Below are positions 1 to 64,000 of a stretch of 64,000 bases of DNA, one piece after another; positions within the stretch are counted from its first letter, which is position 1; the number at the start of each line of letters is the position of its first letter. A program made the position numbers and the translations under genes. Below the pieces are notes generated by a model, which saw nothing but the letters and a program-made list of their open reading frames with translations, was not told where the DNA came from and did not search any database. The stretch is from Loxodes magnus. Lineage: Eukaryota > Ciliophora > Karyorelictea > Loxodida > Loxodidae. The stretch is taken from contig CAMPDV010000147.1 in NCBI GenBank assembly GCA_946699065.1, positions 434,001 to 498,000 on the forward strand, written 5' to 3'.

Positions 1-3000
1 CTATAACTTTAAAAGTTTATTAAATCCGAAACTTGAAGACGTCCATAGTACGAAATGTAAAATATATAGGGTAGATATGTCACAGTTACTTAAGATTTAG
101 AATAAGGTACATGTGATAGTGTGAAAAGTAAAATTGATATAGATAGAAAGCTACTTAAAAAATATACGACGTAAGTAATATATATTTTGATACAATATTT
201 TCATTAACATCCTGAGTATGGAAAAAGATTAGTACATATTTAGATTAACCAACAAGGATAGAAAAGCATTTGCATTTACGAAAGTGGTCTACCTGCAGGA
301 TCGGAAAAAATTAGAAAGAACTAATAAATTTAAAAAATAAAGATGGGACATATAAATATTAATGGAATAACGAGCAAGTGCTTGAATATTGAAGAATTTA
401 TCAGAGATAATAGTATAGATATTTTATCAATAAACGGAACCTGATAAAAAGATGACTTTCCTCCAATATTGATAAATGGATTTAAAACATATTTTAAGAA
501 CTCAGGAAAAGGAGGAGGTGTATGCTTAATTGTAGGAGAAGAATTTAATAGTACAGAAATACATATATAAGTTGAAAAAGAAATAAATAGATTCATAGCA
601 ATTAAACTGGATAATATTTTAATCACGTCTTGTTACATGCCTGATAGTGGAAAAAGTTAAGATGTTAAAGATTTAGCTTATGAACAACTAAATACATTGC
701 TGAATTTATATAATGATAATCCACATATACTAATGGGAGATTTCAATGCTCTTTTATAAGGTTTCGGTGATAATCCTGAAAATGCATATGATAATACTAT
801 TAGGCTATAAGAATTCTTACTATAAAACAATCTTGAGATAGTGAATGATAGCAACATTAATACATGTATTCACAAAGGAACAGGAAAAACGTATTGTAAT
901 GATTATATCATTATAAACAACCATTTGAACGTTAATTAGTTTGCAAATTTCACTGTTCATAATAATAGTTTATTTTCTGATCATATTCCAATCACTGTCG
1001 ACTTTATCAATAATTCTATAGTATATTGGGAAAATATAACCCAGAGAAAATATAAAATAAATAGGTTATAAGATGCAATAGATAGGCAAAAATATTAAGA
1101 ATCTTTCCTACAAACTTATCTAGAATTCTTTTAAATAGATTAAGATAATCTTGAAGATTAATATGAATGCATCAAAAGTAATATTTAAGACAATGATGAT
1201 CAAACATTAGGTTCGTTTATTCAGACTCAAATTATAACAAACTTCCTCGAGCTCTCACAAAGAAATATATAGAGGCAAAAGAGCTAACTCAGAATATAAG
1301 GAAGCTCACATAAAATTTGGAAGAATAAACTAGCAAGTAACTAATCTTCATGAGGCAGTAAAACGACTTTGGAAAGACTTCAAGTATAATCTATGAAAAT
1401 TAAAAAAAAATAAAGCAAAAAAGAAGTTTCTACTTCTTAATGGAGATTCTAAGGAAATTTTTTCACAAGCTAAGAAAATTCTAAATCCTTTGAAGAGAAA
1501 TACTATGAAATTTAATTAAGAAATCAAAAATAAATTCATTGAATCATGGGAAAATTGTGTTTTTAACAAGCATTCTAATCTAACTCAAGAATAGATAAAT
1601 CTTAGTAATTAAAAAATAGATAAAATATACGATAGTATTCAAGAAATTAAAGATTATCCACTCTCGTATTTGTAAGGATTTGATCTTTTTACCATAAAAG
1701 AAATATAAGAAATTATAAAAGAAATTCCGAATGGAAAAGCAGCTGGTCCAGATGGAATAAAAGGCAAACTTCTGAAATATGGTGGATAATATTTATTAAT
1801 AATTCTTCATTCTTTTCTGAATAATATGCTAAGACTTGGAAGAATCCCTTAGGAATTAAATATATCGGTGATAATTCCAATATTTAAAAAAGGAAATAAA
1901 GATGATTGAAAAAACTGACTACCTATTTCTCTTATTAATACTATTCTAAAACTATATGATAAAACTTTAACAAAAAGACTATACAATCTGATTTATTAGA
2001 GAAATTTGATTCACCCTTCATAAATGGGATTTATGAAAAACAGATAAACAACTTAGCAAATTTGAATAATATAACAAATAATTGATAACAATCGGAAATG
2101 TGCTAAAGGTAAGACTAAATTGATAGCAACACTGATAGACGTTGAAAAAATGTTTGACTCAATAGAAAGAAAACTCTTTTTTGATTAACTTAAGAGAGTT
2201 AAACTACCACTTGGAATAATAATAGCATTAGAATCGTTTTATAAAAACCTAAATTCTTCATTTATCATAGATGGAAAGAGCACCAGAACTTTATAATTCA
2301 ACAATGGAGTTATGTAAGGAAGTTCTCATGGACCAGTTTTAGCATTATTGTATTATGACATTGTAATTAGATATCTGGAAAGTAAAAGTAACTAATTGGG
2401 ATTTAAATGCCAGGATTCAAGTATTAGCTTCACTTGTAGAGGATGGGCAGATGATCTTATTCTTCTTTCCAAATCTGCAAAGTAGATGTATAATTTAATA
2501 AATGAAGCAAATAAAGTTTTTGCATGAACACATTTATAGATTAATGCTACCAAATTTGAATGCATCTAATTTCTAAAGAAGAATCAGAAATAATAAATTT
2601 TAAATTTATGATTAGGAAATTAACCAATTGCTTAAAAAGAACAAGTAACATATTTAGGAGTTATTCTATATTATAAGAAGAATTTAAATCCCCATTGCAA
2701 AGAAGTTGCATTCAAATATATAGCTGCAATGAAGAAAGCTGTTTTTTAACTGATGAGATATAAGAATGTAACTCCTTGACATTTTAAAACTCTATGTAAA
2801 CTTTTTACATTACCTAAAGCAGAATATGGAGGAGACTTAGTACCATGAAGTATTCAAAAAGGAGTAACTGGAGTTTTGAACAGAATAGAATCAAGCATGA
2901 GATTAATTTCAAGAAAAGCTTTTTAAGTAGCAACTTCAACATTTAATGAATCATGTTATATAGACCTGAATTGATTACCCTTTAAGCATATTATGGCTAT

Positions 3001-3732
3001 AAAATTCTTCAGATTCTACCATAAAATTAAATAAGAAAGTATTGATTTTCCAGATCAACAATAGGCTCTCTTTTCATTAATATATGTAAAAAAGGATTTC
3101 AATACTATGATTAAGTGTAGCAATTATCAGACCTTTATAATATCGATCTGCAGAATTAATAGAATAATACCAATCTTAAAACTTTTACTAAACATGTAAG
3201 AGAAAAAATACAACAATATTTCTACAAAGTAGCTATTAAAAATTTTATGAGAATGAAAACAGCTAAAGTATATACTGAATAATTTGGTAATCTTTAACAA
3301 TTTCCACAAATTACTTATACTAAATTAAACAAATAGTATAGACCAGAAATTATCAGTATATATAAACTTAGAGCCTAAACTTATAATTTCCGTAAGGATC
3401 TTTAAGATCGTCATTGCCCCATTGATAATCCCTTTTGTATGTGTGGATAGTATGAAACTTTCGAGCATATCTTTAAATGTGTGTACTATTCTAATATAAT
3501 GAATTGATTATCGGAAAAGATAGGAAATTATGACTTAAGGCGCCTTATACTATACGATCAAGAGAATCTAAACTCATTTTCAAGGTCTAAATTGGAGTAT
3601 ATAGACTTATAGATCAAAATATTTCATAAGAAGCTAATGACAAGGAGACTTGAGATTCTAGAAATGGAGAAAGCAAAAAAGGAAGAAGCTAAAGATGAAT
3701 AGAAAGAAGAACTAATTAAAGAAAAATGATGA
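1..3732 (+). pseudogene. LINE polyprotein: ORF1 C-terminal domain, endonuclease, reverse transcriptase (broken)
   Basis: Read with TAA/TAG as Gln and TGA as Trp. A basic ORF1-type domain occupies 1-340 and runs in the same frame into the endonuclease, whose first Met is at 343 (MGHININGITSK). The endonuclease shows a DFNA motif and SDHIPI near 976. The reverse transcriptase covers about 1,640-2,560, with GKAAGPDG near 1,733 and W-A-D-D at 2444-2455. A zinc motif C-x-C-x7-H-x3-C, typical of LINE C-termini, lies at 3436-3480, followed by a charged tail ending in tandem TGATGA. The endonuclease and zinc motif are in one frame while the RT lies in another, so there are at least two frameshifts. 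The catalytic Glu of the endonuclease (N-E-T-W in copy 2) is Gly here (GGA at 436-438). Confidence 0.85.
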
Positions 3733-3760
3733 GATGTAAACAATATTAAAAAACAATTTA

Positions 3761-3776
3761 AAAACATTACTAACGT
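3761..3776. repeat. Target-site duplication, left copy, of retroposon A1
   Basis: AAAACATTACTAACGT is LINE 3' UTR sequence. It is repeated exactly at 4617-4632 on the other side of the inserted element. LINE copy 2 has the corresponding site once, uninterrupted, near 57,345-57,360. Confidence 0.93.
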
Positions 3777-3790
3777 AAAAAAAAAAAAAA

Positions 3791-4561
3791 ATGGAATAAT
3801 CTATTCGCCTTTCCAAAAACCAAATTAAGAACGCAAAAAGGAAAGCTGCGAAACTAATGCAGAAACAATAACAAGAAGAAGATAAATCAAGTTCCTCATC
3901 TGAAGGAAAAGTTATAATTGGAACAATAGAGACGAATCCAGTAAAAGTACAAAAATAATCAGAAATCTAAATATAAATTGACTAAATGAAAACAATAATA
4001 CAAAATTATTAGGAAACAATTTACAATCAAGGGGAAAAAATAAGAGAACTAATGAATACTATCGAAGATTAAAACAACGAGCTACTAATAATAAGACGAC
4101 AATTAATTTAAAATAATTTAGTCACGGAATAGTAACTATATGAATAATCTCAATCGAATTTTAAGCAAGAACAAAATATGATTATTGAAAAAGTTTCTAC
4201 ATAAACAAACATCCAAGAAAAATAGAATGACGAAAAGATTAATATAGAATTACTCCAAAGAATCGATTAACTTGAAAAAAAAGTATTTCTGAAGAGATTC
4301 AAGAAAAGACCAATCAAAAATTGCTATTATTGCAAATCAAAGTGACACCTATTACAAAATTGCGATCAGTGGAGATAAATTTAGATGAAAGAACAACAAA
4401 GAACGTTAAGAATGCTTAGCAGACTCTGAATCACCGAAACGGGAATTTACAAGAAGAAGATATTCTTATAAAAGACAGAAGATTCTCAGTGGTTCCATCC
4501 ACAAAAAAAAATGGCGTGGTATCCATCCACGCTAAAAAAATGGTAGCAAAAACCTGGTTGA
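3791..4561 (+). CDS. Gag-like coiled-coil, CCHC zinc-knuckle protein of retroposon A1
   Basis: One frame is open throughout with TAA/TAG as Gln. The N-terminus is basic (MEQSIRLSKNQIKNAKRK), followed by a serine patch SSSSSEGK shared by all four family A copies. A Gln/Glu-rich coiled coil follows, then a zinc knuckle C-x2-C-x4-H-x4-C at residues 178, 181, 186 and 191, with a TGA-coded Trp just before the His. The knuckle suggests nucleic-acid binding, as in retroelement Gag or ORF1 proteins. The end is uncertain: in-frame TGA occurs at 4427-4429 and 4559-4561, and either could be Trp or stop. The later one lies in the loop of the third 3' hairpin. This is the only family A copy with an unbroken frame. 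Confidence 0.6.
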
Positions 4562-4570
4562 AAATCCAGG
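4489..4570 (+). other. Three-hairpin 3' structure of retroposon A1
   Basis: Three consecutive short hairpins lie at 4489-4502 (GTGG/CCAC), 4515-4531 (CGTGG/CCACG) and 4553-4570 (CCTGG/CCAGG). Equivalent hairpins occupy the same place in copies A2, A3 and A4, with changed loops and mostly kept stems. This is a candidate signal for reverse-transcriptase recognition. The region also reads as a Trp-rich protein tail, so both kinds of constraint may act. Confidence 0.7.
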
Positions 4571-4616
4571 GAATGCTAAACTTTAATTACTTTTAGTTTA
4601 CTATATATCTATATAT

Positions 4617-4632
4617 AAAACATTACTAACGT
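4617..4632. repeat. Target-site duplication, right copy, of retroposon A1
   Basis: Exact second copy of AAAACATTACTAACGT. LINE 3' UTR sequence resumes directly after it. Confidence 0.93.
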
Positions 4633-4635
4633 CTA

Positions 4636-4663
4636 TAATTGAAAGAAGCAATTCTTGCAATTA
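4636..4663 (+). other. LINE 3'-terminal hairpin
   Basis: TAATTG pairs with CAATTA and an inner AAGAA pairs with TTCTT, leaving a GCAA (GNRA-type) loop. The outer stem is kept in LINE copy 2 near 57,360-57,385 while the inner stem is weaker there. LINE enzymes often recognise a 3' stem-loop of their own RNA; that role is inferred here. Confidence 0.5.
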
Positions 4664-4700
4664 AAGACGTCAAAAAACTCTTTTAGTTTAAATTTAAATT

Positions 4701-5455
4701 TTTGTTGAACTTTAAGTATTGCTTTATTTGCCTATTTATAGTTTTAATTTTTCAATTTTTGTTTTATCTTTATTTAATCTTTATTTGTTTATGAATTTTA
4801 TAGATATTTATTTCTTGTATTTTACGAATTTTTTTTTTTAATTATTAAATTATTTTTTAAATAATTTTCAATTATTATTTAAATTAAAAGTAATTAAATT
4901 AATTTTCTTGGCACCTTTAGAGAAATATATACATTAAAGCTATTTATGATTTTAATATTTATTTTTTATTTCTTAACTGTATAATTTAAATTTTCTTATT
5001 TTATGTATCATTTTTACTAATTACTTGTTTTTTTATTTGTTTTATAAGGTTTTAATTTAAACTGCTGACTTAAAAAATGTTCTGAAAATATTGTTTTTCT
5101 ATTTATTTTATTTTTATAAATTAATTGTATTATTATATTTATAATTAAATTTTTTAGGCTTTAATTTTTACATAAAAACCAGAAACACTTTCTCTTATCA
5201 CGTCTTAACTTCAATAAGTCCAACTTTCTTCAAAGCGAAAATTAATAAGAAAGAAAATCTAAAAAATTTAGAACAGAAAAGTAAGCATAACTCTAAACAC
5301 CTCCATTGAAAATTAAGAAAAGAGATTACTCAGCAGAATCACTAAAAGTAGTAATTAAAAAATCAAAAATAAATGAATGATGAGCAATGGTTTTCAAATA
5401 AAAGATTAGATAGAGGATAATAGAGTTATAAATTTTTTTAAAAATACAATCTAAA
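4701..5455. other. AT-rich intergenic stretch
   Basis: Long T and A runs. No conserved frame or RNA was recognised before the tRNA. Confidence 0.6.
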
Positions 5456-5528
5456 GGTCGCATAGATCAGCTGGTTAGAACGCTGTGCTAATAACGCAGA
5501 GGTCGTGAGTTCGAGACTCACTGTGACC
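5456..5528 (+). tRNA. tRNA-Ile (AAT anticodon), D-stem mismatch
   Basis: The 73-nt cloverleaf has acceptor arms GGTCGCA/TGTGACC, anticodon loop TAATAAC and the T-arm motif GTTCGAGAC. A T run follows, as expected for RNA polymerase III termination. Compared with the convergent copy at 6523-6595 it differs at two D-stem positions (GATC/GAAC instead of GCTC/GAGC), which leaves an A-A mismatch inside the D stem and in the box A promoter. It may be a weak gene or an early pseudogene. Confidence 0.9.
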
Positions 5529-6087
5529 ATTTTTATGCTAGTCCTAAACTAAAATAAAATTGGTAAAATTTAGCAACATCAGAATTTATTAATCTGCCAT
5601 TTTCTAAATTATAACTGACAAGAATATAAAGATAAAATAATTATTTACACTATCAAATTCTTTATTATTTTGTTAATTTTTATAAAATGTATCATAAATC
5701 AAAGTTAGAAATTCATTTTCTTTGGCTAGAGATAACTAACATTATCATTTAGACCTAAAATATGAGATTAAAAGTCAAATTGTGATAAAATTTAAAATAA
5801 TTAAATATTTTTAGATATAATAGACTGGTTCATTAAGAAAAAAATTTATTTTTATTTGTTAGTAATTTTAGAAATAGAAAAACTTTAACTTTTCATTTTA
5901 TTTTCCATAAAGTATATATGATAATAATTTTATATAAAATTAAAAGCAAAATATTCTTTAAGATTATTAAAAAAAAATAAGAGTTATAAAATGAATTTCT
6001 ATAAATGAAGAATAATAACTAAATAAAGGTAAAATTGATTTCATTGAGTTAAGATAAATCAAGTAAATTATTATATATTTATTAAAT
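5529..6087. other. AT-rich spacer
   Basis: No gene seen. Confidence 0.5.
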
Positions 6088-6425
6088 CGCATAGTTGTTC
6101 GAAGGTGAACAACAAGGGACTGCTTCATCAGAGGTGGGGAATTTAAGTACCCATAATTGACACATGTCGTCCTCTGCTTTGGTGATGCAATGAGACATAA
6201 TCCTGCCATGTCCTTGAATCTCCAACAAGTATTAAAGATTACGAGTATTCTAAAATTATATCAGTTTTGAACATTTTTATCAGTACTGAATAATTATACC
6301 AGTATTGAACAAGGTTTATCAGTATCTGATAATTTTATCAGTAACAAACATTCTTGTCAGTATGAAACATTTTTTTAAAGAGTTGTGCACAAACGAGAGT
6401 GCTACGAGCTCTATAATAAAATTTA
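6088..6425 (+). mobile_element. Hairpin-tailed SINE-like retroposon, type I
   Basis: This unit is repeated in inverse orientation at 13651-14128. Its 3' end carries the shared hairpin (6380-6412) and then a T/A-rich (TTTA)-like tail running toward 6,520. The body includes a GC-richer block matching the other copy around 6,120-6,215 and a run of short CAGTA/TGATA motifs at 6,260-6,360. No polymerase is encoded. The 5' edge is set by where the two copies stop matching. Confidence 0.75.
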
Positions 6426-6522
6426 TTTTTTTATTTATAATAAAATTCAATGCAGGAAATTCATTTTTGGAAATAAAAATGGCAAAAGTTAGAATATTTT
6501 TATATATTTATTTATAAAAAAT

Positions 6523-6595
6523 GGTCACAGTGAGTCTCGAACTCACGACCTCTGCGTTATTAGCACAGCGCTCTAACCAGCTGAGCTATGCGACC
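6523..6595 (-). tRNA. tRNA-Ile (AAT anticodon)
   Basis: A perfectly paired cloverleaf with D stem GCTC/GAGC, anticodon loop TAATAAC and T-arm GTTCGAGAC. The minus-strand 3' side continues ATTTTTTA, a polymerase III terminator. It faces the copy at 5456, and the 5' flank CTAAAG is shared, so the pair arose by inverted duplication. Confidence 0.96.
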
Positions 6596-9500
6596 TTTAG
6601 TAGACTGTTTATGAAATATTTAAATAATATTCTTACTTTTAATTATAATTTTCGAATGTTTTAATTTATAGAATTATCCTTTGTTGGCTATAGAAATTAA
6701 AGATTTAAAAATTTTAAAAATCTTTATAGTTTAAGAATATTAGAACCATTAACTATAAATACACTGATAGTTCAATAAGAATTAATAGTAAGATAATTAT
6801 AATTAATCAATGCGTTAAACAGCAGCTACTAATAATTTTAATATCTAAAGCCGAAGCATTAAAATCAGATAATAAATTTATTATGCTAATAAAAAATTAT
6901 TAATAAAATAAGAGGAAAAAGGGATTTATAAGATTTATTCTTTTTAAATTAAGCTTTTATTATGCTTTTATTTTTTAATTTAATTTAATTTTCGTATTAT
7001 ATTGGTTTAAAATTAACCTTGATACCAAAAGGAATTCCTTGTGATTTTTTCTTTTAGTCTGTATTATCTCCAAGGCTTTATTACTATGCTTTTTTATTCT
7101 CATTTTCCTAAATTTTTTATAATAATCTAAAAATTTAAAATAAATCCTTATATTTTATTAGGCCAATAACTTTAAAAATTTTAGTTTTAACATTTAAATT
7201 TAATTTTCCTTAGAATATATTAAAATAGCAAATAAAATTAATTATTTTTTTAAAGTTTTCTTTCTAACTTTTATTATTTAATTTTCAATTCTTTCCATAC
7301 TTAGGAAAAATATTTTGCTAGATGGTAATCATTCAATAAGCTTGCTTTCATTACAAAAATTCGAATTTCTTTTTTCTAAATTACAAAGATTAGAATCTAA
7401 AAATTTAGTGTAAGTTTTGCTTAATCAACTTTTATTTTTAGAGTACTTATCATTCTTTTTAAAACTAAATTTAAAAAGAAGCTTCTACTAATGAGTACTT
7501 ATTAAATTTTACTAAATACTCATTATTTCAATTGTTTTTATATTCACTAAAAACTACTTAGTTTTCTAATTTTTGGTACCTGCCATCATCCTATAGTTGC
7601 TATTTCACTAAATTTTAGTAGCTGCCATATGTAATTAGCGAACTAAATAGATAATAACGTGATTAATTAAGGATTGCTGTAATTATTATTTACTTAGAAG
7701 CTTATTTTGACTAAATTTAGAGATATTTTGCTATTACTTTGGATGCCTTTGCTATGTTTACTACTCTAAAATCATATTTTATAGCTATTTGGTTTTACTA
7801 ACTTATAATTCTCATTTCGCATACTTTTTATCTAAGTTCTTTTAAATGATTTACTCGCTTATAGTGCTTCGTTACTTAAATCAAGTTGATCCATATTATT
7901 TAAAAAACTAAATTATAATAAAACTAGATATATCATCAAATACCAAGATATTCAAACTTAAATTAAAATTAAAATCTCCATACAGCAAATAAAGCACCCA
8001 AAGAAACCAATTATAAATTTTTATAATTTTCAACATAAACTAAGTTAATAAGATACTTTTATAAAAATGATGGGCAGCAAGAAGTAATTAACTTATTAAA
8101 TTAATAGAATCTAAGTATACTTCCATATGTAGATTTATGTGACTCAAGATTTAATATGCCAAAAGTTAAGCTTATATCGATATATATGGACTATTAGAAA
8201 ATTATTAAATCAATTAAGAAAATTTAATATAAAAAATCTAAAATCAGCACAAAGAGAAAAATAATAAATGAAATAAATTTAAGCTATAAGGATAAATTTA
8301 TAAAGCTGAAAAAATTAATTAAGATTTAGCTTAATACTTAATTTCTCTTTATGATTATCAAAATTCAACTAAATCTATATAAGCAAAATTAACTTAATAG
8401 TTAGGGATCTCTCTCAATTTATCTGAAAAGGACTCATAGGTTTCTAAATAACCAAGATCAAACATTAAATCTCTCTAAAAATGTAAATAATAACTTTTGG
8501 CAAATATTAATAAAATTCAAACATAATAAAAAATAAAAAATAGAAAAAATAACAACTGTATTTTTAATAATTAATAATTAGCTTAAATAGCTTAAATATC
8601 TTATATTATAAATTAAAATGATTTATATTTAATGAAATAAATATTAGTTATTAGCTATCTCTAAAATTATTATTTTCATATTTTTACTATTTTTCCTTAT
8701 TTTCTATTTTTGATTTGCTTTATTAATTACAACTTTATTAGTATTATATAAGGCAATTATTATTTTTATTGCCAGCTTTATTAAAATTCAATAATTCAGT
8801 TATTACCTCTTAGATGATTAAAAAATGCATGAATATAAGATTTGCTTTAGCAATAAAATAGAAAAATAGAGAAATAGTATTAAACTTTATTCAATTAGAT
8901 ATTTAATTAGAATTTTTTATTTTATCTATTTCCTTACAGACTAAAGAGCAAACTATTTAGGAAAAAAAGAAGAAAAATTGCTAAATATTAATTAAAAATA
9001 AATCTATTTGGATATGCATATATTAGCATAATCTCTTTTTAAGTTTATTTTATATATAATAGAAAATTCTATTATATATATAAAAAAATGAATTTATAAA
9101 TTAAATTTATCTCAATTTGAAACAGTAAATCAAGTATAAAAAGGAGAAAAATATTTGATATTTGCATTAAATAACTTAAATTTTTATTATTTGTATGTTT
9201 TAAATTAATTAATAACTTACCATATAACTACTACTATATAAATAATTATTTTATTATTAATGTTCTTGGTCTTATCGATTTAATTTGGATTATCAACGTA
9301 AAGGTGTTCAGGATATATTTAAAAATTATTAATTATGAAGTTTTTATTAAATGCATATAAATGAATTAAAAGGAAATTTAATAATTAAATCTCTAATCTT
9401 TTAACTAGTATTTTATCAGCTTTTTAATATTAAAATCCCCATAGCGAATAAAGCTTATTTTAAAATAGCTTAAACAATTAAGTATTTCATTTAATTATTC

Positions 9501-10552
9501 TCAAATACTCAAGTTATTTGATTATACCAAGTAAAAATATATTCAAGTCTCAATTTTTAATAGCAAGAAGCATTCAAATTTATATTTTCTCTTGCTTTAA
9601 TCTAATAAACAAAATTTAACAATTTAACTATTTCATTGATATACATCAAACAATCTTTTAAATGAGCTATTTATTAAATAAATTAAGAGCATGGTAAAGT
9701 TTATTTGTTCATTGTAGATTAATAGCTACATAATTACTTTCTTAATATATTATAATATTAGAGCAATTTTATCAAACACTAAAAGATAATAAACTAATAA
9801 TTTCATTTAGCTGCTTTTAATTTCCATTAGATTAAAAATATTTCTTAAGAAATTTAATTCTTTAAGAAATTTTATTTCTTTTTACAAACTTTACTATCAA
9901 CATAGATCTTATTCCCATATTTTAAAATTTGTTCTTTATCATTTTAAAATGTATTTATTTCCTTAAAATTGGTATTCCATTTGCTCTTAGTTAAATTTAA
10001 AAGCTTTTTATTTTAAAAATGGTTCTTATATTTCATTCTATATTAGCAATCTTGCAAGAAATTCGTTGCTTGATATCGATTTTATTCTTAAAAGGTTTTT
10101 CTTAATAAATATTAGAATCTTTCAAATAATTATTTCTTTTTAAGGTGTTACTATAACTTATTTAATTTATATTTTCAAGAGATTTAGAATTTATCTAAAT
10201 TTGTGTATTCTTTACTCTAGCTTTGAATAATCAAATTATTTCACTTGATATTTAACTTTTAACAAGCTTCTATCACTTTCCTATTTTTATAGAATATCAT
10301 TTACTAATTTTACTATTAATAGCCTGACTCTAAACTTTAAGGTTAATAGAGATTTATTTAAATTTTATTAATTATATTTCTAAAATAATTATCAAGCAAA
10401 TGCAAGATATTAGATTAAAGAAAATAAAGAAATATCACTGCTTACACTTATAATTAGCATTCTTCAAGTATCTAATAATTATTTCTATTTAAGTTAATAA
10501 AAATAGCTTTTAAGATTATATTAAAAATAAAGCTTTAGTTATTAGATAAAAA
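6596..10552. other. Long AT-rich intergenic region
   Basis: About 4 kb with no frame I could tie to a known family. Because TAA and TAG are sense codons, long open frames arise by chance here and are not evidence of genes. Confidence 0.5.
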
Positions 10553-11104
10553 TCATAATATTTTATTGTAATTTCCTCTTTTTGGATATAATTGATCATG
10601 CAACCATTGAAATCCTTCAGCAACTCCTTCTCCTTCGTAATTACTATAAAAAAATTAATATTTTTTATCTTTTATTTAGCTAAATTAAGATTTATCGAAA
10701 GCACGATCTTCATTTTATAAATCTGTTTTGTTTAGATAGAATAAAACAGGGATGTTTTTATCTATTTTTGTTAGAAAATCAATCATTTCAGTACAATCTT
10801 ATGTTTTATAAACATCTTCAACATAAATCCAAGCGTCAGTCTTAATTTATTCTGTATAGTTTTGGAATTCCTTGATGTCATAAGCTTTATTATTAAAATT
10901 AATGATAGTTTGCTCAATAGTTTTGCTCTCTTTAAATTATTATTTCTTCCTATTATTTTTTAAAAAATAAATCAAACTTGATTTTCCTGACCATTTGGGT
11001 CCAACAAACACTACCGTTTTTTCTTCTTCAATTTCCTTTTCTTTTTGTCTGTTTAATATTTCTGGTTTTTACTTTTAACAATTATAGCAGATGCAATGGC
11101 CCAT
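10553..11104 (-). CDS. Arf-like small GTPase, divergent
   Basis: A 183-residue frame from ATG at 11104-11102 to TGA at 10555-10553, with TAA as Gln in several places. The P-loop GPKWSGKSS lies at about residues 35-43 and the base-specificity motif NKTD at 125-128. The C-terminal segment G-F-Q-W-L-H-D-Q-L resembles the last helix of the Arf/Arl/SR-beta family. Such proteins act in membrane traffic or targeting as GTP switches. The switch II D-x-x-G-Q motif expected between these is not recognisable: that region reads KEFQNYTEQ. The N-terminus carries a short Cys cluster (MGHCICYNCQ) instead of a clear myristoylation glycine or TM anchor. It stands alone between intergenic stretches. Assignment to Arl rather than SRPRB is open. 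Confidence 0.8.
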
Positions 11105-12636
11105 ATTCCTTATGAAAATAAACTCTTAGCTAAAATTAATAATATATACAATTATTTTAGCATTATATAGTTAAGAAAATATATTAGACTTTTTCCTTTA
11201 AATTTATTAAGGAATTATAATATATTAATATAAGGCCTTTAAAAATACATTATATCATAAATTTTAATACTTATAAATACTTAAAAACGAAAACTAAGAA
11301 GAAACTGATTCTAAATGAATTTAAATATGCATAAGTAATCAAATTTTAGTATTAGGTAAATAATAAATAAATTCTAATTTTTTGATTATTCTATCTTAGG
11401 TAGTTAATGAAGTTAAGCTTGTGCTTTTATTATTATAAGCCTTCTATAATTTTCTCATATATTAGTTTATTAGAAATTTTATGTTGATTTTATTATATTA
11501 ACTATTAAGTAAGCTATACATGTGCTATTAGTTCTAGATTAATAGCTATTTATACTTAAAAGTAGTTGTTATAAACTTAATAGGTAAACAAGCTACTTTT
11601 AAAAGAAGAAATTAAATAAACTTATTTAATAAGACCTTTAATATTAATCTATCAAATTAAGATTCTTAAACTAAGAACCATTGAACTAGAAAATTGGAAT
11701 ACTTCAAGCAAATGCTAAGTAAAGGAAATATAAAACATTTTAGAAATGTATTAAATTTTTTTAAGAAAGTAAACATTTTTTCCATAGCAAATAGTATTCA
11801 ATGAGCATAGCAGTTAATATAAATGCATAGAATCATTTTTCCTCTAGATAAACTTTTATTTTTTGAATATAATTGGTTAAAGCATAAAATTTAATTAGAC
11901 TTTAAGAATCCTATTAATATATTTTATTATTTTCATAAAATTGTGCTTTTTTAAATAAGGTACTAAATTAAAAATAGATTTTGTATTAAACTAAATAGTA
12001 AAGGTAGAAATTATTTGTGAAGGTATTTATTTAAATGTTTTATATTTTTATTAAAGCTTCATTAATTGAAATATTCTTCTTTTGTAAATTTATATTGCTT
12101 TCTATCTTATTTATCCAGGCTTTTATTAATTATCAAATGTTCATAAATTGGTTTGATATTATGGCTATGTTAAAATCATTTATTAAGGTGAAAATTTAAA
12201 TTTTATTAAATTTGATGGAATTATTATTTTAAATTATTTCAGTATTTTAAACAATTTTTATTTATTATTCACTTATTTTATTGATAATTAATTAAATAAT
12301 AAAAACGAGCAAGTAATTTTATTTGAGATGTTTTATAAAAATTAATTATTTTTTATTTTTTAAGAATTTTTAATCTGGTATGTATGTTCAATTGATTAAG
12401 CTTTGCAAAATCTTTGAATTGTTTTCCAAATTTTATAATTAATAATTTATATAATTTTGTCCTATTTTAGATAACTAATAATTTTAAGATTCTTTATTGA
12501 AGACACATTATTCATCGCATCTACAATTATTGTTCTATTAACTTTGAAGATGGTTATTTCTTTATAATAGATAGAATAATAGTTTCTATTTAATAATAAA
12601 ACATATTTATAACATTCATTAATAATATATTTAGTA
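11105..12636. other. AT-rich intergenic region
   Basis: No supported gene. Confidence 0.5.
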
Positions 12637-12708
12637 AGCGGGGTAGCGCAGTGGAAGCGCGCTGGGCCCATAACCCAGAGGTCGGTAGATCGAAACTACT
12701 CCTCGCTA
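12637..12708 (+). tRNA. Initiator tRNA-Met (CAT)
   Basis: A 72-nt cloverleaf starting with A at position 1 and with three consecutive G-C pairs at the base of the anticodon stem (GGG CCCATAA CCC). The T arm TAGATCGAAAC has A at the positions typical of eukaryotic initiator tRNA. Acceptor arms are AGCGGGG/CCTCGCT with A as discriminator. A T run follows. A weaker copy is at 30732 and a decayed one at 21899. Confidence 0.95.
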
Positions 12709-13650
12709 CTTTTATATACTTAATTTTAATATATACTATAATTGAATCTAAAGTCTATCTAAATTTTAATAAAGCTTTATATTGTGTTTCTCAAATAATA
12801 ATCAAACTTTATATCATATGATTTAATTTAATATTCTTTGTTACAACTTAAATAAAGAGTATTTTATTCTAATAGAGTGTTATTTCTGGCTAATATAAAT
12901 AAGAGAAGATATTTGTTAAATTCCTCCAATTTACTCCTATTTAAAAGCTGGTATAGTATTCACCTTGCTAAAGTTTTCTTTTATCATTTTTTATCCTTAA
13001 AATCATTTGCTATCTATTATTTACAAAAATATTTTGATTATTTTTAATTCTCTTAGTTATGAAAATTTATTAAAAATACCAACACACTATTCATCATCCT
13101 TCTTGGAATTAGAACTACGTTAAGAAATTGATAATTGCATACTTGGATCATAATTAAAAAATTATTTATATAGTTATAAAATAATTAAATGTTTTTAAGT
13201 GAAAAGCTAGCTTAAATTTTTAACTTTACTATTAAATAATTTTATTTTTACTAAGCTAATAATAAAAGATATATTAATTTTTTAATTTATTTAGGTTTTT
13301 CATGCTTATAATACTTCTATTTTATCAAAGATATATTAAGCAAATAAGATGATAATTTTTATTTTATATTTAAATTTAATTGTTTTAAAACAAATTAGAA
13401 GGTATTTTCAAGAGAAATTAAGGAAATATTTAGAAATAAAAATTAATTCACTATTTTTTTAATTTTAAACATTGCAAATTACTAATATGTTTTAGAATAT
13501 TTATATATCAATGCTTTTTAGCAAAAGACCATGCTAAATTAAGTGGTTAGATTTACTCAAGAATTAAAAACTCTTTTATAATTTGATATTTTAGATATCA
13601 AAAAAGAATAAAAATAGAAAATTTTAAATTTTATAATAAATAAATAAATT
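12709..13650. other. AT-rich intergenic region
   Basis: No gene seen. The last 30 bases are the (ATTT)n-like tail of the minus-strand retroposon that follows. Confidence 0.5.
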
Positions 13651-14128
13651 TGATTATAGAGCGCGTAGTACTCTCATTGGTGCGCAGCTCTTTAAAAAAT
13701 GTTTCATACTGACAAGAATGTTTGTTACTGATAAAATTATCAGATACTGATAAACCTTGTTCAATACTGGTATAATTATTCAGTACTGATAAAAATGTTT
13801 TATACTGATATAATTTTAGAATACTCGTAATCTTTAATACTTGCTGGAGGTACAAGGACATGGCAGGATTGTGTCTCATTGCATCACCAAAGCAGAGGAC
13901 GACACGTGTCAATTATGGGTACTTAAATTCCCCACCTCTGATGAAGCTCGCAATATTATTTCTTTTTCGTTCCAGAATTAAAAATAAACGAAACCAGTGC
14001 CGAAGGTCTAAGAATCTTATGTCTCGAGGCCAAACCAAAGCAGAGGAAGACATAAAGTCGATTATGGGTACTTAACTTCCCCAACCTCTGATGAAGACGA
14101 CCTTGTTGTTCACCTTCGAACGATGAGC
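13651..14128 (-). mobile_element. Hairpin-tailed SINE-like retroposon, type I, with internal duplication
   Basis: Inverted copy of the element at 6088-6425, sharing both ends and the central block. On the minus strand the 3' hairpin (13659-13690) is followed by an ATTT-repeat tail (about 13,622-13,650). It is about 140 bp longer than the other copy because the central block has been duplicated. The minus strand is open for about 90 codons through the body, but no known domain is visible. Confidence 0.75.
13876..14097. repeat. Imperfect tandem duplication inside the SINE-like element
   Basis: The block beginning near CACCAAAGCAGAGGACGACA and ending in CCCCACCTCTGATGAAG (about 13,886-13,945) recurs at about 14,032-14,097 with several substitutions. 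The copy at 6088-6425 has the block once. Confidence 0.75.
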
Positions 14129-16709
14129 AAAGCAATTTAATATATATAATAAAATTTTAAAAGATTTAAGCAATTAATATAAATATATGAGAGATTCAAA
14201 GAATTAGAGCATAAGATAGATTGATATTTCAATATATTTTAGTGTAAATAATAAAAAATAATTTAAAAGCTTAGCATAAATACATTTTTAATTACATCTA
14301 ATAAAATCGTAATTCTAATAAGCATACATTTGTCTAACTAACAATAATTAAAACTTATGCAAATTTTAATTATTTTTATATAATTTTAACTCATTTAAAG
14401 TTACTAGATTATTTATATCTCAGTATTAAATCTAAATTTATTAATTTTATATCAAACTATTTATGTTTAATTAAATCTCTTTTTAGTAAAAATATTTTAA
14501 ATCATATTTCTCTTTAGAAAAATTTAATAAAATAATTTTTTTAATTAAAATGTATTAAAATTAAAAAATCTCATAAAAAGATTTGAAAATGAAATTTTAG
14601 CTCATAAAAATAAAAATAATATATTAAATAATTTAATTTCAATAATAAATAGGATTTAGGTAAAATATTTATTTTTATTATAGACTTATTTATATTACAT
14701 TAAATAAGAAAAAAATCTATTAAAATTTATTTAAAACAAAATAAAATAATTGTAAACAAATATCTTAATTTAGATAGTTTTTTAATTTATAATACAGTTT
14801 ATAGACTCTTAAATTATTATTATTTTAAATTTATTATTATTATTTTAATTATATTTGAAAAATATTAAAAATGATATGGTTATATAATTATTTAAATTAT
14901 GAAAAAATTAACTTTGTAATATAAATCTTTCTTAAACTAAATGTCTTAGAAAATTTTACTATTATAGCTATTAATTGATTAGATGCTATTAAATTTGCAA
15001 TTAATTAAGTAAATTATTAAACTAACTTTTTTTCTTTAATATATCTTTATTGTGTTATTTCAAGGTTTGCTAACCTTAAATCCGATTTATCACTAAATTT
15101 ATAACTTTTATATTTAAGTTTTTTATCTCTATTTTATTTGAATTTCCTTAAAAAAAGATAAGATTTATGCATAAACATATTATAAATATAACAATATGTT
15201 TATCTAGAAATAAAAAGATGATATTTGCTTAATTTAGTAGTTATATTGCATTAATTTTTATTATAAAAGTGTTAATAAATTTGATTATCTTTGCGTTATG
15301 CAAATATATTATATTCAAATTTCTCTAATTTTAATAAAATGCTTATTTCTTCAACTTTTAAATTAAAAAATTAGAATTTTTACTTTGTAAGTAATTTAAA
15401 GTAAGGTTTGATTAAGCTAGTTGCTTGTATGAGAAATAGATTAAGATTTCATTATAAAAATATATAGAGCATAAGTTTTTCATTTAGGGATAAAGAAAAT
15501 AAAAATAGAATAAATGTAAAGCAATATTTCTTAAACATATAGGCATGCTTTTTTCTATTTAGAAGCAAGTTTATTTCTATATTCTATAAAAAATGAAATA
15601 AAAAAAGAAGCTATTAAGAAATGATATTAAGATATAAACAAAATATTAATCTATAATTAAAAAAATTACTAGTTTAGCAGCAAAAAGAAATAAAGCTAAT
15701 ACTAGGAAATTTTATGTAAGTTATTTCTTAAAGATTAGACAGATTGTTGATCTATCTAAATTAAATTTAAAGAAAAAATATTTTTTATGCTGTTTATCTC
15801 CTATGGAAATAATTTTAAGTGCTTAACTTTAAAATGGAATGGCTTAGAAAAATAAAATAATCTAAATTTATTTCGCGTATAAGAATTTAATTAAAACAAC
15901 TTTAGGGTAAAAAGTAGGCTTACTCTAAGTATCGATACAGTCTATATTACTCAAGCGTCATAAGATTTTCAAATTTATATACCAAAGCACGCTAAGTTTT
16001 ATTGAATTCCTTTTTAAGAAGGAGAATATAAGTTTATGAAATTCTCTTTTAATATTAGGATATTAAGCTTATCTATCAACATAATATTCCACTTAATAAA
16101 AACTAAAAAATAAGTCTAAATTATATCAATAATATAAGAATCTTTTATAAAGTGCACAATTTTAATCTTAAAGTAGCTTTCTCGGTAAGTCAAATTTAAA
16201 CTTTTTGCTGATATGTTCTACTTTAATTTTTAACCTTCAATTATTTGCTAATTATTTAACTTAAAACTAAGAAAACTTAGAATAAAGACATGAAAGAAAT
16301 AATATAGAAATGTAGAATATCTAGCAAAGATAAAATTAAGAGACATATGAATTATTATTATAACTTGAAATGAGTGAAACTATTAATTTAATTAAAGTTC
16401 TTTTATCATAGAAATTTATAAGCCTAATAAAGTATAAGACTCAAAGAGGTAATATTCTTACTAAAGAAATTAGAGTTGTATAATCTTAGTTGATGTGATT
16501 TGAGCAACATATTGTCTTCATATTAATTTGCAAAGACTATTATTTAATAGTTTAAAAAACTCTTCCTATTTGTTAAAGATTTTATTGAGAATCACTATAA
16601 TTTTATAATTTGCTTAAGTTTAAAATTATTTCCATATAGATTTGAAATAAATTATAAAGGATCAAGCTTTAATTTTAAGTATTTAACTTAAAGATATAAA
16701 GAAAATAAC
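14129..16709. other. AT-rich intergenic region
   Basis: No supported coding or RNA gene. The region just upstream of 16,710 presumably holds the promoter of the receptor gene, but no motif stands out. Confidence 0.5.
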
Positions 16710-19700
16710 ATGGCTTAGTCAATCATTTTGTTAAATGTAATTACTTGCTTAGCTTGTTCTTTAACTATAAGTGTTTTTTATAGTGACTAAACTAACTAAA
16801 TAGCACATCAATAAGTGGTAGAAACTCTGCGGAAGAAATTTGAAGCTTAAGTTTGATAGTAAGCTATTGTCAGATTTGAAGATGCTTTCCCAGCAGTATA
16901 AGATACGAAGCTTAACTATTTTGCGAGTTTAGTAGTTGATATAACTTAGAATTAAATACTAACTTTCTGAATTTCAAAAGCATGTAATAAAGAATAATTA
17001 ATTCACTTAGTAATCGGGCAATAAGAGTTTAGAAAGCTAGGAGATTATTCCATATTCACGGATCCTGATCAAAATCAAGAAGCATAAGTGATTTTAATTC
17101 TATTAAATAATTTCAATTGAAAAAGAGTAGGACTCTTTCAAAGCGTGGATTTTAATAAATTTCAATAGAGCTTTTACAAAAGTGAGAAATTAGATTCTGT
17201 TCTAAACTACATAGTTCCTAAAAATATAAATGTTAAGCAAAAAGTATCTTATTTTGGAGAGATGCTTAAGTCTTATGGAATTAGCATTCTTGTTTTCTAA
17301 GCCTAGGGGAATTAATTAGAAACGTTGATACAAATAGCGGAGTCTTAGCATTTCTATTCTAAAGGTTATTAATGAATTTTTGGGTAAAGCGCTTTTTTTG
17401 AAATTTATAGGAAAATTTAAATTCAAAAAAATTTATACTAAGGGGCATTATTTATTTCATCTGGGTTGTTTGCCTCTTAAGAATAACTTCAAATAGACTC
17501 TTTTGAACGAATTTTTACATAGATATATTAGTTTTTAAACAACCCTCGGAAAAACGTATCAATTTAGGAATTTTGATAATAAGAAATAATTAAGCCAAAC
17601 AATTTTAAGATATACAATTCATAGGAGGATCATGTTAAAGAAGTTGGCTAAATTTGTATAGACACTAAAACTATTCTATGAAAAGAAGAATTATTATTCA
17701 TTGGGAATGCTAATACTCCTCCTTTTGATAAAGTATCAATTGATCTGTTTTATATATCAAGACTTTTAAATGCAGATCAAGAAGAATCAGCTTTATAAAA
17801 AGATGTAATTAGAGGTGCAGAATTAGGGTTTCTAGAAATAAATAAGAGAGATGATATTTTACCTAATTTTATTATAAATCCAAATGGTTATGAACTGGGA
17901 AATAGTGGATGAGATTAAGAATTTGCTGAGTAGTAATACCAAAAACATAATGGGTAGTTTGGAGTTGGAATGCTTGGACCATATTCTTCATGAATGACTT
18001 AGAACTGATTATAGCTTTTATATAGTCATAATAATTACATTCCTGTGGTAGGAGCATTGACAACAAGTGCGCTTTTGTCAAATAAATCTGCCTTTCCAAA
18101 TTTCGTAAGAATGATATATTCAGACGCTTATATGTCGTATCTTCAAGTCAGAGTTATATAGATTTATCAATGGAAGAAAATAGCAATCTTATATTCTTCT
18201 AACAAGTGAGCTAAAGACTTAGGACTTAGCATTATATAAGAAGCATTAAGATGAGGAATAGAGATTGGAAATCCAGAAAATATGAGAGAATATGAAGTAG
18301 ATGAATTAAACATCAAAGATTAAAATTGAAAACCTATGGTAGAGGCATTTTAAAGGAGTAGAGCTAGGATCGGCATTTGTGTATGCTTTTAATATGATGC
18401 TTATAACTATATTTTCCCTTATTTATATGATTTAGGTGCAAGAGCCGGGGATTGAGTTTGACTAGCTAATGAGTGAATAGTTTCTGATTGAATAGAGCAA
18501 GCTTATACTAATAAGAATTGAGAAAAAAGTTTAGAGGTAATTAAAGGAGCATTATCTTACAGCCCTTCTTCTTTCAGAGGTGAATATGGAGAATACGTTA
18601 AAAGAGAACATTTGAAATAATTTGGAAACGAACCTTATTGATTAACGTGCTTTAATTATGACGCTGCCCTCTTCCTTGGAAGTGCTTTAGATTATTAAAT
18701 TAAAAATGGATAAAACTATTAAGATAATTAAAGTACTAATAATGCATTAAGAAGTATAAAAGTAATTGGATGTACAGGAAAAATTTCAATAGAAAAAAAT
18801 TCGAATGATCCAAATCTTAAAATCTACGACATTATAAACATAAGAAATGATAATCAAAAAAATATATGAAAGGATTAAATTATAGGCACCTTTTGTGCTA
18901 CATGCTCACTAGTAATATCACTTGATAAAGAAGTAATTTGAGGAGACGGAAAGACAAAAATTCCAAAAGATTATATAGAAGATATAAATTGCCCTTTTAG
19001 ATCTAGAGATATTACTAGATTTAAAAAAGGAGAAAATCTTGTTTACGTCATAAATTCATTATGAGTATTCTTAACAGCTTTTTTCCTCTTTTTAAGCTAC
19101 AGAAAATGAAAAAAGTTAGAAATATAGTAAATAAATGAAACCTAAGAAATGACTTTTACCGATGGCTTACAAATATTAATTTTAATAATCTAGTAGATAT
19201 AATACCTTTCAATAGGAACGAATCTACAATACATTAGTGAAGATATTTAAAATTTTGTTGCCCTTTTTAAATTCGATATGTATCCCTTTTATGACTCGAA
19301 TAGGAATATGTTTGAATAAATATTCTATTTGATGATTTCTATTTCAGTTTTATGAAACATTTTATTGATACTTTTAATTTTGAGAATTGAAGAGAAAATT
19401 AAATCAAGTCTTGTTAAGGCTATAATGACAGAATCATTTTATGCTCTACCTATATTAGGATCAATAAGCATAGTTCCAGTATTTTATACTATTAGTGAAA
19501 TATATAGATGTGTTGAAGCTGTTGACATTGATAAAAATGGAGCTTTAGAATATAAAGAAAGTTTCTTAGAGAGAAACTGCTAAATAAAATGCTGAAAAAA
19601 TGAGCATTTAAACTATATCATCTGCGGCACAATATGTCTATTCTTTTATACCTTATCAATCAGCTTCTTCAAGCCATTAGTTTAATAAATTTAAATAGAA

Positions 19701-20384
19701 ACTTCTATTAAACAGTCAGTTGGCCATATAACTTTATAAACTTTCTTTTATGTTTTTTCTATAATGTTACAACAATCACTAGGCAAGTTAAGCGAAGAAT
19801 CATATTCAATAGTATATGCAATAATTTTTGCTTCATTTTCAATAGTTTCAATAAAGATAACTCCTTTTAATTATGGAAGAATAAATTGTATATAGAGAGG
19901 TTTTTACTTTCTAATAACTTGAATAAATTTCCTTTCTATATTGAGTATGAAATTAGGAAAGAAGAAGGATATAATATGACTTATTCTGTTAATATGCAAT
20001 GGGTTTATAATAATTATAGTAGCATTAATAATAATGTACAAATGATATCCAAAATACCTTTACAGAAAAAGATAAGATAACACTCTTTGGTTTAGATTCG
20101 CGTTCAGATTAAATGGAAATATTAGGATTCTTAAAGAAATATTTAAATAGTAGTAAAATTAAAGAATATCTATTAACTATAAAACCTTAAACTGGTTGGA
20201 AACTTCATAAGATTTATCAGATATGCATTTAGAAGAAAGAAAGGAAAAAGCTAATAGTTAAATACAAGCTAAAAATTAGTAAAATTAATCTGATTCCATC
20301 ACTAGAGAAAATGACTAAACCAACTTATAAAGTATAACTAATGAAAAAAATCATTAAAGGTATAATTTTATATTTTAGGTCTGA
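16710..20384 (+). CDS. Receptor-like multi-pass membrane protein with periplasmic-binding-type ectodomain
   Basis: One uninterrupted frame of 1,224 codons. The N-terminus is a signal peptide (MAQSIILLNVITCLACSLTI). Residues about 30-775 resemble the type I periplasmic-binding / receptor ligand-binding fold used by class C GPCRs and guanylyl-cyclase receptors; this is judged from overall pattern, such as the NYIFPYLYDLG and CFNYDAALFLGSALD segments. From about residue 778 follow eight or nine hydrophobic helices to about 1,115, then a polar Gln-rich tail of about 110 residues. A canonical EF-hand loop D-x-D-x-N-G-x-L-E-x-x-E lies at residues 939-950, between hydrophobic segments. Trp is often TGA; the last sense TGA (20043) is 113 codons before the stop at 20382. 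A role in sensing an external ligand is inferred. Confidence 0.8.
19524..19559 (+). other. EF-hand calcium-binding loop within the receptor-like gene
   Basis: Encodes DIDKNGALEYKE, with acidic or amide side chains at positions 1, 3 and 5, Gly at 6, a hydrophobic residue at 8 and Glu at 12. It lies between predicted membrane helices. Confidence 0.75.
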
Positions 20385-21898
20385 TCATTTAGCGAATGAC
20401 TAGATTAAAAATGCATATAATGAAAACATATAACCTTTAGAAAGTTTAGAAGTAATGAGCATAAAGCAAAATTTATGAAACAAACAAAAAACTTTTAATT
20501 TTAATTATATATACAAAAAAGTTTAAATAAAGATAAAGATTTTAATATTTGTTTTGAGAATTATTTTTATAAAATATTTTTTTAATTACAAACTAGATAA
20601 AAATTAAATTAGATAAAATAAATCTTCATATGAAATTAAAGCAAATAAGAAATATAAATCACTATAGATACAAATAATAATAAATTTAATCATCTTAATT
20701 ATTTAATTAAAAAGAATCAATCTAGAATTAAGAAATTAAAATATAACATTGCATAATTTCTAAATATCTATTATACTGATACTTATGAAATTTTATAATC
20801 ATAATCTTTAAGAATAATTTTTCAATAAAATAATTTAAATAATTTAATGGTGGAGAAAAGACTAACAAAATCTATTAAATATAATATTTTTTATATATTC
20901 AAATTAATAATTTTTGAATGGTTCTTTATCTAATAAAATTTAGAAGTTAGTGAAATGATAAAAAATCTAAAATTATATAAATAAAATAAAATATTTAATT
21001 AAATTAAAACAAATGTTTTAAATATTAAATAAAAAGTATTAGTTTCATATAATAATAATTTTTCTTTATTATAAACTTTTTTTTTAATTGGTGAAATTAA
21101 AAAATACCATATTACTATTTTAATATTTTTATATTTGACTAATTTTATTAAATTACTAAATAGATATTTTCTAATATTATTTAAGTAAATAATTTCATAA
21201 TAAAATTTATTTATTTGTTTATTTGTATGTAATCAGGATTAAATTTTGCACAAAATTATATATCGAAAATTTATTCTATAATTTATAACTCCCATTTAAA
21301 GAAAAAGATATAAAGTTTCTAAAATAGACTTAAATATCATAAGAAATAAAATTTAAACCATTTTAAGAAATGAATCTATATTTGATTTAGTTAAATCTTG
21401 ATTTATAGATTCTATTTATTTGAGAAATTATAAAAAGAAAATCGTAAGTTTAATTTAAAAATTATGGTTAAAAAAGCAAAAGTTTTTTTTAAAGAGAAAC
21501 TTTTTTCTTAACTTTTAATACAAAAATTAAAAAATTAATAAAATACCTCCTGAAAAAGGAATTATATCAACTACAAAATTTATTAAGATATCTTAAATTT
21601 AATTAAATTTACTATTTAGCCAATCTCAGTGAATAAGTCAAGTATTATTAACCGATATTACTCGCTAGTTTAAATCAATTATTTAAGTTTCTAAGTCTTA
21701 ATATTTTCTAAATTTTTAATTACTTACTTAAATTCTTAAATTATAAAATAAATATTAGCCATAACTAGATAATTAAAGAAAAATAATAATTGTATCTGTT
21801 TATTTTTGCTTATCATTCACTATTTTTATTTATTTTTATAGTGATATAAATTTATTTTTATTTCGTTTTCTTTTAAATCAACCTTTAATAAATAAAAG
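20385..21898. other. AT-rich intergenic region
   Basis: 3' flank of the receptor gene. Further in-frame TGA codons occur at 20394 and 20418, so readthrough past the first stop would still end soon. Confidence 0.5.
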
Positions 21899-21969
21899 GA
21901 TAGAGTAACGTAGTCAAAACAAGGTGAGGACATAATCCAATACCGTTAGATCAAAGTTACTCTTTGCTA
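21899..21969 (+). pseudogene. Decayed initiator tRNA-Met
   Basis: Aligns end to end with the initiator tRNA at 12637. It keeps the CATAA anticodon loop, TAGATC in the T arm, the GCTA end and a following T run. The acceptor, D and anticodon stems carry many mismatches, so it cannot fold normally. Confidence 0.8.
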
Positions 21970-24102
21970 CTTTTTAATAATAAAAGAAGAGAAAAAAAGA
22001 ATTACAATTTTATTAACAATTCTGTTTATCATATTTGCTATAAGCAAATTATATAGATTTAATATTTTAAAAGCAATCATAACTATTTATTTATATATAA
22101 TCTCCTTTTTTGCGAGTATTAAGTTTTCACTTTTATTGATTTAACTTAAATTAAAATAGAAGTTATCAAATATTTAATTGTATTCTTAAGCAAAGCTTTT
22201 GCTTCTTTTTTAAATTTTATATTATTTAAATAAATAAATTATAGTCTAAATAAACTTTAATTTTATTATCATTAAATTTCACTTGTATATTATCTCTTAC
22301 ATTTCCTTCAGAAATATATTGCTTCAAAATTTCATAAAAAACATTAAAAGTACAACATTGATAATTATATAAAGCTCCTAATCTTGAATATGAGTAAATC
22401 AGAAAAATTACCTTTCATCATAAACCAAAAAATAATTATTCTATTATTTCTTTAAAATAGAAAAGCTAGAGTCTTCCATTTAATTAGTCAGGAAGGAATA
22501 AAAAATAAGAATAATAAGTTTTAAAGTATCTTTCTTTTTTTACAATATAATAAACTAGTTAATGCTTATTTAAAAAAGCTTAAATGATATTTAAAAGATA
22601 AGGTTTTTATTTTAAGATAAATCGTTAATCATTCAAAAATATTATTCCTTGACTGCTAGGTAAAATTTCTATGGTATGCTGAAAATGTAGGGAAATAAAT
22701 AACTAGCAAGTATAATGTCAATAGTAAATGTTAATAATAAAGAATAAGCTAAAAATAAGTTAGTTTTTTACTAAATTTTGAAGATTTCATTTAAATAATT
22801 AAGATTGTAAAATTTAAAATCATTAGTAGTCTAAGATAAAAAAAGCTATATTAGATAGTGTATAATCAGATAACTATATAAATTATATAAATTAAATAAT
22901 TTGTTATTTTTCGGAATTTTAATAAATTTAATATATAAAATAATAATTTAAATCTAAAAACTGGAAATAAAATTATATTTATAATTAATTTTATAATTTT
23001 ATTAGATAGAAAAAGAATCATTATTTTAAAAAAGTTTATTCACCTTAAAAAGATAATTTTTCCTAAGTTTATAAATAAAATTAAAAATACAATCTGTAAC
23101 TATTTTCTTTAATAAAGAAAAATTAATAAATAAATTAAAAAAATAGAATATATAAATAATGAGAGTATTAAATATAATATGAATAAAGTTCATATTATAT
23201 TTATGTATTTTTTAATTTCTATAAATAATAATAATATCATAATTTAAATAATCTATTATTCTTATAATTAATCTTAAATAAAAGTTGCATAATAATTTTT
23301 TGCCTAATATTTTGATAATTTTCTCTTATTTCTATAATAAAATGTTTCTAATTACAAATTTTAATAATTATAAACATAAGTTTAGATATATCAATTAATA
23401 GTTTAAATTAGTTAGCGTCAATCAGTTTTCGACTAAAATGAAATTATTGTTATTTAATCTTAAAAGCTATTTTATAATATTTAATTATATTTTTTAAATA
23501 TTACGAAATTATAATTAAATATAGGCTCAAATATTTCTGACTAAAAATAGAAGTTGCTCATATTAAAATTAAACGAATTTATGAATTCTAAAGAAGCAAT
23601 TTCTCTGTATACAATTATAATTAAATAAACTTAGTGGATTATAACCTTATAATAATAGCAATAAATAAATATTCAAAGTCATAATTTGATAAGTTAGTTC
23701 TTAATCTTTTAAGTAGACTAAACTTCCAGAAACTATAAAATATTTATCTTCTTTTAAGCATTTACAAGATTGTAACTAACCAGATTCCTATTCGTTTAAC
23801 TATCTAAAGACTGTAATAATTTAATTAAAATACTTATATTTACTATTTAAAAACTAAAATATCAGAACTTTTACTAAAATGGATAAAAATATGGATATAA
23901 TTAAACTTAACTTTAGTTAGCTGACATTAAAAATTTAGAAATAAGATTTAATTAATAAGCATATTAAATTATAAAGGCTTAAAAATATTTATTATTAAAC
24001 ATAATTTCGTTTAAATGTAAAGATTGGGCTAAAATAAAAGAAGTTAGTAGATAAAAGGATGTCATTTTTATAATAATTATTAATTAAATAAGTTATTTAT
24101 AA
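21970..24102. other. AT-rich intergenic region
   Basis: No supported gene. Confidence 0.5.
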
Positions 24103-25197
24103 ATGTAGTCAGCATATAAAACTTCTCAAGAAGTGTTAGGGGACAGAGCATGGACCATAGTTTCATAAAGTGAAGCAGATGCAGAGGCTTGGATGGTACC
24201 AAGACCTCAAATTGAAGTTGAAAAGATTTATATCAAGTTACCTCCTTTACTAGAGAACGAAGTTAGAATTAAAATGACTTGGGCTGGAATGTGTCATTCT
24301 GATGTTATGTTTGGCAAAAATGAATGGAATTTTCCTCTAAATGGATTGTATCCTTTAATTCCAGGACATGAAATTGTGGGTGTTGTTGAACAACTAGGAG
24401 AAAAAGCTTAAGCTAAATTCCAAATTGGATAAAATGTTGGCTTTGGTGTTATTAGAAGAACTTGTGGATCTTGCATTACTTGTTAAGAAGGTCTTGAGAA
24501 TGTATGTCCTAAAATTTAATGGACTTATCCTCCTCAAAGTGGAGGATATGCTTAGCGTTTCTAAGCTGATGCTGATTATTTTTATTCCATTCCTGAAGGA
24601 ATGGACGTATCAAGAGCAGCTCCACTCTTTTGCGCAGGAATTACTGTCTATAGTCCATTAAAAAGGTTTTTGAAATCTGGCTAAAAAGTTGCAATTGCAG
24701 GAATTGGTGGACTTGGACATTTAGCTCTTTACATGGCTGATAAAATTGCTCCAAACATTGAACTTACTGCTCTGTCGGGAAGACCAGAGAAAGAACAAGA
24801 ATGCTTATCTTTTGGAGCACATAAATTTTTAGTAACAAACGAAGAAAATGTAAAGGCTCACACAGGATATTTCGATTTTATTTTATTTGCAGCTTCTGGA
24901 GGAAAATTAACATAATATATCAGTATGTTAAAGCAAGGAGGAAGATTATGCTTTGTAGGAGTTCCTCCAGCAAACTAAGATCCAGGAATTTAATTATTCG
25001 ACCTTTTAAAAAATAAATCTATTTGTGGTTCAGGACTTGGTTCTAGAGAAGAAACAAGAGAAATGCTATAGCTTTGCGCAAAATATAACATTTACCCTAA
25101 ATGTGAATTTGTTCCTTATTCCAAAGTTGACTAGTTTATGGATAAGCTAGACAAAAGTGCAGCTAAGTATAGATATGTTATCGATTTCAGCCAATGA
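24103..25197 (+). CDS. Zinc-dependent alcohol dehydrogenase, cinnamyl-alcohol-dehydrogenase-like
   Basis: A 364-residue medium-chain dehydrogenase of normal family length. Catalytic zinc ligands are C64 (WAGMCHSD), H89-E90 (PGHE) and C177 ([11 protein letters not shown]). The structural zinc site C121-x2-C124-x2-C127-x7-C135 is intact. The Rossmann motif G-I-G-G-L-G spans 200-205. An SGRPEK segment after the second strand suggests NADP preference. It oxidises alcohols or, more likely in this subfamily, reduces aldehydes using NADPH, probably in the cytosol. The start is the first ATG. Gln is encoded by TAA/TAG in many places; Trp uses only TGG and TGA appears only as the stop. Codon usage is less AT-biased than neighbours, as expected for a well-expressed gene. 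Confidence 0.96.
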
Positions 25198-28100
25198 AAC
25201 AACAAAAATTTTAAAATTTTCTTTTTTCATAATAATTAAAATATTAAAAGCTCTTAAAGGCATAAAAATAAAATATTCTCAATCATATCTGGCTAATAAA
25301 GAGATTGAGTTACCAATTTAATAATTAATAGATATAATAACAATAAAAGAAATAAATGTATTAATTTAAAATTTTATAACCATTTAAGATTAAGCCATTC
25401 TAAAATATTAAATATTCCTTTATTTAAGCATAGAAGGTAAATAAAATTCATAAATCTTCAATTATTTCATAAATGAAAGCTAGTTATTTTTTTGAGTCTA
25501 TAAGAATTGATATCAATATACTTAACTTAAAGTACAAATAAACCTTTTTATTAATTTATAGTTGTATTAGATAAAATCATAATGGATTTTTATTCTTTAA
25601 TTAAGAAAAAGGAGAAAAAATGAAATAATTAAAAAGTTAAGATTAAATTAAATTAATTAAATAAAGAAATAATAAGATACTAATATATCATATCTAATAA
25701 GAGAAGCATTTATTAGAAGTTGAATCAACTTAAATAATAAAAAATAAGATGATTTAGAGCTTATTGCTTTATATAGAGTTTTAAATCTTTATATTTATAT
25801 TTAAGATAGATTTCTTAATAAATAAATGATTTTTTTTATTTATTTTATAGAAGCAAATTATATAAAATTATTAAAGTTTCTTAAAGTATAATAGTTTATA
25901 AAATTAAAAAAATAATATTAAATCAAAAGAATAATAAATAGCTGATATGTACAATATCAGCCAAACACAAACTTAATAATTAAAGATACTTAAATCATGT
26001 TTTGATTCTTAAAAATTTTAAAAGCAGCATTCTTTTTAAAATTTAACTGAAAATGAAATTAGCTTTTCTAAAATTTAGTTAAACAATTCCTATTACATTT
26101 TATATAAATAAATTAAAAGTTATAAAAAATATTAGTTTATGATAATCTCAAAGGAGCTGGGCTTCTCAATAAAATTAATTTGTAGAAAATAAATAAAAAA
26201 CCAGACTCGATATAAAATTCCGAATTAAACTAGAAATTAAAAGACAAGAGAGATTTAAATCTCTTATTAAATAAAAAAATAAATTTTTTAATTAATCTAA
26301 AAGTTTTTTTCATAAAATCATTTAAATTTTAAATATTTTACTATTATCTAACTTTTCTTAAGTTAAACATTTTTTAAATTTAGTCTTTAAAACCTAGAAA
26401 ATGCTTAATTTCGCAAATAATAAGTTAAAGACTTAATTAAAAAAACAATTTAATATAATTAAAAATTAAAAGTTATATATGTTTTATATTTCATCCAATA
26501 AAAGTAAATTTTTTAGAATTTATTAGACGATAATCTATATCATGTGGAAAGATTAAAGGAATAAATAGATTTATATAGTTATTTTTATATAATTAATTAA
26601 TTAATTTAAGAAAGATACAAATAGATAATACAACTAGCAATTTGGTTAAGTATCAACTTAAATTATAAGAAGAGCATTTAGAAATAGTAAGCAACAAAAT
26701 ATATTTAATGGAAAAATTAAGGAAAATTAATAAAAACATTTAATTAGAATAAATAAAAATTAAAAATAACTTTAAATTTATAATATTTAGAAAAAAATAG
26801 TTTCAAGAAGATAAAGAGAATTTAGTTAAAAGAATAGATCTGATATAAAAAGGATTTTTAAGCTAAATTGTATAATTTATAACTAAATAAAGCAGGAAAT
26901 TATTTTAAATTTAAGTAATTAGTTCATATTTATAATTTAAATATATTGTAAAAAATTTACTAAAGGATTAATAATAAAATTCAAAAGACTAATAATTTTC
27001 ATTTATCAATTTAAATAATAATAAACTTTATTTTATTCGCTAAACCTATGAGCTATCTTTAAAAAATTAAAAAATAATTTCTTATAAAAAATTTAATAAT
27101 TTAAACTTAAAAAATTTAAAAATAAAAGTATTTTATATGCATAAATTATTAATTTATAGATATAATAAAAATTTAATAATAAAGACATCAAGAATACCTT
27201 CATACATTTCGATTTATTAAAAGGATTCTTTATTTTCTATATTTTGGTTTAGAAAATTAAATAATACTTAATGAAGAAAGATTTATTAAAAAGTTGGAAA
27301 AAAGTGAAGAATTATAAATAAAGAAAAAGTAATAATTTAATTGTAGAATTATTAGAGTGCTTATTCAAAATATAGAATTATCTAATATCATTTCAAGAAC
27401 TTAAATGAAGTTTAATTGCTAGACTTATCAGCTTTATTTTATTTAACTAGAGTTATATGACTTATCATTAATCAAATGAAGGGGAAAAGTTAATTTTCAG
27501 ACAGAAAGTAATAATAATTTTTCCTTTGAAAAATTAGTTTTTATGGTTTAAAAACTTAATTTCTAAAAATAACTATTTTAAGCTTTTAAAATTTATTGAT
27601 CTCAACTAAGATAATTTAATCTTAGCTCCAAAAGCGTATTTGACTTAAAATTATCACGATTATTTATAAATAAAATGTTGCTCAAATTGAAACTTAAAAA
27701 TAGCCTAAGAAACAGAATTTTTTATTAATTTAAATCTTTCTTTCCCAAAGATTATATAATTATTTACTAACACTTAAATAAATCTAAATTAAAAAATATC
27801 TAATTTATCCCTTTTTTATCAATTCTATGCTAAGTGTTAGATTTCTTAAAAATGTATATAGCTTATTATAATCTTTTAATCATATCTAGAGATAAATATA
27901 TCTAACTTTCACAATATTATTATCTATCTAAATTTTTGATTTATCATTCTTTGTTTTTGAGCTTCACTTTTTACATATAGCGAATCCTTAAATGCTTTAC
28001 TTCAATTTGATAATACCATCAGCCTAGATTTTTAGGTTATAAAAATATTAAAAAGGATAATAATAAAACTTAGACTTAAATTTAAATTTTAGTAGTAAGT

Positions 28101-28300
28101 CCAATTATAACTATCTAATAAACTTATTATACTTTTAAATTATTAAATACACTCTTAATATAGATAATCTTTTTTCTACTTAGATATATTCTGCTTTTTT
28201 AAATTCTAACTAGCTATTTATAAAATCTATAAAGAAAATTATTTTATTTGTGCTAGTAGATTAAGTTTTTGTTCTTTATAAAGCTTTAAATAATAAAAAG
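25198..28300. other. AT-rich intergenic region
   Basis: About 3.1 kb. An open frame near 27,270-27,840 is long but has no recognisable motif and no composition break, so I do not call it. Confidence 0.5.
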
Positions 28301-30199
28301 ATGTAAGAGGATTTAAAGTGTATTGCTTGCTAAAGTTAAATTACTTCCTTGGCTGAAAACCAATTACCTCAAATATAAAATTTCTTTATTTGCTAAAAAT
28401 GCTCTGAAAATCAATTATAAACGCATAAATAAAGTGAATGCAGTTAATGCTAAAATTGCCTAGATTGTGACTACAGACAAAAGGAGGATCTAGATGGTAA
28501 AAATATTCTTAATGAAGCAAAAAATGAAGAGATAAAGTTTTAGTAAAATATGCAAAATTTGAAAGATCAGTGTAATATTCTTATAGAACTAAAGCAAAAA
28601 GTAGTCAACTTATAGAATTAAATTTAGGCTAAAGTTCATAATTGAGTAACAAAGGTTTTATTTTAGTAGAGTGACTAATATTAAGATTAGCTAAACAATT
28701 TAATTTCTTATCTCGAGCAAAGATAAACTTAAATTAAATTAAATTAATAATAAGAAAATAAAGAGCTGAATCTTAAATCTTTTGATATAGATAATTTTAT
28801 TGAAATAGAATCACTTGAAAGTTTAAAAGAAAAAGGAAAATCTGAAATAAAAAAGTTAGAATAAATAGAGCAAAATTTAATATATTTAGTTGACTAATCT
28901 TATGAAACTTTGAATAGTTATGAAGGAGAATTTTTAAAAGGTAAAAAGCATGGTTTTGGAATACAAAAGTATAAAGATGGAAGTAGATATGAGGGATAAT
29001 GAGTAGAAGATTAAAAATGAGGAAGAGGAATTTACTATTATTCTAATGAAGATATTTATGAAGGGGAATTCCAATTCGATTAGAAACATGGATATGGAGA
29101 ATATAAGTTCAAAGATGGAAGAATATATAAAGGAAAGTATACATTTAATATGATTCAAGAAAAAGGTATTATGCAATATCAGAATGGGGATATTTATGAG
29201 GGAGAATTTTCCTAAGGACTAAGAAATGGATATGGTATATATTAATTTAAAGACGGTAGAAAATATGAAGGGTAATATGTAAGTAATTGAATGTAAGGTA
29301 AAGGAATTATTTATTTAGAAAACAAAAAATAGTATGAAGGAGAGTTCTTTAAAGGTTATAAGCATGGATTTGGAATTTAAATCTAAATGGACGGTAGCCG
29401 TTATGAAGGTTAATTTGTCGAAAATTGAATGTCGGGTAAAGGACGCATGGTTTATGACAGCGGAGATTTATATGAAGGGGAATATAGACAAGGTTTAAAG
29501 CATGGGTATGGAGTTTTTAAATGAAAGGAAGGAATTAAATATGAAGGGTTTTGAAAAGAAGACACAAAATGAGGAAAAGGAAAAGAATATTATGATAATG
29601 GAAATTTTTATGAAGGAGACTTTTGAAGAGGTAATTTTCATGGATAAGGAATATTTTCGTGAAAAGATGGAAGAATTTATGAAGGATAATTTTAAGAAGG
29701 TAAAAGATAAGGCAAAGGAATTGAGCATTGTCCAAATGGTGATATATATGAAGGAAAATACTTTAATGACTGCTTTCACGGTTATGGAATTTATATATGA
29801 TAGGATAAAAGAAAATATGAAGGATAGTTTGAAGAAAATAAAGTAAAAGGTAAAGGAACTTTATACATACCAAATGGAGATGTTTATGAAGGAGATTTTC
29901 AGCAAGGCAAAAAACATGGAAATGGACTTTATAGATAATCTGATGGAACTATTTACGAAGGATAATTTTAAGATGGCAAAAAATAAGGAAAAGGAAAATT
30001 AACTTATGCTAATGGGGATATTTTTGAAGGAACATTCGAATAAAATTTATAACATGGATTTGGTCTATTAAAATGCAAGGATGGAAGATGTTATGAAGGA
30101 TAATATTCCATGGGAAAAAGAAATGGAAAGTTTACTTATACAAGCGAAAGTGGTTAATAGGAAGAATAGCTTTGGGAAAACGATGCTAAGATTTAGTGA
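28301..30199 (+). CDS. Zinc-finger / coiled-coil / MORN-repeat protein
   Basis: A 632-residue frame from ATG at 28301 to TGA at 30197. Residues 7-56 hold a Cys/His cluster (C7, C10, C31, C34, H42, C47, C50, C53, C56), like a B-box or RING-type zinc finger. Residues about 60-205 form a Gln/Glu/Lys-rich coiled coil. From about residue 207 to 625 there are 18 consecutive MORN repeats of 23 residues (Y-E-G-x-(F/W/Y) ... G-x-G). MORN proteins bind membranes or scaffold cortical structures; the zinc finger with coiled coil suggests an oligomeric scaffold. Many MORN Trp residues are TGA; the last sense TGA (29798) lies 133 codons before the stop. Several reading frames on both strands appear open here only as shadows of the repeats. 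Confidence 0.93.
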
Positions 30200-30731
30200 A
30201 ATAAACTGTAAAAAACTAAATAAACAAATAATCTTATTTAAAACTATAATAATCTATATAAAGTTTATAAATAAGCAAGCAAAATTGTTTATTACAAAGA
30301 TAAAATATAAAGAACTGGTTTAATATTTAAAATCTTTAAAATAAATAAATAAATATATTAATTTATTTGAATTTATGAAAAATTAGTTTTAATATACTCT
30401 AAAATTATATATAGCAAGAGAGAACTGCAAATTATTAATATCAATTGATGGTTCTATAGGCAAATGTAATAAAATTTTATTTTTTTATTTGTTAAATCTT
30501 TAAATTTAAGATACATGTAGTTTAAAGCTTATTAAATATTTTAAAATTTATCAAATAAAATAAATTTTATTTTTAAGCTTTAATAATGGTTCTCACTTAC
30601 AAAAGTATAAAGAGAAACAAAGATAAAGTTTATTAAGATGGTATTCAAATGATTAGAGCTTTTGAATTTATAAAGTTTATATTCTTCTTAATTAATTATA
30701 TTAATACTTTTCATTTATAATAAAGTAACTA
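30200..30731. other. AT-rich spacer
   Basis: No gene seen between the MORN gene and the tRNA. Confidence 0.5.
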
Positions 30732-30803
30732 AGCGGGGTAGCGCAGTGGAAGCGCGCTGAGCCCATAACCCAGAGGTCGGTAGATCGAAACTACTCTTCG
30801 CTA
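30732..30803 (+). tRNA. Initiator tRNA-Met-like gene, weakened copy
   Basis: Nearly identical to 12637-12708. One change (CTGAG for CTGGG) breaks one of the three G-C pairs that mark initiator tRNAs. A second change turns an acceptor pair into G-T. The T-run terminator is kept. It may be a recent duplicate beginning to decay. Confidence 0.85.
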
Positions 30804-31871
30804 TTTTTATATGTATATGAAATAATTTATATAACTTAAATAATTAAAGCCATTTAATAATTTCTTTATATAATCATTAGAACTAAAGCTATTTATTAGT
30901 CTATTTGAAATTAAAGTTTCCTAACTTTTTATAGCAATATTATAAGTATATGCACTTTATAATCCTTCAATTATTATAATCTACATTTCTTATTAATATT
31001 AAATAAAGGTATCATTCCATTAAATTAAAAAGGCTATCTTAGTTTGTTTGTTGCTCTAAAAGGACTTAAATTAATTAATATTCATAAGTACTAAGAATTT
31101 AGATTTCTAAATATAATAAAATTTATTTTAAGAGAATAAAAAGTATAGCAGCTTTATACGTACTTTAACACAATTACAGGGAATGTTTTAAACAGAGATT
31201 GAAAGAAATGATTATAAGTGAGTTTGTTTAATCTAGTTACTAAGACTAAAGTCTAAATGTTTTAATTATTCTTAATTATTTCTTTAAATACATTTAACTA
31301 TTAATTCTTTAATTACTTTTAGAGCTTTAGCTTCTTAAAATTTAAATTTATTAGCCTTTAGACAAAATCACTTAACTAGAGGTAATTTGTTAATTATTTA
31401 TTCTAAAGAATGAATTAGAAATTATTTTCCAACTAGTCTATCTTTAGCTGTCTCCTAAAAGTTCTATTATAATAAAAGTTATATAGTCCTAAGTTATTTT
31501 AATTAAAGCTTAGACTTTAGTATAGATGTATTAATAACACTTAGAAATGATTTAACTTAGGATTGTATTAAGATATATAAGCATTAATTATAACTTTATT
31601 AAAAGCTCTCTATTTATTACACTATCTCTCCTTTATCTCTTCATTAGCTTTATATTATTATTTATCTGGGTAACCTTAACTAAATTATTTAGATAGTGAC
31701 TAAAATAAATGTAAGATTTATAAGTAGAGCAATAATTTGTGTTATAGCTGATTTAATATATTAAAGATAAGTAGTTGGTATGCTTTAAGTTAAATAAAGG
31801 ATAAAATAATAGTAGGTATATTAAATTTAATATACCTTAAGTCTAAGTATAGATATTAGCTTTATAATTAA
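30804..31871. other. AT-rich intergenic region
   Basis: Upstream flank of the giant surface-protein gene. No gene seen. Confidence 0.5.
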
Positions 31872-34800
31872 ATGGCTATGTATAGCTTTTCTATTTTATC
31901 TGTTTATTCTTTACTTTTTATTATTGCTTATTTAGACCCTTCAGCTTCTTTAACCTATTTAGATAGATCTAGAGAATTATCTCAATATAACCAGGCTTGT
32001 CGTTTGTTTGATTTCAGATCGTTTGGATTTCCCTATAAAGGATATAGTGCAACTGTTTAAAGAGATCCATAAGATAATAGTCAAGATAAGCATTTACCTT
32101 TCGGGCTTTCCTGCTAAATTGGAAGTTTGGGAAGATGTAGCTTTTGAATGCTAAATAACGGAATTTGTGATTGATAATGTTAAGTTTCTGAATGTGGTTA
32201 CGATTGAAAGGATTGCTCAGACTGGTGTAGTAATAAGTAGTGCAGCATAAATTATTTTAACTATAATGAACTTTAGAATTGTAAAGACTAAAGCTGCTTG
32301 CATCCTTGTAACTTAATAGTAATTTTTTAATTTAGAATTCCAATCCTTGCTCTTAAGAAATGATAGGAGATAATTTATGTCACTTTTAGTGCTTCAACTA
32401 TCAAAATAAATTTGATAGATCAGATTGCTGCTTTGCGTTGACTAGATGCACTCCTAACCTTATTAAAAATTAAAAGTGTGATTGAGAATGCTTAAATCCA
32501 ATGTGTATTTCCTTTGAAATTCCTGACTGTGAAATTGACTGCTTAAACTCTTCTGGAAAATAATGCACTAAAGATAAAATAGATAATGGTATCTGTGATA
32601 AAGAGTGCTTATATCATTAATGTGGTTGAGATGCTATGGACTGCTTGGAAGAAGATAGCTAGAATAAGCCTTACAATGAAGGAGCTTAATTAAAATCTTC
32701 TCCTTTCTGCTCGCCTGGATGTTTAAATGAAAAAAACTTTAAATAGTAAGTAGGCGATAAATACTGTGATTTAGCTTGTATGACAGAGAGTTGTGACTGA
32801 GACAAAGGAGATTGTTGCGGATAAGAAATAACAATAACTGACTAAAAGACTAAAGAGTAATAAACATTTCCAGTTACTACTTGCTTCACTAAATATGAAG
32901 GCAATTCATTTATAGAAAACGATGGAATTTTTGATCCTTAGTGTTACATTCCTATGTGTGCAAGCGACCCTAGATAAATTACTACTTGGCTTGATTTCAA
33001 TGATACGGAATTTCTTTCTGGCAGTCTAAATTAATTATATCCAACATAAATATGAAAACCTGCAAGCATTTTAAATGGGTTCTGTGATAAAAACTATGAG
33101 ACTGATTGAAATGATTGTACTGAAAGTTCTATTAAAAGCCTAACTTATTGTAATACAGAAGCATAGAAATGAAACTGTAATTGAAATATGATAGCAAATA
33201 ATGTTTGTGATAAAGTTTGCTTTGATTTTTATAGCAGAAATGGATAGTGCAAAAATGATGGAAATGATTGTTAAGAATGTCTCACAATCAATTAAAATTG
33301 CATAGACAGCTAAGCTAATTCCATTTGTGACATTCTATGTTATAATCAACCTTGCAATTGAGATGGTGGAGATTGTAAGCCTTGCATAGAAAAAGGTTGC
33401 AAAATAGAATAAATAGGGGATGGAATTTTATAAGAGGAATGCTATTATGAAGAATGCTTTTTTGATAATAATTAGAATGGAAATAATGATTATTAAAACT
33501 GCATTGCTACTGGCTGTTCTATTGAAAAATTAAGAAATGATAAATATGATACAGAATGCGACAACTAGTAATGTAATTATGATTCCATAGGAAAATAATG
33601 TAGAAATATACTGGAATAAAATAACTTATTTGAATAATGCATTATTTAAAACTAGAAATGTAAATTATAAGAATGCTAAAAATTCAACGAATGCTAGCTT
33701 AAATGCTAAAATTAAATTTGTACAGGGATAGATTTATAGAGCTATGATAATGCGATGATTGGAGACGGAAATTGTGATTAATAATTACTAACTTTTTCAT
33801 GTAACTTTGATGGGCTAGATTGCTGCAATGATGCATTTATTTAAACATGCAAAAATTTGGGTTTAGCATTAGATAATTTTTGTAATAATGGTATTTAAAG
33901 CGATTACGATTGCAATAAAGCAGTTTGCGGCTTCGATAATGTTCAATGTTGTTATTATGAAACTTCAACCAGAGATAAATATGAAAGCTTTCCTTGCCAT
34001 CCAGAGTTGATTAATAATGGAATTTGCAATCCATAATGTTAAATAGAATCTTGCTGAATGGATGGATTAGATTGTAGTGATTGTAGTTTAACTCTTTGCT
34101 TAGATACAAATTTCTTAGGAAATTACATTTACAATGCAAAATGTTTCATTTCAGTGTGTTACTTTGATACTCATCCTAGAGTGATGGAAATATTTAAAAA
34201 TGATGTTACTTAGTACATTTATTTTAGTGACTTATGCTTAGCCAAGTATTAAGGAGATAAAAGTTGGAATATTGTGATGCAACTCTTAGATGAATATTAT
34301 TGTGAAGATTGATGCAATGTGATAGAATGTAACTACTGTAATACGCATTGCAAATGTAGCAAGCCTAATCAAGTTGATATTGAATATATGCAGTAATTAT
34401 TTTAAGAATCTGATTAGTGAATTTTAGTTAATCTTTTACAAGAATAAATATGCAACCCTAATTTATTGGGAAATAATATATGCGATTAAGAATGCTATTC
34501 TAAAGACTGTGATTGAGATAACTATGATTGTGTTTGCTATGAAAGTGAAGGGGAATATTGTATTAACTTTATGAAGTAAAATATGGTTTGTGATTAGATT
34601 TGTAATAACAAAGATTGTGATTTTGATAGTAAAGATTGCTGCTAAATTACAAATAATTAAAACTATTAAATTCTAGATGCCTTAGGAAATGGTATATGCT
34701 AAATAAGTTGTATGTCTTTTAATTGAGACAGTTAAGATAATTTTAATACTAATATTCTTCCTCAAGGAAAGCCAGATTGTATGCTTTATATTAAACTTCC

Positions 34801-37800
34801 TCATAGTCCATCAATTCAATATAGCTTGACTTTTGATGAAGCATTTAAGAGAATTCAAAACAATGACTATGCTGTCTATAGTGGAAATTGTCCATAAGAA
34901 TGCTTTTAATAAAACTAAGAAACTAATATTGAAGGGAAGTTTCTAAGGAACATAGGAACATAGTATAACTTTGATTAAAGGTGGGAAAGCTATATAAATT
35001 ATAGCAAATCTTAGTCTTAATTTTAATGCTATTAATGAGACGCTGGATATGAAAAATGTATGACTAAAGAATGTCTTTATGATGGAGCTGATTGTTCTTA
35101 TCTAGGTATAAGAAATAATGAATAAACATTACTTAATTTTGATAAGAATGGAAAGCCAATTCTATAATGTCATCCTTTTTGCTCAGCTTGTTATTAAACT
35201 ACATAAGAATAAGATAATTATCCAAAGTATTGGAATTGCTGATATTGTAATGAAGGATTTTATAGAATCAATTCATTTTGTATGGATGCTTGTCCAGCTG
35301 GATTTACTGAAAATATAGAAGATCCAAATGATCCTAAATGTGTAAAAGAAAATGATATAACTACTCTAGAAAATCCTTAAATCATTTATGTTACTAATTT
35401 AAAATTCCCTTTACCTTCATTTACTAAAAATGCAGTCTAATATACTTTTTGTGATGAAGCTAATCATTAGCAGCCTAACAGTCTATAAGACTTTAATGCT
35501 ACAAATTATCAACCAGGATGTATTATTTATAAAGGATTAGGAACATTTTAACGTCCTTATTTAACATTAGCTGAGGCACTAACAGAGGGAGTTTAGAAAA
35601 ATTATGTCTAAATACTTTTATCTAAAGGAACTCATTTACTAGAAGAATTAAAAGAAGGAAAAAGTAGTATGGCTTCTGAAGATCCTACTAAGTATTTTCT
35701 GCTACAAAAATAATGAAAAGAAAAGAGAAATAAATATAAAAGTTTTAAGCAAGTTACTATATCAACTTTATACTGTGACGATTATCATACAAATCAAACC
35801 TCTAATTTAATTATTTGTCTATCCAATTAAAAAGAAAGAGCTTAAATATAATTCATGCGAACAGATATTTAGCTAACAGTATACAAAGGGCATTTGTAAT
35901 TTGATAATGTTATTTTAGAAATGAGTACTCTGATAAAAAATGCTATAATAAAATAAGCTTATTGCTAATAAAATATTTAATGAGCCTGTAATTTTTGCCC
36001 TCAAGGATAATATTTTAAAGATAATCCTTTTTTATTACAAGATGAATATGGTTTCTTCTGAACTTTCTAAGTAAACACCTCTTAGTTTCCTTTTACAGTA
36101 AATGCGGAATGTGACAGAAATACAAATTCTTTAATAAAAATTATTCAAGGAAAGTTAAGTTTAAATAATGTGTGATTTCATAAATTCGCTAGAAGACACT
36201 ATAACTACATTGAATGTTAATCTTGTGATTTAGAGTTTAACAATACAGATTTTTAGTTCCTTGATTCATCTAGTTATTTTGTTAATATGTATTGTGCATA
36301 GGAGCAAGATTAATTTGATTGTGGGAGTTTGATATTTAATAAAGGGTCAGTTAGTGAAATGAGTAATTTTCATTATTTAATTCTTGAAAATTATAAAGAA
36401 TCTGTTACTAGATAATAATTTCCAGGGTTTTTAAAAGCAAATTAGACAAAGCTTATATACATAAACAATGTTACTTTTACTAAAAATTACATAAGATCTA
36501 ATCTAATTAACTTTACCTTTGATGAAATAGATGCTTTGCTTTTTATTCAAAACTGCTAGTAGTTAAAATTGCTAAATTCAGTGTTTTATAGGAATGTAGC
36601 ATATAGATCTACTATCATCAAAATAACTTATCCTAAAAGATTCTAGACAGAGTATCAACTACTTTAGCATGTTTTTATAGATAACTGTACTTTTTAAGAG
36701 AACTTTGCTAGTAGAAATGGAAGTGTAGGACTTTACTTTATATTTACAGAGGATATTCCTAACATTCTTATTAGCAATTCTAAATTCTTATATAATACTG
36801 GAGATTTTTATTCAGATTATAACTAAACTGATAATACAGATATTTGATGGCAATTTGCTACTCCTTCTGCAATAGTAATGAGTTATGATTATGGAGCTTT
36901 CTTCAAATTAACTAAAGAGTAAATTTTAGTAGACCGTTTAAAGTAATTGAATATAAGCAATTGCTAGTTTAGTTATAACTTTATAAGTTCCATAATTTGA
37001 GTAGTAAAGTACAGAAATGTTTATTTGCTTAATAACACTTTTGATCATAATTAAGGATATTCAGAAGATCATTTCCGTAGATATTCTCCTATAGGAAAGG
37101 TTATCATGAACTACACTGAACTTTATGATACTTTCAAGGCTTTAAAAGCTTAATCAGCTTTTGATTTGGATTCTGATTCAATAAATGAATTGATTATATA
37201 AAAATAAAAAGGTTAGGTTAGTAGCTTTTTTGGAGTAGTTTGCTTAATAGATAGTGGATAAGTAACTGTTTTTGATGAAGATTTTAACTAATTCACTTAT
37301 TTAGAAAAAGTAGTTATTTAAAACTGTAACTTTTCATAAAACTGGCTATTTGTTAATGATTGGTTTATAAATAATGTAGTTTTCTCAGTTTATTAATTTG
37401 TTAGCTCTGAAGTTTTTTTATTTTCAGTCTAAAGTTTTAAAATGATTGATTGCTAAATATCCAATAATTTAAATGAGCGTGGAGGTGGAGTCATAATATA
37501 ATGAGCTAAGGAAGTAACGCTAGATAGACTAGTAATATAAAATAACTAAAATATGTATCCTCAAATTTAAATTAAGTTCTGAAGTTAGTTATAAATAACT
37601 AACTCTATTTTTGTAAATACTAGTATATATCAAAGTAAAAATTAGGATTTAGACTATAGCAACTTTATATTTTTCATAAAGGATTCTAATTCTTTAGATT
37701 ATTAAGCTTCTACAATTTCACTTTTAATTGAAAATACTACCTTTGCTTACAATAAGGCGAAATTAGTTCCTGCTGATTTTAGTGTTATAAATGATGATAG

Positions 37801-40800
37801 AAATGTATATGTTGAAATTGAATTGAAAATAGTTAACAGTAGATTTATAGGAAGTAAATCAGATTCTATTTCTTGCTTTTGAATTTAAGATTCCATTTTC
37901 TTAAATTTGAATAGTGTAGTAGTTGACTCTACGTTTTCATACTAAGAATCAAATAATTACTTCATTTATTTAGAAAACTAATAGTATATTTTATTCAACA
38001 GAGTTCACTTTATTGCTAACATATTAAACAACACCTAAAATACAGTTGCTATTATTATGAGCTCTAATAACTTACCCATTACATCACTTATAATGTTCAA
38101 CAGCTGCTACTTTACCTCTAATATCTTTATTAAAGAAAAATTGAATTAAGATGCAATATTAATAATGGCAGCTAATCAATAGCTAAATAATGGGTATCTG
38201 AAGGTAGTAACTTAAGATTGCTATTTCTCAAATAATTCTGCCTCTATCTTAGTCCTGTAAAACACTTATTATTCGGATACTCATTCTTTGTTTAGTTATA
38301 ATTACTATTGAAAAAATTCGTTGATACATTCATCTGGTAGCAATTTTTCTATTAGATTAAGTAAAACCCTGATAAAAGAAAACTTATCTAAAGAAATTTT
38401 AATTTGAATTGAATAGTAGAATATTATATTTAGCTAAGTTACTTTAGACAATAATCTTATACTTTAGAAGAGTCTAAATCATATAGTCTTGTCTAATTTC
38501 ATTATACAAGATTCTGTTTTTAGTCAAAACTATGCTGAAGAATATTCAGCAGGATTAGAACTAATCAATAGCATAGTAACTATTCAAAACTCTGCTTTTC
38601 TCTATAATTACGCTAAATAGTATGCAGGAGCTATTTCATTAATTGGATAAAATACTAAAATATCGGTTAGTAACTGTACTTTTATTGGCAATAGAGCCTC
38701 AATAGGAAGTTCATTTTATATAGTTCAAATAAAATAAATAGTTATATAAGACTGTATTGCAACTAATAACTCAGCTTAAGTTGGAGGGTTTATGAAGACA
38801 GATTAGTCCAATATAAAAATATCTAAATCAGTGTTTAAGTATAACTAAGCAAATGAAGGAGGTATTTTTCATGTTTAATTGGGAAACTTAACCTTTGATT
38901 AAGTCATTTGTGATCATAATGCTGCTATGAATTTTGGAGGAGTGGCTTATATTCAACTATAGAGTACTTTCTAAGTAATAGATTCTCTAATTTCCAATTG
39001 TTAAGCAAATGAAGGAGCATTTGTATACATACAAAGTTCTCTCTTTACAATTAAGAATTCTTTAGTTAATAACAACTTAGCAACTTCTAATGGAATCATA
39101 AACATTTGAACTTCAAATTTTAAAAACGAAATACAAAACACCAAAATCATAAATAATTATGGAGAATCTTCTGCTGTTTACGTGTACCAAAGCAATGTTA
39201 GCTTTAATAAAGTTACTGTTAGGAATAATAAAGCAACTTACTAAACTGCTGGAATCTTTATTCGTAACTCTGTGGTATCTATTAGTTATTCCCTATTCGA
39301 ATACTAATAAGCTTAGATTGCTGCTTTTATATAAGGGTAGTTCTAGTCGATAATATAAATTTAATATTGTGAATTTAAAAATGGAGAAGGAAAATAAGGA
39401 GACGCAATATATGTAAGCCTATCTAATTTAACTTTATACTAAGTTAGCTTTACTAATTTAAATTCTTAAGAAGGAGGCACTATTTACGCTATCTAATCAA
39501 ATATAACGCTTTATTAGATCTAGTTTTATAACTGTAGTTCATTAGATATTGGATCTATTATTTATATGCTAAAATCTTAAATATAGATGCACTTATGTAA
39601 TATACTTAACTATACAAGCACAGCTTTAGCTATAAAAGATCAAAGCTATTTAAATTTATCTTCCACTAATTTTTCATAAGGAGTTAGTGAAAGTGAATAT
39701 GGATCTGCAGTATATTCTAAAAATTCGAGAGTGGATATAGTAAACTGCTACTGTAGTAACTAAAGATCAAAATCAGGTTCTTGCTTTGCTATTCTAAATG
39801 ATGAATTATAATTTGAATATTTGATTTAAAATAATATTTTTGAATTTAATGCTGCTTCTATTCATGGAGGAGTTGGATATTGCTTAAACGCTAATATTAC
39901 ATTCAGATAAAACATATTTAGAAATAATGAAATCACTGCTAGTAGTGATAAGATTTCTTAGGGAGGGGCATTAAAACTAGATTGTAATGGTAGAGATTTA
40001 TGTAAATACATTGTTTAGGATAATTATTTTACTAATAACAGGATACTTCATTTATTAGGTGAAGGAGGAGCTATCTCATTTTAAGGTAATTTACCCATTT
40101 TTATACCTGATATTCAAAGCTAAGAAATATGCCATTACTTTGTAAATAACTCAGCTTTCTATGGAAATCATATAGCAGGCTTTGCTTTTAGATTAAGTAA
40201 TCAGTTTATTGATAATATCTTAGATCACTGCTATTTTAATAATACTCAAAGGTATTTAATATCCTAGTTACCAGGATTTCCAATTGAAAATCGCTAAATT
40301 TATATAGTTGATATTTATGGCTAATTAGTAAAGACTGATAGTCATTCTATCATTTAAGCCTTCTCTGAAGAAGCGGAAATTTCGGGAAAAGCGAGAATAT
40401 AAGCAGAATAAGGTATTTATGACATAAAGGATGTAACTATAAATGCTATGCCTGGGTATAATGTAACCATACAATTATAAACAAACGCCTTTGATATAAA
40501 GTAGTTTTCCTAAAATTAAACTACATAAAATTAGCTTTAAATGAAAGTTTACATATAAGAATGCTTAGCTGGGTAAATTCTAATTAATAACAAATAATGC
40601 TAAAATTGCTTTTAAGGAGAATATTCCCTTAATCAAAGTGATCTTAATTGTAAAGAGTGTATGAAAGGCGGTAAATGCTATGGAAGTAATTTGATTGTTC
40701 CAATTAAAAGGTATTGAAGAGAAAGCTTTAAGTCAAGGTAAATATTTAAATGCCCATATCCTGATGCTTGTTTAGGAATAGTATTAAATAATAGCTATGT

Positions 40801-42865
40801 TAGCGAATACCTCAAAATTACAGATTCTAAATAAAGAGAAGAATATGTAAAAAATATTAATTGATAGGGAAATTGCGTAGAAGGTCATAAAGGAGTTTTA
40901 TGCGATGTTTGTGAATAAGATTGAGCAAAAACAGATTTAATTAAATGTCGCTAATGTAATGGGTAAAAATAATAAATAGCAATAAACATGATAATAATGT
41001 TGATGTTTGTCGTTTTCATCATTCATTTAATAAAGTAATCTTTGGCATCTGCATGTAAAGAGGATTCATACTATTTTGTATTTATCAAAATTTTGACTAA
41101 GTATATGTAATTTTCCGCTTTAATCTATAATTTAAGTTTTGAATGGCCAGAAATATTTAAAAAATTTTTTTCCGTAAATAAATTTTATAATCAAGTAACT
41201 ACTAGCTTTTTCAAATCAGATTGTATTTTATTTGAAAATGAAAATAGGTATTACAGCTAAGTAATTTTAATGATTTTGTTACCTTTTATGATATTATTAA
41301 TTTCGTTTCTATTAATAAGTATGTATTCAATTATTAAAAAAAAGACTTTAAACAAATCGGTTTTTATAACTTCAATGAGTGTCTCTTTTTTCCAAATTTA
41401 TACTAGCTTAATAACTACTATCTTTAGTGCTTTTAGTTGCTATAAAATTTCGAATGGTTATTATGTTTTGAATGCTTATACTGATATTTAGTGTTGGGAA
41501 GGTACTCATCTTAAGTTTGCCATAACTTTTGCATTGCCTGGATTGCTTTTTTATGGTTTCTTGATTCCTTTATTGGTAGTTTTATATCTATACAGAAAAA
41601 GAAAAATTATAAATTCTTATCTTATAAGATCTTAATTTGGTTTCTTAACAATAGGGTATAAAGAAGAGTTCTATTTCTGAGAGTTAGTTAAGATTTACTA
41701 AATGTTTGGTATGTCCTTAGTTTTTATTTTTCTTTAGAAAACTACTATCATTTTCTAGTTTTGATGCCTAACTTTAATTATGGTTGGAAGCTTTTTACTC
41801 CAATATAAGTGCCAACCTTATATTAATGAAGAGCTAAATAAACTAGAAACTAACTATCTTGTCATATGTGTTCTATTTTTATACTTAGGAAGCTATTTTA
41901 ATTCTGGATAGCGCTATTTGATAATTGATATTCTAGTATTTGGGCTTTTTATATTAGCAAATGCCTATTTTATATTTGTATGGATCTAGTAACTCTTTAT
42001 TTACGCAGGCCGATAGTTATCAATTAGGACTCTTTAATTATATACGTGCTTGAGTTGCTTTAGAGGATAAATAAATCTACTAAATATCATCTAAAGCTGA
42101 GAAAAAAATGAATAGCAAATGTAAGAACCAACTAGCATACTAATTAGGATTAAGTAAAAATTAAAAGGTTTATTCACTAAAAGAAACAGACTAGTTTAAT
42201 AAGTCTAAGAAGATTAGCATGAAATTTATTCTTCCAGTCTACTACTAAAAAAATTCGAGAAGCCAGAAGTAATTATAATTTTAAGACAAATAGAGGAAAG
42301 GATGATTGAAGACTTGAATTTAATAGATTTGTATACTGAGGTTTCTAAAAACTTCGGATAGTCTTATAAAGGTTATTGAAATAATAAAATATCAAAATTC
42401 ATAGAAAAATATAGAGATTGAAAGTATCTAGAAGATTAAAAAGTTAATACTGAAAGTGGTTTACTTGAAGAGACTAAAGATATTTAAAATTAATTTTAAT
42501 AGGAAAATTTACAAGAAAAATGATAGTGATAATATTAATAGAGTTAAAGTTTCAGATAATTGTCTAATAATAACATTAGTCTGGAACACAACAAAATGAA
42601 AGGAAATTTATAAAAAATAAACTAAAATATTAAGGGGAAGCAAGCTAAATTTAGATAGAAGTAAAGAAAAAAATTAAAACTTCTTACAATTTTAGAGTCT
42701 CAAGAAGATCAAGAAAATAAAGAGATTTAAAAGAATACAAGCAATTTAGATAAAACATAAGAAGCTTCATAGGAAGAAATTTTAGCTCAAGAAGATGAAT
42801 ATTCATAAGAAAAATAAAAAAATAAAAAAATTAGTTTGGATAATAAAATTAAGGAAAATTAGTGA
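31872..42865 (+). CDS. Giant LNR / beta-helix / multi-TM surface protein, join(31872..32318,32336..42865)
   Basis: 3,658 codons in two exons around a 17-bp intron. A signal peptide (MAMYSFSILSVYSLLFIIAY) is followed by many Lin-12/Notch-type repeats to about residue 950, with N-G-I-C-D ... C-x4-C-G-(W/Y)-D-x-x-D-C signatures whose Trp is frequently TGA. A Cys-rich segment runs to about 1,150. Residues about 1,205-2,815 are low in Cys, rich in Asn/Ser/Ile and full of short N-x-(A/S)-x-x-G-G-(A/G) turns, as in parallel beta-helix (pectin-lyase-like) proteins. A second Cys module (CQNC ... CKEC) lies near 2,900-3,020. About eight TM helices occupy 3,030-3,373, and a charged Gln/Glu/Lys tail of 285 residues follows. 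This suggests a large cell-surface adhesion or sensory protein. The last sense TGA is 112 codons before the final TGA; stopping at 42521 or 42527 instead is possible but less likely. Confidence 0.88.
32319..32335 (+). other. 17-bp spliceosomal-type intron
   Basis: GTAATTTTTTAATTTAG lies between codons 149 and 150 (phase 0). Without its removal the LNR frame is lost. With it, the upstream S-C-L-H-P-C-N segment joins the downstream N-P-C-S-Q-E-M-I-G-D-N-L-C segment in frame for the remaining 3,509 codons. It begins GTAA and ends TAG. Confidence 0.82.
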
Positions 42866-43565
42866 CAAAAATACAAATAACTAACTTTTTCTATATAAAT
42901 ATATTTAAAATAATTTTAACGAAGATTCTTTAATTAAATAGCTATAAATTATTAAAATTTAAAATAGATAAATAAAATAAAGAAGGCTAGCATAAATATT
43001 TCTAAATAAATAAATAATCCCTCTTAAACAAGTAGATTAATCATAAAAATAAAAATATAATATATTAAAAGTATTTTAAGCTTGTAAATAAATGAAATAA
43101 TAAGGAAAATTAATTTAAAATTAATTATTCAAAGCTAAGTAAATAATGAAAATCCTTAAATATATTTAATAATTAATATTGTTAATTTTAGAAATTAAAT
43201 TTTATATTAAAGTATCATTGGTATTGTGATAATGTATAAAACTATTTAAAATATATATAAAATATATTAATATCTTTAATGTAATTATACTGAGGAAATT
43301 TAACTTCAATAGATTTTATATGCATTATTAGCTTTCTCTTTTAACCATTTTAAATAATTATTAAACAAAGAAATATTTATAGATGATGATAATAACAATT
43401 AAAAAGGAAAGAAAAACAATAATCGTGCAATAAGAGAATAAAGAGTATACATAGAAGATAGAGAAAGGATAGAGTAAATGATAACAAGCATTACAATATA
43501 GAAAAACATGATTTGATGAATATATAGTAGGACCACCCAACTACCTGAAATATAAATAAATAAGT
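42866..43565. other. AT-rich intergenic region with retroposon tail
   Basis: No gene supported. The last 30 bases contain the (TTTA)n-like tail of the minus-strand retroposon beginning at 43,566. Confidence 0.5.
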
Positions 43566-43880
43566 AATAAATAAATGAGATTATAGAGCGCGTAGCACCT
43601 CAATGGTGCTCAATTCTTTAATAAAGATTTTTAAAGTTAAAAAATTCCTTGCTGAAATCTTCCACAGTGCCAGCATTCCCTTAAGAATTTTGTCTTCTAT
43701 AGGGCCGTGATCGGAATGCTACCCTAAGAGACTTTAATATCTGGCATCTTTCATCATTAATGCTACTTGATGTCTCTTCGATCTTGTCTTCTCTTCTCTT
43801 GGCTGGTTCTTCATCTATGGGGTACTTCAGGTACCAGAGTTTAAATCAGTTTCAGTTGAATGATTGGTCCTCCCTATTTA
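43566..43880 (-). mobile_element. Hairpin-tailed retroposon, type II
   Basis: About 310 bp, matching 58931-59236 on the opposite strand along its full length. Its minus-strand 3' end is the shared hairpin (43586-43617, inner stem AGCACC/GGTGCT) with a TTTA tail beyond. The body is GC-richer than the surroundings. On the minus strand it reads as a short protein containing C-W-H-C-G-R, possibly half of a zinc knuckle. Confidence 0.75.
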
Positions 43881-43904
43881 TTTATATTTTATATAATAAA
43901 AATA

Positions 43905-44330
43905 GAAAAGAAGAAATAAGTTACCTATTTAGAATAAGAACGAGATTTAATGGGAACTAGGATTGCTTAAAAGAAAGAAATCTAATTATGACAAGTCAAT
44001 GCTCTTTCTGTAACAATGCAAGAGAAAATGAAAGACATATCATAGAAAATTGTTCAGAATAAAAAGAAGGAAGATAATATGTATATGAAATCTTAGAGCA
44101 ATAGGAGTAGAGAGGTAAGAAGTGGAACTATTTGATATAATATGAGGTACGGCCAAATTCGAGAAATTCATTAGAACATAAGAAGAGTAAAAAAGATCTA
44201 AAGCTGACTTGATAATAAAAGATTGTATCAAAGATATATAAAAAAAAGAGGATATAAAGAAACTTGAAAAAGACAACGTAAAAATTTAAAATCCTAAAAA
44301 TTTTAAGAATCATTTTTAAGACTTGTTCAT
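43905..44330 (+). pseudogene. LINE C-terminal fragment with zinc motif
   Basis: Reads YLFRIRTRFNGN followed by C-x2-C-x8-H-x4-C at 44000-44053 and a charged helical tail. This order (R-x-R-T/G, then a Cys/His motif) is typical of the end of LINE reverse-transcriptase proteins. It is diverged from LINE copies 1 and 2 (motif spacing differs), so it represents a second LINE lineage. No RT core is present. Confidence 0.6.
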
Positions 44331-45715
44331 AAAAGCTAAATCAAAATGTTTTTTGTGCTTTGAATAAGGTTAACTAATTAAATTATGAATAAGTAAAAAA
44401 CAAAAAGAATAAGGCAAAAGCAAGGATAAATGGTTTTGAAATAGTTATAAAATTAAACTAAATCGGATTGAATCATTAAAAAAGTGAAAGGATGCAAATA
44501 GAGGAAATAAAGATTGGAAGTAAAAAACCAAAGAGAAAGTATGCTATTATAAAGTTCTCAGAAGTATGTTTGCAAAAATTTTCAAAATTTATAATTTTCA
44601 AAGTAAATATTAAAAGAGGAATAAAAATAAATAATAAAAAATAATGAAATAATTTATAGAAATAGCAAGAAAAGCTATAATGTAATGAATTAGGATAATC
44701 ATTGAGATAAATTCATATTAATACTGACAAAGAAAAAATAAACAACAGAGAATTAGCCAAAAAACTATTTATCAATGAAAAATAAAAATCTTCACCAAAA
44801 ATTATAAAATATTGGAGAAGATCGCTAGGAAGGAGATGAAATGCTTTAAGATCACAAAAATCTAAAATATCTCTAATTTGCTTTTAATTGCATGGCTTTT
44901 ATGAGGAACATCTAATTATATTTTGTTATTTCATCATTTTACATTTTATGCTTAAAATTTAAATTTTAATTGATTAATAAATAACAAGAGATAATGCTTA
45001 TAAAAATAAAAGCACCAAAGCTTAATTGATTTAGTTTGTTTTTGTCTAATATATAAGATACTCTTACTTCATTTTCTTAACTTGTAAATAACTTTAGTAA
45101 AATTAAAAATCTACAAATTAACTTTTCCCATAATTCATTATACAAAAAAATTCAAAAGGTTTTAATATCTGATTTTTAAATGTATGGGTAAAAAGCAATA
45201 AAATATAATAAACAAAATAAATAAAAATAAAGGAACTAGGTGATTTAGTAATATTCTAAATAGAAATAATTCCTTACTTTATTTAAAAAACTCTTAGAAA
45301 TTTTAATTCTGGTACCTTAGTTACTAGATTTTGTATAAAATTATGAGGTTTAGTTTCAATTTATTAAGGCACAATTATATATTTAATCAGCATAAATAAA
45401 AGTTAAAACATGTAAGTTAGGATATATTTCAATTTATCTTTATATAATTTATTCAAGTTTTAAGATAAAGAAATAACAAGCTCAACTTTTAATACAGCTT
45501 ATTTATTGAATTTTAATATTTTTAAATTTATAAAGCAAAATAAGACAATTTATGAATAAAAAACGTGAGTAAGCTGCTATTTACATTAACTCTTTTCAGA
45601 TTAGTTAAAGCAAGAAGCAAAGAAACAAATATGCTTTTTGTGGAGTTGCTAACATTTTTTTTTAATCAAAGTTAAAAAGTATAATAAATAAATAAATATA
45701 TATATATAAATAAAA
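44331..45715. other. AT-rich region, possibly degraded retroelement
   Basis: Open, Lys/Gln-rich frames continue to about 44,900 without recognisable motifs. The rest is plain AT-rich sequence. Confidence 0.4.
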
Positions 45716-46135
45716 ATGATTATAGAGCAAGTAGTACCTCATTGGAGCGCAGCTCTTTTAATATTAATGTTTAATATTAAGAAAAATGTTCTCATGTTTC
45801 TTTTTAAAGATCTAGTAGTCTAATAAGTCATGTCAGCTTCTCCAAATGGGGAATCTACTTATTAAAGGTTTTTCTCGAATCTTAACCAAAATGCTCCAGT
45901 CTTCTTGAATAAGGTCCGAATAAGAATTAGTTATTAAGTCATTAATTAGAAGGCCCGTCAGTCAAACTTTCATTCTACTAGTGAGAACCTTCAGGCAAGT
46001 TAGGCTTGTCTCTTCTAGCTTGTCCACCCGTCCCTGTGGTGGCATATAGTGCGAGATTACTCGCAATGCAGTATACACTGTACCAGGCTGCCTACTAGGT
46101 CTCCTGACCGTTGGCGACATCCATTTTAAATATAA
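45716..46135 (-). mobile_element. Hairpin-tailed retroposon, type III, with short ORF
   Basis: The minus-strand 3' hairpin (45725-45755) and ATTT tail match types I and II, but the body is unrelated. One minus-strand frame is open across the element, starting near M-S-P-T-V-R-R-P-S-R at about 46,120, if the TGA near 45,960 is read as Trp. The block at about 45,950-46,125 is strikingly GC-rich for this window. No known domain was recognised. Confidence 0.65.
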
Positions 46136-46151
46136 TATTATAAGAGAAAAA

Positions 46152-47880
46152 ATGAAAAAATCTACCAAGAATTTTAAGAAAATTGAATTTAGTTTAAGTA
46201 GAAAATTGATAAGCTATGAATAGATTTCTAGGATTTAAATTAAATTCAAAGTTAAAATCTAATTATCCAACACTAATTCTTATTTTATTCAGTTACTTAA
46301 CACTTTTGAGATCCAGCTTATATTTTTTCAGAATGTAAGTCTAAAGGATTTCGACAAAATTGAAAGCTATGAAACCTTCTAAGTTAAACTCGTAAGCATA
46401 GAATAAAAATAAAAAAGTTAGTATTAGTAACTATTATAATTCTTTCAAGATAATAAAAAGTTATAAAAATTATAAATTAAAATTTTGTTTAATTCTTAAG
46501 CAATCCAAAGAATTAAATTATTAGAAAAAAAATGGAAAATTGCGCGGTAAAAACAGAATAGTCGATTAGACTTTCTAGAAACTAAAATAGAAAAGCAAAA
46601 GAAAGGTGGGTAAAGAAAAATAAAATTAGATGATTACATCAGAATCTAGTTCTTCTTCCAAAGGTAAAGTGATGGTTGGAATGTAATAAATAGAAGAATA
46701 AAAAAATGACCCATATTAAAAAATCTAAAATTAAGTCGTGCAAATGAAAAAATAAATTTCCTGATACGAAGAAGCCATATATAACCAAAGCATATAAATA
46801 AAAGAACTTATGAGTAATATTGATTTTCAGGATAATGAATTAACAATTTTAAGAAAATAACACATATAAAATCAATTAATAACAGAAGAATAATTATGAA
46901 GATAATCTTAATCAAACTTACCCAATAATTAAATAATGAAATTAGAAAAAACTCCAACTTAAATAAAAAAAGAAGAAATCTCGTAATTAGAAATTCAAGA
47001 TCGGAATATAATAAAAAGATTAGGAAAGATAGAAAACAAGATATTTATAAAATTAATCAAGATAAGAACTTAAACAATGTTGATACTGCAAATCAAGATT
47101 TCATTTATTAAGGAAATGCATAACTTGAAAAAACTGAACAAAACAGAACAAAACAGAACATGAATTTAAATTAACAAACTTTGAATTACATCAAATGGAA
47201 TTTATAAGAGAAAAATATTTGCTGGATGGACTGAAAATCAACAGTGGTTGCCTACCACTTAATCAAAAAGGTCGTGGTATCCATCCTCGTTAAGAAAAGG
47301 GCAGCAAGTACCTAGTTGAGATTCAGAGAATGCAAAACTCTTTTTTTACATTTATTTTATAATCCATTAATTAAAGAATTAATTTATTTCAAAATTAAAA
47401 ATGAACCAATTTTAAATAAAATTTTGAAATGTTTATATCTAAAAACTTAAAAACTATGGATATTTCAATTAAAAATAAAAATTCTTTAGAATATTAAAGC
47501 TAATAGATTTATAATAGATAAAAATATAATTAAATTATAAAAAATAGCCATACCTAACTAGTAATTTATCTCACAAATTTTTCTTTATTAGGATAATCTA
47601 ACTTATATAAACTAATTCTTTAATAATTTATTTTATATTTCTAATTTTATAATTATCATATTTAAAGAAGTTAAATGAGAGAAAAAGACTTCATATATAT
47701 TATTATAACTTTCACTATCTATTAGATTTATCATTCAATTTAGTCACATCTTTAGATTAAAAGAAACTGATTTCTTTCATTAGACGAAATTTAAAAAATT
47801 ATAGATTTGGATTATTAAAATTGAAATCCTAATAAAATTTAGAGTTTATAATTTTATAATTTTTAATTAAAAAAGAAGTA
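46152..47880 (+). pseudogene. Open frame interrupted by retroposon A2, unknown host sequence
   Basis: A frame starting at ATG 46152 is open to the left duplication of A2. The same frame resumes across the right duplication (47373-47388) and stays protein-like for some way, with Leu/Ile-spaced segments. It may be a host gene or another retroelement split by A2. No family was recognised, and open frames are cheap in this code, so confidence is low. Confidence 0.3.
46523..47372 (+). mobile_element. Family A zinc-knuckle retroposon, copy A2 (850 bp)
   Basis: Bounded by 16-bp repeats at 46507-46522 and 47373-47388 (15 of 16 identical, AAAGAATTAAATTATT versus AAAGAATTAATTTATT). The ORF starts at 46532, 9 nt from the 5' end. 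It carries the serine patch SSSSSKGK near 46,660, a coiled coil and a knuckle C-W-Y-C-K-S-R-F-H-L-L-R-K-C with TGA-coded Trp near 47,080, but frameshifts separate these parts. Hairpins 1 and 2 of the 3' structure are at 47243-47259 and 47273-47289. Confidence 0.8.
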
Positions 47881-48855
47881 AAAAAATGTAAGAAATATTG
47901 AATTCACTAGTTTTTAATAGTGACTCTTCTTTAATTAACTTCAAAGAAGCTGCAAATTCATAGAAAAAACACAGACAGGTGCAATAAAACCTCCAAACGA
48001 AAAATTTGGAGTCGCTAAAAACTAAATAAGTAAACCTAATAATGAATTTATTAAGGTATCTACTTAAAATTGTAGTCTAAAGCCGGAAAACAAATTCATA
48101 CGCATTCTATTAAAAATGCTTAGAAACTCTCTTCAACATGGGCATTAATTGTAGCATATTATGAAAGTGAAACAAACTTATAAATAGATAAACAGATTAA
48201 CCGCCTAAAATAGCACCACCAAAGATATGAAACAATTACCCAAGAAATCTTTCTAAAAATAAAATATTATCTCAGATAGTTAGAATTCTAAAGATATTCC
48301 TTCAAATCCTAATTAAAATACAAATAAAGATATCCTTAAATGGTAGAGAAAAAGAACATAAACTTAAGATTCATTTTTGAATAATACTAATTAATAATTC
48401 TATTAAATTTCAAATAACGAAATTAGTCAGAAATAAAATAATATTACTAATCCTGATAATTCAAATAATCATTATTTATCTGATCTTTAGAACAAACAAC
48501 CTTAAAATTAAGCTGCTGATTTAAGAAATGTAATATAAAATCAAATAATTAATTAGTCTAATGAGAACTTATTTACCTTAGAAATAAAAGAACTTAAACA
48601 TAATATATAAAGACTTATAGATAAGAACCAATAATTAAATGAAATGTTAATTAATATAAAAGCAAAATATGAACGAGATATTGAAACATTGATAAGTAAC
48701 TAAGAAATATCCAAAATATATTATAAAACTTATATAAATAAAATTTATTAGAAATTTAAACTATTATAGAGCAATTTTTAGTCAATCAAATTTGATATAT
48801 AGCAATATCACAAAAAAATGATATCAAAATAACTAGTTCATAAAATTACTTAAAC

Positions 48856-48866
48856 AAACTTCTCCA
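48856..48866. repeat. Target-site duplication, left copy, of retroposon B
   Basis: AAACTTCTCCA, repeated exactly at 49834-49844. Confidence 0.85.
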
Positions 48867-49833
48867 ATTAAAAAAATGTTGAAAAGTTTCTATACCACCT
48901 CTTCCTAAGCCAAAAAGGAAGGGAGGAAGCAGGAAACCATTTCTTGGCAGTCGACTTCTTCACAATTTTAGCCTTTTTCTTAATATTAACAACCTGGAAT
49001 TTAACAAAGGGAAAGAAGAAAGCTCAAAAAAGCAAGCATACTGAAACACCGACTTCACTAGAGAAGCCCAGAAAGCAGGCAAAGTCTGCTTTACACCAGG
49101 AAGTATCGGAATTTAATCCTTCTGGCCAGATAAGCATGGAAAAGCTCATCCAAGTTGTACTAAACCTCCAGAAAGAGCTCAAGAGACTAAAAAGAACAAC
49201 GACAAGCTAATGGAGAATCAGAGTAAGCAAGAGGAAATCAAATCAAGAATTATGTCCTAAGAAAGGGAATTAAGTGCATTTTGGAACATATCACAGAGCC
49301 ATAACTGCTAATCCTAAAATAAAAAATAGAAACAGACTGAGCTGGGCAACAAGCAGGGAGAAATAGAAGAGAAATTGCAACAGCAAATGAAACTTAATGA
49401 GCAAAGAGATGATCCAATGCTGATAGAGGTAATTTACAAGAAGAAGAAAGCTAAGCCAATCAAAGTAGTTAAAAGGTGCTATTATTGTAATTCAGAGAAA
49501 TACCTAAGAAGAAGATGTGAGTAATTCCTAAACTTTAAGAACCAGTATTTGAGAAAATAAAGGAAATAGCAAGCGTAGCAAAAGCAAAAGAGACAAATAT
49601 ACAAAGGAAAATTAGAGAGAGACTATCCATGAACTAGTTTGGAAATATTTATAGGAAGAAATCTTTGCTGAACAGAAGACATAGTTAGAGACAACAAGAA
49701 CAAGTGAGTGGGAGAGGAGTAGAGATTTCTAAACCTTTTTTTAATCCCGGAGCAATCTGGGACTTGCATGAAGATGAAGAAGTGAAAATGCTCAAAAATT
49801 GCTAAACTTAACTATTTTAATAATAATAATAAA
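48867..49833 (+). mobile_element. Family B gag-like retroposon (967 bp)
   Basis: Bounded by a perfect 11-bp duplication and ending in a TAATAATAATAA-type tail. It is clearly GC-richer than the surrounding LINE. It encodes a gag-like protein distinct from family A and no polymerase. It lies in the ORF1 region of LINE copy 2. Confidence 0.85.
48944..49730 (+). pseudogene. Gag-like protein of retroposon B, frameshifted
   Basis: The N-terminal part reads through a hydrophobic stretch and a Lys-rich segment to E-F-N-P-S-G-Q-I-S and a coiled coil ending near 49,165. There the sensible frame shifts and continues with E-E-K-L-Q-Q-Q-M-K-L-N-E-Q to a knuckle-like motif C-Y-Y-C-N-S-E-K-Y-L-R-R-R-C at about 49,482-49,523. 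The zinc-binding His of C-x2-C-x4-H-x4-C is Tyr. The tail is Gln/Lys-rich. The true start is unclear. Confidence 0.65.
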
Positions 49834-50064
49834 AAACTTCTCCACTTATTACAGTAGTTAAATTGTTTAAACAGATGAAATAATTAGTATAGTTTAAGAA
49901 ATTTAGATGTAATAGAAAAATTATAGAATTAAATCAATTCAATAGATGAACTATAATCTAATTAAGAGATTCAAATTGAAGCCAATGCTAATTAAAGCTT
50001 TATTTAGCTTAAATGATAGGAGCAAATAATTCATAATGATAAAACTTTAATAAATTATAAATTT

Positions 50065-50907
50065 AGAAAAAAATATGGAACAGAACATTAGACTCTCAAA
50101 AAATGCTGCTAGGAAGGATAGAAGACAAGCAGTTAAATAATCATGTAAAACAGAAAAAAAAGCAAGAAAGTTCTAGTTCAGAATCAGAAGGTAAAATTAT
50201 GACAGGCTTTGTGGAACCAGAACAAGATATTACAGAGTTTCCCATAGAAATCCAAAAAATGATTGAGGACTTGAAAAGGGTAATTAAAAAGCAAGAAGAG
50301 ACGATTTTCAACTAAAGTTGTCAAATACGCGAATTAACCACTAATATTAATGAAAATAATAATGAAATGGATATACTTAAAATATAACTAATCAAAAATA
50401 AGCTAGTGACCCATGAACAATTATGGCTTTATCCAAATAGTATTCAAAAAGAAATTCAATGATGGAAATTGAAAAAAATTAAATTGAAGTTTAAAAAGAA
50501 AAGAAAGCAGAGCCTTAAATTATTAATCCAAAATTCGAAGAAAGATTACAAAAAATAGAAAAAAAAATTTGCAATTAGCCGTTTAATTACACCTATAGTA
50601 AAAAGATATTGATATTGCAATAATTTGGTATTATCTTCTTCGAAACTGCTGAAAATGAAGAAAATTAAATGAAAGAGAACAACATAGAACTTGACGCCAA
50701 CTATAACAACTTTGTATAACAGAAAATGGTATCTACAGTTAAAAGCTTCCAGTACGCTATATTGAAAATACAAAGTGGTAACCTCCCACCAATAAAAAAG
50801 GTCGTGAAATACAACCACGTAAAAAAACTTGTCTGTAGGTATCTGGTTGGAAATCCAGGGATAGCAAACCTTTAAACATTTTAGTAAAAAAAATATATAT
50901 ATAAATC
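50065..50907 (+). mobile_element. Family A zinc-knuckle retroposon, copy A3 (about 843 bp)
   Basis: The ORF start at 50075 (MEQNIRLSKNA) and the serine patch are conserved, but a frameshift follows within about 30 codons. The knuckle near 50,605-50,650 is degraded: the first Cys is Tyr and the His is not visible in frame. Hairpins are at 50775-50789, 50803-50819 and 50843-50858. Flanking ATAAATTT at 50057-50064 and 50908-50915 is a plausible but short duplication; the implied length agrees with the 840 bp of A1 and A4. Confidence 0.75.
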
Positions 50908-53432
50908 ATAAATTTTACTTAAATTGAAACAGAAAAACTTTCTGAATAAAATTTAGCAGTGATAATAATAGATTATATTAGAATAGAACTAATATTTACT
51001 TCAACAAGTTACTTAATAAAAAATAATAACCGAAATTTAACTCCAAGAGTTATATTCTTAATATTAAAAATTATAAAACTAAAATAAGAAATTTATAGAT
51101 TAAGAATAGAAAGCTTAAATGGAAAAAATAACTTTGAATATTGAATTAGATAAGTAAAGATAATAAAATTATGAAATAAATATAATTTTTCTAAATTAAA
51201 TTCTATTAAAAAACAAGGAAATTCAAATGATTAAAGAATTATTTCAAAATTAAATCTAGCATACAAAAGAAATTAGTAATTAATAGTAATTTTAGAAGAA
51301 GTAATTTGTAGATGCATAAACTTAGACATTATATGGAAATATTTAAGTAAAAGATAGTATTATCTAAAAAGATAATATAAATAAATAATAAACAGATTTT
51401 TTATGTCAAAAATTTACTCAAACAAATATAATCAAGCAAGACAAGTTAATGTAAACTTAAAATAATTAATAGGAAGCATAAACTAATACTATTATAACAT
51501 AACATAATAACTAATAATGTCAAGTTAAATTGCCAGATGAAGATTTTGCTTTAATATAGTATTAATATCACTAACGAAACTTAAATTTCATTTAAAGTAC
51601 CCAAAATATATAGACACTTGAGATAAAAATAGAGGATTTTTAAAAACTTAATTTAAATTTGAAAAAAGATATATATATATAATTATTCTACTAAAAGCTG
51701 AAAAAGGATTAATAAAACTAAACAGATTTGATTGATGTTATTTATCAGTATTAAACCTTACCTTCCAATATTAATCTTAATATTCTTAAAAGGAAACATG
51801 AAGAAGAAGATAAAATAATTCCACCAGCAAAATGTAAGAGTAAACATAATAATAAAAAAGAGTGTGATTAAATAATATTTTACTTCAATCTAACTGGTCT
51901 ATAACTTAAAATATTTATTAAATAAGAAATTTGAAGACGTCCATAGTATGAAATATGCAATATATAAGGTAGATATGTCACAATTACTTAAGATTTTGAG
52001 AAAGGTACATGTGATAGTTTATAAAAATAAAATTGATATAGATAGAAAGTTACTTAATAATATACGATGTAAGTAATATATATTTTGATACAATACTTTC
52101 ATTAACATCCTGAACATGGAAAAAGATTAGTACGAATTTAGATTAAATAATAAGGAAAAGAATACCTGCATTTACGAAAGTGGACTACTTGCAGGATCGG
52201 AAAAAATTAGAAAGGACTAATAAATTTAAAAAATAAAGATGGGACATATAAATATTAATGGAATAGCTAGCAAGTGCTTGAATATTGAAGAATTTATCAG
52301 AGATAATAGTATAGATATTTTATCAATAAACGAAACCTGATAAAAAGAAGATTTTCCTTCAATATTGATAAATGGATTTAAAACATATTTTAAGAACTCA
52401 GAAAAAGGAGGAGGTGTATGCTTAATTGTAGGAGAAGAATTTAATAGTACAGAAATACATATATAAGTTGAAAAAGAAATAAATAGATTCATAACAATTA
52501 AACTGGATAATATTTTAATCACGTCTTGTTACATGCCTGATAGTGGAAAAAGTTAAGATGTTAAAGATTTAGCTTATGAACAACTAAATACATTGCTGAA
52601 TTTATATAATGATAATCCACATATACTAATGGGAGATTTCAATGCTCTTTTATAAGGTTTCGGTGATAATCCTGAAAATGTTTATGATAATAACATTAGA
52701 CTATAAGAATTCTTACTATAAAACGATCTTGAGATAGTGAATGATAGTAACATTAATACATGTATACACAAAGGAACAGGAAAAATGTATGTAATGATTA
52801 TATCATTATAAACAACCATTTGAACGTTAATTAGTTTGCAAATTTCACTGCTCATATAATAATTTATTTTCTGATCATATTCCAATCACTGTCTATTTTA
52901 TCTATAATTCTATAGTCTATTGGGAAAAGATAACTCAGAGAAAATATAAAATTAATAAGTTATAAGATGCAATAGATAGGCAAAAACATTAAGAGGTTTT
53001 TTTACAAATTTATCTAGAATTCTGTTAGATAGATAAAGATAATCTTGAAGGTAAATATGAATACATCAAAAGTAACATTTAAGAAAATACTGATTAATCA
53101 TTAGGTTCGTTTATTCCAAACCCAAATTATAACAAACTTCCTCGAAATCTCACAAAGAAATTCATAGAGGCAAAAAGAACTAATTCAGAAAAAAGGAAGC
53201 TCACATTAAATTTGGAAGAAAAAACTAACTAGTAACTAATCTTCATGAGACAGCGAAACTACTTTAGAAAGATTTCAAGTATAATCTGTGAAAATAAAAA
53301 TTTCAATCCAAAAAAGAAATTTCTACTTCTTAATGGAGATTCTAAGGAAATATTTTCACAATCTAAGAAAATTCTAAATTCTAATAAAAGAAATTAAATG
53401 AACTTTAATTAAGAAATTAAAAATAAATTCGT

Positions 53433-53447
53433 TGATTCATGGGAGAA
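53433..53447. repeat. Target-site duplication, left copy, of retroposon A4
   Basis: TGATTCATGGGAGAA, repeated exactly at 54288-54302. LINE copy 1 has the uninterrupted site near 1,543-1,557. Confidence 0.93.
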
Positions 53448-54287
53448 AAAAAACTGGAAAAAATGGAGCAAAACATTCGACTTTCAAGAAACCAAATTAA
53501 AAACGCTAAAAAGAAAGCCACTAGAGAATTATTGAAAAAATAACTAAAGAAAGAGCATTCAAGTTCTTCACCTGAAGGAAAAATTATGATCGGAACAGTT
53601 GAAATGAACGAATCTAAATCTGACAATGACCCACAACTGTAAGATCTACTACAAAAAATGAGGAAGTAAATATCTAATTATGAGGAAGTTATCTATAATC
53701 AAGGAGAAAAAATCAGAGAACTTATGAATAATATAGATGACTAAAACAACGAACTACTGATATTAAGTCGGCAATTAATCTAAAACAATTTGGTTACAGA
53801 ACAGTAACTATATGAATAACCTTAATCAAACTTTAAATAAGCTAAAAAAATGGACATTGAAAATGCTCCTTTCTAAAAATAAGAAAAAATAATTAAAATA
53901 TTTATACTCTAGATACAAGTATAATAAAGATAATTGAAAAAATTGAATAAAAAATCTTTTAAAAAATATATGTGTAAAGTCAAAAGAAGAAATGTTGATA
54001 CTGCGATTAATATAATCACATTTTGCGGCAATGTCAAGAATGAAAAAAATTTAAAATATCAGAAGAAAAAAGAATGTGAAGAAATATTAACAAATTATGA
54101 TTAACTAAAACTGGTATATACAGGTAGAAATTAAACATAAGAAACACCGAAAATCATCCGTGGTAACCTCCACCAAACAAAAAGAGGTCGTGGTATACAT
54201 CCACGTATAAAAAAATGGCGGAGTGAAACTGGTTGGAAGCCCAGGGAACTCCAAACACTTAACTTTTAGTTCATATTATTATTATTA
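53448..54287 (+). mobile_element. Family A zinc-knuckle retroposon, copy A4 (840 bp)
   Basis: A clean insertion between LINE endonuclease and RT, with a 15-bp duplication and an ATT-repeat tail. The ORF starts at 53463 (MEQNIRLSRNQIKNAKKK), is most similar to A1, and carries the patch SSSSPEGK. The knuckle reads C-W-Y-C-D-Q-Y-N-H-I-L-R-Q-C near 53,990-54,035, with TGA as Trp, but lies in a different frame from the start because of an indel near 53,910. Hairpins are at 54160-54173, 54189-54205 and 54229-54244. Confidence 0.92.
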
Positions 54288-54302
54288 TGATTCATGGGAG
54301 AA
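54288..54302. repeat. Target-site duplication, right copy, of retroposon A4
   Basis: Exact repeat of 53433-53447, after which LINE sequence resumes. Confidence 0.93.
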
Positions 54303-55009
54303 TATGTTTTTAACAAGCATTCTTATCTAACTCAATAATAGATCAATCTTAATAATTAAAAAATAGATAAAATATACGATAGTATTCAAGAAATTAAGAA
54401 TATCCACTCTCATATTTATAAGGATTTTATCTTTTTATCATACAAGAAATATTAGAAATTATAAAAGAAATTCTGAATGGAAAAGCAGCTGGTCCAGATG
54501 GAACAAAAGGTGAACTTCTGAAATATGGTGGATAATATTTATTAATAATTCTTCATTCATTTTGAATAATATGCTAAAACTTGGAAGAATCTCTTAGGAA
54601 TTAAATACATCGGTGATAATTCTAATATTTAAAAAAGGAAATAAAGATGATTGGAAAAACTGAAGACCCATTTCTCTTATTAATAATATTCAAAAGCTAT
54701 ACGATAAAGTTTTGGCAAAAAGATTTTACATTCTGATTTATTAGAGAAATATGATTCACCCTTCTCAAATAGGATTCATGAAAAATAGATAAACTACTAA
54801 ATAGATTTGGGTGACATAATAGATAATTGATAACTATCGGAAATGTGCAAAAGGGAAAACTAAATTGATCGCAACATTGATAGATGTTGAAAAAATGTTT
54901 GATTCAATAGAAAGAAGATTTTTATTTGATTAACTTAAGAGAGTCAAAATACCATTTGGACTAATAAAAATCTTGGAATCATTTTATTAAACCTAAATTC
55001 TATATTTAT

Positions 55010-55890
55010 TATAAAAATATATATAAAATGGCTTCTAAGAAATAAAAGAACTTTGAGCAAAACATTTAAACAGGAAAATTCTCTAAAAAATAAAAAAGCG
55101 AAATAATTACAATGAGTGAAAGTGAGAAATATGATTGATATGACGAACATTAACCACTTTGAAATCCAGAATTAAAAAAACTTCCGACACAAACTCAAAT
55201 AGAAATATTATCTAAGTCATTAAAAGAGTTTATGTTTAAAAATAGATACCTCACTGATAAAGTAGAAAAATTAGAAAAACTAATAACGTCTTTACTTGAG
55301 AAACAATATTAATCATCATAAGAAATAGAAGACAAATTGGAGCAAAGAATTCTTTAAATTTAATAATAAATTCAGGTAACCCCATTTTCGATTTAACAGA
55401 ATTAATCAGATCCTATGGAAATAGAAAATGAAGCCTCAAATTAAAATAAACAGTAAACGTTTATTTAAAATAAGTAGTAAATTTAAATTAAATAAGTGTT
55501 ACAGGAATAATAGTTTAAAAGAAGAATAAAATGCTACGTGTGTAATAAATAACACCAATGAAAATACTGATATTAACTAAGCGAAATTTAAAGAAAGAAT
55601 AAATAAGATATTTTTAGAAAAATATTTAAGATATATCCATCATAAAGCGGAAAAATTTATAGAAAACAATTCTTTAATTCAAATCTTAATCCTTAGAGAA
55701 ATAATTAGGACTACATGCAAGATGAAAACTATTCAGAATATTAAAGGATGGTGCGCTAATGAAGTGCTACACCGCCTAACTAAGCCTAGTAGAAATTCAA
55801 GACAGACTAATGGAGACAAGCTGATAGAATAGGTCAGATGGCTGACTACTAAGGCTTTAACAAAGCTTTTTAACTTTTAACTTTAACTTT
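55010..55890 (+). mobile_element. Family C gag-like retroposon inside LINE RT domain
   Basis: LINE copy 2 stops matching copy 1 near 55,010 and resumes near 55,890. The inserted segment begins A/T-rich, holds one ORF and ends with a CTTTAA-type repeat. No clean target-site duplication could be read because the junctions are AT-rich. Confidence 0.75.
55028..55890 (+). CDS. Gag-like protein of retroposon C
   Basis: A frame open from ATG 55028 to the end of the element (about 285 codons). A basic start (MASKKQKNFEQN) is followed by an acidic patch (MSESEKYDWYDEHQ), a coiled coil around residues 60-110 and a Gln-rich linker. A half-knuckle K-C-Y-V-C-N-K-Q-H then lacks the last Cys. The C-terminus is polar. 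No in-frame TGA lies near the 3' end, and the frame runs on in phase into the RT codons of the host LINE. Trp is TGA in several places. Function as an RNA-binding coat-like protein is inferred. Confidence 0.6.
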
Positions 55891-57440
55891 AATAGATGGA
55901 ATAAACATTAGAACATTATAAAACAACAATGGAATTATGCAAGGAAGTTCACATGGACCAGTTTTAGCATTGTTGCCTTATGACATTGTAATTAGATGAT
56001 TGGAAAGTAAAAATACCTAATTTGGATTATAATACCAGGGTTTGAGTATTAGTTTTGCTTTAAGAGGATAAGCAGATGATATGATTCTTCTTTCCAAATT
56101 TGCAAAGTAGATGTAGAATTTAATAAATAAAACAAATAGAATTTTTTGCATAAACTAATTTAAAGATAAATGTTGCCAAATCTGAATGCATCTAAATTTT
56201 AAAGAAACATTAGAAATTATAAATCTTAAATTTATGATTAGAAAATTAGCTGATTGTTTAAAAAGAGCAAGTCACATATTTAGGAGTTATTCTACATTAG
56301 AAGTCACATTCAAATATATAGCTGCAATAAAGAAAGCCATTTTTATCTGATGCGATATAAGAATGTAACTCCTTGACATTTTAAAACTCTAAGCAGACTT
56401 TTTGCATTACCTAAAGCAGAATATGGAGGAGAATTAGTGCAATGAAGTATTCAAAAAGGAGTAACTGGAATTCTGAACAGAATTGAATCAAGCATGAGAT
56501 TAATTTCAAGAAAAGCTTTTTAAGAAGCAACTTCAACATTTAATGAGTCATGTTATAAAAGCTGAATTTATTATCTTTAAAGCACATTATGGCTAAAAAA
56601 TTCTTCAGATTCTACTTTAAAATGAAATAAGAAATTATTTATTTTCAAGATCAACAGTAAGCTCTCTTTTCATTAATATCTGGAAAAAAGAATTTTAATA
56701 CTATGATCACATTTAGCAACTATCAAACTTTATAGTATCGATCGGCAGAATTACTAGAATAATACCAATTTTAAAACTTTTACTAAACATATAAAAGACA
56801 AAATACAACAATATTTCTATAATGTAGCTATAAAAAAATTTATGAGAATGAAAACAGCAAAAATATATACTGAGTAAATTGGTTTTCTTTAACAATTTCC
56901 ACAAATTACTTATAAGAAATTAAACAAATAGTATAGACGAGAAATTATCTATATATAAACTCAGAACCCAATCCTATAATTTTCGTAAAGGATCTTTAAG
57001 ATCGTGATAATCCCTATTGTATGTGGAGAGTATGAGACTTTCAAATATATCTTTAAATCTACATACTATTCTAATATAAGGAATTGACTATCGGAAAAGA
57101 TCAAGAATTATGCCTTAAGGCGTCTCATACTATACAATCAAGAATATATAAACTCATTTTCAAGGTTTAAATTGGAGTATTTAGACTTATAAATCAAAAT
57201 ATTTCACAAGAAGCTAATGACAAGGAAACTTGAGATTCTAGAAATGGAGAAAGCAAAAAAGGATGAAGCTAAAGACGAGTAGAAAGAAGGACTAATTAAA
57301 AAAAATGATGAGATCAAGACAATATTAAAAAAAAATTAAAAACATTTACTAACGTCTATAATTGAAGAAAGTAACTCTTGCAATTAAAGAAATAAAAAAA
57401 CTCTTTTAGCTTAAATTAAATTAAATTAAATTAAAAAAGT

Positions 57441-58930
57441 TCCTTAGTTTTATATATTATATTATATATTATTTATTTAGATTATAATTATTATAAATAA
57501 AAGTTTTAACTTATTAATTAAACTTTCACACTAAATTTTATTTATTCAATAATTTGTCTTTGAGATTTAATTTTTAACAAAATTGAATATTTAAAATAAA
57601 TTAATCATCCTTATCTTAACAAATAGTTTATTTTTTTATATATATAATTTTCTTATTTATAGTTATAAACTTTTAGATAAAATTATTACTTAATTTCTTC
57701 ATCTAAATTATTGATAAATTAAAGTTTTTAAACCTAAAAGCTTTTATATTTTAATAATTTAGCTTATTTATTAGATAATTTAAGTATTATTCTTTTGTTA
57801 ATATGATTCAACTATAATTTATTTAATTTTTATTAAATTATTCTTTAAAACATTTGTATTTAGTTTTTAAATAAATATAGTTATTTTATGTCATAGAAAA
57901 CAATCCAAATAAATGATTATTTACTCATAAAAGTAAAAAATATTTGGATTGTGTCTAAAAGGATAAAATTTATTTATTTTTATTTCTTGAAGCTATAATA
58001 AATTCTATCTTATAATCAAATGCTTCCTTAGTTTTTTTATTTCTATATCTACTAAGGGATTAAGTCTTTAGATGAAACTTAAAGCAAAATAAATTATTTC
58101 TTAACTTTATGGAAATTAGATAAAATAATACTGCTAGAAAAATGTATTAAATTAAGATTTATAATATTAATAAAAATATCTTCATTTTTCTATTTAGGAA
58201 TATTTTACAGAATGCTAGCAAGCATTTTTCAAATTATTTTTATTATTTAATTAATAGCTGATTTTTTGTTAAATTATTGAAATCCATGTAATCCAAAGTT
58301 TGATGCTTAAATTGAAACATTTAAAAATAATTTTTTGTCTAAGATTTAAAGTAAAACAGATGCAATTCAACTATCTTAATTTCTTTTTTAATTTAGAATA
58401 CATATAAAAAACTAATCTAATTAATTATTGATAATCTAATATCTAATTTCTCTATCCTAATATTTTGGAAGTTCGAAATAATAGTAAAATTTATTTAGAG
58501 AGAATTAAAAAAATAATAAAATTCAAATATTTCTGTCAATCAGTTTCTAATTGAAGCTATTAGATTATTTAAAAACGAAATTCTCTAGATTTAAATTGTA
58601 TAATTTATTAACTATATAGGAAATAAATTTGTAAATATTCATTTAAATATAAATTAGATATAAAAAAAGATTTAAAAATTAAAATTTTAGTAAAAAAGGA
58701 TAATCAATAAGCAATAAATAAAAAAATTGAAACTTAAAAATATTATAATATAATATAATATTCATCTTTTTTTCTATTATTAAGAACTTGAATAATTTTA
58801 ATTAATATTTATAATCTTTATTAAAGAAATAAATTTTAATTAAAAAAATAGAGATAAATATTTTTTTATATTTATCTTAGAATTTTAAAAGGATTAAAAG
58901 ATAATAAATGATATAATTATTATAAATAAA
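57441..58930. other. AT-rich intergenic region
   Basis: No supported gene between LINE copy 2 and the next retroposon. Confidence 0.5.
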
Positions 58931-59236
58931 TAGGGAGGAGCAATCTTCCAGCCGACATTGACTTAAGATCTGGTACCAGGAAATACCCATGGATGAAGAA
59001 CCGAACAAGAATTTTGGTAGGAGCCAAGAAGAGAAGAGAAGAGACATCAAGTAGCATTAATGATGAAAGATGCCAGATACTAAGGTCTCTTAGGGAAGCA
59101 TTCCGATCACGGCCCTAAAAAAGACAAAACTCACAAGGAAATGCTAGCACTGTGGAAGACTTCAGTAAGGAGTTTTTTTAACTTTAAAAATCTTTATTAA
59201 AGAGCTGCACACCATTGAGATGATACGCCCTCTATA
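58931..59236 (+). mobile_element. Hairpin-tailed retroposon, type II, second copy
   Basis: Opposite-strand copy of 43566-43880, with the same start (GGGAGGA), the same body block GATCACGGCCCTA and the same 3' hairpin (59202-59232) followed by CTCATTTATTTATG. The plus strand is open through the body and reads K-C-Q-H-C-G-R near 59,140. It meets another hairpin-tailed element tail to tail. Confidence 0.75.
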
Positions 59237-59278
59237 AGCTCATTTATTTATGAAATTAATAAAAAAAATCTTGTATAA

Positions 59279-59560
59279 TAGATCGCGTAGCACCTCACTG
59301 GCGTGCAACTCTTAAATGCCAATACATCTCGAACTCTTCAAGAATATTTTTTTTGGAATAAAAAACTCATTTTAAATTTCATTCCTATCTCCTTCTTCCT
59401 CTCATTTATGTCTTCCATTTCTTCATTGTCTTCTCTATTTCAGATTCTATCTTCTACTTACCTTCTTTTGATTAGTTCTTTTTTATAAGCTTGAGTAATC
59501 TTCTCTTTTACTTCATTCTACAGTTCTCCTTTGTATCTTTTCTTCTACATTAGATTTTTA
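59279..59560 (-). mobile_element. Hairpin-tailed retroposon, type IV, charged ORF
   Basis: The minus-strand 3' end is the shared hairpin (59279-59312). The minus-strand frame from about 59,550 reads as a strongly charged helical protein end (Q-K-K-R-Y-K-G-E-L ... E-M-E-D-I-N-E-R-K-K-E), similar in style to the C-terminus of the LINE ORF2 proteins. It may be a 5'-truncated LINE of another lineage. The 5' boundary is unclear. Confidence 0.5.
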
Positions 59561-60395
59561 AATACTCATAGAAATATTAAAATTTTATTTAATTTAAATA
59601 TCTAAATTAAAATATATTTATTGCTATTTTTCATTATTTTTAGATGATTTTAATAAAAATTTATTTATAAAATTAAGATTTAAGTTTTAAATTAATTTTA
59701 ATTTAAATTATTTTTACGATTTTTTTAACTCTTTATTTAAAAATAAATGTTCAACTAATATACTTAATTTTATTGTCCTTATAATAAAATTTTTTATTGT
59801 AAATAATTTATTTAAAAACATAAAAATAAGCAAATTTAAATTTTTTTAAAGCTATTCATTACTTAACTTCTTTTTGTTTTGAAGAAACATCAACATTTTC
59901 GTTCTATTTTATTATAGAATTTAAAATTTACGAAATTAAAAGAATCTAGTTTGCATCTAAACTTATAAGAAATCATATTTGATTGTATAAAAGTATTTTA
60001 AATTAATTTTAAATAAATATAAAAGAAATATCAATTTTCAATCAAATGCTTAAGTTTTTTCTTTTAAATTATGAAAAAAATTTATGGAATTTAAGCTCGT
60101 CTCTTCAAGCAAGCATTTTAAGCCTTTAGGCCTTAGAAAATAGTTATAAAAAGCCTTTTTAATAATACAAAAGCTATAATAATTGAAATTAGAAATATAA
60201 AAATAATTGAATCTTTGTATTTTCTTAAAAACAATTAATAAATAATTAAAAATAAATAAATAAAAGTTTTACATTTCAAAGTTAATTCATTAATTTTTTA
60301 AATGATTATAACTCCAAAATTTTTAAGTAAACTTTTCCTAAATTTTAATTATCTTATCTTAATAAATAAAATTAGAAAATAGATAAATTATAAAA
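59561..60395. other. AT-rich intergenic region
   Basis: Nothing recognised. Confidence 0.5.
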
Positions 60396-61066
60396 ATGGA
60401 AAATTACTTGTAAAAAATCTCTTCTCAAAAGGAATCATCTTAGTCAAGTTACGATTAATAAAAAATACTTTAAGGACTCAAAGTCATGGTATTAGAAAGT
60501 TTTAAATTTTTAATAACTGTACAAGAACTCGAAAGAAAAATTAAACACCTGATGATTAATTCATAAGAAAAAAAATTGAAAATAAATAGCTAGGAATTAT
60601 CAGGATAGAATAATTAGAAACAAAATTTAATAAATTCGCAGAGTTAACTGAAAGTATATTACTGAAAAAAATGGTGATAAATGATCTGATGGATGTAGAG
60701 CAACAACCTACAAAAAATTATATTCCCTATTGGAAAATAATGAGATCTTGATACTGCAAGCGACCAGGGCACAAAGTTAGAAGCTGCTTCCAATTCTAAT
60801 GAAAATAAAATAAAATAGTAGAAAACTAATGGGAAAATATTTTCAGGATCTATTGAAAATAAGAAGGTAAACTATACAGGAAAATAATACTCCAGATAAA
60901 CAAAGAAGCTCCAAACATATAGATGCAATTAACGAATTTAATAAGAAATGAATGGGAATCGATCTATCAGAAACTCTCAGAAAAAATAGATTAAAAATCC
61001 TTAGAACGTATGATAAACAAGATCCAAGCAAATATGAAGTCTCCTTTATTTAACTTTAAACTTTGA
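60396..61066 (+). pseudogene. Gag-like zinc-knuckle protein, family D, frameshifted
   Basis: Starts at ATG 60396 with a Gln/Ser-rich and coiled-coil segment, shifts frame near 60,600, and continues to a knuckle S-W-Y-C-K-R-P-G-H-K-V-R-S-C at about 60,746-60,787. The first Cys is Ser (TCT), so zinc binding is probably lost. A coiled-coil tail follows to TGA at 61064. The layout is the same as families A-C (basic start, coiled coil, knuckle, CTTTAA-rich end), but the sequence is different. Target-site duplications were not found. Confidence 0.6.
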
Positions 61067-62141
61067 TTTGTGATAAACCAAATAAAGGTAAAACACGTAA
61101 ATTAATTCATTCATTCAATAAATTCAGAAAAAATTATTTAATTATCTTAAAAAATATATCAATTAAATAGGCTTATATAAATTATTCTTTATCTATATTA
61201 ACATTTTTTTAATATTTTATCTCACTTTCTTTTTTTCATTTTCAAAGGATTTCTTGCAAATGTAAATTAAATGAATTTTGCTATTATCTAAAGAATTTAA
61301 TTATTTTATAATTAAATTACTTACAAATATTATATAAATTAAATCTATTAAGTCATATAGCTTTAAATTTAAACTATATGAGTTTTATAAATCATCTAAA
61401 TAAAATGCTTTTAAACTTTATCTCATAATTTAATTTTACTTAGAGAATGATTTTGACTTAAAATCGAAGATTACTAATAGAATTATGAATTAAAAATCTT
61501 AAAAACTATTCCTTTCAAATTAATTTATCTTCTTATTAGCTTTTCACACATTATGCAATATAAATTATAAGCTTGAACTTATAGACAATAAGTTGGATAA
61601 CTAAATTGAATTATTTTAATTTTTATAAAAATTTCCAGTAATTAGAAAAGCTAAGTTAGATAAAAGTAAAATTTTAACTTTCGAAGTCTACAAAAATGAC
61701 ATATAATATAATACTACTTTAATTTCAATTAAATTTAATATTTCACAGTTGAAAGAACGTTAAGCAGATATATTTTTATTTAAATTATTCCATATTAGAT
61801 ATAAAATAAAAAAGAGAGCAAGCAACTTTACTCATTTCATCAAAACTCTACAATCTTTATTTTAGATTTGCTCTTAAACCTTAACCATTTTAACTCTCTT
61901 TATTCTGAAATAATATTAAAAAATAATATCTATAAATAGCTATGAGATTTATAAAGATGTTTCACTATGAAAATGATAACTATTAAGTTAAAACTTTATA
62001 AGCTTGAAATAATTAAAGTATCTCATTTTATATAGATTTATTTTAAAAGATCATAAAGTAAAATAATAAATGTGTAAAACAAAATAGTTTGACCTAATGT
62101 GTGAAGGCTGCTAATCTAGTTTTTTGGAATAAAAAAGAATA
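61067..62141. other. AT-rich intergenic region
   Basis: No gene seen. Upstream flank of the phosphatase gene. Confidence 0.5.
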
Positions 62142-63185
62142 ATGAGCACTTAATTTAGACAGCGAAATCAAAATTTTGTTAAAGTCCTTCTAAATTTTCT
62201 TCTTTTGCTGTTAAAAAAGCTATTTTTTATAAAAGTTAAGAAAATAGATGATTAAGTTGATATCTTGCAAACAACTGAAATATTACAAAATGATTGTGAC
62301 TGTAAAAATTAGAATAATTAAGTTAGCTTTGTCATGAAATCGTGTGGTCATATGATTCCTGATTGCAGATTGAAGTCCTTTGATCCTTCTTTAAGCTCTG
62401 ATTTTATGGTGGTTGATGAAAAGATTTCTGGTGTTGCTGATGGAGTTTCATAATGAAAGAGATTCTAAATTAATCCAAGATAGTTCTGCGAGTAATTATT
62501 AACAAAAGTTAGTGAAACAAAGTAGAAATACAAAGAGATAAAAGAGAACTTTGAGGAAACAAATGTAAAAATACTTTAAGAAGCTTTTTAGTAGGTTTAA
62601 TATGCAGGTAGTAGTACTATTATCTTTTATTATTTAGAATAAAAAAAGTTACATTTGACTTGGATAGGAGACTCTTAAGCCTTAGTGTTACGTAAAAATG
62701 GTTTATCTTAGGCATACTAAGTTTTATTTCAAACAGAAGTTAATTAATATGAATTCAACAGGCCATGGTAATTGTTATAATGGCCCAATTCAGATTAAGT
62801 ATATCAAATATTATAAAGAGATTAGAAACTAGGTAATAAATTAATGAATTTGATTCAATAAAGCACCTTGTAAAAGCAAACATTACCAAAAGATGCAAAA
62901 TAAAAACAAATAGAAGTATAAGCAGATGACTTAGTAATTTGTGCTTCTGATGGTTTTTTTGATAATATTCATATAGAGATGATTATTTAGATTGTTAACA
63001 ACCTAGTTGATGTTTCAAGCTTAGATTAATTAGCAAGATCTCTTTGCAAAAAAGCTTGAGATTTTTCTCAACTAAGAAACTATGAAAGTCCTTTTTCACT
63101 AGAAGCAAGGAAGCATGGAAAAATCTTATATGGTGGAAAGAAAGATGATTGCACTGTAGTAGTTACAAAAATCGAAGCTCAATGA
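62142..63185 (+). CDS. PP2C-type protein phosphatase, PPTC7-like
   Basis: 347 codons from ATG 62142 to TGA 63183. The metal-binding Asp residues of the PP2C fold are present: D100 in VADGV, D270 in CASDGFFDN, and D335-D336 in GGKKDDCTVVV. The motifs VADGVSQW and GGKKDD fit the PPTC7 / azr1 subfamily of Mg/Mn-dependent Ser/Thr phosphatases, often mitochondrial. The N-terminus is basic and hydrophobic (MSTQFRQRNQNFVKVLLNFL), which could be a mitochondrial presequence or a membrane anchor. Gln uses TAA/TAG throughout, and TGA codes Trp at several sites, the last (63057) 42 codons before the stop. Length is close to family norm, and it stands alone. Confidence 0.93.
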
Positions 63186-64000
63186 GAATAAAAATATATG
63201 AACATTATTTATAGTACATTCTTATTTTTATAGTAAGAGGTTTTCCTGCTTTCTTCTATCTTTATTATAACTTAATCTGTTCTTAATATTTTAAAATTCT
63301 ATTTTTATCAATAATACATAAATATAGTCTAAATTTTTAAACTATTAAAGGTTTTATCTTATTATTTGCATCTGAAATAAAAAAGAGTAAATTAAAAAAT
63401 GATTAATTTAATTATATTATAATTAAATAAAGTATAATAATAAAGATATTTTATACTATTTTTATATAAATATATCCAATTTTTAAGAATCCATTTAACT
63501 AAGAACAGGTAATTTGAGAGATATTTATTTCTAAGAATTTTTTAAATAATTTTTCATTTTACCAAAATTTTAAATTTTTAGTAAAATAAATAAAATTTAT
63601 ATTTTTGATGGTTTAAAATTATCAGGTAATATTAATTATCATGCTTAAATTTAAATTTAAAAATAAAGATTTAGATTTAAATAATATAAATATAGTATAA
63701 AATACAATATAATTAATTTCTTTACTAAAGGTATCTTCCTACTATTAACTTTAATTAAACTGTTTATTTCTTAAATTACTTTAAAAATTACATTTGAAAT
63801 TTAGAATTTTTTTAAACACTTTTTTATTACTAGTAAAAATATAAAAAATAAATGTTTCTGCGATCGTTAAGTTGAATATACTTTAGTAAATAAATATATC
63901 AATTAATTGTTATATCTTTCTATCTATGTCAGATTCCTTTATAATAAAATTATATTTAAAATATTGTGAAATATAAATTGCTGAAAATGTTCTAGATTAG
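63186..64000. other. AT-rich 3' flank
   Basis: No gene seen to the window edge. Confidence 0.5.

Follow-up and report, generated by a model that had tools for sequence, protein, structure and literature searches.

Non-autonomous elements usually shed their genes. In mammals, HAL1 (half-L1) is described as encoding ORF1p alone (PMC5753468). TRE5-A.2 of Dictyostelium is reported to be without any ORF2 and is apparently mobilised in trans by the ORF2 protein of TRE5-A.1, and a TRE5-A.2-like construct with ORF1 also moves in trans (PMC5391098). The telomeric element HeT-A of Drosophila has a Gag-like protein as its sole product and transposes only to chromosome ends (PMC3776773). SIDE Persaeus of Lepidoptera is short and has a 3′ end in common with its partner LINE, CR1 Zenon (PMC6740152). 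For the ciliate Loxodes magnus, the host genome in the present study, about 2,700 reverse transcriptase (RT) domains are reported (PMC11441545).

We analyzed a 64,000-nt stretch of L. magnus DNA (the window), in which four copies of a retroposon, family A, lie on the forward strand. As a preliminary description of this DNA had correctly located them, these are A1 (3777..4616; full-length, 840 nt), A2 (46523..47372), A3 (50065..50907) and A4 (53448..54287), and the unit measures ~840-850 nt. The target-site duplications (TSDs) were also as described there, being perfect for A1 (16 nt) and A4 (15 nt), 15/16 for A2 and short, about 8 nt, for A3. The same was true of the ORF start near the 5′ end: the ATG lies 14, 9, 10 and 15 nt into A1, A2, A3 and A4, at 3791, 46532, 50075 and 53463, respectively. 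In A1, a 5′ A-tract is followed by the ORF, 3′ hairpins and the tail CTTTTAGTTTACTATATAT. The ORF of A1 is open, and those of A2, A3 and A4 are frameshifted. Inspection of the ends by eye, namely the A-tract and the AT-rich tail, revealed no LTRs or terminal inverted repeats.

Two of these copies are nested in a LINE, LINE-W, which carries APE and RT domains (Pfam). The first LINE-W copy, LINE-1 (1..4700, forward strand), whose 5′ end falls outside the window, has APE in 337-1338, RT in 1640-2650 and the 3′ end ACTCTTTTAGTTTAAATTTAAA, and is interrupted by A1. The second, LINE-2 (51899..57430, forward strand), is 85-91% identical to LINE-1 and is interrupted by A4 and by another element, B; position 51899 marks the onset of the match to LINE-1, and no convincing TSD was found around LINE-2. 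When the two LINE copies of the window are compared, A1 and A4 each stand out as an insert that the paralogous partner LINE lacks. The empty site of A1 lies in LINE-2 near 57356, and that of A4 in LINE-1 at 1540-1554.

Searches of the host assembly (705.7 Mb) gave 1,231-3,171 candidate places per query for family A, with possible overlap between queries; because only the best 40 per query were scored (the best 150 for the RT family), these copy numbers are candidate counts only. All 160 best-scoring places (best 40 per query, window copies included) were near full length. Direct repeats 10 nt or more in length flanked 39 of the 40 distinct A1- and A4-type insertions, compared with 29/400 mismatched-flank controls. 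The comparison with empty sites, which the preliminary description had suggested, yielded a precise empty site for each of the three insertions examined (A1, A4 and the A1-type copy L018). The joined flanks of L018 (190 nt) matched two full-length empty sites at 99% and 98%, and at the filled site the flank match split into pieces that overlap by the 17-nt TSD. The flanks of 45 of the 54 parsed copies matched none of seven LINE sequences at the DNA level, over 1.5 kb for 16 loci and ~200 nt for the remaining loci; L053 and L056, in which the anchor was not found, were left out of the parsing, and five of eight A2-type loci were parsed. Two of the 54 copies were nested in LINE-W, and these are A1 and A4 of the window. 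Embedding in a longer RT-bearing element, which the preliminary description had named as evidence against its own reading, was thus not found. Family A copies are separate retroposon insertions with their own borders.

LINEs are commonly 5′-truncated, and the 3′ end of A resembles that of LINE-W, so we considered whether the copies are 5′-truncated ends of a longer LINE. This is highly improbable, in that an A-run of at least 5 precedes the same ATG in 54/54 parsed copies and adjoins the TSDs in 39/40 distinct insertions, and the reading was rejected for the sampled copies; truncated A copies were not sampled, because best-hit lists favour full-length ones. The median divergence of the best-scoring copies was 0.12 percent for the A1 type and 3.0 percent for the A4 type, values biased toward young copies because only the best matches were scored. 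The near-identical copies are probably recent insertions.

Next, the coding capacity was analyzed. The A1 ORF (3791..4507, forward strand; shown as far as the hairpin region begins, with an approximate 3′ limit) contains a predicted coiled coil, the knuckle CYYCKSKWHLLQNC and a tail module that runs to GIYKKK. Family A frames are open only when TAA and TAG are read as Gln and TGA as Trp. The intact A4-type copies inspected contained no in-frame TGA after the module, and the stop position is therefore uncertain. As judged by a pattern test, frames were intact in 27/28 A1-type, 15/26 A4-type and 3/5 A2-type parsed copies. The dN/dS analysis that the preliminary description had proposed gave omega values of 0.30, 0.28 and 0.27 between the three subfamilies, which are approximate since dS was 1.1-1.6; the bootstrap upper bounds were 0.46, 0.48 and 0.44 (998, 929 and 958 of 1000 replicates kept, those with undefined dS being dropped). 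The other frames showed values of 0.86-1.36, and a chance open frame was therefore rejected. A lack of selection, which that description had likewise held against its reading, was not observed. The family A ORF is kept by purifying selection.

The encoded protein has a CX2CX4HX4C knuckle motif, present in 7/7 aligned proteins, and is predicted to form a long helix and a helix-hairpin tail. The knuckle of A3 had been described as degraded; this applies to the window copy, in which it is lost, but not to the A3 type in general, as 4/6 fetched relatives (L112-L115, of which three have flanks in common) keep CX2CX4HX4C and L116 and L117 are each minus one Cys. In Pfam, zf-CCHC matched one A4-type protein below the cut-off (E 0.016), as did Fib_alpha (0.00054) and DUF16 (0.0062), and it was not listed for the A1- or A2-type protein. 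The AlphaFold model was weak (pLDDT 62.6, pTM 0.25), with a helix predicted at 50-107 that had block means of 83-90 pLDDT across most of its length. A comparison with about 5.8 billion proteins gave 143 candidates, none with an E of at most 1, and the best match among solved structures had an E of 0.13 (secretagogin), with nucleocapsid knuckles at 0.82-0.99. RT and APE domains found no match in the A proteins, and the unit is too short to hold either. A gag-like protein is thus the sole predicted product of the family A unit.

Folding and covariation analysis placed three hairpins at the 3′ end of A1 (4489..4578, forward strand). The 3′ hairpins of the preliminary description were supported by compensatory changes in the outer stem of the third hairpin (3/4 pairs), whereas single-sequence folding was exceptional only for A1 (z = −4.2, compared with −0.7, +0.7 and −0.4 for A2, A3 and A4). 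The covariation score was 0.257 against 0.108 after shuffling, and 0/500 shuffles reached it; two of the five measures were not above shuffles (342/500 and 264/500). The structure scored was drawn from one of the compared sequences, a choice that biases the comparison with slid versions in its favour. These results showed that a 3′ RNA structure is conserved in family A. A 3′ hairpin was also present in 29/30 LINEs. A reading of family A as a SINE with an identifiable tRNA, 7SL or 5S (pol III) head was rejected, as none of the four tRNAs found in the window at the Rfam gathering threshold lies inside A1-A4.

The polymerase-less retroposon unit with a gag-like ORF, as first proposed, is borne out by its own borders, its TSDs and the purifying selection. 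We consider it likely that family A elements are gag-only, non-autonomous non-LTR retroposons for which a LINE does the copying in trans. In each unit, one ORF lies between an A-tract leader and a structured 3′ end, which is followed by a short, AT-rich tail. The mRNA of the element would be translated, and the protein would multimerise via the coiled coil and bind its own element RNA via basic segments and the knuckle. Such a particle may recruit the APE/RT protein that a LINE supplies, and this protein would nick DNA and reverse-transcribe from the structured 3′ end, that is, by target-primed reverse transcription in trans. The A protein is a probable RNA-binding protein and, since selection keeps the gene working, it probably helps the element to borrow the other transposon's enzyme. 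A pol II-driven Alu transcript is reported to require L1 ORF1p in addition to ORF2p (PMC2666806), which together with the precedent of trans-mobilisation supports the trans model. It is quite improbable that movement depends on the 3′ hairpins alone, with a dispensable ORF and a protein serving another role: ORF2p alone is reported to suffice for SINE retrotransposition, which ORF1p may enhance (PMC2666806), and many copies have broken frames, but selection on the ORF acts between separately spread subfamilies, a pattern difficult to account for were source copies able to do without it, and the ORF1p requirement of the Alu transcript also argues against it.

With regard to the LINE in this model of copying in trans, an 11-nt sequence, CTTTTAGTTTA, is common to the 3′ ends of A1 and LINE-W and was reached in 9/2000 shuffles; the match to LINE-W was weaker for A4 (68/2000) and gave no signal for A3 (772/2000). 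That LINE-W is the likeliest partner of family A is only suggested. Element B (55014..55891, forward strand; ORF from 55028), which is nested in LINE-2, represents a second gag-only family and shares its C-terminal module with family A. A further gag-like module (WYCKRPGHKVRSC ... GKLYRK) lies at 60302..60901 on the forward strand, and a search for the borders of this 60.3-kb element found none. An HMM of the module, trained on A, B and an element in L090, such that hits on these are expected by construction, scored at least 14 bits on the LINE strand in L058, L074, L087, L089 and L090 among 34 LINE loci; the best LINE-strand score in the rest was 9.3 bits. In L058, L074 and L089 the module lies upstream of the LINE-homologous stretch; in L087 and L090 it is found past the 3′ end of the LINE.

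These data also bear on the origin of family A. An internal deletion of an autonomous Loxodes LINE having the A protein as ORF1 would be compatible with the trans mechanism, and HAL1 and TRE5-A.2 arose in this way from L1 and TRE5-A.1; A1 and LINE-W have a common 3′ end, and few LINE families were covered in full here. We regard this origin as rather unlikely, as the ORF1 of LINE-W did not match the A protein (hhalign probability 0.1) and the module hits, where checked, fall outside the LINE-homologous stretch, with 30 of the 34 loci spanning just 1.5 kb upstream of RT and stopping short of ORF1. There are signs of a wider grouping, with A, B, the B-like element in L090, the 60.3-kb element and those in L058, L074 and L089 as proposed members, and signs that it is unified by a knuckle-helix-hairpin module absent from the LINE ORF1s read here. 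Tentatively, these may form a Loxodes superfamily of gag-only retroposons with their own Gag independent of LINE ORF1s, each family being adapted to the 3′ end of the particular LINE that lends it an RT.

Family A is a polymerase-less element in an RT-rich genome, and selection has preserved its gag-like gene. It offers a way to test why a LINE parasite would retain an RNA-binding protein of its own and whether the evolution of Gag modules can proceed separately from that of LINEs. The earlier statement that the layout has no described counterpart was not supported, since HAL1, TRE5-A.2 and HeT-A encode ORF1/Gag without RT. HAL1 is non-autonomous like family A; however, it is described as an L1 derivative (PMC5753468), whereas the A protein matched no LINE ORF1 compared. 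TRE5-A.2 is similarly ORF1-bearing and ORF2-less, but it is a clear derivative of TRE5-A.1 and inserts upstream of tRNA genes. HeT-A, which is several kb long, is restricted to chromosome ends, in contrast to the internal insertion of family A with TSDs. SIDE Persaeus is likewise a short element with a 3′ end matching a LINE, although no gag-only coding claim was found for it, "ORF1" being absent from the main text of the source (PMC6740152). Compared with these systems, family A is new in its host, in having no parent LINE among those compared, in its unrelated protein and in the signs of a superfamily.

All four copies of family A, the gag-only retroposon without a polymerase, were present in the window as the preliminary description had placed them (A1, 3777-4616; A2, 46523-47372; A3, 50065-50907; A4, 53448-54287). 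Genome-wide searches used an assembly of 705.7 Mb in 7,843 contigs, the published size of the Loxodes magnus macronuclear assembly being 706 Mbp (PMC11441545). The DNA search yielded 3,171 (A1), 2,826 (A4), 2,365 (A2) and 1,231 (A3) candidate places. The best 40 per query were scored, the window copy among them, and near-whole elements were covered in 160/160 of these, the shortest measuring 788 nt. Excluding the query itself, rounded identities among these best 40 were 100 percent for A1-type, 95-97 for A4-type, 92-94 for A2-type and 85-91 for A3-type copies.

We fetched 56 A1- and A4-type copies, 54 of which were parsed. The 5' border was an A-run immediately before the ATG. Among distinct insertions its length was 8-37 A in 26 of A1-type (L005 and L033 being examples of the variable leaders) and 5-8 A in 14 of A4-type, some with a further A-rich leader upstream. 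The 3' border was TTTTAGTT followed by an AT-rich repeat tail. Target-site duplications 10 nt or longer (median 15) were observed in 39/40 distinct insertions, against 29/400 in a control pairing the flanks of different copies. The empty-site check also gave insert-free counterparts for A1, A4 and the A1-type copy L018. A1 lies inside the first, and A4 inside the second, of two window copies of a LINE (LINE-W) that are 85-91 percent alike; in both cases the partner copy has an intact target, a natural empty site. The joined flanks of L018 matched two other places on the same contig at full length, with identities of 99 and 98 percent and no insert in between. The filled and empty places are probably duplicated segments, so the L018 insertion would be younger than the duplication. 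Matches on contigs C95, C621 and C373 were repeated or evenly spaced, which suggests that these elements lie there within tandemly or segmentally duplicated DNA.

The gag-like ORF is kept, as the preliminary description had proposed. Over ~220 codons up to the GIY motif near the ORF end, omega (dN/dS) between A1-, A4- and A2-type was 0.30 (bootstrap bounds 0.17-0.46), 0.28 (0.16-0.48) and 0.27 (0.15-0.44), against 0.86-1.36 for the same letters in other frames; within subfamilies, on few changes, it was 0.27 (A4-type) and 0.71 (A2-type). In a pattern test for the knuckle and then GIY in the ATG frame, 27/28 A1-type, 15/26 A4-type and 3/5 parsed A2-type copies were intact, and frameshifts occurred in 6/6 fetched A3-type copies. 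The frames are open only if TAA/TAG encode Gln and TGA encodes Trp; at conserved Trp codons of 15 A4-type copies TGA and TGG interchange (13 to 2 and 14 to 1), which supports reading TGA as Trp. Conserved through the protein alignment are the basic N terminus, the serine patch, a stretch resembling a coiled coil, CX2CX4HX4C and a tail whose end is GIY[KR]xK. AlphaFold predicted, with low overall confidence, long helices and, past the knuckle, a helix and a two-strand hairpin.

Downstream of GIY, between-subfamily omega was 0.43-1.18, which fits a coding constraint ending where the RNA hairpins begin. Among 13 sequences of the four subfamilies, hairpins two and three were paired in 94.1 percent of cells. 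In hairpin three, 3/4 pairs of the outer stem showed compensatory changes. The covariation score was 0.257, compared with 0.108 for shuffles (0/500 reached it) and 0.05-0.12 for slid controls; double-change pairs and further pair types were not above shuffles in these 13 sequences (342/500 and 264/500). Single-sequence folding stood out for A1 only.

As to a partner, LINE-W carries APE and RT domains, and its 3' end reads AACTCTTTTAGTTTAAATT.. in 13 copies. The A1 3' end, CTTTTAGTTTACTATAT.., has 11 nt in common with it (9/2000 shuffles reach that), A2-type a different 10 nt (26/2000), A4 9 nt (68/2000) and A3 7 nt (772/2000). These common ends are no more than suggestive of LINE-W as the family A partner. 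No constant RT-bearing neighbour was seen when the flanks of the 54 copies were compared with seven LINE sequences, one of which carries the second gag-only element, B. Flanks matched one of the seven in 9/54 copies. The only ones of the 54 inside LINE-W were A1 and A4 of the window itself; L015 sits within a B-like element. Family A 3' ends had nothing notable in common with that of the main LINE, whose full copies end with a GAGCTGCGCACCAACGAGGTGCTACGCGCTC hairpin and (TTTA)n, the hairpin being present in 29/30 RT loci. Fragments like this 3' end occur in the window at 6122-6450, 13601-13722, 43552-43897, 45674-45790 and 58908-59276. The window also contains four tRNA genes (5456-5529, 6522-6595, 12637-12708 and 30732-30803), two of which form a 98% inverted pair, and a tandem array (28896-30139; 69/138-nt period) whose repeats are coded in one frame.

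Element B (55014-55891, in the second LINE-W copy) represents a second gag-only family; genome-wide it had 2,269 candidate places, and 40/40 of the best 40 scored were near full length. The knuckle of the window copy is degraded. In profile comparison, the C-terminal knuckle-helix-hairpin module of A matched B (E 9.7e-5, probability 58) and, in L090, an element resembling B (E 1.1e-6, probability 91). The module HMM matched a third gag-like stretch in the window (60302-60901, + strand, E 4.5e-8), for which borders and a target-site duplication were looked for and not found. It also matched at L058 (E 2.4e-10) and L089 (E 1.2e-10), and weakly at L074. At these three loci same-strand matches lie upstream of where LINE-homologous DNA starts, and an opposite-strand match at L089 falls within a gap of the LINE. 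Since the matches are outside LINE-homologous DNA, we read them as elements separate from the adjoining LINEs. A B-type element lay just downstream of a LINE in 1/30 RT loci (L057, the same place as L087), L090 being a further case; in both it begins no more than about 100 nt past the LINE 3' end.

In the literature on Loxodes retrotransposons and ciliate non-LTR nonautonomous elements, of which few subscription papers were covered, we found no such element described. The preliminary description knew of no described family with this layout; that view does not stand, as an ORF1/Gag-only layout is already known from HAL1 (PMC5753468), TRE5-A.2 (PMC5391098) and HeT-A (PMC3776773).
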